Below are positions 1-64,000 of a stretch of DNA of 64,000 nucleotides, piece by piece. The stretch is from Prevotella sp. (GTDB lineage Bacteria; Bacteroidota; Bacteroidia; Bacteroidales; Bacteroidaceae). Position 1 is the stretch's first letter. The number at the start of each line of letters is the position of its first letter. The translations under genes were made by a program, and so were the position numbers. Below the pieces are notes generated by a model. The model made no database searches. It saw only the letters and a list, made by a program, of their open reading frames with translations, and had not been told where the DNA came from. Location of the stretch: NCBI GenBank assembly GCA_017459445.1, contig JAFUDJ010000033.1, positions 35,790-99,789 of the forward strand, read 5' to 3'.

Positions 1-1
1 G

Positions 2-2131
2 AACGTCTCGCTGCCCGCCAGTCTCCGCACCATCGGCGATGCTGCCTTCCACGGCTGCGAGGGCCTGCAGTCGCTCTCCGTTCCCAATAGTGTGTCGTCC
101 ATTGGCGTGTGGGCCTTCTCCGAGTGCAGCCACTTGGCCGCAGTCCGGTTAGGTTCAGGGGTAGCAGAGATAGGCGAAGGCGCCTTTTCCTTCTGCCCGC
201 AGCTTCAGAGCATCCGCGTTCCGGCCGCCAACGACCACTACAGTGCCCTCGACGAGGTGCTGTTCACCAAGGACCAGCGCACCCTTGTCGCCTGTCCCGG
301 CGCCAAGTCCGGCAGCTATCGCATTCCCGCCACCGTCGAGACCATCATGGAGCAGGCCTTCTTCGGCTGTGCCGCCCTGGAGAGCATCACGCTCCCTGCC
401 AGCCTTTCCGCGCTGGGCGACAATCCTTTTGTCTTCTGCGACAACCTGACGGCCATACAAGTCAGCAGCGACCACCCCGCCCTGACATCCAACGACGGCG
501 TGCTGATGAACAAGGAACAGACCGCCATCGTGTTCTACCCCAATGCCAAACAAGGTGCCTATACCGTTCCCAACGGCGTGACGGCACTCTCCAGCGGGCC
601 GTTTATGGGCAGCCGTCTGCTCACCAGCGTCACCGTTCCCAACAGCGTTGAGCGCATCGGCAACTGGACCTTCATGGGCTGCGACCAACTGCTGTCCGTC
701 AGCCTGCCGTCCACGCTCGCTGCCATTGGCGAGCGCGCCTTCCTCGACTGTACCAGTCTGCGCACCGTCATCTGCAGCGCCGCGCCGACACCTACCACGG
801 CCTTTGCCACCGAAAGCCTCCAGCAGGCTACGCTCTACGTGCCCCACGGCCGGGAAAGCAGCTACATGGAGACCGAGGGATGGAACCGTTTCGGCTCCAT
901 CAGCACCTTCGGCGTCTATGCCGACGACCAGAATATCAAGCGAGGACGCTGGTACCGGCTGCCCGTCTGCACCTCCGGCCCGCTTCACCTGACAGCCCTG
1001 CAGCTGGACATCACACTGCCCGACGGGCTGGAGATGGCCACGCGCGACGACGGCACCTGTGTCGTTGAGCTGGCAGAGGGGATGACGGGAACGCTGACCT
1101 GCATGCCCATGGCTGACGGGCGCTACCGCGTCACCATGAGCACCGACGACAAGCGCGGCCTCAACGACGACGCCACCACCCTGATGTATATGAGCCTGCG
1201 GAGCACCGCAGAGGCGGCGACCGGCGTCCGCGACCTCCGCCTCGAAGACATCAGCATAGCCTTTGCCTCCGACGTCCATGAGGGCGAGGCCCAGCAGCCC
1301 GACGTCACCATGGGCCTCAATCTGGAGCTTTTCCTTGGCGACGTCAACCAAAACGGCCGCCTGAACGTTGCCGACGTGACGGAGACCTACCGCTATATCC
1401 GGCAGGATGCCACGGCGCATTTCCATTTCAGCGAGGCTGACGTCAACCAAAACGGACAGGTGAACATTGCCGACGTGCTGGGCACCATCGACCTGCTGCA
1501 CGCCGATGCCACGGCCATTGCCCGGGAGTGGTTCTGGGACGATGCGCCGTCGGCCGACCGCCTCCAGCCTGCCGACATGACCATCGAGCAGTCCGGGAAG
1601 GCCCGTCTGTCCATCGCCCTGCATAACAGCATCGGCAATTACACGGCCCATCAGTTCCAGCTGCTGCTGCCGGCAGGCGTCACTCTGGCCACCGATGCCG
1701 ACGGGCGCTATCTCTGCGAGCCGTCCCTGCGCTATGGCGACCCCGACCAGACGGTCTATATCGCTGAAATCGGCGCCGATGCCGACACAGAAGGCACGCT
1801 GTACAACGTCGTCTGCACCTCGCCGACCGTCCTTCCCATCAGTCAGCATGAGGGTAACCTGCTCACCTTGACGCTCGCCGCCGAGGACGATACAGCACTC
1901 GGCCAGACCCGGGGAATGCTGCGCCGCATCGTATTTGCCGACACCGATGCCGCCGAATACGTCTTCGACGACGTGCCCTTTGGCATCATGATACAAGAGA
2001 ATACCGGCATCAGCCTGCCGACCGTCGACCGGTTGCACTCCGGACGCGTCTACAACCTGTCCGGACAGCGTGTGCAGACGCCGACGAAGGGCGTCTACAT
2101 CGTCGACGGCAAGAAAGTGCTGATGCGCTAA
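2..2131 (+). CDS. BspA-like leucine-rich repeat surface protein with dockerin-like repeats (5' end outside window)
   Basis: The reading frame is open from base 2, so the true start lies upstream and about 709 C-terminal residues are seen. The N-terminal half is a run of LRR_5 (BspA/TpLRR) repeats with the pattern L.sIt.P.sv..Ig..aF.gC. The middle is beta-rich. Two dockerin/EF-hand-like segments follow, coded near 1340 and 1439, each beginning DVNQNG and ending in NVADV or NIADV. The protein ends in a short motif (VYNLSGQRV, then KGVYIVDGKKVLMR) that resembles the end of the 5.8-kres protein at 44-61 kb. By family this is a secreted or surface protein with a binding role; the ligand cannot be inferred. 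The C-terminal motif looks like a sorting or anchoring signal, but that is inference. It ends 17 bp before ribD. Confidence 0.85.
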   Translation, partial: NVSLPASLRTIGDAAFHGCEGLQSLSVPNSVSSIGVWAFSECSHLAAVRLGSGVAEIGEGAFSFCPQLQSIRVPAANDHYSALDEVLFTKDQRTLVACPGAKSGSYRIPATVETIMEQAFFGCAALESITLPASLSALGDNPFVFCDNLTAIQVSSDHPALTSNDGVLMNKEQTAIVFYPNAKQGAYTVPNGVTALSSGPFMGSRLLTSVTVPNSVERIGNWTFMGCDQLLSVSLPSTLAAIGERAFLDCTSLRTVICSAAPTPTTAFATESLQQATLYVPHGRESSYMETEGWNRFGSISTFGVYADDQNIKRGRWYRLPVCTSGPLHLTALQLDITLPDGLEMATRDDGTCVVELAEGMTGTLTCMPMADGRYRVTMSTDDKRGLNDDATTLMYMSLRSTAEAATGVRDLRLEDISIAFASDVHEGEAQQPDVTMGLNLELFLGDVNQNGRLNVADVTETYRYIRQDATAHFHFSEADVNQNGQVNIADVLGTIDLLHADATAIAREWFWDDAPSADRLQPADMTIEQSGKARLSIALHNSIGNYTAHQFQLLLPAGVTLATDADGRYLCEPSLRYGDPDQTVYIAEIGADADTEGTLYNVVCTSPTVLPISQHEGNLLTLTLAAEDDTALGQTRGMLRRIVFADTDAAEYVFDDVPFGIMIQENTGISLPTVDRLHSGRVYNLSGQRVQTPTKGVYIVDGKKVLMR

Positions 2132-2148
2132 GCCATCCTCAAACACCT

Positions 2149-3096
2149 ATGAACGACAAGCTATATATGCGCCGCTGCCTGCAGCTGGCAGCCAACGGGC
2201 TACACGGTGCCCGCCCCAATCCCATGGTGGGCGCCGTTCTCGTTGTGCCGGCCGGAGACGGCAGACAGCACGACCGGATTATCGGCGAGGGCTACCACGT
2301 CCGCTGCGGCGAGGGACATGCCGAGGTCAACGCCTTCGCGTCGGTGCGCCCGGAAGACGAGCCGCTGCTTGCACTGGCCACCCTTTACGTGTCGTTGGAG
2401 CCCTGTGCCCACTACGGGAAGACGCCCCCCTGTGCCGACCTTATCATTGCCAAGGGCGTGCGCCGCGTGGTGGTGGGCTGCGTCGACCCCTTTGCCCTGG
2501 TGCAGGGGCGCGGCATCGACAAGCTCCGCAAGGCAGGCATCGACGTCACGGTAGGCGTTCTGGAGCAGGAATGCCGGTGGCTGAACCGCCGTTTCCTCAC
2601 CTACCATGCCCTGCACCGGCCCTACATCATCCTGAAGTGGGCGCAGACCGCCGACGGCTTCATCGACGACCACGGCCATGCCTTGCAGATTTCCAATGAC
2701 TATTCGCAGATGCTGGTCCACCAGCTGCGGGCAGAGGAGGATGCCATCCTTGTGGGTCACACCACCGATGTCCGTGAGCACCCGCTGCTGACCGTCCGCC
2801 ACTGGCACGGCCCCAGTCCCAAGCGCATCGTGCTCACCCACGACCGGCCCTTGAAACAGCTCATTGCCGACCTCTACCAGCAGGGCATCCAGTCGCTCAT
2901 TGTCGAGGGCGGGCGCCTGACGCACGAATCGTTCATGGCTGCCGGGCTATGGGATGAAATCCGCATAGAGACAGCCCCCGTCACCGTCGGCGACGGCACC
3001 CGTGCACCACAAGTGCCACCCGGCGCCTGCGTCTGCCGCAGTGCCGGGTGTCAAGGTCATCAAATACTTTACTTGTCCCGCTCAGAAACGTGCTGA
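2149..3096 (+). CDS. ribD: RibD: bifunctional pyrimidine deaminase / uracil reductase of riboflavin synthesis
   Basis: Riboflavin pathway enzyme that deaminates the pyrimidine ring and then reduces the ribose side chain. The N-terminal deaminase domain shows the zinc site clearly: GHAEVNAF (His-Ala-Glu) and PCAHYGKTPPCADLI (PC...C). The reductase domain starts near ILKWAQTADGFI and keeps the QSLIVEGG segment. At 315 residues it is short for the family (usually about 345-370). The missing part appears to lie between VLTHDRPL and KQLIADLYQQ, where about 30-40 residues of the reductase fold are expected. The C-terminus after GDGTRAP is Cys-rich and unlike the usual ending. Deaminase activity looks intact; reductase activity is less certain. 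The stop directly abuts the stop of convergent nadB. Confidence 0.9.
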   Translation: MNDKLYMRRCLQLAANGLHGARPNPMVGAVLVVPAGDGRQHDRIIGEGYHVRCGEGHAEVNAFASVRPEDEPLLALATLYVSLEPCAHYGKTPPCADLIIAKGVRRVVVGCVDPFALVQGRGIDKLRKAGIDVTVGVLEQECRWLNRRFLTYHALHRPYIILKWAQTADGFIDDHGHALQISNDYSQMLVHQLRAEEDAILVGHTTDVREHPLLTVRHWHGPSPKRIVLTHDRPLKQLIADLYQQGIQSLIVEGGRLTHESFMAAGLWDEIRIETAPVTVGDGTRAPQVPPGACVCRSAGCQGHQILYLSRSETC

Positions 3097-4746
3097 CTAC
3101 CGCTTCTTGTCGTAGGCATGCTGCGGGTAGTCGGTAGTGAAGTGCAGCCCACGGCACTCCTTGCGCTCCAGGGCCCAGCGGGTAATCAGGTATCCCACGT
3201 TAATCATGTTACGCAGCTCGCAGATGTCGCGGCTGGCCTTTACGCGCTTGAAGAGGCGCTCCGTCTCCTCGTAGAGCATGTCCAGACGGTCCCAGGCACG
3301 GTGCAGTCGCAGGTCGCTTCGCACGATACCCACGTAGTTGGCCATGATTTGGTTCACCTCCTTCACGCTCTGCGTGATAAGCACTTTCTCTTCATTCGTC
3401 ATCGTTCCCTCGTCGTTCCATTCCGGCACCCGCTCGTTGAAGTCGTACAAGTCGACATGTTCCAACGAGTGGCGGGCTGCCGTCTCGGCATAGACCACGG
3501 CCTCGATGAGCGAGTTGCTGGCCAGGCGGTTGCCGCCGTGCAGTCCGGTGCACGAGCACTCTCCCAGGGCATAGAGCCGCTCTATGGAGGTCTGCCCGTT
3601 CAAGTCGACCTTGATGCCGCCGCACATATAGTGGGCTGCGGGGCGCACGGGGATATAGTCCTGCGTGATGTCGATGCCCATCGAGAGGCATTTCTGGTAG
3701 ATATTGGGGAAGTGGCGGCGCGTCTCCTCGGCATTCTTGTGCGTCACGTCCAGGCACACATGGTCCAGACCGTGTATCTTCATCTCCTTGTCGATGGCCC
3801 GGGCCACGATGTCGCGCGGTGCCAGACTGAGCCGTTCGTCGTATTTCTCCATGAACGTCTCGCCGTTGGGCAGCTTCAGGATGCCGCCATAGCCGCGCAT
3901 GGCCTCGGTGATGAGGTAGGCGGGATGCGTCTCGTTGGGATTGTGCAGCACGGTGGGATGGAACTGTACAAACTCCATGTCGGCCACCGTTCCCTTGGCG
4001 CGATAGACCATGGCGATGCCGTCGCCGGTGGCAATGACGGGGTTCGACGTCGTCAGGTAGACGGCGCCGCAGCCGCCCGTACACATGACGGTGCACTTGG
4101 CCAGGTAGGTGTCGACGGCTCCGGACTTGCCGGATTTCCCGGATTTCCCGGTGTTAAGCACGTAGGCCCCATAGCACTGGATGTTGGGCGAGCGGCGCGT
4201 TACCCGCACGCCCAGGTGGTGCTGCGTGATAATCTCCACGGCAAAGTGGTTTTCCTTGACCTCGATATACGGACAGGCACGGACGGCCTCCATCAGTCCG
4301 CGCTGTATCTCGGCCCCGGTGTCGTCGGCGTGGTGCAGGATGCGGAACTCAGAGTGGCCGCCCTCGCGGTGTAAGTCGAAGTCGCCGTTCTCCTTACGGT
4401 CGAAATTGACGCCCCACTGCACCAGCTCCCGTATCTGCTCAGGAGCCATGCGCACCACCTGCTCCACGGCCTGGCGGTCGCTGATGTAGTCGCCGGCAAT
4501 GAGCGTGTCGGCGATATGCTTGTCGAAAGTGTCGACCGAGAAATTAGTCACCGAAGCCACACCGCCCTGCGCGAACGAGGTATTGGCCTCGTCGAGCGAG
4601 GTCTTGCATATCATGCAAATCCTGTGTTGCGGCTCCTTTGCCCCCGCAGCAGCGTCCTTGGCAGCAAGGCCGCGCGCTATCTTCAAGGCATAGCTCATAC
4701 CGGCCACGCCGGCACCGATAATCAGAAAATCGTACTTGTAAACCAT
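3097..4746 (-). CDS. nadB: L-aspartate oxidase NadB
   Basis: FAD enzyme that oxidises L-aspartate to iminoaspartate, the first step of de novo NAD synthesis. Visible signatures: dinucleotide fold at the N-terminus (FLIIGAGVAGMSYALKIA), the aspartate-oxidase segment DEANTSFAQGGVASV, the active-site region EAMRGYGGIL, and RPAAHYMCGGIKVD. Length 549 is slightly above the usual 520-540. The excess includes a GKSGKSGKSG tract at about residues 199-208, coded by three near-identical 9-bp units (about 4121-4152), placed before the conserved MCTGGCGAVY segment. No nadA or nadC is adjacent. A TATCTTTG box sits 22 bp upstream of the ATG. Confidence 0.95.
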   Translation of the reverse strand: MVYKYDFLIIGAGVAGMSYALKIARGLAAKDAAAGAKEPQHRICMICKTSLDEANTSFAQGGVASVTNFSVDTFDKHIADTLIAGDYISDRQAVEQVVRMAPEQIRELVQWGVNFDRKENGDFDLHREGGHSEFRILHHADDTGAEIQRGLMEAVRACPYIEVKENHFAVEIITQHHLGVRVTRRSPNIQCYGAYVLNTGKSGKSGKSGAVDTYLAKCTVMCTGGCGAVYLTTSNPVIATGDGIAMVYRAKGTVADMEFVQFHPTVLHNPNETHPAYLITEAMRGYGGILKLPNGETFMEKYDERLSLAPRDIVARAIDKEMKIHGLDHVCLDVTHKNAEETRRHFPNIYQKCLSMGIDITQDYIPVRPAAHYMCGGIKVDLNGQTSIERLYALGECSCTGLHGGNRLASNSLIEAVVYAETAARHSLEHVDLYDFNERVPEWNDEGTMTNEEKVLITQSVKEVNQIMANYVGIVRSDLRLHRAWDRLDMLYEETERLFKRVKASRDICELRNMINVGYLITRWALERKECRGLHFTTDYPQHAYDKKR

Positions 4747-4767
4747 GGCTTTTTACATTAAACGCTG

Positions 4768-4805
4768 CAAAGATAGCAATTTTTCCTGAAAAAGTTGTAA
4801 CTTTG
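4768..4805. promoter_or_regulatory. Divergent -7 boxes for nadB and dacB
   Basis: The 60-bp gap between the divergent genes holds TATCTTTG on the minus strand (4768-4775) and TAACTTTG on the plus strand (4798-4805). Both fit the Bacteroidota -7 consensus TAnnTTTG. I do not see a convincing TTTG at -33 for either. The dacB box ends 10 nt before the preferred ATG, so the dacB leader would be very short. Confidence 0.65.
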
Positions 4806-4815
4806 CATGCAGATT

Positions 4816-6009
4816 ATGAAAAGAGCACGCATTTTATTCCTCATACTATGGGCCACGGCAGCCGCCTTGGCGCAGGACAGCCTGCGCATCCGGCTGGACT
4901 CGCTGCTGCGCCACCCCATGTTTGAAACCTCCAAGGTCGGCATGATGGTGTACGACCTGACGGCTGATTCCGTACTCTACCAGCTCGACGCCCGCCAGTT
5001 GATGCGCCCGGCGTCCACCATGAAGATGCTGACGGCTGTCACCGCCCTCGACTGCCTGGGCACCGACTACCGCTATCGCACCCGCCTCTACTACCACGGC
5101 GACATCGAGCACCGCACCCTCTCGGGCGACCTCTATTGCGTAGGAGGCTTCGACCCGATGCTCACCAATGACGACCTCGACGCCTTCGCCGAGTGCCTCC
5201 GCGAACAGGGCATCGACACCCTGCGCGGTCGCATCATTGCCGACAACTCCATGAAGGAGGCCGTAGACTACGGCGAAGGATGGTGCTGGGACGACAAGAA
5301 CCCGCAGCTGCTTCCCCTGTCCATCGGCCGCAAGGACATCTTCCTCACCCAGCTTGCACGGGCCGTCGAGGCAGCGGGCATCGTCGCCGACGGCATCCGC
5401 TTCGCCGAGGGAGTGCGCCCCGCCAACGCCGTCCTGCTGTGCACGCGCTTCCATACCATCGACGACGTGCTCATCCCAATGCTGAAGCAGAGCGATAACT
5501 TCTTTGCGGAGTCCATGTTCTACCAGATAGCCGCCTCCGCATCGCGCCGTCAGGCCAAGGCCTCCGACGCCGCCAAGGTCATGCAGCAGCTGTTCCGGAA
5601 AATAGGACTCGGCCACCGCGAATACCGCATAGCCGACGGCTCCGGCCTGTCGCTGTACAACTACGTGTCGGCTGAACTGGAGACGCGCCTTCTGCGCTAT
5701 GCCTGGCGCGAGCGGCGCATCTACGAACACCTCTACCCCGCCCTGCCCGTCGCCGGCGAGGACGGCACGCTGGCCAAGCGCATGAAGGGCACGGCGGCCC
5801 ACCGCAACGTGCATGCCAAGACGGGGACGGTGACGGGCGTCTCCTCGCTGACGGGCTACTGCACGGCTGCCAACGGCCACGAGCTGTGCTTTTCCATCAT
5901 CAACCAGGGCATCATGAGCAGCACTACGGGCCGCAATTTCCAGGACCGCGTGTGCAAAGTGCTGTGCGAGCCGTGGGAAACGACTACCGACTATGAAGAA
6001 AATCAATAA
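4816..6009 (+). CDS. dacB: D-alanyl-D-alanine carboxypeptidase / endopeptidase (PBP4 family, S13)
   Basis: Periplasmic penicillin-binding enzyme that trims or cleaves peptidoglycan peptides. All three S13 motifs are present: SxxK in PASTMKML, SxN in QSDNFFAES and KTG in HAKTGTVTGV. The start at 4816 gives a good signal peptide (MKRARILFLILWATAAALAQ); the ATG at 4807 only adds three residues. It is somewhat shorter than typical family members (about 397 residues against 450-480), with a small domain between SxxK and SxN. The gene overlaps mscS by 17 bp and heads a dacB-mscS-mutY operon. Confidence 0.92.
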   Translation: MKRARILFLILWATAAALAQDSLRIRLDSLLRHPMFETSKVGMMVYDLTADSVLYQLDARQLMRPASTMKMLTAVTALDCLGTDYRYRTRLYYHGDIEHRTLSGDLYCVGGFDPMLTNDDLDAFAECLREQGIDTLRGRIIADNSMKEAVDYGEGWCWDDKNPQLLPLSIGRKDIFLTQLARAVEAAGIVADGIRFAEGVRPANAVLLCTRFHTIDDVLIPMLKQSDNFFAESMFYQIAASASRRQAKASDAAKVMQQLFRKIGLGHREYRIADGSGLSLYNYVSAELETRLLRYAWRERRIYEHLYPALPVAGEDGTLAKRMKGTAAHRNVHAKTGTVTGVSSLTGYCTAANGHELCFSIINQGIMSSTTGRNFQDRVCKVLCEPWETTTDYEENQ

Positions 6010-6919
6010 ACTCACCAAGTACATCATCCTGGTCGTGGCATGTCTCATCATACCCGCCTTTGTCGTCTGGGACTTCCTGCCCACCGTGCTGAACGACTAT
6101 CCGCGAGTCTATGAAGCCATCCGGCGCCTCACGGCTATCTACATGACGGGCATGGCCACGTGGCTCCTCATCAGCTTCGCCAACACCTTCCGGCAGATTG
6201 GCGAGCAGCATGCGCTGCCACATCAGCAGTATGTCAACTCCTTCATCAGCGTGCTGAAGATTGTCATCCTCTTCTTTGCAGCCATCATCCTCGTCGCCGT
6301 CATCCTCGACAAAGACCCCTCGACGCTCTTTGCCGGACTGGGTGCCGCCTCGGCCATCCTCATGCTGGCCTTTCAGGACACCATCAAGGGACTGGTGGCC
6401 GGCATCCGCCTGACCAGTAACAAGATGCTGGCCGTCGGCGACCGCATCACCGTCCCGTCGGCCGGAGCCGACGGCATCGTGGAGGAAATGATGCTGACGA
6501 CGGTCAAGGTGCGCAACTTCGACAACACCATCGTCACCATATCGCCGCAGACACTCGTCGACGGCTCCTTCCAGAACTGGAAGGGCATGAAGGAGAAGAC
6601 GGGGCGCAAGGTGGTGCGCAAGGTGTTCTTCGACTACCGCTCCATCACCATCGACGCCGAGAGCACGGTCAACCTGACGCGCTTCCGCGAGCACATGGAA
6701 CAGTGGCTCAGCCAGCATCCCGACGTCATGACCGACAACATCATCATGGTTCACCAGCTGGACGGCACACCGGCCGGCCTGCCCGTGGAGCTCGTGTTCT
6801 GGCTGAAGATGCAGGACGTGCTGCCTTACGAGCACGCCATTTCCCAAATCATGGAGCATGTCTACGCCGAGGCGCCGGCCTTCGGGCTGACCGTCTACCA
6901 GCAATTCCCGCAACAGTGA
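5993..6919 (+). CDS. Small-conductance mechanosensitive channel (MscS/YbdG-like)
   Basis: Membrane channel expected to open under hypo-osmotic stress. There are hydrophobic helices at about residues 8-30, 45-65 and 80-105, followed by the Gly/Ala-rich pore helix (FAGLGAASAILMLAFQDTIKGLVAGIRL) and the beta domain (VGDRITVPSAGADGIVEEMMLTTVKVR). The FQNWKGM.E..GRKV segment is characteristic of the YbdG branch. At 308 residues it lacks part of the C-terminal extension of YbdG (about 415). It overlaps dacB at its start and mutY at its stop, so the three are probably translationally coupled. Confidence 0.88.
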   Translation: MKKINKLTKYIILVVACLIIPAFVVWDFLPTVLNDYPRVYEAIRRLTAIYMTGMATWLLISFANTFRQIGEQHALPHQQYVNSFISVLKIVILFFAAIILVAVILDKDPSTLFAGLGAASAILMLAFQDTIKGLVAGIRLTSNKMLAVGDRITVPSAGADGIVEEMMLTTVKVRNFDNTIVTISPQTLVDGSFQNWKGMKEKTGRKVVRKVFFDYRSITIDAESTVNLTRFREHMEQWLSQHPDVMTDNIIMVHQLDGTPAGLPVELVFWLKMQDVLPYEHAISQIMEHVYAEAPAFGLTVYQQFPQQ

Positions 6920-7986
6920 GCTTCCCCGCCACCATTCTCCAGTGGTTCCGCGCCAACGGCCGCAGCCTGCCGTGGCGCGAGACGCGCGACCCGTACGCTA
7001 TCTGGCTCTCGGAGATTATCCTTCAGCAGACGCGTATCGAGCAGGGCATGCCCTACTGGCAGCGCTTCATGCATCGGTGGCCTGACGTCGGCGAACTGGC
7101 AGCGGCCTCCGAGGACGACGTGCTGCGCGAATGGCAGGGCCTGGGCTACTACAGCCGCGCACGGAACCTGCACGCGGCGGCCCGGCAGATAGTAGCCTTG
7201 GGCGGATTTCCCGACACCATGGAGGGCCTCCGCGCACTCAAAGGCGTGGGCGACTACACGGCGGCAGCCATCGGCAGCATCGCCTTCGACCTGCCGGTAG
7301 CCGTCGTCGACGGCAACGTCTACCGCGTCCTCGCCCGCCACTTCGGCATCGACACACCCATCAACAGCACGGCGGGCAAGCACGAGTTTGCCGAACTGGC
7401 GCAGGCGCTGCTGCCCCCCGGCGAGGCTTCGGCCTACAATCAGGGCATGATGGACTTCGGCGCCATGCAGTGTACGCCGCAGCATCCCGACTGCATGGCA
7501 TGCCCCCTGGCGGAGTCGTGCACGGCATTCCGCGAAGGGCGTACGGCAGAGCTGCCCGTCAAGGTGAAGACGCTCAAGGTCAAGGAGCGCCACCTTACCT
7601 ATATATATATAAGGTGTAACGGCATGACGGCACTGCGCCGGCGCCCCGCCGGCGACATCTGGCAAGGGCTGTACGAACCCTTGCTTGTAGAGGAAACGCC
7701 GCTGGCCGCTGCCCAATTACCGCTGGCCGTTGCCCAATTACCGCTGGCCATCGGCCAGCTACCGTTGACCATTGGCCAGAATGGCGCGCAAGCCAACTGT
7801 CAATTACTGGCCAGGCGGGTGAAGCACGTGCTGACCCACCGCATACTCTATGCCGACTTCTACCTCTGGGAACCGGCTGAACGCCCGGCGCTGCCCGACG
7901 GCTATTTCTGGATTCCCGAGGCCGAAATCGTCCGCTATGCCGTTCCCCGGCTTGTCGAAATCCTCCTTGATTTCCTCCACGTTTAA
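6916..7986 (+). CDS. mutY: A/G-specific adenine DNA glycosylase MutY
   Basis: Base-excision enzyme that removes adenine opposite 8-oxoguanine. I place the start at GTG 6916, which overlaps the mscS stop as GTGA and gives MSFPATILQWFRANGRSLPWR, the usual MutY beginning; longer in-frame versions read through mscS. Catalytic Glu lies in SEIILQQTR, the helix-hairpin-helix and catalytic Asp in LKGVGDYTAAAIG...VVDGNV, and the 4Fe-4S ligands in CTPQHPDCMACPLAESC (C-x6-C-x2-C-x5-C). The C-terminal NUDIX-like 8-oxoG recognition domain is interrupted by four copies of a heptapeptide of the type LPLAVAQ, coded by a 21-bp tandem repeat. Confidence 0.93.
   Translation: MSFPATILQWFRANGRSLPWRETRDPYAIWLSEIILQQTRIEQGMPYWQRFMHRWPDVGELAAASEDDVLREWQGLGYYSRARNLHAAARQIVALGGFPDTMEGLRALKGVGDYTAAAIGSIAFDLPVAVVDGNVYRVLARHFGIDTPINSTAGKHEFAELAQALLPPGEASAYNQGMMDFGAMQCTPQHPDCMACPLAESCTAFREGRTAELPVKVKTLKVKERHLTYIYIRCNGMTALRRRPAGDIWQGLYEPLLVEETPLAAAQLPLAVAQLPLAIGQLPLTIGQNGAQANCQLLARRVKHVLTHRILYADFYLWEPAERPALPDGYFWIPEAEIVRYAVPRLVEILLDFLHV
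7699..7782 (+). repeat. 21-bp tandem repeat (4 units) inside mutY
   Basis: Four consecutive 21-bp units starting CCGCTGGCC or close variants, coding LPLAAAQ, LPLAVAQ, LPLAIGQ and LPLTIGQ. It is an in-frame insertion in the C-terminal domain, downstream of the iron-sulfur motif. Confidence 0.9.
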
Positions 7987-8046
7987 CCCACTTTCCACCC
8001 CGATTTCTGCCTGATGCGTATGGGTTTCCTATGGAACTCTATGCAG

Positions 8047-8169
8047 TTTCTCCGCTAAACATGTTTCATTTCTCCGCTAAACCAACTCTGTTTCTCCGCT
8101 AAACCAACATCGTTTACCGGAGAAATGAAACACATTTAGCGGAGAAACTATATACGTTTAGCGGAGAAA
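8047..8169. repeat. 22-bp-period array: 3 direct + 3 inverted copies of TTTCTCCGCTAAAC
   Basis: Direct copies of the 14-mer TTTCTCCGCTAAAC begin at 8047, 8069 and 8091. The reverse complement (GTTTAGCGGAGAAA or a one-base variant) begins at 8112, 8134 and 8156. Spacing is 22, 22, 21, 22, 22 bp. The 8-bp spacers vary. The array fills most of the 324-bp gap between mutY and glf; the rest (7987-8046) shows nothing recognisable. The arrangement can fold into a large cruciform or stem-loop. Its function is unknown. Confidence 0.9.
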
Positions 8170-8249
8170 CTGAAAACGAACCGCCATAAAACGAGCTGCC
8201 ATGCGACACGACAGCATGTACAAAATGACAAGAAAAAACGGGCTTTCCC

Positions 8250-8280
8250 TTTGTTTTTTACGCGTTTTTTCTTACTTTTG
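8250..8280 (+). promoter_or_regulatory. glf promoter
   Basis: TTTG at 8250-8253, 19-bp spacer, TACTTTTG at 8273-8280. This matches the Bacteroidota housekeeping promoter and lies 30 bp before the glf ATG at 8311. Confidence 0.8.
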
Positions 8281-8310
8281 CATACTGTTTCAACCAAAAG
8301 ACGACTGTTT

Positions 8311-9432
8311 ATGTACGATTATCTTATCGTTGGCTCCGGCCTGTTCGGCGCCACTTTCGCATGGCGGGCCCGACAGGCGGGGCGCAGGTGCCTGGTCATA
8401 GACCGCAGGAACCATACGGGCGGCAACGTCCGCTGCGAGCGGATGGAGCATATCAACGTGCACCGCTACGGCGCTCACATCTTCCATACGGACAGCGACG
8501 AGGTGTGGCGGTTCGTCAACTCGCTGGTGCCCTTCAACCGTTTTACCAACAGTCCGGTAGCCTGCTACGGCGGGAAACTCTACAACCTCCCCTTCAACAT
8601 GAACACCTTCTACCAGATGTGGGGCGTGAAGACACCGGCCGAGGCGGCGGCGAAGCTCGACGAACAGCGCGCCGAGGCCCGCGCGGCCATGGAGCGGCAG
8701 GGCGCCAGCGAGCCGCGCAACCTGGAGGAACAGGCGCTGCTGCTCATCGGGCGCGACATCTACGAGGCGCTGATTAAGGGCTATACGGAGAAACAGTGGG
8801 GGCGGCGCTGCACGGAGCTGCCGGCCTTCATCATCCGCCGGCTGCCCGTACGCCTGGTATTCGACAACAACTACTTCAACGACCGCTACCAGGGGATACC
8901 GGAAGGGGGCTACAACCGGCTGACGGACAAGCTGCTGGAAGGCGCCGACGTACGCCTGGGCACCGACTACCTGGCCAACCGCGACTACTGGAACGGGCTG
9001 GCCCGGAAGGTGGTCTACACGGGGGAGATTGACAGCTACTACAACTACCGCTTCGGACGGCTGGAATGGCGCACGGTACGCTTTGAGACCGAGGTGCTGC
9101 CCGTGGCCAACTACCAGGGCTGCGCCGTCGTCAACTACACGGAAGCGGACGTGCCCTACACCCGCATCATCGAGCATAAGCACTTTGAAACGTTCGGCGC
9201 CGACGTCGACAAGAACCCGGCGACGGTCATCTCACGCGAGTATTCTATGGAGTGGCAGCCCGGCATGGAGCCTTACTATCCCGTCAACGACGAGCGCAAC
9301 CAGCGCCTCTACGAGCAGTACCGCGCGCTGGCCGAGGCGGAAGAGAACGTCGTCTTCGGCGGACGGCTGGCGGAACACAAGTACTACGACATGGCACCCA
9401 TCGTGGAACGGGCGCTGGCGCTCGACGTGTAA
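8311..9432 (+). CDS. glf: UDP-galactopyranose mutase
   Basis: Flavoenzyme that interconverts UDP-galactopyranose and UDP-galactofuranose for surface glycans. The N-terminal FAD-binding segment reads MYDYLIVGSGLFGATFAW, followed by the family segments GGNVRCE, HRYGAHIFHT and LPFNMNTFYQMWGV. Later conserved stretches are GYTEKQWGR, IPEGGYN and YPVNDERNQRLYEQYR. Start chosen at 8311, because upstream in-frame codons overlap the promoter and a typical Glf begins right at the flavin motif. 373 residues is the normal length. No glycosyltransferase gene is next to it. Confidence 0.95.
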   Translation: MYDYLIVGSGLFGATFAWRARQAGRRCLVIDRRNHTGGNVRCERMEHINVHRYGAHIFHTDSDEVWRFVNSLVPFNRFTNSPVACYGGKLYNLPFNMNTFYQMWGVKTPAEAAAKLDEQRAEARAAMERQGASEPRNLEEQALLLIGRDIYEALIKGYTEKQWGRRCTELPAFIIRRLPVRLVFDNNYFNDRYQGIPEGGYNRLTDKLLEGADVRLGTDYLANRDYWNGLARKVVYTGEIDSYYNYRFGRLEWRTVRFETEVLPVANYQGCAVVNYTEADVPYTRIIEHKHFETFGADVDKNPATVISREYSMEWQPGMEPYYPVNDERNQRLYEQYRALAEAEENVVFGGRLAEHKYYDMAPIVERALALDV

Positions 9433-9497
9433 CGGTCGGCGCCAGCAAATATTTGTTCATCAGAAAATGTCAGAATGAATCGGGACAGAAGGCCGTC

Positions 9498-10823
9498 TCA
9501 GTCCATCTCTTCGTCGGCCTCGTAGCCGCCCAGCTCACGGATGGCGTTCTTCAGCATGGTATATTGCTGATACAGGTGGTTGACAGGCTCGTCACCCTGC
9601 GTGTAGTCGTGCATAGGCGACTTGAGGAAGAAGCTCAGCCACTGCTGGATGCCGTAGCGGCCGGCCCGCGCGGCGAGGTCGCTGAGCAGACAGAGGTCGA
9701 GGGCTACGGGTGCCGCCAGAATACTGTCGCGGCAGAGGAAGTTAATCTTGACCTGCATGGGGTAGCCCATCCAGCCCCGGATGTCGATATTGTCCCACGA
9801 CTCCTTGTTGTCGTTGCGGGGCGGATAGTAGTTGATGCGTACCTTATGGTAATAATTGCCGTACAGCTCCGGCTGGTCGTCGGCACGGAGGATGGTTTCC
9901 AGCGTCGACAGTTTCGACACCTCCTTGGTGTGGAAGTTCTCCGGCTCGTCGAGCACCAGACCGTCGCGGTTGCCCAGGATGTTGGTCGAAAACCAGCCGT
10001 CGAGGGCCAGGCAGCGCGTGCTGATGATGGGTGCGAAGCCCGACTTGACGAGCGTCTGCCCCGTCTTGAAGTCCTTGCCGCAGACGGGCATGCGCGTCTG
10101 CTCGGCCAGCTGCCACATGGCGGGGATGTCGACCGTCGTGTTCGGCGCGCCCATGATGAACGGGCAGCCCTCCGACAGGGCGGCATAGGCATAGCACATC
10201 GACGGTGCGACATGCTGGCGGTCGTCGGCTTTCATGGCCGCCTCCAAGGCTTCCAGGGAGTAGTGTACAGCCTTGTCGACGGGCACATAGATTTCCGTCG
10301 AGGCCGCCCACAGCACTACGACACGGCTGCACTGCCGCTCCTCGCGGAAGCGGCGGATGTCGGCACGCAGCATTTCCACCATCTGCCAGCGAGTGGGGAT
10401 GCCTTGGCTATCAGCAACCCGCTTGATATTATCGCCGTCCAGGCGCTTGGCATAGTTCTTGTCGAACGCAGCAGGCATGGGGACTATCTGCTCCAGCTCC
10501 TGACGAACGGGGGCTATATCCTTTTCGTTCAGCACCTCGGCGTACATGGCGGACTGATAGGCATTCTGCGGATAGACGTCCCAGGCGCCGAAAACAATAT
10601 CGTCCAACCGCGCCAGCGGCACGATGTCTGCATATCTGAGGTATTTCTTGTCAGCGCCGCGACCCACGCGCATCTTGTCCATCTGGGTCATCGAGCCGAC
10701 CAGTTTCGTCAATCCTTTACGAGCCATCAGCACTCCCGTCATCAGGGTGGTGGCCACGGCTCCGCAGCCTACGACAAGTATTCCCAACTTGCCCTCGGCA
10801 GGTTCAACAGTGATTTGTTTCAT
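9498..10823 (-). CDS. ino1: myo-Inositol-1-phosphate synthase (MIPS/Ino1)
   Basis: NAD-dependent cyclisation of glucose 6-phosphate to inositol 3-phosphate. The NAD-binding loop is GCGAVATTLMTGV. Further family segments are LWAASTEIYVP, FIMGAPNTTVDIP, GKDFKTGQTLVKSG and NILGNRDGLVL. In gut Bacteroidota this enzyme feeds inositol lipid synthesis; the upstream CDP-alcohol phosphatidyltransferase overlaps it by 4 bp (ATGA), which supports that role here. 441 residues matches bacterial members. The C-terminus is acidic (EADEEMD). The stop lies 65 bp from convergent glf. Confidence 0.93.
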   Translation of the reverse strand: MKQITVEPAEGKLGILVVGCGAVATTLMTGVLMARKGLTKLVGSMTQMDKMRVGRGADKKYLRYADIVPLARLDDIVFGAWDVYPQNAYQSAMYAEVLNEKDIAPVRQELEQIVPMPAAFDKNYAKRLDGDNIKRVADSQGIPTRWQMVEMLRADIRRFREERQCSRVVVLWAASTEIYVPVDKAVHYSLEALEAAMKADDRQHVAPSMCYAYAALSEGCPFIMGAPNTTVDIPAMWQLAEQTRMPVCGKDFKTGQTLVKSGFAPIISTRCLALDGWFSTNILGNRDGLVLDEPENFHTKEVSKLSTLETILRADDQPELYGNYYHKVRINYYPPRNDNKESWDNIDIRGWMGYPMQVKINFLCRDSILAAPVALDLCLLSDLAARAGRYGIQQWLSFFLKSPMHDYTQGDEPVNHLYQQYTMLKNAIRELGGYEADEEMD

Positions 10824-11764
10824 ATTTTAGTTATTAAAGTTTCACATAAGCATTCGTGCCGACGGCGCATATACCAGTATAACGGTTGCAGCACTACTAT
10901 TTCAAATAACGGATAAAGCCACGGAATATTGATTAACATCGCAACAAAAAGTGCAAAGGCACGCGTGTTGTGGGTCAGGATGTTGGTCAGGGGCATGAGT
11001 TTCCTGGACGTAGTCAGGAACTCGGACTTGAGAACCGGGAGCTGAAGACCGGGAACTGAAGACCGCGAATCCAGGCCCATGGCCCGCTTCAGCGCCTGGA
11101 AGCGGGGCGTCAGCCGCTCCTGCTTCTTGCAATAGCCCTTGTAGAAGTAATGATAGATGCGGGCATACGACCATCCCTGCTGCCGCAACCCGTCGTAGAT
11201 GTGCTGCTCTTTCGCGTAGCTGTCCAGCTCGCTGCCGCCATCGCCCTTCAGGAACCACAGATGGATGTTGCGGTAATAGTCGGCCAACGCACACTGCGTG
11301 GCATGGCAATACAGGCCGGCAACGGCGCACAGCAGGAAGCCCCAGCCCTGCCACTCGACACCCGCCACGGGCATCGGCTCATGCCAAAGCCGGTAGATGA
11401 CGGCCAGATAGGCACAGGTGAACCAGACGTCGCTGGCAAAGCCGTCGAGCAGGCGCCCCAGCAGCGTCTTCTGGTTGGTGAGCCGCGCCAGCTGTCCGTC
11501 GGCAGAGTCGCAGAAGTTGGCAGCCATCAGCAGGGCGACGCCACAGACATTGTGCCCAAGGTCGGTGTAATGGAACATCCAGCCCGCTGCCATGCCCAGC
11601 AGGATGCCCGCAATGGTTATCATATTGGGCGTCAGCCTCAGGCGATGGCAGACCATAGCCAGCGCCAGTCCGATGGGGCGTGTAAACCAAATGTCGAGCC
11701 ATTCTTCCGTTTCGTTCGACTTAAACGACTCGCGCAGCAACTGTCTGTAGCCTTTGTTTTTCAT
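10820..11764 (-). CDS. CDP-alcohol phosphatidyltransferase, probable phosphatidylinositol-phosphate synthase
   Basis: Integral membrane enzyme joining a CDP-activated lipid to an alcohol. The CDP-alcohol signature is visible as CDSADGQLAR, then 8 residues, GRLLDGFASD; I count four residues between the last two acidic positions, where the textbook motif has three. Hydrophobic segments surround it and continue to the C-terminus. Coupling to myo-inositol-phosphate synthase suggests that inositol phosphate is the acceptor, as in the Bacteroides inositol-lipid locus. I see no adjacent phosphatase gene such as the Bacteroides cluster has. Start taken at 11764 (MKNKGYRQLL) because the alternative ATG at 11776 falls inside the promoter box. 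Confidence 0.85.
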   Translation of the reverse strand: MKNKGYRQLLRESFKSNETEEWLDIWFTRPIGLALAMVCHRLRLTPNMITIAGILLGMAAGWMFHYTDLGHNVCGVALLMAANFCDSADGQLARLTNQKTLLGRLLDGFASDVWFTCAYLAVIYRLWHEPMPVAGVEWQGWGFLLCAVAGLYCHATQCALADYYRNIHLWFLKGDGGSELDSYAKEQHIYDGLRQQGWSYARIYHYFYKGYCKKQERLTPRFQALKRAMGLDSRSSVPGLQLPVLKSEFLTTSRKLMPLTNILTHNTRAFALFVAMLINIPWLYPLFEIVVLQPLYWYMRRRHECLCETLITKI

Positions 11765-11773
11765 ATTCGCTTG

Positions 11774-11805
11774 CAAAGTTACGAAATAAGTGAGAGAAAT
11801 ACAAA
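11774..11805 (-). promoter_or_regulatory. Promoter of the inositol-lipid operon
   Basis: On the minus strand TTTG (11802-11805), 20-bp spacer, TAACTTTG (11774-11781). Only 9 nt separate the box from the ATG at 11764, so the transcript is nearly leaderless. Confidence 0.8.
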
Positions 11806-11911
11806 TAGAAAGCGGGCTTTCTTTTTGTATTTCCGAACGAAAAGTAAGTTCGGCGAAGCCAAAGTTACGAAATATTTCACAATTTATAATTTATAATTCA
11901 TATTTATTTTC

Positions 11912-11919
11912 TACCTTTG
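11912..11919 (+). promoter_or_regulatory. -7 box before the SufT-like gene
   Basis: TACCTTTG on the plus strand, 25 bp before the ATG at 11945. No clear -33 TTTG. The surrounding region is AT-rich with TTTATAA repeats. Confidence 0.55.
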
Positions 11920-11944
11920 CAGACAAACTAAGCAATAGCAAGAC

Positions 11945-12265
11945 ATGACACAAGAAGAAAAGAGCCTGTTGGAAGAGCGCATCGTGGATGTGCTGAAGAC
12001 GGTCTACGACCCGGAAATCCCCGTCAACATCTACGACCTGGGGATGATATACAAGATTGACGTCCAGGAGGATGCCAGCGTAGAACTGGACATGACGTTC
12101 ACGGCACCCAACTGTCCGGCGGCAGACTTCATCTTAGAAGATGTACGCACGAAGGTGGAATCGGTGGAAGGCATCACGGCGGCCAATGTCAACTTAGTGT
12201 TTGAACCGGCCTGGGACCAGTCGATGATGAGCGAGGAAGCCCGCGTGGAACTGGGATTCGACTAA
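11945..12265 (+). CDS. SufT-like / MIP18-family iron-sulfur assembly protein (DUF59)
   Basis: Small cytoplasmic protein of 106 residues. The family core is visible: VYDPEIPVNIYDLGMIY and MTFTAPNCPAADFI, with the conserved Cys of the TxPxCP motif, then VEGITAANVNLVFEPAWDQSMMSEEAR. Members of this family (SufT, MIP18, PaaD-like) help mature or deliver Fe-S clusters. sufB lies 2 kb away on the other strand, which fits an Fe-S role, but no complete suf operon is present in the window. Confidence 0.9.
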   Translation: MTQEEKSLLEERIVDVLKTVYDPEIPVNIYDLGMIYKIDVQEDASVELDMTFTAPNCPAADFILEDVRTKVESVEGITAANVNLVFEPAWDQSMMSEEARVELGFD

Positions 12266-12305
12266 GGGGGAAGCGACGTTTCGAGGTTTCGATATTACGA
12301 AGAAT

Positions 12306-13070
12306 ATGAAAAACATTTATTTCCTATCCGATGCCCATCTGGGGTCGCGAGCCGTGCCACATGGCAGGATGCAGGAGCGGCGCCTGGTGCGTTTCCTTGA
12401 CAGCATCAAGGAGAAAGCTGCCGCCATCTACCTGCTTGGCGACATGTTCGACTTCTGGTACGAATACAAGTATGTGGTGCCAAAAGGCTTCACCCGCTTC
12501 TTAGGAAAGCTCTCCGAGTTGACTGACATGGGCGTCGAGGTGCACTACTTCACCGGCAACCACGACATCTGGGCCTACGAATACCTGGAGAAGGAATGCG
12601 GCGTAACGCTGCACAAGAAGGCTGAGACGACGGAGATATACGGCCATGAGTTCTTCCTGGCCCACGGCGACGGCATGGGCGACGGCAACAGGTCGTTTAA
12701 GGCTATCCGCGCCATATTCCACAACCGGGTGTGCCAATGGCTGTTCTCGGCACTGCATCCCCGCTGGGGAATAGACTTCGGACTGACATGGGCCCGGCAT
12801 AGCTACGTCAGGCATAAGGAGCGCAACGACGTGGCATACCTCGGCGAAGACAAGGAGCCGCTGGTGCTCTTTGCCAAGGAGTATGTCAAGGAGCATCCCG
12901 ACATCGACTACTTTATCTTCGGCCACCGACACATCGAGCTGGACATGAAACTGGCACGGCATACGCGGCTGATGATTCTGGGCGACTGGATTTCGCAGTT
13001 CACCTATGCCGTCTATGACGGCGAGCATATGTTCCTCGAAGAGTATGTGGAGGGCGAAAGCCAGCCGTGA
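12306..13070 (+). CDS. lpxH: UDP-2,3-diacylglucosamine diphosphatase-like metallophosphoesterase (LpxH-like)
   Basis: Lipid A pathway enzyme hydrolysing UDP-2,3-diacylglucosamine to lipid X. The calcineurin-type metal ligands appear in order: SDAHLG, GDMFDFW, GNHD, HGDG and GHRH. The segment FDFWYEYKYVVP, in place of the E. coli sequence, is the form seen in Bacteroidota. Length 254 is usual. The stop codon TGA (13068-13070) is part of the first unit of a heptad repeat that runs to kdgK. Confidence 0.85.
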   Translation: MKNIYFLSDAHLGSRAVPHGRMQERRLVRFLDSIKEKAAAIYLLGDMFDFWYEYKYVVPKGFTRFLGKLSELTDMGVEVHYFTGNHDIWAYEYLEKECGVTLHKKAETTEIYGHEFFLAHGDGMGDGNRSFKAIRAIFHNRVCQWLFSALHPRWGIDFGLTWARHSYVRHKERNDVAYLGEDKEPLVLFAKEYVKEHPDIDYFIFGHRHIELDMKLARHTRLMILGDWISQFTYAVYDGEHMFLEEYVEGESQP

Positions 13071-13143
13071 AAAGTGAAGAATGAACGGTGATGAGTGAAG
13101 AATGAAGAGTGAAGAGTGTAAAATGAATAGTGATTAGTGATAC
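13067..13143 (+). repeat. Heptad repeat (11 units of RTGANNN type)
   Basis: Eleven consecutive 7-bp units, for example GTGAAAA, GTGAAGA, ATGAACG, GTGATGA and GTGAAGA, exactly in register from 13067. The array includes the lpxH stop codon and ends 5 bp before the kdgK ATG. The same unit family recurs at 29805-29846. Confidence 0.9.
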
Positions 13144-13148
13144 AGAGC

Positions 13149-14204
13149 ATGAAGAAAAAGATTGTAACTTTTGGAGAACTGCTGCTGCGATTCTCCAAGG
13201 ATGACCACCTGCGACTGTCGCAGGGCGACTTGTTTACCAGTAAATACGGAGGCAGCGAGGCCAATGTGGCGGTGTCGCTGGCGACACTGGGCGAGGATGT
13301 GACCTACATCACGCGGCTACCCGACAACCCCATCGGGCACACTGCCGCAGGCTCCCTGGCACAGCTGGGCGTCGACACCAGCCATGTGCTGTATGGCGGC
13401 CAGCGCATCGGCACCTATTACTTCGAGCCGGCAGCAGGCATGCGTTCCGCCAAGGTGGTCTACGACCGGGCCTACTCTGCCTACTACGACCTGAAGCCGG
13501 GCATGATACCCTGGCGGGAAATACTCCAGGATGCCGCCATCTTCCACGTGTCGGGCATCACGGCGGCTATCTCACAACAGGCTGCCGACGCCACCTTTGA
13601 GGCTTTGGACATTGCCGACGAGCTGGGCATCACCGTCTCGTTCGACATCAACTACCGCAAAAACCTATGGCAATACGGCGCTGACCCGCGCGAAATCATA
13701 GGCCGCATGCTGGGCCGTTGCGACATGATGTTCGGCGATGCCATCGAGTTTGAATGGCTCTGCCAGCGCGCACAGCCGCCCTTTACGGCCACCGACAGCC
13801 ATTTCGAGATGCAGATGGACGAGTATCGCGCATGGTTCGACGACCTGCATGCCCGCTTCCCAAGGCTGCGCCACTGGCTGATGGGCATGCGCAACATGGT
13901 GGCCAGCAACCACCACACGCTGACGGCACTGCTGTGGACCGACGGAGAACTGCTGCAAGCGCCTATCATCGACATACCCGACGTGGTAGACCCCGTGGGT
14001 GTCGGCGACGCTTTCATGGCCGGCTTGCTGCATGCCATCAGGCAATTCCCCGAAAACCGCCAGCTACAGCTGAACTACGCCTTGGCTGCCGCCGCCCTGA
14101 AGAACACGGTTCCGGGCGACTTCAACCTGTCGACGCACGAGGAAATCATGGATGTTGTCGAGGAACGCTACGACACCAAGACGCTATACAAAGACTACGA
14201 GTGA
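13149..14204 (+). CDS. kdgK: 2-Dehydro-3-deoxygluconokinase (PfkB family)
   Basis: Phosphorylates KDG, the common product of glucuronate and galacturonate breakdown. The start at 13149 (MKKKIVTFGELLLRFS) is the usual KDG-kinase beginning. The segment GGSEANVAVSLATLG is the PfkB substrate site; DPVGVGDAFMAGLL holds the catalytic GxGD. QAPIIDIPDVVDPVG before it is typical. 351 residues is close to Bacteroides KdgK. It is not beside its pathway partners, but uxuA is at 37.6 kb. The C-terminal codons form one arm of a hairpin. Confidence 0.87.
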   Translation: MKKKIVTFGELLLRFSKDDHLRLSQGDLFTSKYGGSEANVAVSLATLGEDVTYITRLPDNPIGHTAAGSLAQLGVDTSHVLYGGQRIGTYYFEPAAGMRSAKVVYDRAYSAYYDLKPGMIPWREILQDAAIFHVSGITAAISQQAADATFEALDIADELGITVSFDINYRKNLWQYGADPREIIGRMLGRCDMMFGDAIEFEWLCQRAQPPFTATDSHFEMQMDEYRAWFDDLHARFPRLRHWLMGMRNMVASNHHTLTALLWTDGELLQAPIIDIPDVVDPVGVGDAFMAGLLHAIRQFPENRQLQLNYALAAAALKNTVPGDFNLSTHEEIMDVVEERYDTKTLYKDYE

Positions 14205-14225
14205 ACCGTTTTATGGGTTCACTCG
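14198..14225. terminator. Hairpin overlapping the kdgK stop
   Basis: Perfect 10-bp stem CGAGTGAACC / GGTTCACTCG with an 8-nt loop, between convergent kdgK and sufB. There is no T-run, so it is only a candidate terminator. Confidence 0.5.
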
Positions 14226-14291
14226 CTATCACAAGAGGAACGACTAACTATCCCAAGAGGAACGGCTAACTATCACAAGGGAAACGACTAA
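14226..14291. repeat. 22-bp direct repeat, 3 units, between kdgK and sufB
   Basis: Three tandem 22-bp units start at 14226, 14248 and 14270, each beginning CTATC and containing a core close to CAAGAGGAACG. A fourth partial unit (CTATCC, 14292-14297) supplies the sufB stop codon on the minus strand. Confidence 0.9.
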
Positions 14292-15776
14292 CTATCCTAC
14301 CGTGCCCTCTAACGACACGGAAAGGAGCTTCTGTGCCTCGACGGCAAACTCCATGGGGAGCTTCTGCAGCACCTCCTTGGCATAGCCGTTGACGATAAGT
14401 CCGACGGCTTGTTCCGTCGGTATGCCGCGCTGGTTGCAATAGAACAGCTGGTCTTCGGAGATTTTCGAGGTCGTAGCCTCGTGCTCGAAGACTGCCGTGT
14501 CGTTATGCACGTCCATATAAGGGAAGGTATGTGCGCCGCATTCGCTGCCCAGCAGCAGTGAGTCGCAGCTGGAATAGTTGCGGGCGTTGTCGGCATTCGA
14601 CGTGGCACGCACCAGTCCCCGGTACGAATTCTGCGAGTGGCCTGCCGAGATACCTTTCGAGATGATGGTCGATTTCGTGTTCTTACCCATGTGAATCATC
14701 TTCGTCCCCGTGTCGGCTTCTTGGTAGTTATTGGTGACAGCGACGCTGTAAAACTCAGCTTGCGAGTTGTCACCCCGCAACACACAGGAGGGATATTTCC
14801 ACGTAATGGCGCTACCCGTCTCCACTTGTGTCCACGACAACTTGCTGTCAACGCCGCGCAAGTCGCCGCGTTTGGTGACGAGGTTGAGCACGCCGCCGCG
14901 TCCCTGCTCGTCGCCGGGATACCAGTTCTGGACGGTAGAGTACTTCACTTCGGCACGGTTCATGACGATGATTTCGACGATGGCAGCGTGCAACTGGTTT
15001 TCGTCGCGCATCGGGGCGGTGCAGCCTTCCAGGTAGGATACGTACGAGTCGTCGTCGGCCACGATGAGCGTACGTTCAAACTGCCCGGTATTACGGGCGT
15101 TGATGCGGAAATAGCTGCTCAATTCCATGGGGCAGCGCACGCCTTTGGGGATATAGACGAAGGAGCCGTCGCTGAAAACGGCACTGTTCAGTGCGGCAAA
15201 GAAGTTGTCGCGGTAGGGCACTACGGTGCCGAGATACTGGCGCACAAGGTCGCCATGCTCCTTGATAGCTTCGCCGATGGAGCAGAAGATGACGCCCTTC
15301 TCGCGCAGTTTATCCTTGAAAGTGGTCTTCACTGACACAGAGTCCATGATGGCATCCACGGCAGTATTGCCACTCAAGGCCAGGCGTTCCTCAAGGGGAA
15401 TGCCCAGCTTATCGAAGGTCTTTTCCAGCTCGGGGTCTATCCCGGAGGCACTGCTGCCGGGCACCGAACCGGCGGAAGAGCCGCTGGATGCAGGACGGGC
15501 CGTGGGGTCGGCATAGTAGGATATGGCCTGATAGTCGATAGGCGGCACATGGACGTGGCCCCACTTCGGCTCCGTCTGTGTCTGCCAGTAGCGAAAGGCC
15601 CGCAAGCGGAAGTCAAGCATCCACTCCGGTTCGCCCTTCTTGGCAGAGATGAGCCGGACAACGTCTTCGTTCAACCCCTTCTCTATCACTTCAGTGTGCA
15701 CGTCAGTGGTGAAGCCGAACTCGTATTTCTGCTCGGCCACCTGACGGACATATTGATTACTACGATTATTCTCCAT
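14292..15776 (-). CDS. sufB: Fe-S cluster scaffold subunit SufB
   Basis: Scaffold of the SUF Fe-S assembly complex. Conserved stretches include [62 protein letters not shown] and [11 protein letters not shown]. Start taken at 15776 ([13 protein letters not shown]); an upstream ATG adds four residues. Near residues 98-113 is a Ser/Gly/Ala-rich tract ([17 protein letters not shown]) just before the conserved DPELEKT segment; I read it as a repeat-born insertion. sufC and sufD, which normally follow, are absent: the next gene is convergent kdgK. Confidence 0.93.
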
Positions 15777-15783
15777 ATTTTTT

Positions 15784-15856
15784 AACAACGGATTAAACGG
15801 ATGTCACGGATTTTTTGCTATGAATTGAATCCGTTTAATCCGTTAAATCCGTTGTT
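15784..15856. repeat. 9-10-bp-period array, 3 direct + 3 inverted copies of ACGGATT
   Basis: The left arm has three ACGGAT(T) copies and the right arm three AATCCGT copies, separated by about 15 bp, forming a long imperfect hairpin between infB and sufB on the minus strand. It could serve as terminator or processing site after infB. Confidence 0.85.
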
Positions 15857-15866
15857 CTTATATCAA

Positions 15867-18689
15867 TCACAGTTTCTGTTCTACCTCGATTTCGGTGAAG
15901 GTCTCGATGATGTCGCCGACCTGAATGTCGTTGAAGTTGACCAACGAGATACCGCACTCCAAGCCGGTTGCCACCTCCTTGGCGTCATCCTTGTAGCGCT
16001 TCAAGGCGTCGATATTGGCGGTGTGTACGACGATACCGTCGCGCACCACGCGTGCCTTGTCCTTGGCGTGTACCTTACCGTCGGTGACAAGACCGCCGGC
16101 AACGGTGCCAACCTTGGAAATCTTGAACACCTGCTTGACCTCAATCTCACCGGTGACAATCTCCTTCTTCACCTTGTCAAGCATGCCTTCCATGGTCGAC
16201 TTCACCTCGTCGATGGCGTCGTAGATGATACTGTAGGTGTTGATTTCCACACCTTCACGCTCAGCCAGACGGCGGGCGTCGGCAGAAGGACGCACCTGGA
16301 AGCCGACGATGATGGCATCCGACGCCGAAGCCAGCATGACATCGTTCTCTGAAATCTGGCCCACGGCCTTGGCAATGACGTTGACCTGCACCTTTTCGGT
16401 AGACAGTTTGATGAACGAATCGCTGAGTGCCTCGATGGAACCGTCGGTATCGCCCTTGACGATGATGTTCAACTCGTGGAATTCGCCTAGCGCAATGCGG
16501 TGCGAAATATCGTCGAGGCCCAGCGTCTTCGTGGTGCGCAGGCTCTGCTCGCGCTGCAGTTGGGTACGCTTATTGGCTATTTCGCGGGCCTCCTGTTCCG
16601 TCTCCATGACGTGGAACGAGTCGCCTGCCGTCGGTGCTCCGTTCAGACCGAGTATGATAGCGGGCTCTGCGGGGCCGGCCTGCTCGATGCGCTGGTTACG
16701 CTCGTTGAACATAGCCTTGATTTTTCCCCATGCCGTTCCGGCAATGACTACGTCGCCCACCTTCAGCGTGCCGTTCGACACGAGCACCGTCGACACGTAG
16801 CCACGGCCCTTGTCAAGGCTGGACTCGATGATGCTGCCCGTAGCCTTGCGGTTGGGATTAGCCTTCAGGTCGAGCATTTCGGCCTCAAGGAGCACCTTCT
16901 CCAGGAGCTCGTCGACGCCGATGCCTTTCTTAGCCGATATTTCCTGACACTGGTACTTGCCGCCCCACTCCTCGACGAGCAGGTTCATATTGGCCAGGTC
17001 TTCGCGGATTTTGTCGGGGTTGGCGCCCGGCTTGTCAATCTTGTTGATGGCAAACACCATCGGCACGTTGGCAGCCTGTGCATGGGCAATGGCCTCCTTG
17101 GTGGTAGGCATCACCGAGTCGTCGGCAGCAATGATGATGATGGCGATGTCCGTCACCTGGGCACCACGGGCACGCATGGCCGTGAAAGCCTCGTGACCGG
17201 GAGTGTCGAGGAACGTGATTTGGCGCCCGTCCTTCAGCTTCACGTTGTAGGCACCGATGTGCTGCGTGATGCCGCCGGCCTCACCGGCGATAACGTTGGT
17301 GTTGCGGATATGGTCGAGCAGCGACGTCTTACCGTGGTCGACATGACCCATGACGGTCACAATCGGGGCACGGCTAATGAGGTCGTTCTCGTCGTCCTCC
17401 TCCTCAGTGATGGCGTTCTGCACCTCGGCCGACACATATTCTGTGGTGAAGCCGAACTCGTCGGCCACGATGTTGATGGTCTCTGCGTCCAGACGCTGGT
17501 TGATGCTGACCATGATACCGATTGACATACAGGTGCCGATGACCTGGTTGACGCCGACGTTCATCATCGTAGCCAGCTCCGACACGGTGACGAACTCCGT
17601 CAGTTTGAGCACCTTCGACTGTGCTGCCTCGGCAGCCATCTCCTCGCTCATGCGCTCAGCCACGGCGTCTCGCTTCTCACGACGGTATTTGGCACCCTTC
17701 TTGTTCTGGTTTTTCGACGTCAGACGGGCTAGCGTCTCCTTCACCTGGCGTGCCACGGCCTCGTCATCCACCTCCAACGGTTTCTGCACCTGGCGGTTCT
17801 TCTTCTTGCTCTTGCCCTGGCCCTGCTGCTGGTTCTGCTGCTGAGCCTGCTTGTTTTTGTTTTTGCCCTGGCCCTGCTGCTGGTTAGCCTGCTTGGCGGC
17901 AGCCTCGATGTCCACCCTGCCCTGGCGGATGCGCTCGCGCTTCTTGCGCTCGCCGGCAGCCTTCTCCTCGCGCTCCTTGCGGCGCTCCTCCTTCGACTTC
18001 TTCTTCGGTCGGGTGCTCTGGTTCAGCGCCGACAGGTCAATCTTGCCCAGCACATTCAGCTGGGGAGCATTCTGGGCGAGCTTGGCATCGCCGGGCGTCT
18101 TGGCCAACGACGGGCGGTCGTTGACCACCGGTGCAGGCTTGGGTTCCTCCTTCACCGGCGGCACTTCCTCCTTGACGGGCTCCGGTGCCGGCTCTTCCTT
18201 GACCTCAGCCGGCTCTTCGGCCACGGCTACTTCCTCCTTGACAGGCTCCCCGACGGGTTTCTCTACTTCCGCCACTTCGACGGGCTTCGGCTCGGGGACT
18301 TCGGCAGCAACCTCGGCCTTGACCTCCGGCTCCGCTGCCGGTTCCTCTTCCTGGACGGGCTTCGGCTTGCCGATGTTGTCCAGGTCTATCTTGCCGACAG
18401 CCTTGAGCTGCAGGCGCTGTTCCAGCAGTTCGTCGCTCTTCGTGACGGCTTTCTCCACCGTTTTCTTCTCCTTCGGCTTCTTGGTGAACAGCTTCTCGGC
18501 CTGGGTCTTGACAGCCTTGTCGCTGCTGAACTGGTCGACCAGTGCGTCATACTGCTCGTCACTGATTTTCGTGTTCGGCGTCACGTCGTCCTTGATTTCG
18601 CCAAGGCCGTTCTTCTTTTTCAGGAAATCAACTGCCGTCTGAAGTCCTATGTTCAGTTCTGATAATACTTTATTTAATCTTACTCCCAT
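15867..18689 (-). CDS. infB: Translation initiation factor IF-2
   Basis: GTPase that brings initiator tRNA to the ribosome. 940 residues. An IF2 N-terminal fold ([23 protein letters not shown]) is followed by a long Pro/Glu/Lys/Val linker, then a basic Gln/Gly/Lys-rich stretch with two QQQGQGK units. The G domain has G1 [10 protein letters not shown] near residue 446, switch [18 protein letters not shown] and NKIDKPGA. The C-terminal domains end in [16 protein letters not shown]. Third gene of rimP-nusA-infB, as in most bacteria. Confidence 0.97.
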
Positions 18690-18699
18690 TCTTTCAATT

Positions 18700-18836
18700 C
18701 TTAATTCTTAATGCTTAATGCTTAACTGTTTCACACTCTTTTGTTCTTAATGCCTAATGCTTGATTCTGCTTACTGCCTGATGCTTGACTTGGCGTCAGC
18801 CCAATTAAGCATTAAGCATTAAGCATTAAGCATTAT
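18700..18836. repeat. Heptad array of TTAATGC and its inverse between nusA and infB
   Basis: Units of CTTAATG (several degenerate) run in one direction from about 18700, and GCATTAA units run in the opposite direction at about 18805-18836, with degenerate copies between. The nusA stop lies in the last units. The whole 143-bp intergenic space of this operon is made of the array. Confidence 0.85.
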
Positions 18837-20089
18837 TCAAACTCGGCCTTCAGCACCTCCAGCACGTGGTCGACGGTCTCTTCCTCCAGGTCGGCTTTCT
18901 CGATGAGCATTTCACGCGGCGCGTTGAGCACGGCCTTGGCAGTGTCCAGACCGATGGCCTTGATGGAGTCGATAATCCACTGGTCAATCTCGTCGGCAAA
19001 CTCATCCAGATAGATGTCTTCGTCGGCCTCGCCCTCGTTGACGACGCGGAAGACGTCGATGGTGTACTCCGTCAGCATCGAAGCCAGCTTGATGTTCAGT
19101 CCGCCCTTGCCGATAGCCAGCGATACTTCCTCGGGCTGCAGGTACACCTCGGCCTTGTGCTCCTCGGGATTCAGCGTGATGCTGGTCACCTTGGCGGGCG
19201 ACAGGGCGCGCTGGATGAACAGCTGCGTGTTGTTCGAGAAGTTGATGACGTCGATGTTCTCATTGCACATCTCGCGGACGATGCCGTGCACGCGGCTACC
19301 CTTCACGCCGACGCAGGCGCCTACCGGGTCGATGCGGTCGTCATAGCTCTCCACGGCCACCTTGGCGCGCTCACCCGGCATGCGGGCAATGCGGCGGATG
19401 GTGATGAGGCCGTCCTGAATCTCGGGCACCTCAGCCTCCAGAAGTCGCTCCAGGAACTGCGTCGATGTACGCGACAGGATGATGCGCGGGTTGTTGTTCT
19501 CGTTCTGCACTTCCTTCACGATGGCGCGGATGGTCTCACCCTTGCGGTAGTTGTCGGCGGGTATCTGCTCCTGCTTCGGCAGGTGCAGCTCGTTGCCCTC
19601 GTCGTCGATGAGCAGTATTTCGCGCTTCCACATCTGGTACACCTCGGCCGAGACAATCTGCCCCACCTTGTCCTTGTACTTCTGGTACAGCGAGTCATGC
19701 TCCAGTTCCAGGATTTTCGAGGCCAGCGTCTGGCGCAGGTTCAGGATGGCACGGCGTCCGAATTTCTGGAACTCCACCTCTTCCGACACCTCTTCGCCCA
19801 CCTCATAGTCGGGCTCGATTTTCTGTGCCTCGCTGAGCGAGATTTCCTTGTTCTCGTCCTTCACCTCGCCGTCGGGCACCACGATGCGGTTCCGGTGAAT
19901 CTCGAAGTCGCCCTTGTCGGGGTTCACAATGACGTCGAAGTTCTCATCCGAGCCGAACATCTTGGCGATGACGTTGCGGAAACTCTCCTCCAGCACGCTC
20001 ACGAGTGTGGTGCGGTCAATGTTCTTTGTCTCTTTGAATTCCTGAAAGGTCTCTATCATCGACGGACCTTTCGAGCCTTTTGTTGCCAT
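18833..20089 (-). CDS. nusA: Transcription termination/antitermination factor NusA
   Basis: RNA polymerase-associated factor. The N-terminal NusA domain (MIETFQEFKETKNIDRTTLVSVLEESFRNVI), an S1 domain (VGQIVSAEVYQ), then KH domains (PVGACVGVKGSRVHGIVREM and AIGKGGLNIKLASML) are visible. 418 residues is normal for Bacteroidota, which lack the E. coli C-terminal acidic repeats. The start at 20089 adds ten residues before MIETF; initiation at that internal ATG (20059) is equally possible. Confidence 0.96.
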   Translation of the reverse strand: MATKGSKGPSMIETFQEFKETKNIDRTTLVSVLEESFRNVIAKMFGSDENFDVIVNPDKGDFEIHRNRIVVPDGEVKDENKEISLSEAQKIEPDYEVGEEVSEEVEFQKFGRRAILNLRQTLASKILELEHDSLYQKYKDKVGQIVSAEVYQMWKREILLIDDEGNELHLPKQEQIPADNYRKGETIRAIVKEVQNENNNPRIILSRTSTQFLERLLEAEVPEIQDGLITIRRIARMPGERAKVAVESYDDRIDPVGACVGVKGSRVHGIVREMCNENIDVINFSNNTQLFIQRALSPAKVTSITLNPEEHKAEVYLQPEEVSLAIGKGGLNIKLASMLTEYTIDVFRVVNEGEADEDIYLDEFADEIDQWIIDSIKAIGLDTAKAVLNAPREMLIEKADLEEETVDHVLEVLKAEFE

Positions 20090-20123
20090 GTCTCTTAATT
20101 TTTATTTTTATTTCTTTTATTTC

Positions 20124-20597
20124 TTATTTGAAGTTCAACTGGTACTTGCAGTACTTCACCTCGCCGACGGCGAACGTCTTGTCGACCTCCACCACGACGG
20201 GGCGCTTCCTGCCCTCCACGTGCTGCTTCTCCTTGACGGTGACGGTGAACTGCGTGCCGTCGGCGCTCACCTCCTTCAGGATGCCCTGCAGCTTCTGGCC
20301 GTCCTGCTGCATCACCTCCACCTCCTTGCCGACGTGGTTGCGGTACTGCTGTATCACCTTGAACGGCTGGCCGATGCCTGCCGAGCCTACTTCCAGCTCA
20401 TAGTCACCCAGCTCGTCGCCCAGCTTTTCCTGCAGGTGACGGCTCAGGTCTGCACAGTCTTCAATCCATACGCCGTCGGCATGGTCGATTTCAATCACGA
20501 TGCGCTCGTCGGCGGTCATTTCCACGTCTACCAAGTAGTAGTCTCCCTGCTGGAGCCACTCTTCCACTGCGGTCTGAATAGTGTTCTTGTCTATCAT
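20124..20597 (-). CDS. rimP: Ribosome maturation factor RimP
   Basis: Needed for 30S subunit maturation. Family segments: YYLVDVEMTADERIVIEIDHADGVWIEDCADLSRHLQEKL and YELEVGSAGIGQPF. The short C-terminal SH3-like domain contains the EVSADGTQFTVTV strand. 157 residues. First gene of the rimP-nusA-infB operon; it is preceded by a hairpin leader and a consensus promoter. Confidence 0.95.
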   Translation of the reverse strand: MIDKNTIQTAVEEWLQQGDYYLVDVEMTADERIVIEIDHADGVWIEDCADLSRHLQEKLGDELGDYELEVGSAGIGQPFKVIQQYRNHVGKEVEVMQQDGQKLQGILKEVSADGTQFTVTVKEKQHVEGRKRPVVVEVDKTFAVGEVKYCKYQLNFK

Positions 20598-20618
20598 AAA
20601 AAGTGTTGTTTAAAACAA

Positions 20619-20649
20619 GAATGAGAGGCTTTTGTCAAGCCCCTCATTC
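20619..20649 (-). promoter_or_regulatory. Terminator-like leader hairpin of the rimP-nusA-infB operon
   Basis: On the minus strand GAATGAGGGGCTT pairs with AAGCCTCTCATTC (13 positions, one mismatch) across a 5-nt loop and is followed by TTGTTTT. It sits between the promoter and the rimP ATG. The form fits an intrinsic terminator used as an attenuator, possibly autogenous via NusA; this is inference. Confidence 0.7.
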
Positions 20650-20662
20650 CTCTGAACGGGTG

Positions 20663-20693
20663 CAAAGGTACGCATTTTCTGCGAATCCTGCAA
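20663..20693 (-). promoter_or_regulatory. rimP operon promoter
   Basis: Minus-strand TTG (20691-20693), 20-bp spacer, TACCTTTG (20663-20670). The leader to the ATG at 20597 would be about 60 nt. Confidence 0.8.
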
Positions 20694-20748
20694 GTTTTTT
20701 GCATGAAAATCGCCTGTATCCCTTATTTTTTCATCCCGGGTGCCGCAC

Positions 20749-20875
20749 ACTTTTATGTCAAACGGCGCGGACTTTTATGTCATTTAGCTCCAAGTTTTAT
20801 GTCAAAAGTCCGCAACTTTTGACATAAAAGTGCGCTCCGTTTGACATAAAAGTCCGTTCGATTTGCCATAAAAGT
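20749..20875. repeat. 22-bp-period array: 3 direct + 3 inverted copies of ACTTTTATGTCAAA
   Basis: Direct 14-mers start at 20749, 20771 and 20793; inverted copies (TTTGACATAAAAGT and a variant) start at 20818, 20840 and 20862. Spacings are 22, 22, 25, 22, 22 bp. The architecture equals the 8047-8169 array although the 14-mer is unrelated. It fills the centre of the 351-bp gap between rimP and mnmA, whose remainder holds the rimP promoter and leader and the hairpin at 20897-20926. Confidence 0.92.
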
Positions 20876-20896
20876 CGGAAGGGGGCCTGACCAGAC

Positions 20897-20926
20897 AGCG
20901 CCCGGCTCATGATAAAGCCGGGCGCT
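20897..20926 (-). terminator. GC-rich hairpin downstream of mnmA
   Basis: Perfect 11-bp stem AGCGCCCGGCT / AGCCGGGCGCT with an 8-nt loop, 22 bp past the mnmA stop. It lacks a strong T-run, so termination is plausible but not certain. Confidence 0.55.
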
Positions 20927-20948
20927 GCGCGTGATAAACGGATGCGGG

Positions 20949-22124
20949 CTACAGCGTGATTTCGCCACTGCCGAAGCAGCGATGGTGGCGGTCGTCGTAG
21001 ACTACGCAGAACTGGCCGGGGGCTACGCCGTGGATGGGTGCGGCGGCATGGATGCGGTAGCAGCCGTCGCCCGCCGGCATCATGGCGGCAGGCAGGAACT
21101 CGGGCGTGTGGCGAATCTTGATGGTGACGGCAGAGGGGGCGCCCGCCGGGGCGGCATCGCGCGGCGCCTCGCCGAGCACCGACAGCTGTTCAAGGGGCAG
21201 CGTCAGGGCGTGGAAGTCGCGGACGAGGAAGTCCTGACGGTAGGCCGTCTGCGGGTCGTAGCCGTGGGATACGTAGACGATATTCTGCCCGATGTCCTTC
21301 TTGACGACAAACCACGGGCCGCCGCCCAGCCCCATGCCCTTGCGCTGGCCGATGGTATGGAACCAATGGCCGCGATGGCGGCCTACGATGCGGCCGGTTT
21401 CCAGCTCCACCACGTCGCCGGGCAGCTCGCCGAGATAGCGGCGCAGGTATTCGTTGTAGTTGATTTTGCCAAGGAAGCAGATGCCCTGCGAGTCGCGGCG
21501 GTGGGCCGGAGCCAGGTGCTCGCGCTCAGCAATGGCCCGCACCTCGTCCTTCATCATGTGACCGATGGGGAACAGCGCCTTGCGCAGCTGCCAGTCGTGA
21601 ATCTGCGCCAGGAAGTCGGTCTGGTCCTTGACGGGGTCGGGGCTGGTGCAGAGCCATTTCAATGGACGGTCTGACGATTTGCCATTGACGGTTTCCCCAG
21701 TGTCCTCTTCCTCCGTTGTGGCATAATGCCCGGTAGCTATCAAGTCGTAGTCGTGGCCGCGCTTCTCGTGGAAGGCCCCGAACTTGATGAGCCGGTTGCA
21801 CATGACGTCGGGATTCGGCGTCATTCCCGCGCGTACCTTATTAATAGTATAGGCCGTCACCTGGTCCCAGTAGTCGCGGTGGCAGTCGACAACCTCCAGC
21901 CGGCAGCCGTACTTCCGGGCTACGGCGGTGGCCATCTCCAGGTCTTCCTCCGAGGAACAGTCCCACTCCATGGGCTTCCCCGACTGAGAGGGAAGGTCCT
22001 CCGGACCTATTTTGATGTAGAAGCAGTCGGGGTGCAGGCCCTGACGCACCAGCTCGTAGAGCACGACGCTGGAGTCGACACCGCCCGAAAGCAGTACGGC
22101 AATTCGCTTGTCTTGTAGATTCAT
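20949..22124 (-). CDS. mnmA: tRNA-specific 2-thiouridylase MnmA
   Basis: Thiolates U34 of tRNA. The PP-loop is SGGVDSS at residues 13-19. The two catalytic Cys are in [15 protein letters not shown] and DSQGICFLG. Start chosen at 22124 ([15 protein letters not shown]): the longer frame runs through the promoter. A short tract ([19 protein letters not shown]) before the conserved KDQTDFL segment is coded by an imperfect repeat and may be an insertion. 391 residues. Confidence 0.93.
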
Positions 22125-22128
22125 GCTG

Positions 22129-22198
22129 CAAAAGTAATTAAAAAATATTAAATATACAAGCAAACAGGTGGATATTTAAGTTCGAATCCATATCTTTG
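22129..22198. promoter_or_regulatory. Divergent promoters of mnmA and the SPFH gene
   Basis: Minus strand: TTG (22157-22159), 20-bp spacer, TACTTTTG (22129-22136), only 4 nt from the mnmA ATG, implying a leaderless mRNA. Plus strand: TATCTTTG at 22191-22198, with no clear -33 element, 57 bp before the SPFH start. Confidence 0.7.
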
Positions 22199-22255
22199 CA
22201 ATATCAAAATGATATCAGAACGCAAAACTTATTCAAACCAAACAAGCAATAGATT

Positions 22256-23242
22256 ATGGAAACACGAGAGTTTAAGTTCAAAGGGATGGTGCTGAACGGC
22301 TTCCTGATGCTGTTCGTCACACTCGCATTGTTAGTGGCTGCCATCGTCGGCATCGTCTACGCCATCATCCAGCTTGACGCCACCGACGGCTCGTGCGGCG
22401 GCTGGCTGTTGGGCGGCAGCATCGTATTGCTGATAGCCGACATCATCTGCATGTGCAGCTTCATGCAGTTAGAGCCCAACGAGGCGAAGGTCATCACCTG
22501 GTTCGGAAAATACAGCGGTACGTTCCACGAAGTGGGATTCTACTGGATAAACCCCTTCTACGGACAGAAAAAGGTGAGCCTGCGCGCCCGTAACCTGGAC
22601 GCCGAGCCCATCAAGGTGAACGACAAGACGGGCAACCCCATCATGATTGGCCTCGTGCTGGTATGGAAACTGAAGGACACATACAAGGCTCTGTTCGAGG
22701 TCGACACGCAGACCATGGCCGCCAACCCCAACACCGTGGGCGCAGACACGAAGGGACTCATGAACGCGCTGGAGAACTTCGTCCGCGTGCAGAGCGACGC
22801 CGCCCTGCGACAGGTGGCCGGACAATATGCCTACGACGACGAGGACAAAACGACGGCGAGCACCGAACGCCAGAACGATGTGCCGACGCTGCGCTCCAGC
22901 GCCGACGAGATTAACGAACAGCTGGAGCAGAAGCTGGACGAGCGGCTGGCCCTGGCAGGCATCGAGGTCGTGGAGGCCCGCATCAACTACTTGGCCTACG
23001 CCCCGGAGATAGCCGCCGTCATGCTGCGCCGCCAGCAGGCTTCGGCCATCATCACGGCCCGCGAGAAAATCGTGGAGGGAGCCGTGTCGATGGTGAAGAT
23101 GGCGCTCGACAAGCTGTCCAATGAGAACATCGTGGAACTGGACGACGACAAGAAGGCCGCCATGGTCAGCAACCTGCTCGTCGTACTCTGCGGCGACGAC
23201 TCGGCACAGCCGGTGGTGAATACAGGGACGCTGAACCACTAA
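22256..23242 (+). CDS. SPFH/Band-7 membrane protein
   Basis: Membrane-anchored SPFH-domain protein of 328 residues. Two N-terminal hydrophobic helices (about residues 10-38 and 46-66) precede the SPFH domain, which starts near LEPNEAKVITWFGKYSGTFHEVGFYWINPF. Coiled-coil-rich Glu/Ala sequence follows (INEQLEQKLDERLALAGIEVVEARINYLAYAPEIAAVMLRRQQA). Such proteins organise membrane microdomains or scaffold proteases; no specific role can be assigned. It is followed closely by an RHH gene and a two-helix membrane protein, apparently one operon. Confidence 0.88.
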   Translation: METREFKFKGMVLNGFLMLFVTLALLVAAIVGIVYAIIQLDATDGSCGGWLLGGSIVLLIADIICMCSFMQLEPNEAKVITWFGKYSGTFHEVGFYWINPFYGQKKVSLRARNLDAEPIKVNDKTGNPIMIGLVLVWKLKDTYKALFEVDTQTMAANPNTVGADTKGLMNALENFVRVQSDAALRQVAGQYAYDDEDKTTASTERQNDVPTLRSSADEINEQLEQKLDERLALAGIEVVEARINYLAYAPEIAAVMLRRQQASAIITAREKIVEGAVSMVKMALDKLSNENIVELDDDKKAAMVSNLLVVLCGDDSAQPVVNTGTLNH

Positions 23243-23254
23243 ACGACGGGCAGA

Positions 23255-23437
23255 ATGATGCCGAAAAGCACAAAGAGTTTTATCCTGCGCGTAGACACCG
23301 AGATGATGAACGCGATAGAGGCATGGGCTGCGGACGAGTTCCGCAGCACCAATGGCCAGCTGCAGTGGATTCTCACCGAGGCGCTGCGCAAAGCCGGGCG
23401 TCTGCCGAAAAAGAAGGACACGTCGTCTTCACCTTAA
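23255..23437 (+). CDS. Small Arc/MetJ-type ribbon-helix-helix protein
   Basis: 60 residues (59 if ATG 23258 is used). The sequence KSFILRVDTEMMNAIEAWAADEFRSTNGQLQWILTEAL has the strand-helix-helix pattern of Arc-like DNA-binding proteins, with a basic tail (KAGRLPKKK). Short proteins of this kind follow SPFH genes in other Bacteroidales (recalled, not searched). It starts 12 bp after the SPFH stop. It may regulate the operon or bind the SPFH protein; both are inference. Confidence 0.8.
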   Translation: MMPKSTKSFILRVDTEMMNAIEAWAADEFRSTNGQLQWILTEALRKAGRLPKKKDTSSSP

Positions 23438-23489
23438 CTAATATATAGAGAAAATAGCGTAGAACCATTATTCATTAAGAGACGTCAGC

Positions 23490-23672
23490 ATGATAGACCG
23501 AAAGAAAGCCATCGTATTGTTGTCAGCACTGGAGATGTTCCTGCTGGCTTTCGTTGCCACATTGTTTCTTACCGATGCCGTGGGGTTGTATGTGTTTTTG
23601 GCCCTGGTCATACTCATAGCCTCGGTTACGGCAACTCTTCTTGTAATTATTATTCGTAAGTATCCATCATAA
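23490..23672 (+). CDS. Two-helix small membrane protein, unknown function
   Basis: 60 residues. The N-terminus MIDRKK is followed by two hydrophobic helices (about residues 7-28 and 32-54), ending RKYPS. No family is recognised. Its position between the SPFH/RHH pair and a secreted protein, on the same strand with 52- and 17-bp gaps, suggests an operon partner of the SPFH protein. Confidence 0.65.
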   Translation: MIDRKKAIVLLSALEMFLLAFVATLFLTDAVGLYVFLALVILIASVTATLLVIIIRKYPS

Positions 23673-23689
23673 TCATATCTATTTTACAA

Positions 23690-24163
23690 ATGAAACAGAA
23701 ACTATTATTGACAGTTCTCGCCTTGCTGATGGCCGTCGGCACGCAGGCACAGGGCCTGCGGGGGCGCATCTACTACAACGGCAACATGAGCGTGGCGCAC
23801 CTGCTGAAGGACAAGGAGGGCGAAACGGAAGAGGAACGCCTGGAGCGTGAGCACGTCATGGACGAGATTTTCACGATGAGCGTCACGGTGGAGTTCCCCG
23901 AGAGCCACAAGATGAAGTGCCGCATGAAGATTATCATGGACCAGGAGCGCGCCAAGGAGCTGGACGTCAACTGGGCAACGCGCAAGCTATGGCAGACGGA
24001 ACTGACGGTGAATGCCAAGCTGCACAACTACTCGAAGCGCTACTGGTGTGACGGCAACAAGGTTATACTGGAGGACGACACCGTCATGATGCTCAGCGAC
24101 GACGGAGAACAGCTGACCATCAACGACTCCAAGATGGAGGCGACGCTGAAAAGAATCAAGTGA
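23690..24163 (+). CDS. Secreted protein of unknown function
   Basis: 157 residues with a clear signal peptide (MKQKLLLTVLALLMAVGTQAQ). The mature part begins GLRGRIYYNGNMSVAHLL and is a beta-rich small domain with many charged residues. An acidic stretch, KDKEGETEEERLEREHVMDE, is near residues 40-60. It ends KMEATLKRIK. I do not recognise the family; the layout resembles small periplasmic lipid- or substrate-binding domains, but that is only an impression. Last gene of the SPFH group. Confidence 0.7.
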   Translation: MKQKLLLTVLALLMAVGTQAQGLRGRIYYNGNMSVAHLLKDKEGETEEERLEREHVMDEIFTMSVTVEFPESHKMKCRMKIIMDQERAKELDVNWATRKLWQTELTVNAKLHNYSKRYWCDGNKVILEDDTVMMLSDDGEQLTINDSKMEATLKRIK

Positions 24164-24196
24164 GAAACGAAAACGAAAAAACGATTACCGCGATGC

Positions 24197-25117
24197 TCAG
24201 TATGCCTCGCGGTATTTGTTTTCGTCCTTGTCGTCGAGCATAGACAGGTACGACTGGTAACGGCTCTGCGCGATGTAATGGTCTTCGACGGCCTTCAGCA
24301 CAGCGCAGCCGGGCTCATGGGTGTGCGTGCAGTCGGAGAAGCGGCAGTGCTTGGAGAACTCGAAGATTTCACGGAAATAGCTGGTCAGCTCTTCGCGCTC
24401 CATGTCGAACGTGCCGAAGCCCTTGATGCCCGGCGTGTCGATAAGCCAGGAAGAGGTTCCGGAAAGCGGTATCATTTCTGAGAAGGTCGTGGTGTGCATG
24501 CCGGTCTGATGGGCATCGCTGATGTCGGCAGTGCGCAAATTGGCATGAGGCACAAGACGGTTGATAAGCGTCGACTTGCCGACACCGCTATTGCCGCTGA
24601 GCAAGGTAATTTTCCCGTCGAGCAGCGGGCGCAGGGCCTCTACGCCGTCGCCTGTCCCGGCAGATATGGCGCGACACTCGTAGCCGACGGTCTCATAGAG
24701 CTCCATCATCAGCTGCTGGTAGCGGCGCTCCTCGTCGTTGAGCAGGTCGGTCTTATTGAAAATGAGGAGCACGGGCACGCGATAGGCTTCGGCAGAAGCC
24801 AGGAAGCGGTCGATGAACGTGGTGCTGGTCTCCGGCTTGATGACGGTGATGACAAGCAGGGCCTGGTCGACATTGGCAGCCAGGATATGGCTCTGCTTCG
24901 ACAGGTTGATGCTCTTACGGATGATATAGTTGCGGCGGTCCTCAATTTCGATAATGAAATCGTCCTTCACTTCCACCCTGTCGCCCACGGCAACAGGGTT
25001 TGTCGACCGGATGCCACGCAGGCGGAAGTTGCCTTTTATCTTATAATCGGCAGCCAGTCCGTCGTCCGTCAGGACGGTGTACCAGCTGCCGGTATTCTTA
25101 ATGACTAAGCCTTTCAC
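24197..25117 (-). CDS. rsgA: Ribosome small subunit-dependent GTPase A
   Basis: Circularly permuted GTPase for late 30S maturation. The order of motifs shows the permutation: NKTD at residues 121-124 precedes GNSGVGKST at 175-183 and DTPG at 227-230. The C-terminal zinc site is C258, C263, H265 and C271 ([15 protein letters not shown]). An OB fold occupies the first 70 residues. It follows frr by 8 bp, so the two are an operon of ribosome-cycle genes. Confidence 0.96.
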
Positions 25118-25125
25118 GCTGCTTT

Positions 25126-25686
25126 CTATACGGTCATTATCTCTTTGTTCTTGGCTTCCATCAGCTCGTCGAGCTTCTTGATGTACTTGTCGTGCAGCTT
25201 CTGAAGCTCCAGTTCGGCATCCTTCTCGTTGTCCTCACTGAGACCGTCCTTGATGGCTTTCTTCAGTTTCTCCTTGATGTCGCCACGCACGTTGCGCACT
25301 TCCACCTTGGCCTTCTCGCAGATTTTGTTGCACTGCTTCACCAAGTCGCGGCGGCGCTCCTCGGTAGGCTGCGGGATGCCTAAGCGGATTATCTCGCCAT
25401 TGTTCTCCGGCGTGATGCCAACGTCAGAGTCCATGATGGCTTTCTCGATGTCGCGGATTTGCTTGCGGTCCCAAGGCTTGATGGCAATGGTGCGCGCATC
25501 CGGCGTCGACACGTTAGCAACTTGGTTCAGGGGAACCTTCTGTCCATACGATTCCACTCTCACGCCACTCAGAATGGCGACGTTGGCGCGCCCGGCACGG
25601 ACACGGTTCAGCTCTTCTTCCAGGAACAAGGCTGCCATCTCCATGCGCTCCTCGGCACTGGCTAATGTTTGTTTTACGTCAATCAT
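25126..25686 (-). CDS. frr: Ribosome recycling factor
   Basis: Releases ribosomes after termination. The 186-residue protein shows family segments [66 protein letters not shown] and the C-terminal helix [21 protein letters not shown]. First gene of frr-rsgA. pyrH, the common upstream partner, is not here; upstream is a divergent kinase gene. Confidence 0.97.
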
Positions 25687-25714
25687 ATTGTCTATAGTTT
25701 ATGTTTTCTTCCGA

Positions 25715-25793
25715 CAAAGATACGCAATAAATTCTGATTAAACAAGAAATGTGGGAAAAAATTTGGCCATGTTGCCAAAGTTTTATATCTTTG
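25715..25793. promoter_or_regulatory. Divergent promoters of frr and the PAS kinase pair
   Basis: Minus strand (frr): TTG (25743-25745), 20-bp spacer, TATCTTTG (25715-25722). Plus strand (kinases): TTTG (25762-25765), 20-bp spacer, TATCTTTG (25786-25793). The latter supports the kinase start at 25815 over the ATG at 25749. Confidence 0.82.
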
Positions 25794-25814
25794 TCGGTTG
25801 TAATAACAGCCAGT

Positions 25815-27830
25815 ATGCTAAATGCCATCAACACATACATCCGCCGACTTGTCCGTCCGAAGCAGGATTCCGGCAAGGACAATCAGCAGGACATCGACCG
25901 CCTTTCCCTGATACTGAAGGCCGGAAAACTGCGCCTATGGTTCTACTATCCTGCAACGCGCCATTACGCCTATTTTGAGAAAAGCGGCACTGCTGAATCG
26001 CATGAATACAACCCGATAGAGTTCTCGCAGTTCTTCAATCGTGACGACTTTGAGGTGATGCGCCGCTACATCTTCGACTTGTGCGAGGAGCGCCGCCAGT
26101 CGGCCAGCTTCTCTTTGCGCAGCAATAAGGACAACGGCGAGGAGCGACACTTCGACATGCACATCTCCGTAGCGGGCCGCGACGCCCGGGGACGGGTGAC
26201 ACGCGTGCTTGGCATAGAGCACGACGTGACGGACGACTACCACCGCATGCAGGATGCCAACAAGCTGCTGATGCGCTACCACACCGTGTTCAACACGTCG
26301 CTGCTCGACATGGCGTATTACGATAAGGACGGTATCCTGCGCGACATCAACGAGAAAGCCTGTCAGACGTTCGGCGTCAAGGAGCGTGTCAAGCTGTTGG
26401 AGAGCCGGACGCGCCTGTCGAACAACCCGATGTTCAACGACGTTGACCCGGAACAGGTGGAGGATATGCGCACATCGGCACTGGTAGACTTCGCGGAATT
26501 CTCCGCCCCGGAATACCGCGTTGACAATTTCGCACAGCGGGGCAAGATGTACTATGAGTCGACTTTCAACCCGATTCGCACGGCCGACGGCCGGCTGGAC
26601 GGCATCTACATGGCGGGGCGCGACATCACGGAGATGGTGGAGTCGTACCATCACCAGGTGGCCAGCGCCCGTAAGCTGCGGCAGGCCATGAGCGACATCC
26701 AGGAATACATCAACAACATCAACTACGCCCTACAGGTCAGCGACGTGCGACTGGTCAACTACGACCCGCATACCTACACCCTGGAGCTGTCGAACAACAT
26801 CAACCAGCGGCAGATGCGCATGTCGCAGCTGCGCTGCATCCGCATCGCCTCGCCACGCTTCCGCCGCCATGTGTCCAGCGCCCTGAACCGCATGGACCAC
26901 CTGACGACCAGCCAGATTGTGCTGACCATTGAGACTGAATTCCGCGACAAGAAGCGGCGACCCATCTGGATGATGTTCAACATGGTGCCGATGCTGGATG
27001 CCAATGGCCGCGTGGAACGATACTTCGGCATGTGCCGCGACGTGACGGACATTGTGGAGACGGAGCAACGGCTGGCGGTGGAGACGCAGAAAGCCCAGGA
27101 GATGGAACTGCTGAAGCAGTCGTTCCTGACCAATATGAGCTACGAGATACGTACGCCGCTGAATACGGTGGTGGGCTTTGCCGAGCTCTTCGAACAGGAG
27201 CACGACCCTGCCGACGAGCCGCTGTTCGTCAACCATATCAAGGAAAGCTCCAGCAACCTGCTGCTGCTTATCAACGATATCCTGTTCCTGTCGCGCCTCG
27301 ATGCCAACATGATTGAGTACAACAAGACCGATACCGACTTCGCCCTCGTCTTTGAAAGCCACTGCCAGATGGGGTGGTCGAACCTGAGTCCGGACGTGAG
27401 GATAGTCATCGAGAACCCCTACGAGCACTTGGTCGTCAGCATCGACGATGCGTATGTGGGGCGCGTCATCGAGAGACTGTGCTATAACGCCGCCGTCTTC
27501 TGCCGCAAGGGAGTCATCCGCGCCAAGTACGAATACCGCCGGGGCGAGCTGAACATCAGCATCGAGGACACTGGTGTGGGCATTGACGAACAGACGCTGC
27601 CCCACGTCTTCGACCGCTTCGTCCGCAACAAGGACGAGGAGATGTGCGGCACGGGCCTTGACCTGCCCATCACTCAGGCGCTCGTACAGCAGATGGGCGG
27701 CTCCATTGAGTTCCAGTCGCAGTTAGGACGCGGCACCACGGCCTGGGTGGCCATACCCTGCGACGTCAAGGTCATCGAGAAAAAGGCCGACATCATCACT
27801 TCAACACCTTCCGACTATACCAGCCTATGA
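25815..27830 (+). CDS. PAS-domain sensor kinase with Tyr in place of the phosphoacceptor His
   Basis: 671 residues with no obvious signal peptide or transmembrane helix. Two or three PAS-like domains (segments GIEHDVTDDY, YMAGRDITEM and FGMCRDVTDI end them) lead to a dimerisation helix FLTNMSYEIRTPLNTVVGFAELF. The H-box normally reads S/T-H-E-I-R-T-P; here residue 443 is Tyr (codon TAC at 27141). The HATPase domain keeps an N-box Asn (ERLCYNAAVFC), DTGVGI and FDRFV, but the G2 box is CGTGLDLPI, not GTGLGLAI. It may be a pseudokinase or a partner for the next kinase, which overlaps by 4 bp (ATGA). No response regulator is adjacent. Confidence 0.9.
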   Translation: MLNAINTYIRRLVRPKQDSGKDNQQDIDRLSLILKAGKLRLWFYYPATRHYAYFEKSGTAESHEYNPIEFSQFFNRDDFEVMRRYIFDLCEERRQSASFSLRSNKDNGEERHFDMHISVAGRDARGRVTRVLGIEHDVTDDYHRMQDANKLLMRYHTVFNTSLLDMAYYDKDGILRDINEKACQTFGVKERVKLLESRTRLSNNPMFNDVDPEQVEDMRTSALVDFAEFSAPEYRVDNFAQRGKMYYESTFNPIRTADGRLDGIYMAGRDITEMVESYHHQVASARKLRQAMSDIQEYINNINYALQVSDVRLVNYDPHTYTLELSNNINQRQMRMSQLRCIRIASPRFRRHVSSALNRMDHLTTSQIVLTIETEFRDKKRRPIWMMFNMVPMLDANGRVERYFGMCRDVTDIVETEQRLAVETQKAQEMELLKQSFLTNMSYEIRTPLNTVVGFAELFEQEHDPADEPLFVNHIKESSSNLLLLINDILFLSRLDANMIEYNKTDTDFALVFESHCQMGWSNLSPDVRIVIENPYEHLVVSIDDAYVGRVIERLCYNAAVFCRKGVIRAKYEYRRGELNISIEDTGVGIDEQTLPHVFDRFVRNKDEEMCGTGLDLPITQALVQQMGGSIEFQSQLGRGTTAWVAIPCDVKVIEKKADIITSTPSDYTSL

Positions 27831-29815
27831 CACCTTATATATATCTCCTGACAGCCGCAGCCCTGCTGCTGGCCGTGCTGCTCTTCTACGGATGGCGCCG
27901 CAAGCGCCGCCAGGAGGGCGAGGAACAGGTGCTGTCCGTGCGCGACCTGACGGCCATGGCACTGAAAATCAGCGCGCACAACGTCATCGTCTTCGACATC
28001 AGCAGCGGCCATACCAGCCTGCTGAGCGGCAACATGCTGCCCGAGGGCGGTGCCAGCAAGGAGCTTTTCAAGGAGCATGTGCATCCCGACGATGTCGACA
28101 TGCTCGTCAGCCGCATCATGGAACTGGAGCGCGGCGAGAGCCAGCAGGCCGAGTTCTGCTATCGCTGGAACTACGAATTCGGCGGCGGCAAGCCCCGCTG
28201 GGGCTGGCTCCGCAACACGAGCGTGGCGGAATATGCCGGCGGCGACAAGCCTATCAGAGTCATCAGCGCCCTGGTGGACGAGACCGAGCTGCGCCGCCAG
28301 CAGTCGGAAGAGGCTGAGCTGGGCAACAAGTACCGCCTCATCTTCGAGAATTCCGTCGTCGCCCTGTCGTTCTATTCTGCCGACGGATGGCTGCTGGACG
28401 CCAATGCCATCATGCGCGAGATATGCCATTTCGACAGCGACAGCGGTGATGACTTCTTCTCCAATACCAACCTGTACGAGCAGGCGCCGTTCAACGAGCT
28501 GATAGACCGCAACCATGTCGAGGAGCTTTGGATATGCTTCCTCAGCGTTATTCCCGAGCGCGACATGCACGTCTATCTGGAAATCCACCTCCACCCCATC
28601 TACGACGACCAGGGGGAACTGGTATATATCGCACTCACCGTGCGCGATGTCAGCCAGGAACGTGAGATGTACCGGCAGGCCCGCGAAAACGACATCCGCC
28701 TGCGCGAGGCCAACGAGGACATCCGCCACTACGAACAGGAGCTGCGCTACATGATGGACAACAGCCGCATGCAGGCTTGGCGCATATCGCTCGACCGTAA
28801 CTGCCTGGAGTTCTACAGCGGTCTGAACACGCCGGTGCGTACATTCAACCTTGAGGACATGCGCCACATCTTTGTCAACAAGGAGGACGACTTCGTCCGC
28901 GCACTGGAAAATCCCGCTGAAGCCATCGCCCATCCGCTCAGCTACCAAGGGCAGGTGTACCCCATTGTGACGCATACCAGCACCGAAAAGCAATGGGTGC
29001 AGATAAATAGCATACCGGAATACGACGACAACGGGCACCTGCTGGGCAGCTTCGGCGTGTGGCGTAACATCACGGCCCTGATGGAAAAGCAGGAGCAGCT
29101 GCGCCGCGAGACGGAGCGCGCCAACGACTCGGGACGCATGAAGTCGGTGTTCCTGGCCAATATGACGCACGAAATCAGAACGCCGCTCAATGCCATCGTG
29201 GGCTTCTCCGACCTGCTACAGGCTGTCGAATCGCCCGAGGACCGCCGCGAGATGATTCGCGTCATCCATAACAACTGCGACATGCTGCTGCGGCTTATCA
29301 ACGACATTCTCGTGCTTTCCAACGTTGACGCCAACGCCATGCAGATAGTCTGCAAGGAAGTTGACTTTGCCCGTGAGTTCGATGACATCTGCCAGTCGCT
29401 GGCCCAGCGCGTCAGCAACCCTGCCGTCGAGTTCCAGAAGGAGAACCCATTCGACACACTGATGGCAAGCATCGACAAGAACCGCATCCAGCAGGTCATC
29501 ACCAATTTCGTGACCAACGCCGTCAAATACACGCAGCAGGGGCATATCCGCGTGGGCTACCGACAAGAGGAGCGCGACGGGCGGCCAGGCATCTACGTCT
29601 ATTGCAGCGACACGGGCGACGGCATTCCCGAGGACCAGCTCTCGCGTGTCTTCGAACGCTTCGTCAAGCTCAACGACTTCATACAGGGCACCGGGCTCGG
29701 ACTCTCCATCTGCAAGGCCATCATCGACAAGTGCGGCGGCCAGATTGGCGTGGAGAGCCAGCTGGGCAAGGGCTCTGACTTCTGGTTCTGGATACCAAGA
29801 TACAGTGAAGAGTGA
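27827..29815 (+). CDS. PAS-domain sensor histidine kinase (canonical)
   Basis: 662 residues. A single N-terminal membrane helix (TPYIYLLTAAALLLAVLLFYGW) is followed by a basic stretch and about three PAS domains. The H-box FLANMTHEIRTPLNAIVGFSDLL has the phosphoacceptor His448. The ATP-binding domain has FVTNAVKYT, DTGDGI, FERFVKL and GTGLGLSICKAI. Overlaps the upstream Tyr-variant kinase; the two are roughly similar in layout and length and look like an old tandem duplication. The last codons and the stop lie inside a heptad repeat. Confidence 0.92.
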   Translation: MTPYIYLLTAAALLLAVLLFYGWRRKRRQEGEEQVLSVRDLTAMALKISAHNVIVFDISSGHTSLLSGNMLPEGGASKELFKEHVHPDDVDMLVSRIMELERGESQQAEFCYRWNYEFGGGKPRWGWLRNTSVAEYAGGDKPIRVISALVDETELRRQQSEEAELGNKYRLIFENSVVALSFYSADGWLLDANAIMREICHFDSDSGDDFFSNTNLYEQAPFNELIDRNHVEELWICFLSVIPERDMHVYLEIHLHPIYDDQGELVYIALTVRDVSQEREMYRQARENDIRLREANEDIRHYEQELRYMMDNSRMQAWRISLDRNCLEFYSGLNTPVRTFNLEDMRHIFVNKEDDFVRALENPAEAIAHPLSYQGQVYPIVTHTSTEKQWVQINSIPEYDDNGHLLGSFGVWRNITALMEKQEQLRRETERANDSGRMKSVFLANMTHEIRTPLNAIVGFSDLLQAVESPEDRREMIRVIHNNCDMLLRLINDILVLSNVDANAMQIVCKEVDFAREFDDICQSLAQRVSNPAVEFQKENPFDTLMASIDKNRIQQVITNFVTNAVKYTQQGHIRVGYRQEERDGRPGIYVYCSDTGDGIPEDQLSRVFERFVKLNDFIQGTGLGLSICKAIIDKCGGQIGVESQLGKGSDFWFWIPRYSEE

Positions 29816-29846
29816 AAAATGAAAAGTGAATAGTGAAAAGTGAGTA
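29805..29846 (+). repeat. Heptad repeat (6 units) over the kinase stop codon
   Basis: Units GTGAAGA, GTGAAAA, ATGAAAA, GTGAATA, GTGAAAA and GTGAGTA in exact 7-bp register. The kinase stop TGA (29813-29815) falls in unit 2. Same unit family as 13067-13143. Confidence 0.88.
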
Positions 29847-29862
29847 ATTAAATAAATATATT

Positions 29863-31197
29863 ATGTCTACATTAACTATCTGTATTGTCGTGGCTTTCGT
29901 CGTGGGCTATCTCTGCATTGCCCTTGAGAGCCTGACGCGTATTAACAAGGCAGCCATAGCGCTGCTTATGTGTGTTGTCTGCTGGACCTTGCTGATGGTC
30001 AGCCCCGCCAGCTTCTATCCTGAGGTGGCGGCCGACGGGGTGATACACCACATTGCCGAAGTCATCGAGCATCATCTGGGTGACGCCGCCGGCACGCTGT
30101 TCTTCCTGATGGGAGCTATGACCATCGTCGAAATCGTCGATTCCAACGGTGGATTCAACTTTGTGCGCGACACGCTGAAGACACGTTCCAAGCGTAAACT
30201 CATGTGGCGCGTAGCCTTCATGACATTCTTCCTGTCGGCCATCCTCGACAACCTCACCACTTCCATCGTCATGATTATGGTGCTGCGCAAGCTGGTGCAG
30301 AGCCGCGAGGAGCGCATGATGTATGCCGCCCTTATCATCATATCGGCCAACTCCGGCGGTGCCTTCTCGCCCATCGGCGACGTCACCACCATCATGCTGT
30401 GGATTAAGGGCGTCATCACCACACAGGGCGTGCTGACCGAAATCTTCATTCCGTCGCTCGTCTCGATGGTCATTCCGGCAGCTATCATCAGCCTGTCGCT
30501 GAAGGGAAAGTTCGACAAGGAGCAGAACCTGCCCAAGGCCGACGTGAGCCAGTTCACCAAGGCGCAGCGCAACATCATCTTCTGGCTGGGCGTGGGCGGA
30601 CTCGTCTTCGTGCCCATCTTCAAGACCATTACCCACCTGCCGCCGTTTATGGGCATCCTGCTTGTGCTCGGCATTCTGTGGACGACCACCGAAATCTTCC
30701 ATTATAACACGTCGGAGGATGACACCATGGCCAAGCGTGTCTCGGACATCATGACCAAGATAGACCTCTCCACCATCATGTTCTTCCTCGGCATCCTCAT
30801 GGCCGTTGCCGTACTGCAGGAGGTCGGCGTGCTCACCATGCTCGGCAAGACGCTCGACACCACCTTCGAGGGCAACCACTATCTCGTGACAGGCATCATC
30901 GGTGTGCTCAGTTCTATCGTCGACAATGTGCCTCTCGTAGCCGGATGCATGGGCATGTATCCCGTCCAGGCAGCAGGCGACCTGGCCATCGACGGCATCT
31001 TCTGGCAGTTGCTGGCCTACTGTGCCGGTGTCGGCGGTTCGCTGCTTATCATCGGTTCTGCCGCCGGCGTCGTCGTCATGGGCTTGGAGAAGATTACCTT
31101 CGGCTGGTACATGAAGCGCATCACCTGGATAGCTTTCGCTGGCTACCTATCGGGTATCCTTATCTATTGGGTTGAACGTACCTTCCTGTTCGCATAA
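29863..31197 (+). CDS. nhaD: Na+/H+ antiporter, NhaD type
   Basis: Inner-membrane antiporter of 444 residues with about 11-12 hydrophobic helices. Family segments: FFLMGAMTIVEIVDSNGGFNF, SAILDNLTTSIVM, ISANSGGAFSPIGDVTTIMLW and SSIVDNVPLVAGCMGMY, each with conserved Asp/Asn/Thr residues in helices. It stands alone, 48 bp after the kinase pair; linkage to the kinases is possible but not shown. A perfect hairpin terminator follows. Confidence 0.93.
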   Translation: MSTLTICIVVAFVVGYLCIALESLTRINKAAIALLMCVVCWTLLMVSPASFYPEVAADGVIHHIAEVIEHHLGDAAGTLFFLMGAMTIVEIVDSNGGFNFVRDTLKTRSKRKLMWRVAFMTFFLSAILDNLTTSIVMIMVLRKLVQSREERMMYAALIIISANSGGAFSPIGDVTTIMLWIKGVITTQGVLTEIFIPSLVSMVIPAAIISLSLKGKFDKEQNLPKADVSQFTKAQRNIIFWLGVGGLVFVPIFKTITHLPPFMGILLVLGILWTTTEIFHYNTSEDDTMAKRVSDIMTKIDLSTIMFFLGILMAVAVLQEVGVLTMLGKTLDTTFEGNHYLVTGIIGVLSSIVDNVPLVAGCMGMYPVQAAGDLAIDGIFWQLLAYCAGVGGSLLIIGSAAGVVVMGLEKITFGWYMKRITWIAFAGYLSGILIYWVERTFLFA

Positions 31198-31205
31198 GCC
31201 AATAC

Positions 31206-31246
31206 AAAGAAATCGCCGTGAGTGGACTGCTCACGGCGATTTCTTT
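31206..31246. terminator. Bidirectional terminator between nhaD and GH105-GH106
   Basis: Perfect 17-bp stem (AAAGAAATCGCCGTGAG and its complement) with a 7-nt loop and A/T-rich flanks on both sides. It overlaps the stop codon of the minus-strand enzyme gene by one base. Confidence 0.9.
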
Positions 31247-34200
31247 TATTTAGCTATCAGCCTGACAGGAGCGTTAAGCCCGCTGGGAACGGGTGCCCAT
31301 TGGTCGTAGGTCGTCTTCTTGTAGTTCAGGTCTACGACATTGATTTCCTTCATCTTGCGCCAGGGAATGCCACGGCGGTCCATGTCGGCAATACGGTTGG
31401 CAGGCAGGTTGGTCACCTCGATGCGTAACTCGTTCTTGCCTTTCTTCAAAGCGTTGCCACAGTCAAGGATAAAAGGTACGGCCCACGCACAGCCGATGAA
31501 CTGCCCATTGATATAGACCCGTGCCGACTCGCGTACGTCGCCAAGGTCTATCTCCCACTGCCTTCTGGCTTGCTCCTTGTTGAGACGGAAGGTGGTGGTA
31601 TAGACGCCGGTGCCCATGGTAACGGCGGCAGAGTCGCTTAACGACTCCCAGGTCTGTGGAGACTTCAGACGGAAGGGCTTGTCCACCTTCGGGGTTTCGT
31701 CCATGAAGGAAAGCGTCCAAGGGGCTGTGAGGGAAACCGTAGCCTTAGGAGTCGCAGAAGACGTATAGGTCTCTGAAGACTTATAAGTGCCATAAGACGT
31801 ATGAGAGCCATGAGATGTATTGGTTCCATGAGACTGACAGGCCTCATGGGATGTTTGCAAGATACGGCTCTCCCCGCTGCGCAGGCAGAACAGAATGCGG
31901 CCGTCGCTGACTTCGGCAGGGGTGACGTCGCCATTCATGGGGTTGAACCACGTGGCTGACTGGAAGTCGACGGCCAGCGGCACCGCAGCCTTTATATCCT
32001 TCGGCGTGAGGTTGGCGATGAAGTAGTGATAGGTGTCCTCACCGTCAGCCGACGGCATCTTGCGGCGGATGGCCCGCAAGCCAAGCTCCGTACGCATGGC
32101 CTCTGGCTGTGCGAAGTGCTCCATTTCCTCGTTACGCTCACCGTAGATGACATAGGGGGCTACGGGTTCCAGCAGCTTCTTCAGCCTGTCGTCGACGGTT
32201 GTTCCGGTGGGAATGATGAGTGCACGATAGCGCGTGCCACCCTCGGTGACGAGCATGCCGTCCTCCACACGAACCTTGCCGAGCTGCCGGTCGCTGATGT
32301 AGTCGCAGTCGTAGCCTAAGCTGTCGATGCGCAGAATGCTGCTGATGAACTCAGGCGCCCGCTTGCCCATGTTGTGGATGTCGAACATCATCAGCAATTC
32401 CTTGCCTGTGCGTTTGCGCCACATGTCATGGACAGGCAGGTAGACAAGGAAATCGTTGTCGGGCTGTCCGAGCTGTAGGAAACTCTGGCTGCGCTCAATA
32501 TATTTCATTAGGAAAGGGGCATCGCGCCAGATGCTGTTGGTGGGCGACATGTCAATAGAGGCATAGAACTTCCACCCCGGCCAAGGGTCGTCCTTCGGCG
32601 TGTAGCAGGAGCCATGGAAGAAGACTCGGTTGACGCCGCAGGTGAACATCAGGTCCAGGTCGGGCTTCATCTGCGACAGCGAAGTGCGGAAGTGCTCCGT
32701 TAGCCATGTAAATGTCTCGCTGCTGGTGAAAGGCTTTCCGGTGACATGGGCGGCCGACGAGGCATACTTCAGCATAGACAGGTCGCTGAAGTTCTTACGG
32801 GTAAAGCCGGAGTCAGTGCGCAGTCCCTTGATGCCAAAATCGGACAGCCCGAAACCTTCTATCTCAGGAATATCGACGGCGGCATAGAGGTCCAGCAGAT
32901 TAGCGGGCGAGCCGTGGGCCTGGTTGCGCACCTTGACACCATGGCTGTGCGCCCAGTCGACCCATTGCTGCGTGAAATTCTCCAATAACAGGTCGCTGAG
33001 CGTCTCGCGGTAGTCGGCAAGGACTTCGTTGGCGGGTAAACCGCCAACCACACGACTGGCGGCAGAATCGGCAGCTACGCCTAACAGCTCTGGCAGATAG
33101 TTGCGCAGGTCGTAGCCGCGACGCTGCAGGAACTCGTCGAACAGGCGCGGCGTCCAGTTGGCTTTATATACCTCATAGCTGTCGTTGAAGAACGTATTGG
33201 GATAGGGAACTCCCGACGAGGCGAAGGCCCGCTCGAAACGTTCAAGGTAATGGCGGACGGCCTCACGGTCGAAATGGTCGACGACCCAGCCTTCACCGCC
33301 CGGTGCAGCCCGCTTCACCTTCTGCTTGGTACGCCCGGGAGTGATGGTGTAGACGGGAGAACCGTCTACCACAGTGTCGGTGATGACGGCACGGCAGGCT
33401 GCTTCCTCCAAAGGCACCTGCGGTCCGCCGAAAGGCCATCCCGTGCCACAGTTCATATCAACCTCGATGCCTTTCTCACGGGCAATGTCCTCTACATCCT
33501 TCAGGGCTTGCATCCATGCCGGCGACAGGAACGACAGCTCGTTCTTCTCATTGCCCTGCACGCCATAGAGCGGTGTTATCTCTACGGTGCCGATACCCGT
33601 GCGGGCATATTCGCCAAGATTCCACTCCAAGTTCTGACGGTCAACGGCCGAACCAAGCCACCACCAGCGTGTGCCGGCCTTGGCTTCAGGGCGCGGCTGC
33701 GGCCAGTCTTGTGCCACAACGGGGCTAACATTTTTAGGAGAGCTCGCTTTGCCCGCTACCAGCTGATAGTATTCTGTCAATCCAAGCAGATAGCACCCCG
33801 TGCCATAGTCCTCGAAGTCGGGGACGCTGGTGAAGGTAACGGGCTGCCCTGCCGACGGGTCCTTGCCCGTTCCCTGGTTCCATCCCAAGAAACCATCGTT
33901 GTGCAGACAGCTCCGCAGGGCTTGCCAGGCGCTGTCACAGGCCGGTTTGAAAGTGCTTTCCTTCAGCAGGCCGTGACGTATGCCCCATGCCATGCCGTAG
34001 AGGAACAGCGCCGTACCCGTCATTTCCGGATTGGGATATATGGCATCCGACACCAAGCTGGCGCGCCAGAAGCCGTCGCCGTGCTGGCATTTCAGCAGGG
34101 CATTGCTCATCAGCAGAAAGTCTTTCTTCAGCTCCTTATACTCCTTGCTCTTCTTGGGCAGCAGCTCCATGCAGCGCACCAGTGCAGCATACACCCATCC

Positions 34201-34851
34201 GTTGCCCCGGCTCCAATAGCAGTTCTTGCCGTCAGGCTCCTTGTAGGGCGGCACATAGTCCTTGTCGCGCCACCAGAGTCCTTCCTTCACGTTGAAACAT
34301 CCGCCACCGCACTCGTTACGACTCCACCGGTAGCTCTGCATGGCATAGTCAAGATACTGGCGCTCATGGGTTACGGCATACATCTTCACATACGCCGGCA
34401 TGGCCATCTGGATGGCGTCAATCCACGTCCAGTAGTCAGCCCGCCCGGAGGCCATCTGCTGCCGCATGTTCTCCTTCGTCGGTTCGAGCGTGCCCTGTCC
34501 CGTGGTGAGGAAATATTCGATATAGGTCTGTTCGCAGCACTGGTCGTCGGCATGTGAGGTCTTCGTACCATTGCGCGGTGTCCACTGGTGGAAGTCGGCC
34601 CATTTGTACACATAGTCGAGATAGCGCTGCTGCGGGTCAACGCGGTAGAGAGCCATCAGCCCTTCGTAGTAGACGGCACGCGTCCATAGCGAAGAGGGGC
34701 GCAAGCGCTTGACGTTGGTAGGCTGCGTGGGGTCGCTGTAACGGGCCATGAAGTAATCGTTGGTAGTGCGGGCTGCGCTCAGGATGTCGGATTGTGCGGA
34801 GGCTGCAATGATATTGCAGCATACCAGGCAAAGGGTGAGGAAATGTTTCAT
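31246..34851 (-). CDS. Fused GH105-GH106 enzyme: unsaturated rhamnogalacturonyl hydrolase plus alpha-L-rhamnosidase
   Basis: 1,201 residues with signal peptide MKHFLTLCLVCCNIIAASAQ. Residues about 25-365 are GH105: SSLWTRAVYYEGLMAL, DDQCCEQTYIEYF, WIDAIQMAMPAY (likely catalytic Asp145) and YWSRGNGWVYAALVR. After a linker (about 366-390) a GH106-type rhamnosidase begins at TRWWWLGSAVD and NLGEYARTGIGTVEITPLYG. A jelly-roll domain closes the protein. Near residues 1000-1035 lies a five-unit hexapeptide repeat (NTSHGS, HTSYGT type). Both activities act on rhamnogalacturonan ends, so fusion would let one protein alternate removal of unsaturated GalA and rhamnose. The frame is open upstream to 35196 but that part overlaps GH2 and is not coding. 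Confidence 0.9.
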   Translation of the reverse strand: MKHFLTLCLVCCNIIAASAQSDILSAARTTNDYFMARYSDPTQPTNVKRLRPSSLWTRAVYYEGLMALYRVDPQQRYLDYVYKWADFHQWTPRNGTKTSHADDQCCEQTYIEYFLTTGQGTLEPTKENMRQQMASGRADYWTWIDAIQMAMPAYVKMYAVTHERQYLDYAMQSYRWSRNECGGGCFNVKEGLWWRDKDYVPPYKEPDGKNCYWSRGNGWVYAALVRCMELLPKKSKEYKELKKDFLLMSNALLKCQHGDGFWRASLVSDAIYPNPEMTGTALFLYGMAWGIRHGLLKESTFKPACDSAWQALRSCLHNDGFLGWNQGTGKDPSAGQPVTFTSVPDFEDYGTGCYLLGLTEYYQLVAGKASSPKNVSPVVAQDWPQPRPEAKAGTRWWWLGSAVDRQNLEWNLGEYARTGIGTVEITPLYGVQGNEKNELSFLSPAWMQALKDVEDIAREKGIEVDMNCGTGWPFGGPQVPLEEAACRAVITDTVVDGSPVYTITPGRTKQKVKRAAPGGEGWVVDHFDREAVRHYLERFERAFASSGVPYPNTFFNDSYEVYKANWTPRLFDEFLQRRGYDLRNYLPELLGVAADSAASRVVGGLPANEVLADYRETLSDLLLENFTQQWVDWAHSHGVKVRNQAHGSPANLLDLYAAVDIPEIEGFGLSDFGIKGLRTDSGFTRKNFSDLSMLKYASSAAHVTGKPFTSSETFTWLTEHFRTSLSQMKPDLDLMFTCGVNRVFFHGSCYTPKDDPWPGWKFYASIDMSPTNSIWRDAPFLMKYIERSQSFLQLGQPDNDFLVYLPVHDMWRKRTGKELLMMFDIHNMGKRAPEFISSILRIDSLGYDCDYISDRQLGKVRVEDGMLVTEGGTRYRALIIPTGTTVDDRLKKLLEPVAPYVIYGERNEEMEHFAQPEAMRTELGLRAIRRKMPSADGEDTYHYFIANLTPKDIKAAVPLAVDFQSATWFNPMNGDVTPAEVSDGRILFCLRSGESRILQTSHEACQSHGTNTSHGSHTSYGTYKSSETYTSSATPKATVSLTAPWTLSFMDETPKVDKPFRLKSPQTWESLSDSAAVTMGTGVYTTTFRLNKEQARRQWEIDLGDVRESARVYINGQFIGCAWAVPFILDCGNALKKGKNELRIEVTNLPANRIADMDRRGIPWRKMKEINVVDLNYKKTTYDQWAPVPSGLNAPVRLIAK
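31745..31855 (-). repeat. 18-bp tandem repeat in the GH105-GH106 gene
   Basis: About five 18-bp units coding CQSHGT, NTSHGS, HTSYGT, YKSSET and YTSSAT, between the rhamnosidase core and the C-terminal jelly roll. Boundaries are approximate. Confidence 0.8.
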
Positions 34852-34868
34852 ATTTGTTGTGATGATAC

Positions 34869-37271
34869 TTAGTTTGTTGTCAGTTTGGTGATGACGGGCT
34901 TGTAGCTGGGGGCTTTGGTTGTGAGGGTAACGGTCGCCGGCTCTCGTCCGCTGCGCAGGATGACCATGGCCGAGCCGTTCCACAGGCGGCGATGGGCCGT
35001 CACGGTTTTCGACGTGTCGAAGTCCGGCGCTGCATTCAGCTCGTCGCTGGTGCTGTCGCCATTGGTGACGGCTACGATGCACGCCCCGCCCTCCACGCTG
35101 AAGACCAGTTCGTCGTTGGCTGCCCATACACGGCGCCCCTTGCTGTCGACCGCCGTGAGGCGTACGTGCTGCAAGTCCTGTCCATCGGCCTTCCATGTCG
35201 CGTTATCAGGCGTGGCGACAAGGCGCACGGCCTTGCCCGTTGTCTCTATGGCATGTGTCGCCGTGACGACGTTGCGCCCGTTCCTTTTAACATAGGCAAT
35301 AGCCTCCAAGCGCCCCTTCCGGTAAGGGATGCTATCCCATCGTATCTGGTTGCGCCGCTTCGGGTCGATAGGGTTCACCCTGCGCCCGAGGCTTCGTCCG
35401 TTCAGGCGTAGCTCCACTTCGTCGGCGTTGGTGTAGGTATAGAGGCTGACAACGGTGTTTTCCTGCCGGTTCCAGTTTTCCGACATCTGCTGGTTGCCTG
35501 TCTGTACACCGTTCCACACCATGTCCGCCGTACCGTCCTCTATGATGCCGATGTGCACCATAGGCTCCTCGGTGAACAGGCTCTTCATGAGATAAGCTTT
35601 CGGCTTGGGCTCCAGGTCGATGTAAAACACCCCTTGCGACCAGCCTTTAGCCGGCCAGCCCTGCGACTCTCCCAGATAGTCAATAGCACCCCAATAGGCC
35701 AGTCCCATGACGCGGTTGAGGTTCATCTCCCACCAGTTCGGCCCCATATTGCTCACCGACGCCTCGCTTTGGTAGAACGTCATCCAAGGGAAGCGTCGCC
35801 CGTCGCCGGGGAAGTACATATATCGGTAGTTGTAAGCCTGCACATCGGTCTTCAAGGCCAGGTCGCACGGCAGCGAATCCGTCAGCCAGTTGCGGTAGCG
35901 CGGGTGCATGGCCACGGTGGTCAGCCGGGTGCTGTCGTATCTTAGCAACAGCGTCTTCTGCAAGGCATAGGCCGTCACGCCGAAGTCATTGAATGCCTGG
36001 TTGGGGTCTTGCTGCAACTCGTTGCCGAAGCTCCACAACACCACCGACGGCGAGTTGCGGTCGCGCTTCACCCATTCCGGCACGTCGTATTGCCAGTGGC
36101 TCTCCCACGTCGTCCGTCCTCCCGTATGCTGCCGGGTCCACTTGTCGTACAGCTCGTCAACGACGAGGATGCCGTACTTGTCGCAAAGCTCAATGAACTG
36201 GCGGCTATAGGGGTTATGCGACGTTCGGACATGGTTGACGCCGAAGGCTTTCAGCAGCTGCAGGCGCTTCTCAATGGCCCGTGGGTAGGCTGCCGCTCCA
36301 AGCGCTCCGAGCGTGTGGTGGTTGGCGATGCCTTTTAACAGCACCTTTTGGCCGTTGACCTTCAATCCATAATCCGGCGCTATCTCTATGGTGCGTATGC
36401 CGAAGTGTTCCTCCGTCTCGTCGGCCACGGAACCGTCATCGCGCAGGAGTGTCACCACGGCGCGGTAGAGGTTGGGATGCTCCGTGTCCCATAGCTGCGG
36501 GTCGGTTATTTCAGCCTCTGTCAGGCGAGCCTCCATCGTCCTCGACGGGCTGACGCGCTTTCTCGCCTCCGTGTTCTCATATACTAACTGTCCATCAGGG
36601 CTATATATGCGCAGCCTCATGCGCACCGTCTTCTGCTTCGTGCGGTTGGTCAGCTCCACACACACGTTGACATAGCGGTTGTCGCGGGTGGTGATGTACA
36701 GCGGGTGACGCTCCAGATACAGGTCGGCGGGAGTGGTAATGAGACTGACGTTGCGGAACAATCCGCCACCGGTGTACCATCGGGAGTTTTTCTCCGTCAT
36801 GGTCGAAGCCTTCACCACGAGTGTGTTATCACCCTCATGCAGCTGGCTCGTCACGTCCACCTGAAAACCCACATAGCCATAGTCCGTACCGCCGACGCGC
36901 CGCCCGTTCAGATAGATGTCGCCCACGAGCATGATGCCCTCGAAATCGAGCAGGGTGCGGGTGTTGGGTAGCGGATGATGGGTGATGGTCCTCTGGTACC
37001 AGCCCGTGCCCATCTCCTTGAATCCGCGTGCCGACAGGCGCGACTTGATATTGGCGGCAGCATCGCTGTTGTCAGCCCGCTCGTCGGCCGACGGCGCCAC
37101 CCACGGCTGTTCTATCTGGAAGTCGTGCGGCACATCAACCCGCCGGGCGTCAGTCATCAGGGAATCGCGGCTGAACGCCCATCCGAAATTCAGCGACTGC
37201 ACCTCACGCTGCTGTGCCTGTATGGCGGCCGGTGCCGCCAGCAGCGCGATGGCCATCAGAATTTGTTTCAT
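34869..37271 (-). CDS. Glycoside hydrolase family 2 enzyme (beta-galactosidase/glucuronidase-like)
   Basis: 800 residues with signal peptide MKQILMAIALLAAPAAIQAQ. Sugar-binding and jelly-roll domains (GTGWYQRTI, GGTDYGYVGFQVDVTSQL) are followed by the TIM barrel: KGIANHHTLGALG, NHVRTSHNPYSR, acid/base Glu in WSFGNELQQ, and probable nucleophile in YQSEASVS. Ig-like C-terminal domains of the DUF4982 type follow. GH2 enzymes beside GH105 and GH106 usually act on galactan or uronic-acid side chains of pectin; the exact substrate is not clear. First gene of a two-gene operon; the fusion enzyme starts 17 bp after its stop. No SusCD genes are adjacent. Confidence 0.9.
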   Translation of the reverse strand: MKQILMAIALLAAPAAIQAQQREVQSLNFGWAFSRDSLMTDARRVDVPHDFQIEQPWVAPSADERADNSDAAANIKSRLSARGFKEMGTGWYQRTITHHPLPNTRTLLDFEGIMLVGDIYLNGRRVGGTDYGYVGFQVDVTSQLHEGDNTLVVKASTMTEKNSRWYTGGGLFRNVSLITTPADLYLERHPLYITTRDNRYVNVCVELTNRTKQKTVRMRLRIYSPDGQLVYENTEARKRVSPSRTMEARLTEAEITDPQLWDTEHPNLYRAVVTLLRDDGSVADETEEHFGIRTIEIAPDYGLKVNGQKVLLKGIANHHTLGALGAAAYPRAIEKRLQLLKAFGVNHVRTSHNPYSRQFIELCDKYGILVVDELYDKWTRQHTGGRTTWESHWQYDVPEWVKRDRNSPSVVLWSFGNELQQDPNQAFNDFGVTAYALQKTLLLRYDSTRLTTVAMHPRYRNWLTDSLPCDLALKTDVQAYNYRYMYFPGDGRRFPWMTFYQSEASVSNMGPNWWEMNLNRVMGLAYWGAIDYLGESQGWPAKGWSQGVFYIDLEPKPKAYLMKSLFTEEPMVHIGIIEDGTADMVWNGVQTGNQQMSENWNRQENTVVSLYTYTNADEVELRLNGRSLGRRVNPIDPKRRNQIRWDSIPYRKGRLEAIAYVKRNGRNVVTATHAIETTGKAVRLVATPDNATWKADGQDLQHVRLTAVDSKGRRVWAANDELVFSVEGGACIVAVTNGDSTSDELNAAPDFDTSKTVTAHRRLWNGSAMVILRSGREPATVTLTTKAPSYKPVITKLTTN

Positions 37272-37644
37272 CGTTTTTTGACTTGTCTTAGCGTGTGTTT
37301 TGCAAAGTTACGCATTTTCTTTCAAATCGCCAAGTTATCGCACCTCAAAACTGTCCCTTTTAGCGTTTTTTACGCAAAATCACGGGAGGGAGAACGGTTC
37401 AATCCACCTGATTGCACTATTCTCCTGAGCAGATTGGACGGCTCTCGCTTCAGGAGCCCTTCCCTCATCATTGCCGTTTGCATCTTGCATGTCACGAGTG
37501 TCATTAAGCATTTCAGACTTTTGCCCGCCAAAAGCACCCGAAAAACAGTTTTATTGTACGTTTTTCGCAGTTTCTGAACATTTTTTATGCTCGTTCTTGA
37601 GATTATTTGCTAATTTTGCAGACAAATCAAACGACATCACGAAT
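37272..37644. promoter_or_regulatory. Divergent regulatory region GH2 / uxuA
   Basis: 373 bp without a gene. GH2 promoter on the minus strand: TTG (37331-37333), 20-bp spacer, TAACTTTG (37303-37310). uxuA -7 box TAATTTTG at 37611-37618 on the plus strand, with no clear -33. Between them (about 37383-37473) is an imperfect long inverted repeat that includes CTCCTGA and TCAGGAG arms; it may be an operator or terminator. Co-regulation of the two directions is plausible. Confidence 0.65.
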
Positions 37645-38925
37645 ATGGAAAGAACATGGAGATGGTTTGGCAAGAAGGATAAGATAACGCTTGCCATGTT
37701 GAGACAGATTGGCGTGGAGGGCATCGTGACCGCCCTGCACGACGTGCCCCTTGGGGAAGTGTGGACGCGGGAGAAAATCCGCGACCTGCGTGAATACATT
37801 GAGTCGTACGGCATGCGGTGGAGCGTCGTGGAGTCACTGCCCGTCACGGAAACCATTAAGTATGGCGGCCCCGACCGCGACGAGCAGATAGCCGTCTACA
37901 AGGAGTCGCTGCGCAACTTGGCGGCAGAGGGCATCCACTGCATCTGCTACAACTTTATGCCCGTGCTCGACTGGGCGCGCACCGACCTGGCTCACAAGAA
38001 TCCCAACGGTGCCTCCAACCTCTATTTCAACTACGCAGAGTTTGCCTACTTCGACATCTATATCCTGAAGCGCGAGGGCGCCCGCGAGGAATGGGCGAAT
38101 TTTGACAGCGAACAGCTAAAAGTGAACGGTGAAAAATCTGCCACCACCCAGCCTAAGCGCGACATTCTCGCCGAATGCGACGAACTGGCCAAGACGATGA
38201 CGCCCGAGAAGGACCACGAGCTGGTGGAGAACATTGTCATCAAGACGCAGGGCTTCGTCAGCGGCAACTTCCATGAGGGCGACGAGGCTCCCGTGCAGAA
38301 GTTCCGCGAATTCCTTGATTTATATAAAGGCATCGACAAGGCGCGGCTGCGCGAGAACATGAAATACTTCCTGGAGGCCATCATGCCCGTCTGCGACGAA
38401 TGCGACATGAACATGTGCGTACACCCCGACGACCCCCCCATCGAGATTCTCGGCCTGCCGCGCATCGTCCGCACAGCCGACGACATCCGCTGGTTCCTCA
38501 ACGCCGTGCCCAACCGTCATAACGGCCTGACATTCTGTGCAGGCAGCCTCTCGGCAGGCGCCTACAACAACGTGGTGGAAATGGCCCGCGAGTTTGCCCC
38601 GCGCACACACTTCGTCCATCTGCGCTCATGCCACATCTTCCCCAACGGCGACTTCACCGAAGCCTCCCACCTTGGCGGTCGTGCCGACCTCATCGAGCTG
38701 TGCAGGATTTTCGAAAAGGAAAACCCACGGCTGCCCATGCGTGTCGACCACGGCATGACGTTCACCGACGAGCCCGGCGGCATCATGGACGAGTCGAGCC
38801 ACGGCCACAATGCCGGCTACACGCTGTTAGGACGCATGTTCGCGCTGGGACAGGTACAAGGAATCCTGGCCACCGTTGACCGCGAACTGGGCATCGCGTA
38901 CAAGCAGCCAGGATTTTTCGACTAA
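37645..38925 (+). CDS. uxuA: Mannonate dehydratase
   Basis: Converts D-mannonate to KDG in glucuronate breakdown. Family features: N-terminal MERTWRWFGKKDKITLAMLRQIGVEGIVTALHDVPLGEVW, metal and active-site segments CVHPDDPP, LTFCAGSLSAG, HFVHLRSCH and MRVDHGMTF. 426 residues against about 394 in E. coli; part of the excess is FDSEQLKVNGEKSATTQPKR, coded by a short stretch resembling the intergenic GTGAAAA heptads (about 38115-38135). Start at 37645; the longer frame crosses the promoter. kdgK (13.1 kb) acts next. Confidence 0.94.
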   Translation: MERTWRWFGKKDKITLAMLRQIGVEGIVTALHDVPLGEVWTREKIRDLREYIESYGMRWSVVESLPVTETIKYGGPDRDEQIAVYKESLRNLAAEGIHCICYNFMPVLDWARTDLAHKNPNGASNLYFNYAEFAYFDIYILKREGAREEWANFDSEQLKVNGEKSATTQPKRDILAECDELAKTMTPEKDHELVENIVIKTQGFVSGNFHEGDEAPVQKFREFLDLYKGIDKARLRENMKYFLEAIMPVCDECDMNMCVHPDDPPIEILGLPRIVRTADDIRWFLNAVPNRHNGLTFCAGSLSAGAYNNVVEMAREFAPRTHFVHLRSCHIFPNGDFTEASHLGGRADLIELCRIFEKENPRLPMRVDHGMTFTDEPGGIMDESSHGHNAGYTLLGRMFALGQVQGILATVDRELGIAYKQPGFFD

Positions 38926-38966
38926 CGCCGGATTGTGGCGTTGCCATCTTCGACTAAAGCATACGG

Positions 38967-39602
38967 TTAGGCTGCTTTCTTCGTAGCAGTGGATTTCGTC
39001 TCTGTATCCACTTTCTTGATGAAGCGGCCTTTTTCGTCGCGGGCAGGAGTAGCCTTCTTGGTTTCTGCCTTCTTCGTGGTCGTAGTGGCCTTCTTAGCCG
39101 TTGTCCCGGCCTTCTTGGTGGTGGTAGTAGCCTTCTTCGTCTCGGCCTTCTTCGTGGTCGTAGTGGCCTTCTTGGCCGTCGTCGTGGTCGTAGCAGGCTT
39201 CTCGGCATCTACCTTTTTAATGAAGCGGCCTTTCTCGTCACGGGCGGGTGTGGCTTTCTTGGTCTCAGCCTTCTTGGTCGTCGTGGCTTTTTTAGCGGTC
39301 GTCTCGGCCTTCTTCGTGGTGGTAGTTGTAGCCGTTGTCGTGGTGGTGGCAGGCTTGGTGGCTGCCTTCTTGCTGGCAGTGGAAGCGGCTGCACCGTAGC
39401 AGCGTGTACACTCATGGCGGCCTAACTTCTTAGCCTCAGCAGCGGTCACACTCTTCACACTCTTTGAATTGGTGAGGTAGCTGCACGACTTGTTCTTGTG
39501 GTAGGCCACTGCGCCGTCACCTGTCGAGATGTAGACGGTTTGGGCACTTGCCGTCATGACAAAGGCCATGATGGCAACGAAAGTCATCAGGAATTTCTTC
39601 AT
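38967..39602 (-). CDS. Secreted Lys/Thr-rich basic repeat protein with a small Cys/His domain
   Basis: 211 residues. A signal peptide (MKKFLMTFVAIMAFVMTASAQ) is followed by a compact domain, VYISTGDGAVAYHKNKSCSYL...GRHECTRCYG, with one His and three Cys in an H-x4-C ... C-x2-C pattern that could bind a metal. Residues from about 75 on are low-complexity KKATTTTKKAETKKA repeats resembling histone H1 tails, with two copies of TPARDEKGRFIKKVD. Strongly basic. The function is unknown; possibilities are binding of extracellular DNA, polysaccharide or teichoic-type polymers. The repeats make its length likely to vary. Confidence 0.8.
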   Translation of the reverse strand: MKKFLMTFVAIMAFVMTASAQTVYISTGDGAVAYHKNKSCSYLTNSKSVKSVTAAEAKKLGRHECTRCYGAAASTASKKAATKPATTTTTATTTTTKKAETTAKKATTTKKAETKKATPARDEKGRFIKKVDAEKPATTTTTAKKATTTTKKAETKKATTTTKKAGTTAKKATTTTKKAETKKATPARDEKGRFIKKVDTETKSTATKKAA

Positions 39603-39645
39603 AGCTGTTTGTTGTTATTAATGGTTATACTTTACAATGATGTTG

Positions 39646-39723
39646 CAAATTTACAACGAAGCAAGGAAAAATCCAAATTATTTTTAGTTTATTTGGCATT
39701 TTATTCACTTATTCGTACCTTTG
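39646..39723. promoter_or_regulatory. Divergent promoters of the Lys/Thr-rich gene and purN
   Basis: Minus strand: TTTG (39674-39677), 20-bp spacer, TAAATTTG (39646-39653). Plus strand: TTTG (39692-39695), 20-bp spacer, TACCTTTG (39716-39723), 19 bp before the purN ATG. Confidence 0.85.
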
Positions 39724-39742
39724 CCGCGTAAAACGAAAGAAG

Positions 39743-40339
39743 ATGGAAAAAATCAATATCGCTATCTTTGTCTCTGGCAGTGGAACGAACTGCGAGAACC
39801 TGATTAAGTATTTTGAAAACTCTGAGCGCGTAGACTGCGCCGTGGTGGTCAGCAACAAAGCCGACGCCTATGCCCTGGTGCGTGCCGAACGGCTGGGCAT
39901 ACCGACGGCCATAGTCTCCAAGGCAGCACTCAGCGAGCCGCAGAGCGTGCTGCCGCTGCTGCAACGCTATGCCGTCGACTTCATCGTCCTGGCCGGCTTC
40001 CTGCCGTTAATACCCGACTATCTCATTGATGCCTTCCCGCGCCGCATCATCAACCTGCACCCGGCGCTGCTGCCGAAATTCGGCGGAAAGGGCATGTGGG
40101 GCCACCACGTGCATGAGGCCGTCAAGGCTGCCGGAGAACAAGAGACGGGCATGACCGTCCATTATGTCACCCCCGTCTGTGATGGCGGCGACATCATTGC
40201 ACAGTACCGTACGCCACTGCTGCCTACGGACAGCGCCGACGACATTGCAGAGAAAGAACACCTGCTGGAAATGCGCTATTTCCCGCAGGTTGTAGAACGG
40301 GTACTGGAAGAAACCTTCCCGGCTACGCCTTCCGCTTGA
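39743..40339 (+). CDS. purN: Phosphoribosylglycinamide formyltransferase
   Basis: Third step of purine synthesis, using 10-formyl-THF. Family segments: IFVSGSGTNCENLI, VLAGFLPLIPDYLI, NLHPALLPKFGGKGMWG (catalytic Asn/His) and TGMTVHYVTPVCDGGDIIAQ (catalytic Asp in CDGGD). 198 residues, normal. Overlaps the convergent SemiSWEET gene by 17 bp. Confidence 0.96.
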   Translation: MEKINIAIFVSGSGTNCENLIKYFENSERVDCAVVVSNKADAYALVRAERLGIPTAIVSKAALSEPQSVLPLLQRYAVDFIVLAGFLPLIPDYLIDAFPRRIINLHPALLPKFGGKGMWGHHVHEAVKAAGEQETGMTVHYVTPVCDGGDIIAQYRTPLLPTDSADDIAEKEHLLEMRYFPQVVERVLEETFPATPSA

Positions 40340-40613
40340 CGTAGTCGTTGTACACCTTGATGCCGAAGACAATACTGCTGCACGCCGTCGTCACCAGGTT
40401 GGTGAGAAACAGCGCCCACAGGATGTCAGGCTTGTGGAGCAGCCCCTGAAGCATGAATGCAAAACCGCCTACAGCCATCATCGAGAATGTTGGCAGGGCA
40501 ATGCCGTCGGTGTCACGTGTCCGAATGGTCTTCACGGCCTGTGGCAGATAGCCCAGTATCATGCTGATGCTGGCCACCCACCCGCAAATCTCATATACAA
40601 CATCTTGTTCCAT
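40323..40613 (-). CDS. SemiSWEET (PQ-loop) sugar transporter
   Basis: 96 residues, three hydrophobic helices, with the signature GYLPQAVKTIRTRDTDGIALPTF (PQ motif in helix 1). SemiSWEETs act as dimers moving sugars across the membrane; the substrate is unknown. It is read from a promoter nearly identical to that of purN and facing it. Confidence 0.9.
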   Translation of the reverse strand: MEQDVVYEICGWVASISMILGYLPQAVKTIRTRDTDGIALPTFSMMAVGGFAFMLQGLLHKPDILWALFLTNLVTTACSSIVFGIKVYNDYVKRKA

Positions 40614-40648
40614 AGTATAAATTCCTTATATTAGCAGGTTAACGGATG

Positions 40649-40680
40649 CAAAGGTACGAATAAGCGAATAGAATGCCAAA
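40649..40680 (-). promoter_or_regulatory. SemiSWEET promoter, inverted near-copy of the purN promoter
   Basis: Minus-strand TTTG (40677-40680), 20-bp spacer, TACCTTTG (40649-40656). Over the 33 bases from TTTGGCATT to CCTTTGC it differs from the purN promoter (39692-39724) at only two positions, including the normally unconserved spacer. Confidence 0.88.
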
Positions 40681-40714
40681 TTTATCGGGGCATTTTTTGA
40701 GTGGCAGGAAAAAA

Positions 40715-40744
40715 CGGTGAGCACTTGTGCGAAAGCGCTCACCG
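40715..40744 (-). terminator. Terminator of the remnant gene
   Basis: Stem CGGTGAGC / GCTCACCG with a 14-nt partly paired loop, followed on the minus strand by a T6 run. It lies downstream of the gene remnant at 40834-41061. Confidence 0.75.
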
Positions 40745-40833
40745 CATTTTATATCAAGGTCAAAATCGTTCCATTTGTCATTTAGGCAGCACGGCACGGA
40801 CGGTACAGCCATGATAACGGCCCCGCTCAGAGG

Positions 40834-41061
40834 TTAGGAAGTGCCAAGGAAGATGCTGTTGCCGTTCCTGCCCGTCACCTTATAGCCCGGGAAGCCCAGA
40901 TAGGTCACCCATTCCCAAGTACAGTTGTTAAGCAGTTCCTCCATTTCTGCCTTGGTAGGCATACGCCAATTACCACCCTTCACAGCATTAGCCACGTCAT
41001 CGGTCAAATCCATGATGAGCTTGTTGTCCACACGGCTATATTGCATCCATCCTTTCATCAC
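40834..41061 (-). pseudogene. Remnant of a Fib_succ_major/DUF1566-like surface protein domain
   Basis: An open segment codes MKGWMQYSRVDNKLIMDLTDDVANAVKGGNWRMPTKAEMEELL...GRNGNSIFLGTS. The core NWRMPTKAEMEEL is typical of Fibrobacter-major-paralogous or Lcl-type domains, normally part of larger secreted proteins. An in-frame TGA lies a few codons upstream of the first possible start, there is no signal peptide, and the C-terminal continuation after SIFL is missing. I take it as both-end truncated. The gap 41062-41164 shows nothing else. Confidence 0.7.
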
Positions 41062-41164
41062 CTCCGACCCGCATCAGTCTTGCGCCATAAAGAAGAGAAT
41101 CAGGGGCAATAACCATGTTCCGCTTTATTTTGTGTTAAAAAATGATACTCCTAGAGGCAAAGCC

Positions 41165-41195
41165 TTGGCTATATCACAAAAAATAACTATCTTTG
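41165..41195 (+). promoter_or_regulatory. Promoter of the RhuM/AlbA_2 unit
   Basis: TTG (41165-41167), 20-bp spacer, TATCTTTG (41188-41195). An A-rich stretch (41231-41242) directly precedes the ATG at 41243. Confidence 0.8.
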
Positions 41196-41242
41196 CACGA
41201 TTTAATTTCGCGTGCGCATACGCGCTTGTTAATAAAAAAAAA

Positions 41243-41710
41243 ATGTTTCTGCAAGATACGAAGACGATGGCAAACGAGATACAGAAGATACAGGCGCAAC
41301 AGCCGCAGGGCGAAATTGTCCTCTACCAGCCCGACGAGACCGTACGGCTTGAGGTTAAGCTGGAGGATGAAACCGTATGGCTTACACAGGCACAGATGGC
41401 AGAGCTGTTCCAGACAACCCGTAATAATATAACACTCCATATTGGCAATGTGTTCAAAGAGGGAGAACTTGTAGAAAGTTCAGTTCGTAAGGAATCCTTA
41501 CTTACTGCCGCCGATGGCAAGAAATATCACACAAAGCTATACAATCTAGATGTTATCATCTCCGTTGGCTATAGGGTTAAATCGCAGCGCGGCACACAAT
41601 TCCGGCAGTGGGCAAACTTGGTGATAAAGGATTATATGACAACGAACATAATGTTTCTACGAGATATGAAGACGATGACGAAGCGAGATAACATAGATGG
41701 AGGACACTGA
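41243..41710 (+). pseudogene. Truncated RhuM-family gene
   Basis: 155 residues. After MFLQDTKT the protein reads MANEIQKIQAQQPQGEIVLYQPDETVRLEVKLEDETVWLTQAQMAELFQTTRNNITLHIGNVF, the RhuM N-terminal DNA-binding-like domain, up to VGYRVKSQRGTQFRQWANLVIKDY. RhuM proteins normally continue for about 180 more residues. Here the reading frame passes into a copy of a 57-bp repeat (41634-41690) and stops. The first 25 residues are coded by DNA nearly identical to the start of the second RhuM-like gene at 43247. It may still be made as a short DNA-binding protein; start 41267 is an alternative. Confidence 0.75.
41634..41690 (+). repeat. 57-bp repeat, copy 1 (copies 2 and 3 at 42980-43036 and 44178-44234)
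   Basis: The three copies begin ATATGACAACGAACATAATG and end GAGATA or AAGATA with at most one or two differences. Copies 2 and 3 mark the start of the surface-protein leader; copy 1 ends the truncated RhuM. The sequence at 41243-41282 is a diverged partial copy. Confidence 0.92.
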
Positions 41711-41711
41711 G

Positions 41712-42968
41712 ATGACAAGAGAAGAACTCATAGAGCGACTGACAGATATAGAGTGGGATGACTTCGAGGTGAAGGAAGCCCGCGAGAAGATGCCCGACAA
41801 TGTATGGGAGACCGTCTCGGCCTTCAGCAACATGTCTGGTGGCTGGATTGTCTTTGGCGTCAGACAGAAGGGCAAACATTTCTTCATTGAGGGCGTAGAG
41901 AACGGCGAAAAGACTGAGTCGGACTTCCTCAATACGCTGCGCAACGGGCAGAAGTTCAACTTCAAGATTTACCCCAAAGGTGTGAAATACAGCATCGACG
42001 GACATTTGGTACTCGCCTTCCATATTCCATCGTCACCTTTCAAGCCCATCTATTTCGGTAACCCTATCAACACTTTCATCCGCTCTGGCAGTGCCGACCG
42101 CCGTGCCAACGAGATGGAGATTGCCGCATTGCAACGCGACCAAGCATTCGGCACAAAGTCAGAACAGGCTATATCAGGAACATCCATAGCAGACCTTGAC
42201 CGCGATTCCCTGAGCACCTATCGCAACTACCTGCAAGGGTTCAACGCTACGTTTATCTACAACGACCTTGACGATGCTGCCTTTTGCGAGAAACTGCGTG
42301 TCACCCTCAACGGTAATCTCACATACGCAGGCTTGCTTATGTTCGGACAACGTGACATCGTTCAGAAATATTGCCCTACATTCTGGGTAGACCTTATTGA
42401 GATACCTGGTAACTCTTACGCCGAGGCCGACAAACGCTATACCTTCCGTATGCCAGAGCAAGCCAACGTCTGGGAGTCATACCGTGCCATCATCCAACTC
42501 AAGTTCTTCCGCTATGCCAATCTCTCGGAAAACGCAGGCTACGGCATCGACAAGATGATACGCTGGGAACAGTTGACAGGACAGGAGGTGAAATTCGAGA
42601 CCGACATTTACAGCGGCACAGTCACCTATATACGACCTAACAAAAACTCTGTCACCAACTCTGTCACTAACTCTGTCACCAACTCCGTTACCAACTCTGT
42701 TACAAACTCTGTTACAAACTCTGTTACTGGTGTTAATTATGAGAAGGTGAAAAGTGTGTTAGGCATTTTGGCAGAACGCAGAGCTACAAGAAAGGAAATT
42801 CTTGCTTTTATCGGTGTGTCATACCATACGACAAACATCCGTAAATATATCAACCCTTTGATTGCAGCAGGACTTATCAAAGAGCCAGATGACAACAAAA
42901 CCAATAATCCTCATACCGTATTGATGATAACGGCCACAGGTATAAACTATTTGAATGGGAACAAATAA
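41712..42968 (+). CDS. AlbA_2 (Schlafen-type) domain protein with NSVT tandem repeat
   Basis: 418 residues from ATG 41712, which has GGAGG 8 bp upstream; ATG 41697 adds five residues. The N-terminal AlbA_2 domain is visible in FEVKEAREKMPDNVWETVSAFSNMSGGWIVFGVRQKGK. A middle region (TYAGLLMFGQRDIVQKYCPTFWVDLIEIPG) is typical of COG2865-like putative transcriptional regulators/ATP-binding proteins. Then follow seven NSVT units and a winged-helix C-terminus (RRATRKEILAFIGVSYHTTNIRKYINPLIAAGLI). The expected HATPase-like part appears shortened. Role unknown; members occur in accessory and defence-like loci. Confidence 0.85.
   Translation: MTREELIERLTDIEWDDFEVKEAREKMPDNVWETVSAFSNMSGGWIVFGVRQKGKHFFIEGVENGEKTESDFLNTLRNGQKFNFKIYPKGVKYSIDGHLVLAFHIPSSPFKPIYFGNPINTFIRSGSADRRANEMEIAALQRDQAFGTKSEQAISGTSIADLDRDSLSTYRNYLQGFNATFIYNDLDDAAFCEKLRVTLNGNLTYAGLLMFGQRDIVQKYCPTFWVDLIEIPGNSYAEADKRYTFRMPEQANVWESYRAIIQLKFFRYANLSENAGYGIDKMIRWEQLTGQEVKFETDIYSGTVTYIRPNKNSVTNSVTNSVTNSVTNSVTNSVTNSVTGVNYEKVKSVLGILAERRATRKEILAFIGVSYHTTNIRKYINPLIAAGLIKEPDDNKTNNPHTVLMITATGINYLNGNK
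42645..42728 (+). repeat. 12-bp tandem repeat, 7 units (NSVT)7
   Basis: Seven perfect-register 12-bp units (AACTCTGTCACC and variants with third-position changes), joining the catalytic-type region to the winged helix of the AlbA_2 protein. 12 bp keeps the frame, so unit number can vary without loss of function. Confidence 0.95.
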
Positions 42969-42981
42969 ACATACAAACGAT

Positions 42982-43227
42982 ATGACAACGAACATAATGT
43001 TTCTACGAGATATGAAGACGATGACGAAGCGAGATACTGACGGAATGCGATGCGGCAAGAAGACCGCAAGCGAAAACAGCATACTTAAGGGGCGCAAGTG
43101 CCATACTTATGCCTCGCAAGTGCCATATTTAGCAGGGCTAAACAATATACTTGCGAAGGCCATGCTGCTCACGCTGCTGTTCCTCGTAGGGGGAATAGGG
43201 AATAGGGCGTGGGCTGTCATATCATAA
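42982..43227 (+). pseudogene. Duplicated leader/signal-peptide fragment of the 5.8-kres surface protein
   Basis: The frame codes MTTNIMFLRDMKTMTKRDTDGMRCGKKTASENS...AKAMLLTLLFLVGGIGNRAWA and stops three residues later. It matches residues 1-75 of the giant protein at 44180 almost codon for codon. It contains the same 22-bp array (cores at 43080, 43102, 43124 and 43146). It is followed 13 bp later by the complete RhuM-like gene. Confidence 0.88.
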
Positions 43228-43240
43228 ACAGAAGGGAGAA

Positions 43241-44167
43241 ATGGTTATGGCAAACGAGATACAGAAGATACAGGCGCAACAGCCGCAGGGCGAAATTGTC
43301 CTCTACCAGCCAGACGAGACCGTACGTCTTGAAGTCAGACTGGAGAACGAGACGGTTTGGCTGAACCGTCAGCAACTTGCAACACTATTTGGCAGAGACG
43401 TGAAAACCATAGGCAAACATATAGCCAATGCACAGAAGGAAGAACTAAGAAAGATTCCAACTGTCGCAAAATTTGCGATAGTTCAGACAGAGGGAAAACG
43501 AAAGGTGACCCGCATGGTGGAATTCTATAGCATTGATATGGTTATTTCCGTCGGCTATCGTGTCAAATCAGAAAAAGGTATAGAATTCCGTATATGGGCT
43601 AACCAAGTACTTAAAGACTATCTGCTCCGTGGCTATACTGTAAACTATCAGATGCGTCAGTTAGAGCATCAGATGGAATTGCAGCAAGACGAGATACACA
43701 ACATCAAACAAACTCTGGGCGAGCACCAGCAGAAGATAGACTTCTTCGTGCGAACAAACCAGCCACCTGTGGAAGGAGTGTTCTTCGAAGGCCAGATATT
43801 CGATGCCTACCGATTTGTCTCCGGTATAATCCGTAAAGCGCATGAAAGGATTGTGCTGATAGACAACTATGTTGACGATACGGTGCTGACGATGCTCGAC
43901 AAACGTTCAAGTGGGGTAACTGCCACAATCTATACTCAGCACATCGGCCATCAGCTCCAGTTGGACATAGACCGCCATAACGCTCAATATGCAACCATCA
44001 CCATTGAACAGTTCGGTCTTTCCCACGACCGGTTCCTGCTCATCGACGATGAGGTCTACCACATCGGGGCGTCCCTGAAGGACTTGGGCAAGAAATGGTT
44101 TGCCTTCACCCTGATGCGCGACCTTACAGCACAGGACCTGATTCAAAAGATAAACAAAGCAAGATAA
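43241..44167 (+). CDS. RhuM-like protein with a C-terminal PLD-like domain
   Basis: 308 residues (306 from ATG 43247). The N-terminal part repeats MANEIQKIQAQQPQGEIVLYQPDETVRLEV, then a RhuM/KilA-type DNA-binding-like domain (VWLNRQQLATLFGRDVKTIGKHIANAQKEEL), VEFYSIDMVISVGYRVKSEKG and a coiled coil (QMRQLEHQMELQQDEIHNIKQ). The C-terminal half (EGQIFDAYRFVSGIIRKAHERIVLIDNYVDDTVL...HDRFLLIDDEVYHIGASLKDLG) resembles a phospholipase D-like module with HxRxxxxD. Probably intact. Placed between two copies of the surface-protein leader. Confidence 0.82.
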   Translation: MVMANEIQKIQAQQPQGEIVLYQPDETVRLEVRLENETVWLNRQQLATLFGRDVKTIGKHIANAQKEELRKIPTVAKFAIVQTEGKRKVTRMVEFYSIDMVISVGYRVKSEKGIEFRIWANQVLKDYLLRGYTVNYQMRQLEHQMELQQDEIHNIKQTLGEHQQKIDFFVRTNQPPVEGVFFEGQIFDAYRFVSGIIRKAHERIVLIDNYVDDTVLTMLDKRSSGVTATIYTQHIGHQLQLDIDRHNAQYATITIEQFGLSHDRFLLIDDEVYHIGASLKDLGKKWFAFTLMRDLTAQDLIQKINKAR

Positions 44168-44179
44168 CCACTACGAAAT

Positions 44180-47100
44180 ATGACAACGAACATAATGTTT
44201 CTACGAGATATGAAGACGATGACGAAGCAAGATATTGACGGAATGCGCTGCGGCAAGAAGACCGCAAGCGGAAACAGCATACTTATGGGGCACAAGTGCC
44301 ATACTTATGCCTCGCAAGTGCCATACTTAGCAGGGCTAAACACCATACTTACGAAGGCTATGCTGGTGACGCTGCTGTTCCTCGGAGGGGGAATGGTGAA
44401 TGACGCGTGGGCAGCCACCTACACTTACCACATCGTTGACGGAAGCGGTAAAGACATCATCACGGCAACCAGCACAAGCGGAACACTTGTTGCACCTGAT
44501 GAGATTAACAGCCCGTGGTGTGACCTCACCTATTGGGATGCTGCAACAGGAGGAACTCAGCTGAATGCTGTTCCTGGCTCAGACGCAGACATTTATGTTC
44601 GTTATACGGTAAAAACAGCTTATGAACGGTATTTCAATGGAACTACGTGCTTTGAGATGAATGTTAACGGCTCCGTTATCTGGGCGCAGCGTCCAAATGT
44701 AAAAGCCTATAATTCAAGAAGCAATACTCGAGACGTTATTGACACAGAGTATTATAAGTATTGGAGGATGGAAGGCGATCCTTATTCTTTCCGACTCTAT
44801 AATGCGCGAAAGGGAGAAGGTGTTAACCCTGGACCTCTCTCTCTACTGTCTGATCTGGATTCTGGAACATCTGATTTGGAGTTCTCCACAAGTGATGGCG
44901 TCTATAGCGATATGATGGTATTATATCATACTACAAGCGCCAATCCAAACAACTTCGCATTTCGTTTTGTCAATACGACAAAAGAAATATATCTGAACAG
45001 CAACAATCCGGTAAAAGCTTGGGTAACTTCAAGCAGAGATAACGGCGGCAACAAGATAACACTTACTCCTAAAGCATTTGTTACATATCATTTGGTAAGT
45101 CGTGACAACACGGTAGTATTCTCGTATATGCAGGCCAGTAATGATGCTCTGACTGCAGCACCGGCACTGAATTCAAATTTCATCAGTCCCGCTGCCACTA
45201 ATTTCCATTACTATACAACGCAAGCTAAAGCGTATGCAAATACTGAAAGTAGTGATATTACACAGTTGGCTGATGCAGCGAATTCGGCAGGACATGTCTA
45301 TGTCGGTTATGATTATAATCCAAGTAATAGCGTAACAATAGGCAGCAAGAATTATACCGTCAGTTTCGATGGCTCGAAACTTTACTCTTTTTGTCGTAAT
45401 ACAGATCCAACTGCCAATACTTACCTTCGGTTCAGTTCTGCTACCGACAACCCCAAAACCGATCAGTCGTATGATGGCGAAGACTACAGCCTGTTCAGAC
45501 TTAATAGCGTAGACAATAGTCATCCCGACCCATATCGTTTTACGATAAACTGTGAAGCTTTCAGTGATTACCACGTTTCTTCGAGTTATGGTAATGGAAA
45601 TGTAGCTTATCATGGCGGTACACAAAACAAACAATATAATGTAGATACAGAAATCCAATATTTTTCATACTTAAAAGATGGAAAGGTTATTGCTTTTGCC
45701 ATCGATGCCGATGATACTGACGATTATAACACCTATGCCTGTTATTGGAATACAGGTGAATGGTTTCAATTCTATGGTGGAAATAATTCGCTCATGCCGA
45801 CCATTGTTGATGCAGTAAACCTTGGGGTGTATAATAACGCAGTTCCTATTATTTTTGAAGAAAGAGAAAAGAAGGTAAATGCGACTTTCAATATCATAAG
45901 TATAGACCACGATGGAAATGGAGGCGAATTGCTTTATACATTCGCCTGCACGGGTGATGCCGGTGGTGTGATAGACATTCCTAACCAGTATAAGAGTCCT
46001 TTGGCAAAGAACTACAAGTTCTATACAGCAGAGCAGTTTACCATCAGTGACGGATTATACAAATTAAATCCGAGTGCGACAGAGACCACCAGGTTCTCGA
46101 CAACCGATGGTTCCGTCTATTATGTGAAATACGAGTATGACGATGCAAACAGCGTAACGATGGGTTCCAATACCCTCAAGATTGACCTGTCTGGCAATAC
46201 TATCTACAAATGGAATCTCCAAACAGAGGCCTCACCTCAATGGCAGGTGACAGGCAGCACCACTGCAACAACACAGTTCAACAGTAAAAACGTTACCTAC
46301 ATAGGCGTTGACCAAAGTCATACCGAAACCCCAACTACATGGACGAGTAATTTCTTATGGACCTTGGAGGGGAATGACCCTTATAACTTTGTTATCCGCA
46401 ATGTGGCAAATCCCCTTTATTTCTATTCCTGGCAGAATGGAACAGGCTATCCAACAAGTAAAACGCACAAGCGCATCTGGAACGAGGCGCAGGCTACTGC
46501 CAGTGGGGCTGCTTTCATCAAGCACTGGGCTCTGCTTGCAGACAACAAGTTGATAAGTGAGGATGCCGGTGATGGTTACGTAATCTTTCATCATAACGAT
46601 GGATGGGCAAACGGAGTGCTTTTAGCGAATATAGCTTCCACCAGCGAAGCAGATGTATTATTCAGTCTTCCTGACTTAGTCACCTATCACGTCGTCAACA
46701 AGTCGAACGCAATAGCCATCTCCAAGACCATCACACCAGCTTCTGGCAGCATCACAATGCCCGACGACCTGAAGACGCCATACATTACCGACAACAACAA
46801 CTACAAGTTCTTCTCTACGCAGGCCGATGCCTACGCCTATAGCAGTGCGGCCAATGATGCCGCTCGCACCACAGCAGCAACAAAAGCCATCAGCGGAACA
46901 GTCCATGCAGGACAAGTCATCTATGTGGGTTACTATTACGACGAGAACGCACGTCCCAGCGACCTTCCTATACTTGACGGTTCGGTATGGTATCAGATGA
47001 TCAACAACGGCACCAAATATTGGAAAGGCGTTTGGAACAGCAATCTAGGAAACACATCGCCTGACAAGGACACGTCAGGTGGGTCACAAGATGAATATCT

Positions 47101-50100
47101 TTGGAAATACACAGGCAACGACCCATACGCTATCTACGTCTCCAACAAGTGGCTGAACAACGAACACAATGGTGGAAATGATGCCGAGCTGTTGCGCTCG
47201 GGATGGAACAATGGAGGTTTCTACCATGCCAACTACGCCTCAGGGACTCCTCATGGCGGAACCCCTCACATGATATTGACCGCAGGGGTAAACGACGGCT
47301 CAGGTAATGCTTACTACAATCTGGCCGTTTCTCATCCCAACGGCCCGATGGAAACAACCAACTACTACGTGCTCAGCGAGAACTGCCGAGGATATCAGAC
47401 CGACACCCCCCATCCACGCTACCACAACCCCAATAGTAAAGCACTGCTACAGTTCCATGCTGTTGCGATGGGTAACTTCCGCTTCCATCTATTCACACAT
47501 ATCAGTGGCACAGAATTGGTTTCTGACATTACGGCAGACTATTCCACAACAACCAACTTGGTCACGCTGCCTTCTGACCTAATACGCAAATTTGCAAGCT
47601 CCGAAGGCAAGTATTACACATCGTATTCAGAAGGTGCTTTCTCCAACGCCTATACCAACTATCACGATATGTGGTTGAACGGAACTCACCAGAACGAAGG
47701 TGAAGAAAACGAATACGTTGACATCTATGTGGACTACACCACCTCGCAACCCTTCACCGTAAGTACCGACTACGAACATGCCACATGGTACAGGACATAC
47801 AACAATAACAATCACTATGCCCGCTACGATGGTTCGCAGGTGACCAGTGGTAGTGACAGTTACACGGTCGACTATCAGTTTGCTTTTATCGGCGACCCAT
47901 ACGAGATGAAGATCATCAGCCGTCAGGCTGGCTCAGGCAAGTATCTCGGCGTGGCAGCAGGCAGTTCTTCTGGCACCGTGGCTAATTTCATCGTTGATAG
48001 CGGCGACCCCATCATCACTTGGGAACTGGTGGACAATGGCTTTGCTGCTGACGAGTTCGCATTGCGTCAGTACGGCACGGCTTCCAGTCCTATGTATTGT
48101 GCCTACTCCGGAGGCACAACACCACTCAGGTTAATCAGCACCACCACACGCATCAAAGCAGTAGCCCTGCCTGAGTTCACCTACACCTTCAACATCGTAG
48201 ACAACACGGGTCGCATCGCTATTAAGTACACGCTGAAGAGCAGCGAGAAGCTGAAGCCAACGACTCCTCTGGCCAGCAACTATACGGCTATCCCTGAGGC
48301 GATCCGTAGTCCTTATATTGAAGGCGAGACGCTGACGTTCTACTCTACGGCCACACAGAGAGTGGATGGAGAGAGCAATCCTGTCACCGACGCCGACGGC
48401 AGGGCCGTCTATGACCTTTCCTCAGCCATCACTCAGACGCCTGTTACAGACAATGCCAACATATACGTGCGCTACACCAATACAACACTTGCAACCAAAC
48501 CCCTGCACCTGCGTGGCGTGCGTGGCTTCGATATCAAGGTGAACGGCGGTCACTATCTATATGACAACGGCAGTGGTACGCTGACCCATGATGCCAGTAC
48601 CACCAATCTGAACGACCGCCACCACCTGTGGTATTTCAAGGGCCTTGACCCATATGCCGTGGAGGTGCAGAACATCGGAGGCGAGCAGTATCTGCTGCAC
48701 AGCGAGTCGCCATCTGCAGCATTGACATACGGTACTGACGCCGCTGGCCGCTACTTCATCCTGATGCAGTATGCCGATTTCGACGACGCTCCCACCAATG
48801 AGGTCATTCGCGTGGAGCTGATGGCTGCCACGGGTGGTGACCTTGGCGGAGCAACCCCTGCCAGCTACTACAGCGTGGGTGCTACGGGCGGCACACCTAA
48901 TCTGTATGCCAACGCCACAGGCTACGAGCATGGCGATGCGACACTGAAGCTGCTGCTCACTGTAGGCCATGTGTCCGTGGTTTACGACATCGTGGACAAG
49001 CAAGGCAAGATTGTCGTTGCCGGCATTGCCAACGAGAGTGCTGTGACACCCTCGCTGCCTGAGGCCTGGCAAAGTCCGTTAGTGAAGAAATATCACTATT
49101 GGAATAGTTCAAATTTCGACATTTCTGGTACAACCTACACGCTGAAAGACAGCCAGACAGAAATTGAGGGCATTGCCGAAGCAGCCGACGGCCATGTCTA
49201 TGTGACCTACGACGTGAAGACAAGCAGCGATGATGGCTACGTTGACTTGAACATAGGCACGGACTATACCTACCGTCAGGCTCGCAGCGGCACCGATGCC
49301 ACACAGGTGCGCCGCAGCACCGACTGGGGCACGATGTATCGGTTGGAGTTCACATCGAGCGAAGCCTACCACTTGGAGAACGGTAGCGACAGGGAAGACA
49401 CCAACGAGACAGCCTCTGGCACTCACCTCTATCCTTACACCAATGGCGACGGTCCTCTCTATATCTATCAGGAGAGCCGTTGGAACACCCAGAAGGATGC
49501 CGCCGCTTCGACACGTACCCGTTGGACGTGGTTCCTGCTTAGCCAGACGGGCGACCCCTACCGTGTGATGATTACCTCCTGGCAGAACAGCCATGCCTAC
49601 AGTGGCACCAACTACTATTCGTTCCTACGCACCTACTACAATAGTGAGCTGGATGCCGTGGTGACGGGCAATGTAACCGACGACCCGCGCACCCTTAACA
49701 GCAGCAGCCAGCAGATTATGCCTACGGAGTATATGATACTCAACGGCACCAGTTCCACAGGCAACTATCTGCTGAAGACCTCGGAACTGGTGAATGGTGA
49801 CCACCAGACAGTGAACTCCTTCGAGCAGTACTGGCGCAACAACCCCACCGTGCAGCGTAAGCTGGGCATGGCTGATGCCTCTGGCGAACCAACTGATGCA
49901 CAAAAGGCCACTTTGCGCCCCACATGGCACAACTACAACGCCTACGTGAACGCTACCCCTTGGGCAGGCGGCTCAAAGAGTTATTCTGAGGACGAGCACT
50001 GGTTTATGACCGTTAATATGGGCGACGGCTCGTTCAACCTCGTGCCCACGGAGATGGATGCTGCCCTGGTGCTCATCGACCAGCATGGCTGGGAGATTAT

Positions 50101-53100
50101 GCGGCGACCTGTCTACAAGAGTGCTTCGCAGGCCGACCTCTATGCCGCCAGCAAAGTGGAACTGAAGAAGTTCAACAGCCCCATGGTGGCCAAATACCAT
50201 TATTACATCAACGCCTCCAAACAGCCCGGCTATCATAAGTACACCGTAGCCGCTTCTAATCTGCAAGGCACTACCCCCTCTCTGGGCGACGACTACCCAC
50301 AGTCGTACCAAGGCGGTATGATTCGCGACCTCTACGTCACTTACGATGTAAAACCTGAATATGCCGATGGCTACGATGCAGAGACTGCCACCGCTACTGC
50401 CTATCTCGTGAAGCAGGGTACGCAATATGCCAAGGACGCGGGCAGTTTGACCATCGCAAAGGAAACGATTAGTGACATCACCACTGTCACCGACAATGCC
50501 CTGCTCTGGTATGTGCTGCGCAACATAAACATCGATGAAGAGATGGCCTACGTCTATAGCGACGCTGTGAATGGAACCAAGAGCAAGGCTGAGACGGAAG
50601 CCGACTACCTGACGGAAGGCAAGAACGGCTTTGACCCCTACAACCTGCAAATCAAGAACAAGTCAACAAACAACTACTTCAAGTCCAACCTCAGCGGGTC
50701 TACCCTCAGCAGTGGCAGCTGGACGGGCACTTACAGCGGCAGCAAAACTTTGACACTCGGCGCCACGCTCGATGCCGTTGCCGGTGAAGGCCACGACAAC
50801 ACGACGCTGGCCATGACCAATGCAACCTTTATGGCCATCGACGACGGCAACGGCAACATACGCCTGATGCCCCGCTTCGACCACAGCGTAGTACAGACCG
50901 ACCTTGCCACGCTTGAGACACGGGAAAGTGCAGCAGCCCCCGTTGAGGATGACGGCAGCGGCAGCACACAGACCACGCTCTTCCAGCTTGCGCAGGCCTA
51001 CACCTACATCATCATGGACAACGAGGGACGCGAGGCGCTGCGCTACACTTCTGTCGGTGATGCCGGCCCCAGGGTGCCTTTGAAGTTTGCCAGCCCCTTG
51101 GCCACAGACTTCACGTTCTATAGAGCCAAGAGCGGCACGGGCAGTACAACAGAATATAGCAACCAGTTGACCACCTTCAGCGGTATCAGCATGGGCAGCG
51201 ACCCCATCTATGTGCGCTACAAGTACGACCCGACGACCGATGCTGACGGCCTACTGAAAGGAACATGGTACAATACCAAGTTAAACAGCAATGACGTGAA
51301 GGTGACCACTGGCGGCATTGCACAAGAGACTTTCACCAACGATGCCGCCCACCGCTGGCGCTTCATGCAGAGTGCTGCCAGCGACGCCGACCCTTACGCC
51401 GTGACGCTTTGGAACGGCAATTCTGAAACAGAGTCCAACCGCTATATAGTGATGAAACCCACGGACATAGCCTATGCCCTGATGCAGGCAGGCAATTCAT
51501 CGACAACGGAGTATAAATTCCTCGATGGAAGTAGCACTCCTGCCATTACGTCTCAAGCCGACTATGCTACCCTCGGCACAATAGCCACTACAAAGTATCT
51601 GACTCTTACTTCCGTACTGGCATCGAATAGCGTCATCTTCAAAATCATCACCAATACCGGGAAAGTGGCCCTGACCAGCGAAGAAATTGCAGTAACAGCC
51701 GCCACTCAGTTATCTGATGTGATGCCTGCGTGGATGAAAACACCACTCTTGAAAAACAGTGCCTACGTCTTCTACCCCGCAGCTATAGGCAATGATGACG
51801 ATGGATATACCGTAAAGGGTATCAGTGCAAAAACAGCCTCTACACTGGACAACAATGTTGTCTATGTGCGCTATAATTACAACGAGAGTACCAGACAGGC
51901 TGTGGACAAATTCAGGTATTCCAACATGGAGACGGCTAATGCCCCTATGAGCTGTGAGCTCGACTTGTCAGGAACAGTACCTTACATACCCACTATAATA
52001 TGCTGGAACTGGAGCTACGTCAGAGATGATGCAACCATCACCCAACAGCAAGATAAAGACCTTAGATACCACACAGAGAACCTGCTATGGTATCTGACTG
52101 GAAACGACCCATACGAAATTCAATTCGTAAACGCTATCTATGACAACGGAAAGAACGGCACAAAAGTATTGTCTGCTAAAACCCCCTCCGAGTCAGGCGA
52201 TGCCTACATGCAGATTCTTACAATGACCGACAAGGATGACAGCGACTCTGACTATAAACACAAGACGTTCATGTTCCTTTCCGGCACCAGTAGTGCAAAA
52301 ACAGGCTATGTGCTATATGCTACAGGTGAGCCCACTTTGATAGTGCGTGAACATGGTTACACAACTGCCAATGGAACCTATTACAACTATTATACACCAT
52401 TCCTCTATAAGGATGACAAGACATACAAAGAACGGTGGTACAATAATCAGGAAGTAAACGGTACTAGCAATTACTTCTGCTTCCGACCTGCCATCACCTA
52501 TCATGTCATCACCAACAAAGGTGTTGAGGCTATGAGCTGTGTCTCCAGTTTTAACAACAAGACCGTATCCATCCCCGAGCGCATACAGTCTCCATTGATG
52601 AACATTACCGACTATACCTACTATTCAGAACGCCCCGTTTGGGATGGGACCAAACTCACTGTTAACGAGAATAGCAAGGTATCAGCAAACACAGCGCTGA
52701 CAGCAACGGCAGCAAAAGGTATTGCTGACATTTATGTGCGTTACGAATATGACCGGACAACGAGTCCTATATACATTCACAACGACAACAAATTGCCCAT
52801 GCCTGATGACGTTACAGATGACACATGGTACTTAAACACTTATGCAAAGACACGTGACACAGGTTCCAGCGACTATGCGATGGTTAAAGGTCTAGACCTC
52901 AGTGGACAGACATGGTATAACATGACCGACTTCATGACGCCATATGGACATCGAGGTACTTTTACCTATTACAACGGCAGTAGCTTCACAACGACAGGAG
53001 CATCGTCTGGAATCATGAATACGCAACGCCCAACGTTGTCAGCAAAAGGCATGTTATGGCGTTTTGAAGGTGATGACCCTTATGCTATTCGTATCTACAA

Positions 53101-56100
53101 TGGAGCCACAGGCAGTAACACCTATGTGCAAGGCAAGGAATTTGCCCTGGTAAAATTCTACACCAACGACTATGGAAAGTCTGGAGAGTTATTCTCTTAT
53201 CTGCCAGGTGCTTGGTGGTTTGTGTTTATGGAGACTGGCAACGACACTCACTTGCTTAGAAACGACATGACGATATTGAATGCGGCTTCCAGTAGTTACT
53301 GGGATATCTATAACAAAGGATTCTATTACAGCATCAACAATAATACATTCTGCCCTGGTTTCTACAAGGCTCCTGTTGCCCGCAAGTACCGCTATCATGC
53401 CTACAACCAGACTACGGGACAATGGACGTGGGAGGCCACGCTGGAGCACGACTGGCTGATGCCGCTCGTGCTGGAGGACGAGATAGCACGCCTCTACTGT
53501 AAATATGAGAAGAACACGGTGGAGGAGGCCGACGACGTGACAGGCAGCGGCATCTTCCTCACACGTGACGAGCTTGAGGCATTGGACAACGCTCAGTTCT
53601 ACAGCAATGCCTCCATGACGCAGCGCGTCTTCGATGAGGACGAGACCACCCATGAGAAGACATACGACATATATCCCGCCATTGACACTGATGACATCTA
53701 CGACATCTACTTCAAGTATCAGGTGGACAATGAGGCGACGGTGAAGCTGGCTGACAAGGACCTCACGCTGAGCGACCTGACCAGCACGACGGCACAGATT
53801 GCCACCGACGTGACAAACCGGAAGAACGACGGCATCCTGAAGGAGGACAACATCCAAGCCAAGTGGTTCTATATGGTGCTCGACACCGATGAGAATATCT
53901 CTGCCACAGGCACCGGCACTGGCCGCACATTCACGGGCAAGCAGCAGTTCCTGCGCCGCGAGGACAACGGCACGGTGGGCTGGATGAACAATGACTACGC
54001 GCTACATAAAAACTCTGTGGACAACTACAACGGATGGAGCTACAACCGTCTGGCGGAGTCGTACCGCCAGGGCGAGAACGAAGCATTCCGCGAGGGGCGC
54101 TGGCTGTGGGCTTTCGTGGGCGACGACCCGTACAACCTGCGGGTGCTGAACATGGAGTCGGCTGTGGGCGTCGCAGCTGAAGGCAGCGGCATCTATACGC
54201 TGACTGGCAAGGAAAACTGCTGGACGACGATTAGCGAACAGACGGACGAGACGAAGGACGGCGCCGGCAACGTGACAGCGACAACGACGACCTATCCCAT
54301 CAGCATTCCGACGGCTGAGCCGACGGCAAACAACACATGGGGCATCGTGCAAAGCAACGACTTCGACAACGGTGAGCAGACGTTCAACCTCCTGTCGACA
54401 GCCATCACGAAAGAGCAGGACGGCACCACCATTAACCTGCCGCTCTTCTGGCAGATGGTGACCAACAGTGAAACCAAGGTAGACAGCGTGGCCGGCATCA
54501 CGCGGGCCAAGGACCGCTCGAATGCCATCCAGCTGCTGCCTTACACGCCAACCAAGTATGAGGACGTGAAGCTGGTTATCCGCCGCAAAGACGAGGTGAA
54601 CAGCTACTTGTCATGGAAAGACGGAATGACTGCTGACGAGAGGCTGGAGTATATCGAAAACAAGATGACGACGGGTACCAACAAGCTCTACTTCGCGGCT
54701 CACGACCGCAAATATGTGGAGGGTGACGTGATAGACCTGGACGACCGCGACCATTCGCTGCCCGTCACCGTACGCCGCGCCTTCTGCGACTACACGCTAT
54801 ACAAGAGCGAAGAGCCCTTTGACGTTCCGGGCAGCTCCTACACGGTGAAGGCCGGTCCCTACCCCACCACGGAAGAGACGGGCGAATACGACGATGACGG
54901 CCGTATGATTTACAAATATACCAGCGACGGTACGCTTAGCGGTACTCCTGCCGCCGGTGCACAGGCTGTCTATGCCAGCTACGTGGTGACGAGCGACATC
55001 TTCCTGAAGGAGCATCCCACCGAGGCACAGGTGCAGGATATGGCCGACACGAACGACCACGTCTACTTCATGGACTTCCCGACGAACGGCTTGACGCACC
55101 ATGCCTACTTCGACCCGATGAGCACGATGTATGAACGCACGGGCAACCTGAAGTCGAAGGTGGACAGCGAGACGGGCACCGTCAGGTCGGAGAAGAAGAT
55201 ATGGAACGGCACGGAGTTCGTCGACGACAAGGACGACGCCACGGGCTGGTACAACCACTACGAATACCGCACGGCGGACAACCGCATGGAGTCGGTGCCG
55301 GAATACCTGAAGTGGTACTTCGTGGGCGACCCCTACCACGTGCAGGTCTACAGCACGGCCGGCGCATGGGGCAGCAACAAGGCTAATGACAGCGAATGGG
55401 CTACGGCGCACGGCAAGACTGAGGCCACCGTCAGTGCCAACCTGGCACGCTTCGACGAGACGGAGACCAACTTCCAGTTTGTGCTTGACTGTGTACACCT
55501 GCGCATTCCTGACTACTCGAACATCGACGGACGTGCAACGATAAGTCCGACCGACCGACGGGGCAACACGCTGAAGGATGCCGATGGCAACCCGATAACC
55601 TACCACAACCGCCACCAGAACGAGCCGTACTACAACGACTTCACTTGGGAGTGCGTACCGGCGGCCAGCGACGACCCCAACGCCTTTGCCCTGCGCTTCA
55701 AGGAGGATAACGACCTGTTGCAGTATCGCAATGTGTACTACTACCTGGCACACGACGGACTGAAACGTACCTATACCGACGGCGGCACATACCCCATCAA
55801 CCTGAGCTACAACCCCGACAATGCAACGCACGAGAAGGGCGACTACAAGGGCTACCATACGGCCAACGACGCGAACACTGTCATTAAGCTGGTGCAGCCA
55901 GCCAAGGTGTATGTCACGGCGAAGAAGGCTGATGATGGCACGACAGTGGTTAAGGACGAGCTGTCAGAATACTACGGCTTGGGTGAGACCATCACCGAGG
56001 TGCCGCGCCACTTGCAGCGTAAGTTCGTCAGCTACGACTGGACGGACAAGACGCTGACGGCCAGCAACGCAACCAGCATCAACGACTGCAACCAGCCATC

Positions 56101-59100
56101 AGGCGGCACACCAATCCACCAGCAGACCATCAACGACCTGATGGACTCGCCCGTGGCCAAGGAGAAGATTAACCCCGTCTTCAAGTTCGACGTCAACTAC
56201 ACGGTGGACGACGACACCTATGACAAGGAGGAGAATAAAGTAGTACACTACTTCACCACGAAGGAGAACTTTGAGAGCGGCAACCTGGAGTGGATAGACA
56301 TGGCCGTGGCAGGAACCAACTGGCTCTACTTCGACAAGAACCAGAGCGACCTGACGCAGGTCAGCAACTACCGCACGGCTGTTGGCGACAACACGGCCTC
56401 TGGCTGGAACGATGGTCTGAAGGGCCTGCACTGGGCACTCGTGGGCGACCCGTACGACTTCACCATCGTTAACCGCCGCCGCTATGAGGACGGCAGCCAT
56501 AGCGACGCGCAATGGCTGGCCGTGACGAAGACCACCGTCGCTGACTGGAAAGGCACTGTGCCAAATGATTCTGTCATTTGGACCACCAGCCTGAAAGACT
56601 ACGACACCGCCGTTCCCTCCTACGCGCATAGCGCCGCCACGGCTCCTACAGCCATTGCAGACGATGCGGTGAATACCCACTTCGCTCTACAGATGTGGAA
56701 GACGGGCGGCGACAGCGACTACTTCCTGCGCACGGCATCGCTGAAGACCAGCGATGACGACCTCAGCAACAACAAGGCCGGCAACCAGACCAACAACTAC
56801 TGGCGCATGGTGGCCAGGCAGTTCGAGGTGGACGGCAGCACAGACCCGAAGACGTATAGCTACTTCGAGATGGTGCCGTTCAGCTTAGGTGCCAAGGGTG
56901 AATACGGCAACACGGCTTACACATCAACCTACTCGAAGACGATGGCGGGACTCGGCGTCACGCAGCAGAAGCTTGACATCCGCACCGCCGTGGCCAAGGA
57001 CGAAGACGCTGCCGACAACAACTGCTTCGATGCCGACATAGAGATTGTCGCCAGCGACGGAACGGTACGGCTCTTCAAGGAGAAGATGGAGATTCGCTAC
57101 GGCGACGCCATCAAGTCGCTGCCCTACTCACTGCAACGCTACGGCTGTACATATAAATGCTATGTCAACTATGCGGGTCCAAGCGAGAAGGGAACCGAGC
57201 TGACGAAATTTGTCGAGATTGACCCTGCCGACGGCAGCACGGAGCACACGGAGTACGAGGCACTGCACGAAGCCATGACGGCAGCCGTTACGGCACATAC
57301 CGCCGATGCTACCAAGAGTCCGCGCGTAAAACTGACCTACGTCTACGAGGTGAAGGATGCCACCCAGCAGTACTTCACCACGCAGGACGATGCCAGCACC
57401 GACGACTACACCTGGATGAACACCTACTTCCAGTGGATGCAGCCCTACTCCGGCTCCAGCGTGGAGGTGGAGCGCCGGCGCACGAAGTTCGACCACTACG
57501 TCTACGACTCGAACGGCCTCATCATCGACGAGGTATGGATAGAAGAAACCTATACCGACGTCATCACCAACCCCGAGACGCCGATTGAGACCAAGGGCTA
57601 CCTGAACACGCACACCAGTCAGGAACCGGTATATGCCGACAATGCCGTGCAGAGCGAGAGCGAGCGCCAGAAGTGGAGCCTCGTGGGCGACCCATACGGC
57701 TTCACCATGAAGAACTATGCACAGTACCTGAAGAACGACGACGCCACGGTGGTGACCAGCGGCGACGCCGTGACAACCCAGAACTACGGCGACGGGCAGC
57801 TGTTTGCATACGCCATTGACGAGGACGGCACGCCCTACCTTGCCATCATCGACAACCTGGGCAACGTCACGAAGCTGGTGGACTTCGAGTTCTCGGCAAC
57901 CTCGGACAAGAGCCTGGAGACGGTGGGCGACGGCGTGAACCAGAAAGACCCGACGGGCAACTCGCTGGCTACGACCTATACCAAGAACGGCAAGACCGCC
58001 ACGGTGAAGCCCTTCTATCTGGCCAGCCTCATCAAGTATGCCGACATACTGGTCTACCACCTCGTCATGGCCCACCAGCACTCGCTGGATGCTGAGGATG
58101 AGGATAAAAACAGCTGGACAGACGGCACCTCTGGCACCGTCGACCAGAAGACGGGCTACGATGCCAACGGCAGTCCTACGGGTGTCTACTCGCGCCTGCT
58201 GGAGTTCCTGAAGTACTGGGGCGTGCGCAACAACACTTCCTACCTGAGCAATAGCGACGTTACGGCGGCACAAATCAGCAGCGACTACGAGACGGCTATC
58301 GGCAGCGGTAATGTAAGCAACGTCAAGCCCCTGCTGAAGCAGAAAGGCACGCTGCGCAACTTCCTCAGCTACCCCGTGCCCGACCAGGAGGTGAGCCGCG
58401 TAGGTATTGGCAACCGTCCGCAACTGCCTTGGTACATGAAGCGACAGTTCTGTACATACTATATGTACCAGAAGGATGTCATGCGCTCGGCCATCAACTA
58501 CAATGACCCGCTCGTCGTCACGAAGGACGGCGTGCAATGCTACGTATGGGTGAATGAGTCGGCGGGTGTCACCGACACAATACCTACGTCGCAGACGAAA
58601 AGCTCCGACTGGTACAAGGCTTGTAACATCACCTGGGTATCGGTGCGCGATGTGTCGTACTGGAAAGACGCTAAGCCAACAACGTCTTCTGACAGTATCC
58701 ACGTAGTCACAGCTAACGACGTGACAACATGGAGCGGTACAGGGCATGTCATAGCTGTGGGCGACAAGAAAATTATCCCCAGTTACTACAAAGAGGTGGT
58801 AGCCCTGCAGGGCAAGATTCTCGACAAACTCGAGGACTGCCACTACAACCGCAAGGTGCTCATCGACGTGGTCTATGAGGTGAATCCTGAACGCTTCCAC
58901 TTTGCCGACCGTGGGCGCAACACCACGGCATGGTACTCGATGATGACCAACAACGACGTGGACGGCCTGATGAACTTCTCGTACAGGGAAGGCATCGGTG
59001 CCCGTCAGGACAAGACCCACCACTACACCAACAACTACCTGTGGTCTCCCGAGGGCGACCCCTACGGCTTCGTGCTCCGCTCGCGCTATGCCACCATCAA

Positions 59101-61696
59101 CGGCACAGGCTGGGACGACGTGGCCGTCACCACGCGGGGTAAGCTGCCGAAGGGCAAGAACGAGTCTGGCCTTGTCTACATTGACGGCAGCGGCGCCTCC
59201 ACACCCTACGATGAGTCCACAGCGCTGGACACAGTGGACGATGTACAGGCTACCTACACCAGCCGCGCCACGTCGTCGGGCGGCATTCCGTTCAGCAACA
59301 AGCGCATCATCCACCGCCGCACCGGACAGGAGGACGGTGCCACTACCGACGGTGCCACGAATGCCGTCTACGAAATGTTCGTCGGCAGCAACAAGGAGTC
59401 GTTCCTCATGCACCCCACAGCAGCATGGATGGACAACAGCGACAGCGAGCACGAGAGCTACTTCCTGAAGCATATCACCAGCACGACCTCCACGGGAACC
59501 ATTAACGGCAATGTGTATGAGGGACATCATGCCTACCTCATCAAGGGTAACACGAAAAACCTTCTGAACGATGCCGATGCCAACTGGCGCCTGAAGGCTA
59601 CCAGCGAGCAGCTCATCCCGTACTTCAAACGCTCTGGCTACGTGGGCGGTTTGCAGCCGCTGAAGGCGATGGACTTCACCAACCAGAACTACCTCAGCCA
59701 ACTACAGCAGAGCATTGCCAATAATACCGACCTGGACTTCACTACAGTCAGAAAGATTCAGGAGCTGGTATACAGCGGCACATTCCGCGACTACGACGGC
59801 GTTGAGGTCGCCGAGGGCAGTGCGCGCCCGGAGCCCGAAAAGCTCCCCATGTCGTTTGAGAGTACCAACCTGGTGAACATGAAGCCCGGCTACTACCGCA
59901 TACAGGCATTCTCGGAGGACGCACTGAATACGGACGGCAAAGACTTAAAAGACGACGGTGACGCTACTACCAACGACGTGGGCATTGTGGGTCCCCGCTA
60001 CATCAGCGGATACCGCTTCGAGAGCGAGAAGACCGACCCGAAGGACACGAACAACGACGGCGGGCGCTGGCTCCACTTCTTTGAAACCGACATGGAGCAC
60101 AGCACCATCCATACCTTCGCCGATTTGAAGACTGCCATTGACAATGCCGGCACACCTGCTGACGACCGCGACTGGTTCGACCACAAGGCTATGCACGGAA
60201 ACATTGAGATACTGCCCGCCGACTTCGACCCGTCGAGCATCTTCCTGTTCTCCGAGGCCACCAGCGACCGCTACAAGCGCTACAACATCAGCACGCAGGC
60301 GCTGCAGCTATGGGCACGGCCCGGTGGCACAGAGGGCACGGATGCCAAATACGGCAAGACGGAGCTGGTGACACTGGACACGGGCTCCACTGAGTATAGC
60401 GCTTTTACCAGCCGCTCCGGCTTCTCCGACTTCTCCAACATGTTCCGCTTAGAGGACATCGGTGGTGCCGCCACTACCATCCGCATACGTAAGTACAAGC
60501 TGGGCGACTACTTGGACTTCGACAACAGCAAGGTCACGCTCTCCGGCTGGGACGACATCGTGGCCGAGAACCTGAAGACCAACTACATCTGCATCGACCG
60601 CAACCACCGCTACCGTGTGACGTGCCACACCGACAACGAGATGAAGGAGATTGGCGACCACTACACCACCGACGGCTATAACGGCATTCAGGACACGAAG
60701 TGGCTGCTGCAGCCCGTCGGCATCCACGAAGATGAGTACTACCACGAGATGCCGCTGCGCGTAGAAGTGCATCAGGGCGGCGTGAAGAACCAAGAGGATT
60801 TGTCGGCTGCCGACAACGACGACCCGTACTACTACGGTTCGCTCTACGTGCCCTTCGACGCCCGCCTGAGCCGCACCACCGATGCCGCCTTCACGCTGAC
60901 CACCACGCCCACGAGCGACGCATCGAGGATACAGATGCAATCGGTGAGCCAGATGAACGGCATGGGTAACCCGCAGTACGTGCCGTCGGAATGGCCTGTG
61001 GTCATCCGCACGGACAAGCCGACAGCGGTAACGCTGGTGAATCAGGACGATACGCCCTACGCCACCCGCTACTATGTCAACATGTATCTGCCCAACGACG
61101 AGCCGCAGCCGGCATTAGCTGCCAGAAGCGACATCAAGCTCGAAGGAAAATACTTAGAGCAGAGCATCACGACCGATGAGCGCGTGATGGTATTCGGCCT
61201 GCCGTTTAAAGACCATGCCGAGACGCACAATGATGCAGATGTTTCGCACCACAAGTACAACAAACAGAAGCATGTGGGCTGGTACAGCAACGACAACTGG
61301 GCACGCGCAGAGGAGAATGGCAGTGACATCTTCTCTGTATACAAGCCACACGAAGACAGCTACCCAGAATCGGCCACCGTGGCCACCGACGCCCAGCGCT
61401 CCAACAAGTACGTCTACCACAACAAGGTGTACCTGCTGACGAGCTTGGCTGGTGAAGTGACGCCGACCCGCCACATCGTGGCCCTGTTCGACGATGAGGA
61501 CTGGCCGGAGGAGGAAGACGACAAGCCCATCAGCGACGACGTGACAAGGAGCAACGTGCCGTGGCCGTGCGACGTCTACGACCTGCAAGGCCGCAAGGTG
61601 GCCGAGAACGAGACGCCGCAGACGCTCCTCGTCAACCATCCGGGGCTTACGAAGGGGGTCTACATCTTCGGAGGCAGAAAAGTTGTAGTAAAATAA
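44180..61696 (+). CDS. Giant modular surface protein (about 5,838 residues, 16 DPY modules)
   Basis: A hydrophobic signal segment AMLVTLLFLGGGMVNDAWA precedes the first module (TYTYHIVDGSGKD). The rest is divergent modules of about 250-450 residues. Each opens with a strand like TYHVV.K.G..A, then L.SPL...Y.YY, V.VRY.Y, and L W .. G.DPY.V.L.N. DPY copies are coded near 44775, 45526, 46376, 47121, 47892, 48646, 49553, 50633, 51389, 52105, 53076, 54125, 55327, 56445, 57688 and 59056. The C-terminus (DVYDLQGRKV...KGVYIFGGRKVVVK) matches the motif of the BspA-like protein. No enzyme motif is seen; Trp/Tyr richness suggests adhesion or carbohydrate binding. The start is uncertain: 44180, 44287 or 44360. 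The same-strand lipoprotein gene follows 11 bp later. Confidence 0.88.
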   Translation: MTTNIMFLRDMKTMTKQDIDGMRCGKKTASGNSILMGHKCHTYASQVPYLAGLNTILTKAMLVTLLFLGGGMVNDAWAATYTYHIVDGSGKDIITATSTSGTLVAPDEINSPWCDLTYWDAATGGTQLNAVPGSDADIYVRYTVKTAYERYFNGTTCFEMNVNGSVIWAQRPNVKAYNSRSNTRDVIDTEYYKYWRMEGDPYSFRLYNARKGEGVNPGPLSLLSDLDSGTSDLEFSTSDGVYSDMMVLYHTTSANPNNFAFRFVNTTKEIYLNSNNPVKAWVTSSRDNGGNKITLTPKAFVTYHLVSRDNTVVFSYMQASNDALTAAPALNSNFISPAATNFHYYTTQAKAYANTESSDITQLADAANSAGHVYVGYDYNPSNSVTIGSKNYTVSFDGSKLYSFCRNTDPTANTYLRFSSATDNPKTDQSYDGEDYSLFRLNSVDNSHPDPYRFTINCEAFSDYHVSSSYGNGNVAYHGGTQNKQYNVDTEIQYFSYLKDGKVIAFAIDADDTDDYNTYACYWNTGEWFQFYGGNNSLMPTIVDAVNLGVYNNAVPIIFEEREKKVNATFNIISIDHDGNGGELLYTFACTGDAGGVIDIPNQYKSPLAKNYKFYTAEQFTISDGLYKLNPSATETTRFSTTDGSVYYVKYEYDDANSVTMGSNTLKIDLSGNTIYKWNLQTEASPQWQVTGSTTATTQFNSKNVTYIGVDQSHTETPTTWTSNFLWTLEGNDPYNFVIRNVANPLYFYSWQNGTGYPTSKTHKRIWNEAQATASGAAFIKHWALLADNKLISEDAGDGYVIFHHNDGWANGVLLANIASTSEADVLFSLPDLVTYHVVNKSNAIAISKTITPASGSITMPDDLKTPYITDNNNYKFFSTQADAYAYSSAANDAARTTAATKAISGTVHAGQVIYVGYYYDENARPSDLPILDGSVWYQMINNGTKYWKGVWNSNLGNTSPDKDTSGGSQDEYLWKYTGNDPYAIYVSNKWLNNEHNGGNDAELLRSGWNNGGFYHANYASGTPHGGTPHMILTAGVNDGSGNAYYNLAVSHPNGPMETTNYYVLSENCRGYQTDTPHPRYHNPNSKALLQFHAVAMGNFRFHLFTHISGTELVSDITADYSTTTNLVTLPSDLIRKFASSEGKYYTSYSEGAFSNAYTNYHDMWLNGTHQNEGEENEYVDIYVDYTTSQPFTVSTDYEHATWYRTYNNNNHYARYDGSQVTSGSDSYTVDYQFAFIGDPYEMKIISRQAGSGKYLGVAAGSSSGTVANFIVDSGDPIITWELVDNGFAADEFALRQYGTASSPMYCAYSGGTTPLRLISTTTRIKAVALPEFTYTFNIVDNTGRIAIKYTLKSSEKLKPTTPLASNYTAIPEAIRSPYIEGETLTFYSTATQRVDGESNPVTDADGRAVYDLSSAITQTPVTDNANIYVRYTNTTLATKPLHLRGVRGFDIKVNGGHYLYDNGSGTLTHDASTTNLNDRHHLWYFKGLDPYAVEVQNIGGEQYLLHSESPSAALTYGTDAAGRYFILMQYADFDDAPTNEVIRVELMAATGGDLGGATPASYYSVGATGGTPNLYANATGYEHGDATLKLLLTVGHVSVVYDIVDKQGKIVVAGIANESAVTPSLPEAWQSPLVKKYHYWNSSNFDISGTTYTLKDSQTEIEGIAEAADGHVYVTYDVKTSSDDGYVDLNIGTDYTYRQARSGTDATQVRRSTDWGTMYRLEFTSSEAYHLENGSDREDTNETASGTHLYPYTNGDGPLYIYQESRWNTQKDAAASTRTRWTWFLLSQTGDPYRVMITSWQNSHAYSGTNYYSFLRTYYNSELDAVVTGNVTDDPRTLNSSSQQIMPTEYMILNGTSSTGNYLLKTSELVNGDHQTVNSFEQYWRNNPTVQRKLGMADASGEPTDAQKATLRPTWHNYNAYVNATPWAGGSKSYSEDEHWFMTVNMGDGSFNLVPTEMDAALVLIDQHGWEIMRRPVYKSASQADLYAASKVELKKFNSPMVAKYHYYINASKQPGYHKYTVAASNLQGTTPSLGDDYPQSYQGGMIRDLYVTYDVKPEYADGYDAETATATAYLVKQGTQYAKDAGSLTIAKETISDITTVTDNALLWYVLRNINIDEEMAYVYSDAVNGTKSKAETEADYLTEGKNGFDPYNLQIKNKSTNNYFKSNLSGSTLSSGSWTGTYSGSKTLTLGATLDAVAGEGHDNTTLAMTNATFMAIDDGNGNIRLMPRFDHSVVQTDLATLETRESAAAPVEDDGSGSTQTTLFQLAQAYTYIIMDNEGREALRYTSVGDAGPRVPLKFASPLATDFTFYRAKSGTGSTTEYSNQLTTFSGISMGSDPIYVRYKYDPTTDADGLLKGTWYNTKLNSNDVKVTTGGIAQETFTNDAAHRWRFMQSAASDADPYAVTLWNGNSETESNRYIVMKPTDIAYALMQAGNSSTTEYKFLDGSSTPAITSQADYATLGTIATTKYLTLTSVLASNSVIFKIITNTGKVALTSEEIAVTAATQLSDVMPAWMKTPLLKNSAYVFYPAAIGNDDDGYTVKGISAKTASTLDNNVVYVRYNYNESTRQAVDKFRYSNMETANAPMSCELDLSGTVPYIPTIICWNWSYVRDDATITQQQDKDLRYHTENLLWYLTGNDPYEIQFVNAIYDNGKNGTKVLSAKTPSESGDAYMQILTMTDKDDSDSDYKHKTFMFLSGTSSAKTGYVLYATGEPTLIVREHGYTTANGTYYNYYTPFLYKDDKTYKERWYNNQEVNGTSNYFCFRPAITYHVITNKGVEAMSCVSSFNNKTVSIPERIQSPLMNITDYTYYSERPVWDGTKLTVNENSKVSANTALTATAAKGIADIYVRYEYDRTTSPIYIHNDNKLPMPDDVTDDTWYLNTYAKTRDTGSSDYAMVKGLDLSGQTWYNMTDFMTPYGHRGTFTYYNGSSFTTTGASSGIMNTQRPTLSAKGMLWRFEGDDPYAIRIYNGATGSNTYVQGKEFALVKFYTNDYGKSGELFSYLPGAWWFVFMETGNDTHLLRNDMTILNAASSSYWDIYNKGFYYSINNNTFCPGFYKAPVARKYRYHAYNQTTGQWTWEATLEHDWLMPLVLEDEIARLYCKYEKNTVEEADDVTGSGIFLTRDELEALDNAQFYSNASMTQRVFDEDETTHEKTYDIYPAIDTDDIYDIYFKYQVDNEATVKLADKDLTLSDLTSTTAQIATDVTNRKNDGILKEDNIQAKWFYMVLDTDENISATGTGTGRTFTGKQQFLRREDNGTVGWMNNDYALHKNSVDNYNGWSYNRLAESYRQGENEAFREGRWLWAFVGDDPYNLRVLNMESAVGVAAEGSGIYTLTGKENCWTTISEQTDETKDGAGNVTATTTTYPISIPTAEPTANNTWGIVQSNDFDNGEQTFNLLSTAITKEQDGTTINLPLFWQMVTNSETKVDSVAGITRAKDRSNAIQLLPYTPTKYEDVKLVIRRKDEVNSYLSWKDGMTADERLEYIENKMTTGTNKLYFAAHDRKYVEGDVIDLDDRDHSLPVTVRRAFCDYTLYKSEEPFDVPGSSYTVKAGPYPTTEETGEYDDDGRMIYKYTSDGTLSGTPAAGAQAVYASYVVTSDIFLKEHPTEAQVQDMADTNDHVYFMDFPTNGLTHHAYFDPMSTMYERTGNLKSKVDSETGTVRSEKKIWNGTEFVDDKDDATGWYNHYEYRTADNRMESVPEYLKWYFVGDPYHVQVYSTAGAWGSNKANDSEWATAHGKTEATVSANLARFDETETNFQFVLDCVHLRIPDYSNIDGRATISPTDRRGNTLKDADGNPITYHNRHQNEPYYNDFTWECVPAASDDPNAFALRFKEDNDLLQYRNVYYYLAHDGLKRTYTDGGTYPINLSYNPDNATHEKGDYKGYHTANDANTVIKLVQPAKVYVTAKKADDGTTVVKDELSEYYGLGETITEVPRHLQRKFVSYDWTDKTLTASNATSINDCNQPSGGTPIHQQTINDLMDSPVAKEKINPVFKFDVNYTVDDDTYDKEENKVVHYFTTKENFESGNLEWIDMAVAGTNWLYFDKNQSDLTQVSNYRTAVGDNTASGWNDGLKGLHWALVGDPYDFTIVNRRRYEDGSHSDAQWLAVTKTTVADWKGTVPNDSVIWTTSLKDYDTAVPSYAHSAATAPTAIADDAVNTHFALQMWKTGGDSDYFLRTASLKTSDDDLSNNKAGNQTNNYWRMVARQFEVDGSTDPKTYSYFEMVPFSLGAKGEYGNTAYTSTYSKTMAGLGVTQQKLDIRTAVAKDEDAADNNCFDADIEIVASDGTVRLFKEKMEIRYGDAIKSLPYSLQRYGCTYKCYVNYAGPSEKGTELTKFVEIDPADGSTEHTEYEALHEAMTAAVTAHTADATKSPRVKLTYVYEVKDATQQYFTTQDDASTDDYTWMNTYFQWMQPYSGSSVEVERRRTKFDHYVYDSNGLIIDEVWIEETYTDVITNPETPIETKGYLNTHTSQEPVYADNAVQSESERQKWSLVGDPYGFTMKNYAQYLKNDDATVVTSGDAVTTQNYGDGQLFAYAIDEDGTPYLAIIDNLGNVTKLVDFEFSATSDKSLETVGDGVNQKDPTGNSLATTYTKNGKTATVKPFYLASLIKYADILVYHLVMAHQHSLDAEDEDKNSWTDGTSGTVDQKTGYDANGSPTGVYSRLLEFLKYWGVRNNTSYLSNSDVTAAQISSDYETAIGSGNVSNVKPLLKQKGTLRNFLSYPVPDQEVSRVGIGNRPQLPWYMKRQFCTYYMYQKDVMRSAINYNDPLVVTKDGVQCYVWVNESAGVTDTIPTSQTKSSDWYKACNITWVSVRDVSYWKDAKPTTSSDSIHVVTANDVTTWSGTGHVIAVGDKKIIPSYYKEVVALQGKILDKLEDCHYNRKVLIDVVYEVNPERFHFADRGRNTTAWYSMMTNNDVDGLMNFSYREGIGARQDKTHHYTNNYLWSPEGDPYGFVLRSRYATINGTGWDDVAVTTRGKLPKGKNESGLVYIDGSGASTPYDESTALDTVDDVQATYTSRATSSGGIPFSNKRIIHRRTGQEDGATTDGATNAVYEMFVGSNKESFLMHPTAAWMDNSDSEHESYFLKHITSTTSTGTINGNVYEGHHAYLIKGNTKNLLNDADANWRLKATSEQLIPYFKRSGYVGGLQPLKAMDFTNQNYLSQLQQSIANNTDLDFTTVRKIQELVYSGTFRDYDGVEVAEGSARPEPEKLPMSFESTNLVNMKPGYYRIQAFSEDALNTDGKDLKDDGDATTNDVGIVGPRYISGYRFESEKTDPKDTNNDGGRWLHFFETDMEHSTIHTFADLKTAIDNAGTPADDRDWFDHKAMHGNIEILPADFDPSSIFLFSEATSDRYKRYNISTQALQLWARPGGTEGTDAKYGKTELVTLDTGSTEYSAFTSRSGFSDFSNMFRLEDIGGAATTIRIRKYKLGDYLDFDNSKVTLSGWDDIVAENLKTNYICIDRNHRYRVTCHTDNEMKEIGDHYTTDGYNGIQDTKWLLQPVGIHEDEYYHEMPLRVEVHQGGVKNQEDLSAADNDDPYYYGSLYVPFDARLSRTTDAAFTLTTTPTSDASRIQMQSVSQMNGMGNPQYVPSEWPVVIRTDKPTAVTLVNQDDTPYATRYYVNMYLPNDEPQPALAARSDIKLEGKYLEQSITTDERVMVFGLPFKDHAETHNDADVSHHKYNKQKHVGWYSNDNWARAEENGSDIFSVYKPHEDSYPESATVATDAQRSNKYVYHNKVYLLTSLAGEVTPTRHIVALFDDEDWPEEEDDKPISDDVTRSNVPWPCDVYDLQGRKVAENETPQTLLVNHPGLTKGVYIFGGRKVVVK
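44278..44351 (+). repeat. 22-bp-period array in the giant gene leader (4 copies of CATACTTA)
   Basis: CATACTTA begins at 44278, 44300, 44322 and 44344, exactly 22 bp apart, with AAGTGC before two of them. Because 22 is not a multiple of three, the copies are read in different frames, which suggests that this stretch is a leader element, not protein-coding. Confidence 0.88.
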
Positions 61697-61707
61697 AAAA
61701 CAGAAAA

Positions 61708-63540
61708 ATGAGTATGAACAACAGTATTATATATAATAAGGTACGCGTAGCACCTCGGTGCTTCCTACTACTCGCGGGACTTCTCACGCTAAGCGCCTGC
61801 AGCGACTGGCGCGACGGCATTACCGCAACCAGCGAACAGCCCGACGACCAGCCAGTCAGCATAGCCTTTGCCGGCTCCGTGCTCAGCAGCCAAGTACCCA
61901 CCCGCGCCGACGGCTCGCTGGTCAACCTGAAGGAGACGTCGCTGCTTGAAACCAAGGAGCGCACCTACTACCGTGCCAATGCCGACGGCAGCGTGCCGGA
62001 GGAAGGCACGAAGGCGGCCTACTATGTAGGCGTCTTCGGCTGCTACACGGGGCAACACAAATGGAGCGACCTGGTGAAGGAAGCGAACATGACCGACAGT
62101 GAAATTGATGCACTCACCGCTGACGAGAAGGAGGCACGCACGGAGCGCCTCAACGAATACTACACGGCCAACCTGCTCTACAACCAGCAGGCCACCATCA
62201 AGGCGGCACCAACCGGCTCCACGGTGAACCAGCTGGAGTATGCACCGCTGCGCTTCTGGCCGAACAACAAGCTGACGGCCGATGCTACGCAGCACGAGTA
62301 CTGCACCTTCTTCGCCTACTATCCCTACAACCCCACCGCCATACCCGGCACCTACGGCATCTCCATCACCGAGAGCAGCATCGGGCAGGGAATGGGCATG
62401 GGGCGCGTCAACTTCACCATGCACCCCGATGCCGCCCAGCAGAACGACTTCATGATTTCGGCACCCGTCACCGACTGCAACCGCGACCAGTATCCGCTCA
62501 CGGCGGTAGGCGACCCTGCCGACGGCAGCTACACACCCAAGCCCGTGCAGTTCCGCTTCTACCACATGCTGGCACAGGTGCGCCTCTATGCCTTTATACG
62601 AGGCACGGACAAGCTGGTGTACAAGACCGACGGCGAAGGCAAGCCTGTCTATTATGCCGCAGGCGAGACATACACCGATGCCTGGGGCGTAGCGCATACG
62701 GTGACGAGCGAAGAGGCTGGAACGATACAGGAGATAGACGAAGAGAAGTCCGTCCGCTGGAAGCGTACCAACTATTACGACATCCTTGGCGAAAAGAAGC
62801 GCGCCAATATCAGCTACAAGATGGAGTTCAACAACATCAAGACATCGGCTGACTTCTACCCGAAATACGACGCCGAGGGCAAGAACGCCACCATCGACTA
62901 TACCGACGCGACGTCTCTTGGCTCAGCCACCGTCAACCACTACATCATGAACCCCTATTGGTTCCGCTTCGACGAGACCGACCAGCACCGCTACATGCTC
63001 AACGACAACTACATGTACGGGCACTTCGAGGATACGCCAGTATATAAGCGTGAGAATGCAACCAAAGCCAACGGCGGCCTGGACGGCATCGACTGGAGTG
63101 ATGGTAAATGGAACGCGCTCTACGACCTTAGCAGTGAAAACAAGAACACACCCCTGCACTACCTTGACCTGACCGAGGGCGAGACGCGGCGCAAAGAGCT
63201 GCAGGACCCTAACGCCCCCGACAAGCACTACAACTACGCGCCGGGCAACATCCTGATGGTGGTGCCGCAGACGCTGACCGACGAGCAGGTGCCTAACATC
63301 GTCCTCACCGCTACCGGCACTCGTATCAAATGGAATGACTCTAAAGGTGAATGGGAAGATGCAGGAACCGTCACAGCCAAGGTGACCATCAACCTGCTAC
63401 AGATGAACCTGCGATGGGACAGCGGCTTCATCTACAGCTATGCCATTATCGACGAGCTGCATCCCGGCGACGACATCGTGCGTGGCCCGGAGAGCATCGA
63501 CACTTACTTCGACACCAAGCAGTGGACCGACCAATGGTAG
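61708..63540 (+). CDS. Fimbrillin-like (Mfa/FimA-type) lipoprotein
   Basis: 610 residues. The signal peptide ends in lipobox LTLSAC with the lipid Cys at residue 31. The segment FAGSVLSSQVPTRADGS after it, and VQFRFYHMLAQVRLYAFIRG in the middle, fit the Mfa-like fimbrillin pattern (the F.H.LA.V strand). Such proteins are polymerising or tip subunits of Bacteroidales fimbriae, or simply surface lipoproteins. At 610 residues it is longer than most major fimbrillins, which favours a tip or anchor role. Close spacing to the giant gene suggests co-expression and possibly a shared structure. Start at 61708; the longer frame overlaps the giant gene. Confidence 0.8.
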   Translation: MSMNNSIIYNKVRVAPRCFLLLAGLLTLSACSDWRDGITATSEQPDDQPVSIAFAGSVLSSQVPTRADGSLVNLKETSLLETKERTYYRANADGSVPEEGTKAAYYVGVFGCYTGQHKWSDLVKEANMTDSEIDALTADEKEARTERLNEYYTANLLYNQQATIKAAPTGSTVNQLEYAPLRFWPNNKLTADATQHEYCTFFAYYPYNPTAIPGTYGISITESSIGQGMGMGRVNFTMHPDAAQQNDFMISAPVTDCNRDQYPLTAVGDPADGSYTPKPVQFRFYHMLAQVRLYAFIRGTDKLVYKTDGEGKPVYYAAGETYTDAWGVAHTVTSEEAGTIQEIDEEKSVRWKRTNYYDILGEKKRANISYKMEFNNIKTSADFYPKYDAEGKNATIDYTDATSLGSATVNHYIMNPYWFRFDETDQHRYMLNDNYMYGHFEDTPVYKRENATKANGGLDGIDWSDGKWNALYDLSSENKNTPLHYLDLTEGETRRKELQDPNAPDKHYNYAPGNILMVVPQTLTDEQVPNIVLTATGTRIKWNDSKGEWEDAGTVTAKVTINLLQMNLRWDSGFIYSYAIIDELHPGDDIVRGPESIDTYFDTKQWTDQW

Positions 63541-63596
63541 CATTTGCAACTTACCACCACCCCGGCTTGTAAACATTCTTCGTCCCAAAGTACCCT

Positions 63597-63634
63597 AATT
63601 GGTAGCAGACAATTCTGCTACCAATTATTTTTTA
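63597..63634 (+). terminator. Rho-independent terminator of the surface-protein operon
   Basis: Perfect 13-bp stem AATTGGTAGCAGA / TCTGCTACCAATT with loop CAAT, followed by ATTTTTTATT. Confidence 0.93.
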
Positions 63635-63644
63635 TTGAAAAATC

Positions 63645-63752
63645 AGTCAAAACGTCACTAAACCGTCTATTCTCCTTATAATCAACAGTTTAATCAGTGA
63701 CGTTTACTCTCCGAAACAGCACTAAAACGTCACTAAACAGCACTAATGTAGG
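63645..63752. repeat. Mixed repeats of ACGTCACTAAA between the operon and the next gene
   Basis: AAACGTCACTAAAC-like copies lie near 63650 and 63725 and an inverted copy (AGTGACGTTTA) near 63696. CACTAA recurs about every 10 bp around 63720-63745. The remaining bases up to 63824 show no clear promoter. Confidence 0.6.
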
Positions 63753-63824
63753 AGTCAGTAAGGGCAAAATGGACTCAGTTTTATTTCTATCTTAGCCCCA
63801 GTTCGGGATAACGACTGCAATAGA

Positions 63825-64000
63825 ATGACGATGAAAAAGACCTATCAGAAGCCAGAGGCTACGACCATTACCTATATAGGCAGATACCTGCTCAACGGAT
63901 TTTCTACTCCGAAGAGGACTGAAGTCCACGTAGACGATGAGAATCCTTTAGACCCCGGCAACGCCTTTGCGAGAAAGAGCGGCACCGAATGGGGCGATGA
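63825..64000 (+). CDS. Small protein of unknown function (3' end outside window)
   Basis: The frame opens with MTMKKTYQKPEATTITYIGRYLLNGFSTPKRTEV and is still open at the window end (58 codons). ATG 63831 (MKKTYQKP) is the more usual beginning: short Bacteroidota proteins starting MKK.Y.KP.. are common next to surface-protein and peptide loci. No signal peptide is visible. Confidence 0.6.
   Translation, partial: MTMKKTYQKPEATTITYIGRYLLNGFSTPKRTEVHVDDENPLDPGNAFARKSGTEWGD

What the first reader, a model, noticed from the sequence alone, without database searches (positions are those of the whole stretch)
8047..44351. A family of 22-bp-period arrays whose architecture is conserved but whose sequence is not
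Five arrays in this window share an exact or near-exact 22-bp period: 8047-8169 (TTTCTCCGCTAAAC), 14226-14297 (CTATC..CAAGAGGAACG), 20749-20875 (ACTTTTATGTCAAA), and the related pair 43080-43153 and 44278-44351 (CATACTTA). Two have the same design of three direct then three inverted 14-mers separated by 8-bp variable spacers, yet the 14-mers are unrelated. Common descent of one element cannot explain that; a mechanism that copies whatever local sequence is present at two-helical-turn spacing, or selection for structure alone, would. I know of no named element with this behaviour.
Basis: partly seen in the sequence, partly recalled or inferred. Interest (0 to 1): 0.85.

Follow-up and report, generated by a model that had tools for sequence, protein, structure and literature searches.

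The report
Species-private 22-bp site arrays in Prevotella
Between genes, this rumen Prevotella and its relatives carry many short rows of DNA sites set 22 bases apart; the spacing is shared but the sequence of the sites differs between most of the species looked at, as if an unidentified, fast-changing protein grips the DNA there.

Summary
The arrays are real. The two 3+3 arrays belong to two dispersed families of this 1.97-Mb MAG. TTTCTCCGSTAAAC forms 10 arrays of six units; TTTCTCCG and TAA are unchanged in 60 of 60 units. ACTTTTATGTCAAA forms at least 12 two-armed arrays. The A and B pair patterns are in none of 300 other family genomes sampled, A in none of 397 others of the genus. The last two arrays of the finding are one 235-bp duplication. 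A de novo scan finds 22-bp arrays above lags 20, 23 and 25 in five genomes of the genus (weakest in one) and two other genera, with motifs of their own (two species share theirs). In one complete genome a 13-mer occurs 219 times (control 0), neighbours mostly 22 bp apart centre to centre in any orientation. The one family with enough units shows no arm covariation; there is no target-duplication signal and no Y1 (RAYT) transposase in 7 of 7 genomes. Best reading: rows of dyad sites for an unidentified DNA-binding protein, two helical turns apart, partly dispersed by copying. The nearest description found is the 23-bp BrickBuilt MITE of Porphyromonas.

The parts
8047..8169 (.). Family A array: 3 direct + 3 inverted TTTCTCCGSTAAAC units; centres of the 13-mer TTTCTCCGSTAAA 22 bp apart throughout, also across the inversion
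   Evidence: one of 10 such arrays in the MAG; between mutY-like ORF 6703-7986 and UDP-galactopyranose mutase ORF 8251-9432
8170..8191 (-). Outer unit of the A array in 22-bp register (TTTTATGGCGGTTCGTTTTCAG on the minus strand), of the B-like type found outside A arrays
   Evidence: row L011 rightRC, unit next to the core; the register test used the further-out units of 20 arms
14226..14297 (+). Direct-only array, 3.2 copies of CTATCACAAGAGGAACGACTAA, between the convergent PfkB-type kinase and SufB genes (reaches 6 bp into the SufB ORF end)
   Evidence: no dyad: 28 of 66 against shuffle maximum 31
20749..20875 (.). Family B array: 3 direct + 3 inverted ACTTTTATGTCAAA units; centre step about 23 bp; upstream of the ORF 20124-20597 (rimP by position, not scanned), nusA and infB, downstream of mnmA
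   Evidence: 93% identical over 129 bp to the copy in L045
43080..43153 (+). Direct array with unit CATACTTA(N)6GCAAGTGC type; first copy of a duplicated 5' segment
44278..44351 (+). Same array in the second copy of the 235-bp duplication, at the 5' end of the 5838-aa ORF
   Evidence: 91.9% over 235 bp

Best explanation
These are dispersed intergenic rows of dyad (pseudo-palindromic) binding sites for a sequence-specific DNA-binding protein, probably a dimer that assembles cooperatively on one face of the helix because the sites are two helical turns (22 bp) apart. Some families keep a fixed number of sites per array (6 in A, 4 in family III). Arrays have been dispersed as whole units by copying (B best, A less clearly). 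The recognised sequence turns over between species while geometry is kept, as expected if protein and sites co-evolve. Shown: the sites, the spacing, the constancy of the motif in A, dispersal, private dialects in the genomes sampled. Inferred: that a protein binds, that it is a dimer, that binding is cooperative. Not known: which protein, and whether it is a transposase acting on its own elements or a host factor (roadblock, insulator or nucleoid anchor between transcription units).
For: Motif constancy against spacer drift: over 60 A units (found with up to 3 mismatches) TTTCTCCG and TAA are unchanged in 60 of 60, while spacer positions carry 0.18-0.83 bit. Exact geometry: 10 of 10 A arrays are 3+3 with the same centre. 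In G009, over 30 sampled sites (27 loci, three counted twice), start-to-start distances are 22 for direct neighbours (18 and 4 pairs), 20 for facing (19) and 24 for back-to-back (5); these 46 of 57 pairs fit a single 22-bp centre-to-centre step, and the other 11 are mostly overlapping or weak matches allowed by the 3-mismatch limit. Half-sites independent: 72 units of family II show no excess of Watson-Crick pairing between arms over shuffles (z -1.9 to 0.7 at ten positions, three of which hardly vary). Unit number: family III 4 in 9 of 10 arrays, 5 in one; family II 3 in 20 and 4 in 3 of 23, but arrays shorter than 3 were not counted. Dialects. Dispersal.
Against: No protein has been found, and no binding data exist here. 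Copying of whole B arrays with sharp ends looks like transposition, which would make the sites transposase sites rather than a host system. B arrays have two to four recognisable units per arm, and G009 arrays three in 19 of 30 windows, so a fixed number is not general. Some dialects (G150) are direct-only with variable unit number, some inside longer repeats, closer to a minisatellite. Covariation: only family II is a good test; one of eleven positions in family III (12 units) had z = 2.3, a first looser site set had z up to 4.3 at outer positions (discarded because it took in many sites outside arrays), and in L187 6 of 8 units have complementary arms in two spellings, which hints at paired change there. 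Enrichment between convergent genes is clear only in G009 (12 of 26 placed loci, expected fraction 0.116) and slight or absent elsewhere. Family A and B units are only partly dyad-symmetric. Other periods (14-16, 18, 21, 24) are also common in some sets.
Confidence: 0.48

Rival explanations
1. Non-autonomous mobile elements (MITE-like) whose whole length is transposase-binding sites, several 22-bp sites per end, in the manner of IS21, Mu or Tn7 ends; each species has its own active family, and newer elements land in the middle of older ones, giving nested arrays.
For: The window's B array is 93% identical to L045 over only the 129-bp array at an unrelated site, and other B pairs run from about 70 to 94%; family III and G135 arrays have distinctive outermost sequences; A cores sit inside outer, differently spelled units in exact 22-bp register on both arms (lag-22 identity 0.437 against 0.23-0.30 at other lags; in-register information 6.65 bits against 1.58 +- 0.21 for random phase; L023 and L027 of the ten are a segmental duplicate).
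Against: No clear target-site duplication signal: mean longest flank match A 3.50 against 3.37 in mismatched pairs, B 4.17 against 3.60 (three of 12 with 6 bp), II 3.30 against 3.24. No IstA C-terminal domain (PF22483) in G000 nor in 9 of 9 same-genus genomes in the sample, with control genomes ringing. The A sites listed in G000 are all in compact arrays with no gene inside. Neutral decay after insertion would not leave the motif frozen and the spacers diverged, unless turnover is fast. Other DDE transposase families were not tested.
Confidence: 0.3
2. Minisatellites: 22-bp units made by slippage or unequal exchange in intergenic DNA, without function, like BrickBuilt direct repeats.
For: Direct-only arrays with variable numbers exist (G150, window 14226); outer units around A arrays look locally duplicated in 22- and 44-bp steps (by eye); other periods are common too.
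Against: Does not explain the same motif at many loci, inversion with the 22-bp register kept, or frozen motif with drifting spacers.
Confidence: 0.1
3. RNA or single-strand hairpins (terminators, REP-like palindromes, guide-like RNAs).
For: 3+3 and facing pairs can fold (dyad scores 49 and 48 of 66 for the window A and B arrays against shuffle maximum 31); G009 arrays avoid divergent gaps; arms of L187 units seem to change together in 6 of 8 units.
Against: No arm covariation in family II; no Rfam family in the window; direct-only arrays exist; Y1/RAYT transposase absent in 7 of 7 genomes.
Confidence: 0.09

Closest known systems
BrickBuilt MITE / 23-nt minisatellite of Porphyromonas gingivalis (PMC4596501; abstract, passages and section 7 part 1 read)
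   Same: Species-specific, multi-copy (19 in one strain), intergenic tandem repeat of about two helical turns in a Bacteroidales genome; the paper also cites 22-nt repeats in strain W83
   Different: 23-bp period without spacers, direct repeats, 1 to 22.8 copies, leader and tail with IS5-type TIRs; here 22 bp, in several families an inverted second half in register, and many dialects across a family
REP / BIME / REPIN elements with RAYT (features recalled; PMC2817692 and PMC3733652 seen in search listings only)
   Same: Many short intergenic, often palindromic, species-private repeats
   Different: No Y1 transposase in the 7 genomes tested; arrays in strict 22-bp register; no arm covariation in family II
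IS21, Mu, Tn7 transposon ends (IS21: passages of PMC11208146; Mu and Tn7 recalled)
   Same: Two or more repeated transposase sites per end, inverted between ends
   Different: No PF22483 protein in this genome or 9 same-genus genomes; in 18 IS21 loci of the family, periods of 23-24 stood out in some and the A and B motifs in none (at most 2 mismatches)
Stoperators of cluster A mycobacteriophages (passages of PMC9283540)
   Same: Dispersed 13-mer sites in intergenic spaces
   Different: Stoperators follow transcription direction; G009 arrays do not (5 co-directional, 8 opposed, of 13 tandem loci); they are phage sites, here chromosomal

Membership tests
REP/REPIN-RAYT system | Y1 (RAYT) transposase encoded in the genome | tested here: not met
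   PF01797 in 0 of 7 genomes, six of them listed at 99% completeness and G000 at 55%; 5 of 14 control genomes ring
REP/REPIN-RAYT system | Palindrome maintained as a hairpin | tested here: inconclusive
   Not met in family II, 72 units; family III 12 units only, one position z 2.3; L187 6 of 8 units hint at paired change; A and B hardly vary
MITE | Short intergenic dispersed copies with defined ends | tested here: met
   B copies align over about the array only; family III ends similar between copies
MITE | Target-site duplication | tested here: not met
   A, B, II flanks not clearly better than mismatched pairs
MITE | Autonomous relative with the same ends | tested here: inconclusive
   None among the A sites of a 55% complete MAG; IS21 type not found by PF22483; other DDE transposases not searched
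BrickBuilt | 23-bp direct repeats flanked by leader/tail with IS5-type TIR | tested here: inconclusive
   Period is 22 and inverted halves occur; the published TIR was not searched for
IS21 ends | IstA transposase associated | tested here: not met
Phage stoperators | Sites oriented with transcription | tested here: not met
   5 against 8 of 13 tandem loci in G009
Known RNA families | Rfam match over the arrays | tested here: not met
   0 matches at gathering score in the 64-kb window

The most novel reading that the evidence does not exclude
Bacteroidaceae chromosomes carry a genome-wide system of nucleoprotein anchor sites, tens to (by extrapolation) hundreds per genome, built on an invariant 22-bp, two-turn register; the cognate protein's sequence specificity changes so fast that most species have their own dialect, and new dialects are written into the centre of old arrays, leaving tree-ring layers of earlier specificities around the current core.
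Probability: 0.3. Interest if true: 0.88.

Novelty: new variant of a known kind. Interest (0 to 1): 0.72.

Why it matters
If a protein reads these arrays, it is an abundant DNA-recognition system of gut and rumen bacteria that none of my nine searches on repeats or transposons showed described in Prevotella, with specificity that diverges between species; that makes the co-evolution of a DNA-binding protein with many genomic sites directly testable, and the layered arrays would record past specificities. If the arrays are mobile instead, they are an unusually abundant MITE class made only of phased sites. Either way they matter for assembly, promoter and terminator annotation, and small-RNA calls in these genomes.

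Tried and rejected
IS21 (IstA) ends: set aside for want of the protein in G000 and same-genus genomes; 18 IS21 loci showed some 23- and 24-bp periods but no A or B motif. REP/RAYT: no Y1 transposase. Phage origin: A and B pair patterns in 0 IMG/VR contigs. Finding the same dialect in relatives for an empty-site comparison: A in 1 of 301 family and 1 of 398 genus genomes, both G000 itself, and in 0 of 14 genomes behind related loci; B in 1 of 301. These genome sets are even samples of larger groups. Orthologous flanks: of 23 arrays or array clusters tried, only two had both flanks in another locus. Segatella copri L165 against L168 lacks the array but differs also by a tRNA-like duplication; L159 against L158/L151/L148 is about 160 bp longer but too diverged to place ends. 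A pair of species sharing dialects (G056, G092) gave no orthologous blocks, only three matches of 600 bp or more, in 460 kb each. The first covariation test used a too permissive site search (z up to 4.3 at outer positions of family III-like sites) and was discarded, redone within arrays. Autonomous element in G150: the long shared flanks of L245/L251/L252 carry large ORFs that look like a duplicated primase/helicase region, and those of L227/L230 are another segmental duplication; neither looks like a transposon carrying the array (gene naming by eye, no Pfam scan). Literature: ten searches, judged from their listings; none that named Prevotella listed a description of such arrays there; the library holds open-licence PMC papers only. 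PMC5771137: passages only; PMC1525189, PMC2817692, PMC3733652 and other titles: listing only. Mu and Tn7 analogies are recalled.
Full report
1. What is in the window. The array at 8047-8169 has three direct and three inverted TTTCTCCGCTAAAC-type units, and 20749-20875 has the same plan with ACTTTTATGTCAAA. The array at 14226-14297 is three direct copies with no inverted half. The pair at 43080 and 44278 is a single array inside a 235-bp segment duplicated at 91.9% identity. So the finding's five arrays are four independent ones, two of which are 3+3.

2. They are families. In the MAG (G000: 1,974,015 bp, 46 contigs, 55% complete) the A motif with at most one mismatch has 56 sites, all within ten arrays, against 0 for the reversed pattern. 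With up to three mismatches each of the ten arrays has exactly six units. Over these 60 units TTTCTCCG and TAA are unchanged in 60 of 60, position 9 is C (37) or G (23), and the eight spacer positions carry 0.18-0.83 bit. The B motif has 47 sites (control 1) in 12 arrays with two arms, of two to four recognisable units each, one single-armed array (L115) and one lone site on contig 14; a looser pair pattern adds at least one more place on contig 3, and its list was cut short. B arrays fall into sub-families (by eye); pairs of copies align at about 70 to 94%, the window copy at 93% to L045 over 129 bp, which is just the array. A copies reach 91% over 130 bp (L011 and L018); L023 and L027 share longer flanks and are a segmental duplicate. 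A spacers at homologous positions are more alike than in any of 2000 permutations (0.524 against 0.465 +- 0.013). So within a motif family there is common descent. The 23 A and B arrays examined lie between ORFs or overlap short ORFs; by my start choice two long ORFs (L036, L053) reach 24 bp into an array. In the window the neighbours are unrelated housekeeping genes.

3. They are private, in the samples drawn. The two-unit A pattern is found in 1 of 301 genomes of the family and 1 of 398 of the genus, each time G000 itself, and in 0 of 14 genomes behind related loci with up to three mismatches. The B pattern is found in 1 of 301, again G000. Neither is in IMG/VR. The genus is Prevotella by the relatives found with SufB.

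4. The architecture is general. I scanned for stretches in which at least 27 of 44 bases equal the base 22 further on. Counts at lag 22 were: G000 25 in 458 kb; same-genus G005 5 and G150 5 in 200 kb each, G056 13 and G092 14 in 120 kb each; other genera of the family, G135 8 and G009 8 in 200 kb each; 48 loci closest by SufB 25 in 832 kb. Lags 19, 20, 23, 25 and 26 gave 0-5 in each set. But other lags are common in some sets: 14, 15, 16, 18, 21 and 24 gave 8, 8, 15, 13, 16 and 17 in G000 and 20, 30, 15, 16, 27 and 21 in the 48 loci; in G005 lag 15 (6) beats lag 22 (5, one of them a CA repeat), and by eye one G092 array is a GA repeat. Nine further Bacteroidetes loci gave 0 in 180 kb, and 23 distant loci 2, both in L212, in 353 kb. 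I set these groups by SufB rank: L196 (titled Prevotellaceae) sits among the nine, L155 (titled Bacteroidales) among the 48, and L208 (titled Bacteroidetes) among the 23. One Markov-1 control per set gave 0 in nine sets and 1 in the 23. These loci surround one gene, so they are not random samples. In 460 kb each of G056 and G092 lag 22 gave 55 and 34, against 0-3 and 3-10 at lags 19, 20, 23, 25 and 26; in G092 lags 16 and 21 gave 21 each. Named isolates also have such arrays: Segatella copri Indica (L165), Prevotella pectinovora (L176), Hallella colorans (L183).

5. Dialects. G150 has TTTCTACGATCAAACGTTT (32 sites at up to two mismatches, control 0; direct arrays of varying length). G009 has TGACACCGACATG (219 exact sites in 3.0 Mb, control 0), and the two-unit pattern, at up to one mismatch, occurs 93 times in G009 and in neither of the two other genomes held of its genus. 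G135 has TTTTGTACAAAA-type arrays (three of its eight). G056 and G092 share GCACNNNNNGTGC and CCCTTTTGAAG families; a TTTTCATGAAAA family clustered in G056 only, though one similar array is listed for G092. In G056 and G092 together 14 of 89 arrays were singletons.

6. The register. In 30 sampled G009 sites (27 loci, the first 30 plus-strand sites listed, not a random draw) neighbours are 22 bp apart when direct, 20 when facing and 24 when back to back, start to start: 46 of 57 pairs, all fitting one 22-bp centre-to-centre step; the other 11 are at 6, 9, 11, 16 or 89 bp and mostly overlapping or weak matches. The same arithmetic gives 22 across the inversion of A (13-mer centre) and about 23 for B. 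So '3+3' is a continuous row of pseudo-symmetric sites whose orientation flips in the middle. Unit number: A 6 in 10 of 10; family III 4 in 9 of 10 and 5 in one (an eleventh chain was an unrelated match); family II 3 in 20 and 4 in 3 of 23, with shorter arrays not counted; G009 three in 19 of 30 windows.

7. Sites rather than hairpins, with a reservation. In family II (72 units, consensus CTCCGCACCATTGGTGCTGAG) the two arms vary independently: pairing is no better than shuffled at any of ten positions (z -1.9 to 0.7; three of them hardly vary). That is expected of two half-sites each read by a protein subunit. Family III had 12 units, with one position at z 2.3. A looser first test had positive z at some outer positions and was discarded because it included many sites outside arrays. 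In L187, 6 of 8 units have complementary arms in two spellings, so paired change is not excluded there. No Rfam family matches in the window.

8. Layers. Outside the A core, on both arms of the ten arrays, lie degenerate units of a B-like kind (around TTT..TG.C...T) in the same 22-bp register: lag-22 identity 0.437 against 0.23-0.30 at other lags, in-register information 6.65 bits against 1.58 +- 0.21 with random phase. B flanks show a weaker excess (0.341 against 0.24-0.28), partly because decayed third units of some arms fall in the flank. L166, another species, has a 3+3 core (dyad 53 of 66) inside a different outer repeat (outer part judged by eye). Either new elements land in the centre of old ones or arrays grow from the centre; I cannot tell which.

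9. What it is not. No Y1 (RAYT) transposase in 7 of 7 genomes; no IstA domain in G000 or 9 same-genus genomes; no clear target-site duplication (three of 12 B arrays have a 6-bp match, one of 23 II arrays a 7-bp one); no orientation bias with transcription in G009 (5 against 8 of 13). In G009 arrays are over-represented between convergent genes (12 of 26 placed loci, base fraction 0.116, binomial p = 1.2e-5) and rare between divergent ones (1); in G056 and G092 the shift is in the same direction but slight (16 of 53 against 0.18, 9 of 32 against 0.22), and in the other sets slight or absent. My ORF caller is crude.

10. Verdict. The best reading is phased arrays of protein-binding sites with species-private dialects, dispersed at least partly by copying. 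The protein, and whether it serves the host or the element, is unknown. The nearest description I found is BrickBuilt of P. gingivalis (PMC4596501), which has the species-specific two-turn direct repeat but not the inverted halves or the family-wide change of sequence. On checking I lowered the main reading from 0.50 to 0.48 and raised the hairpin rival from 0.07 to 0.09, because of the L187 units and because the counts of units per array in family II leave out short arrays.

Noticed in passing
window 44180-61696: A 5838-aa ORF without Pfam match in its first 800 aa; a 235-bp segment at its 5' end (44178-44412) is duplicated upstream (42980-43214) on the far side of a RhuM-type gene (43241-44167).
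   Followed up: partly
window 13067-13140, 18696-18725, 18804-18835, 29804-29843: Several 7-bp (and 21-bp) tandem repeats such as ATTAAGC and AGTGAAA.
   Followed up: no
window 42644-42727: Seven copies of a 12-bp repeat (AAACTCTGTTAC) inside the ORF with a Schlafen AlbA_2 domain (41697-42968).
   Followed up: no
window 39048-39206: Overlapping 21-, 30- and 36-bp repeats within the minus-strand ORF 38967-39602.
   Followed up: no
window 30990-31077: ARAGORN calls a tRNA-Ser with anticodon ACT inside the 444-aa ORF 29863-31197; probably a false positive.
   Followed up: no
L105:1193-1653, L108:11036-11479, L109:5933-6394: A roughly 460-bp dispersed element (82-86% identical, three copies on one contig) with inverted arms of an 11-bp-type repeat (GTAGTTTCATG) and a 22-bp palindrome array near its centre.
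   Followed up: partly
L112:8875-8973 and L120:4636-4756: A 21-bp-period array (AAACGGTGAGCGTTTTTCGGC type) in two loci of G000, in opposite orientations.
   Followed up: no
G009:C1 about 2,175,000-2,328,000: No listed plus-strand site or two-site array of the dialect over about 153 kb, the widest such gap I noticed below 2.36 Mb; could be an inserted element or a chromosome domain. Lone minus-strand sites were not listed.
   Followed up: no
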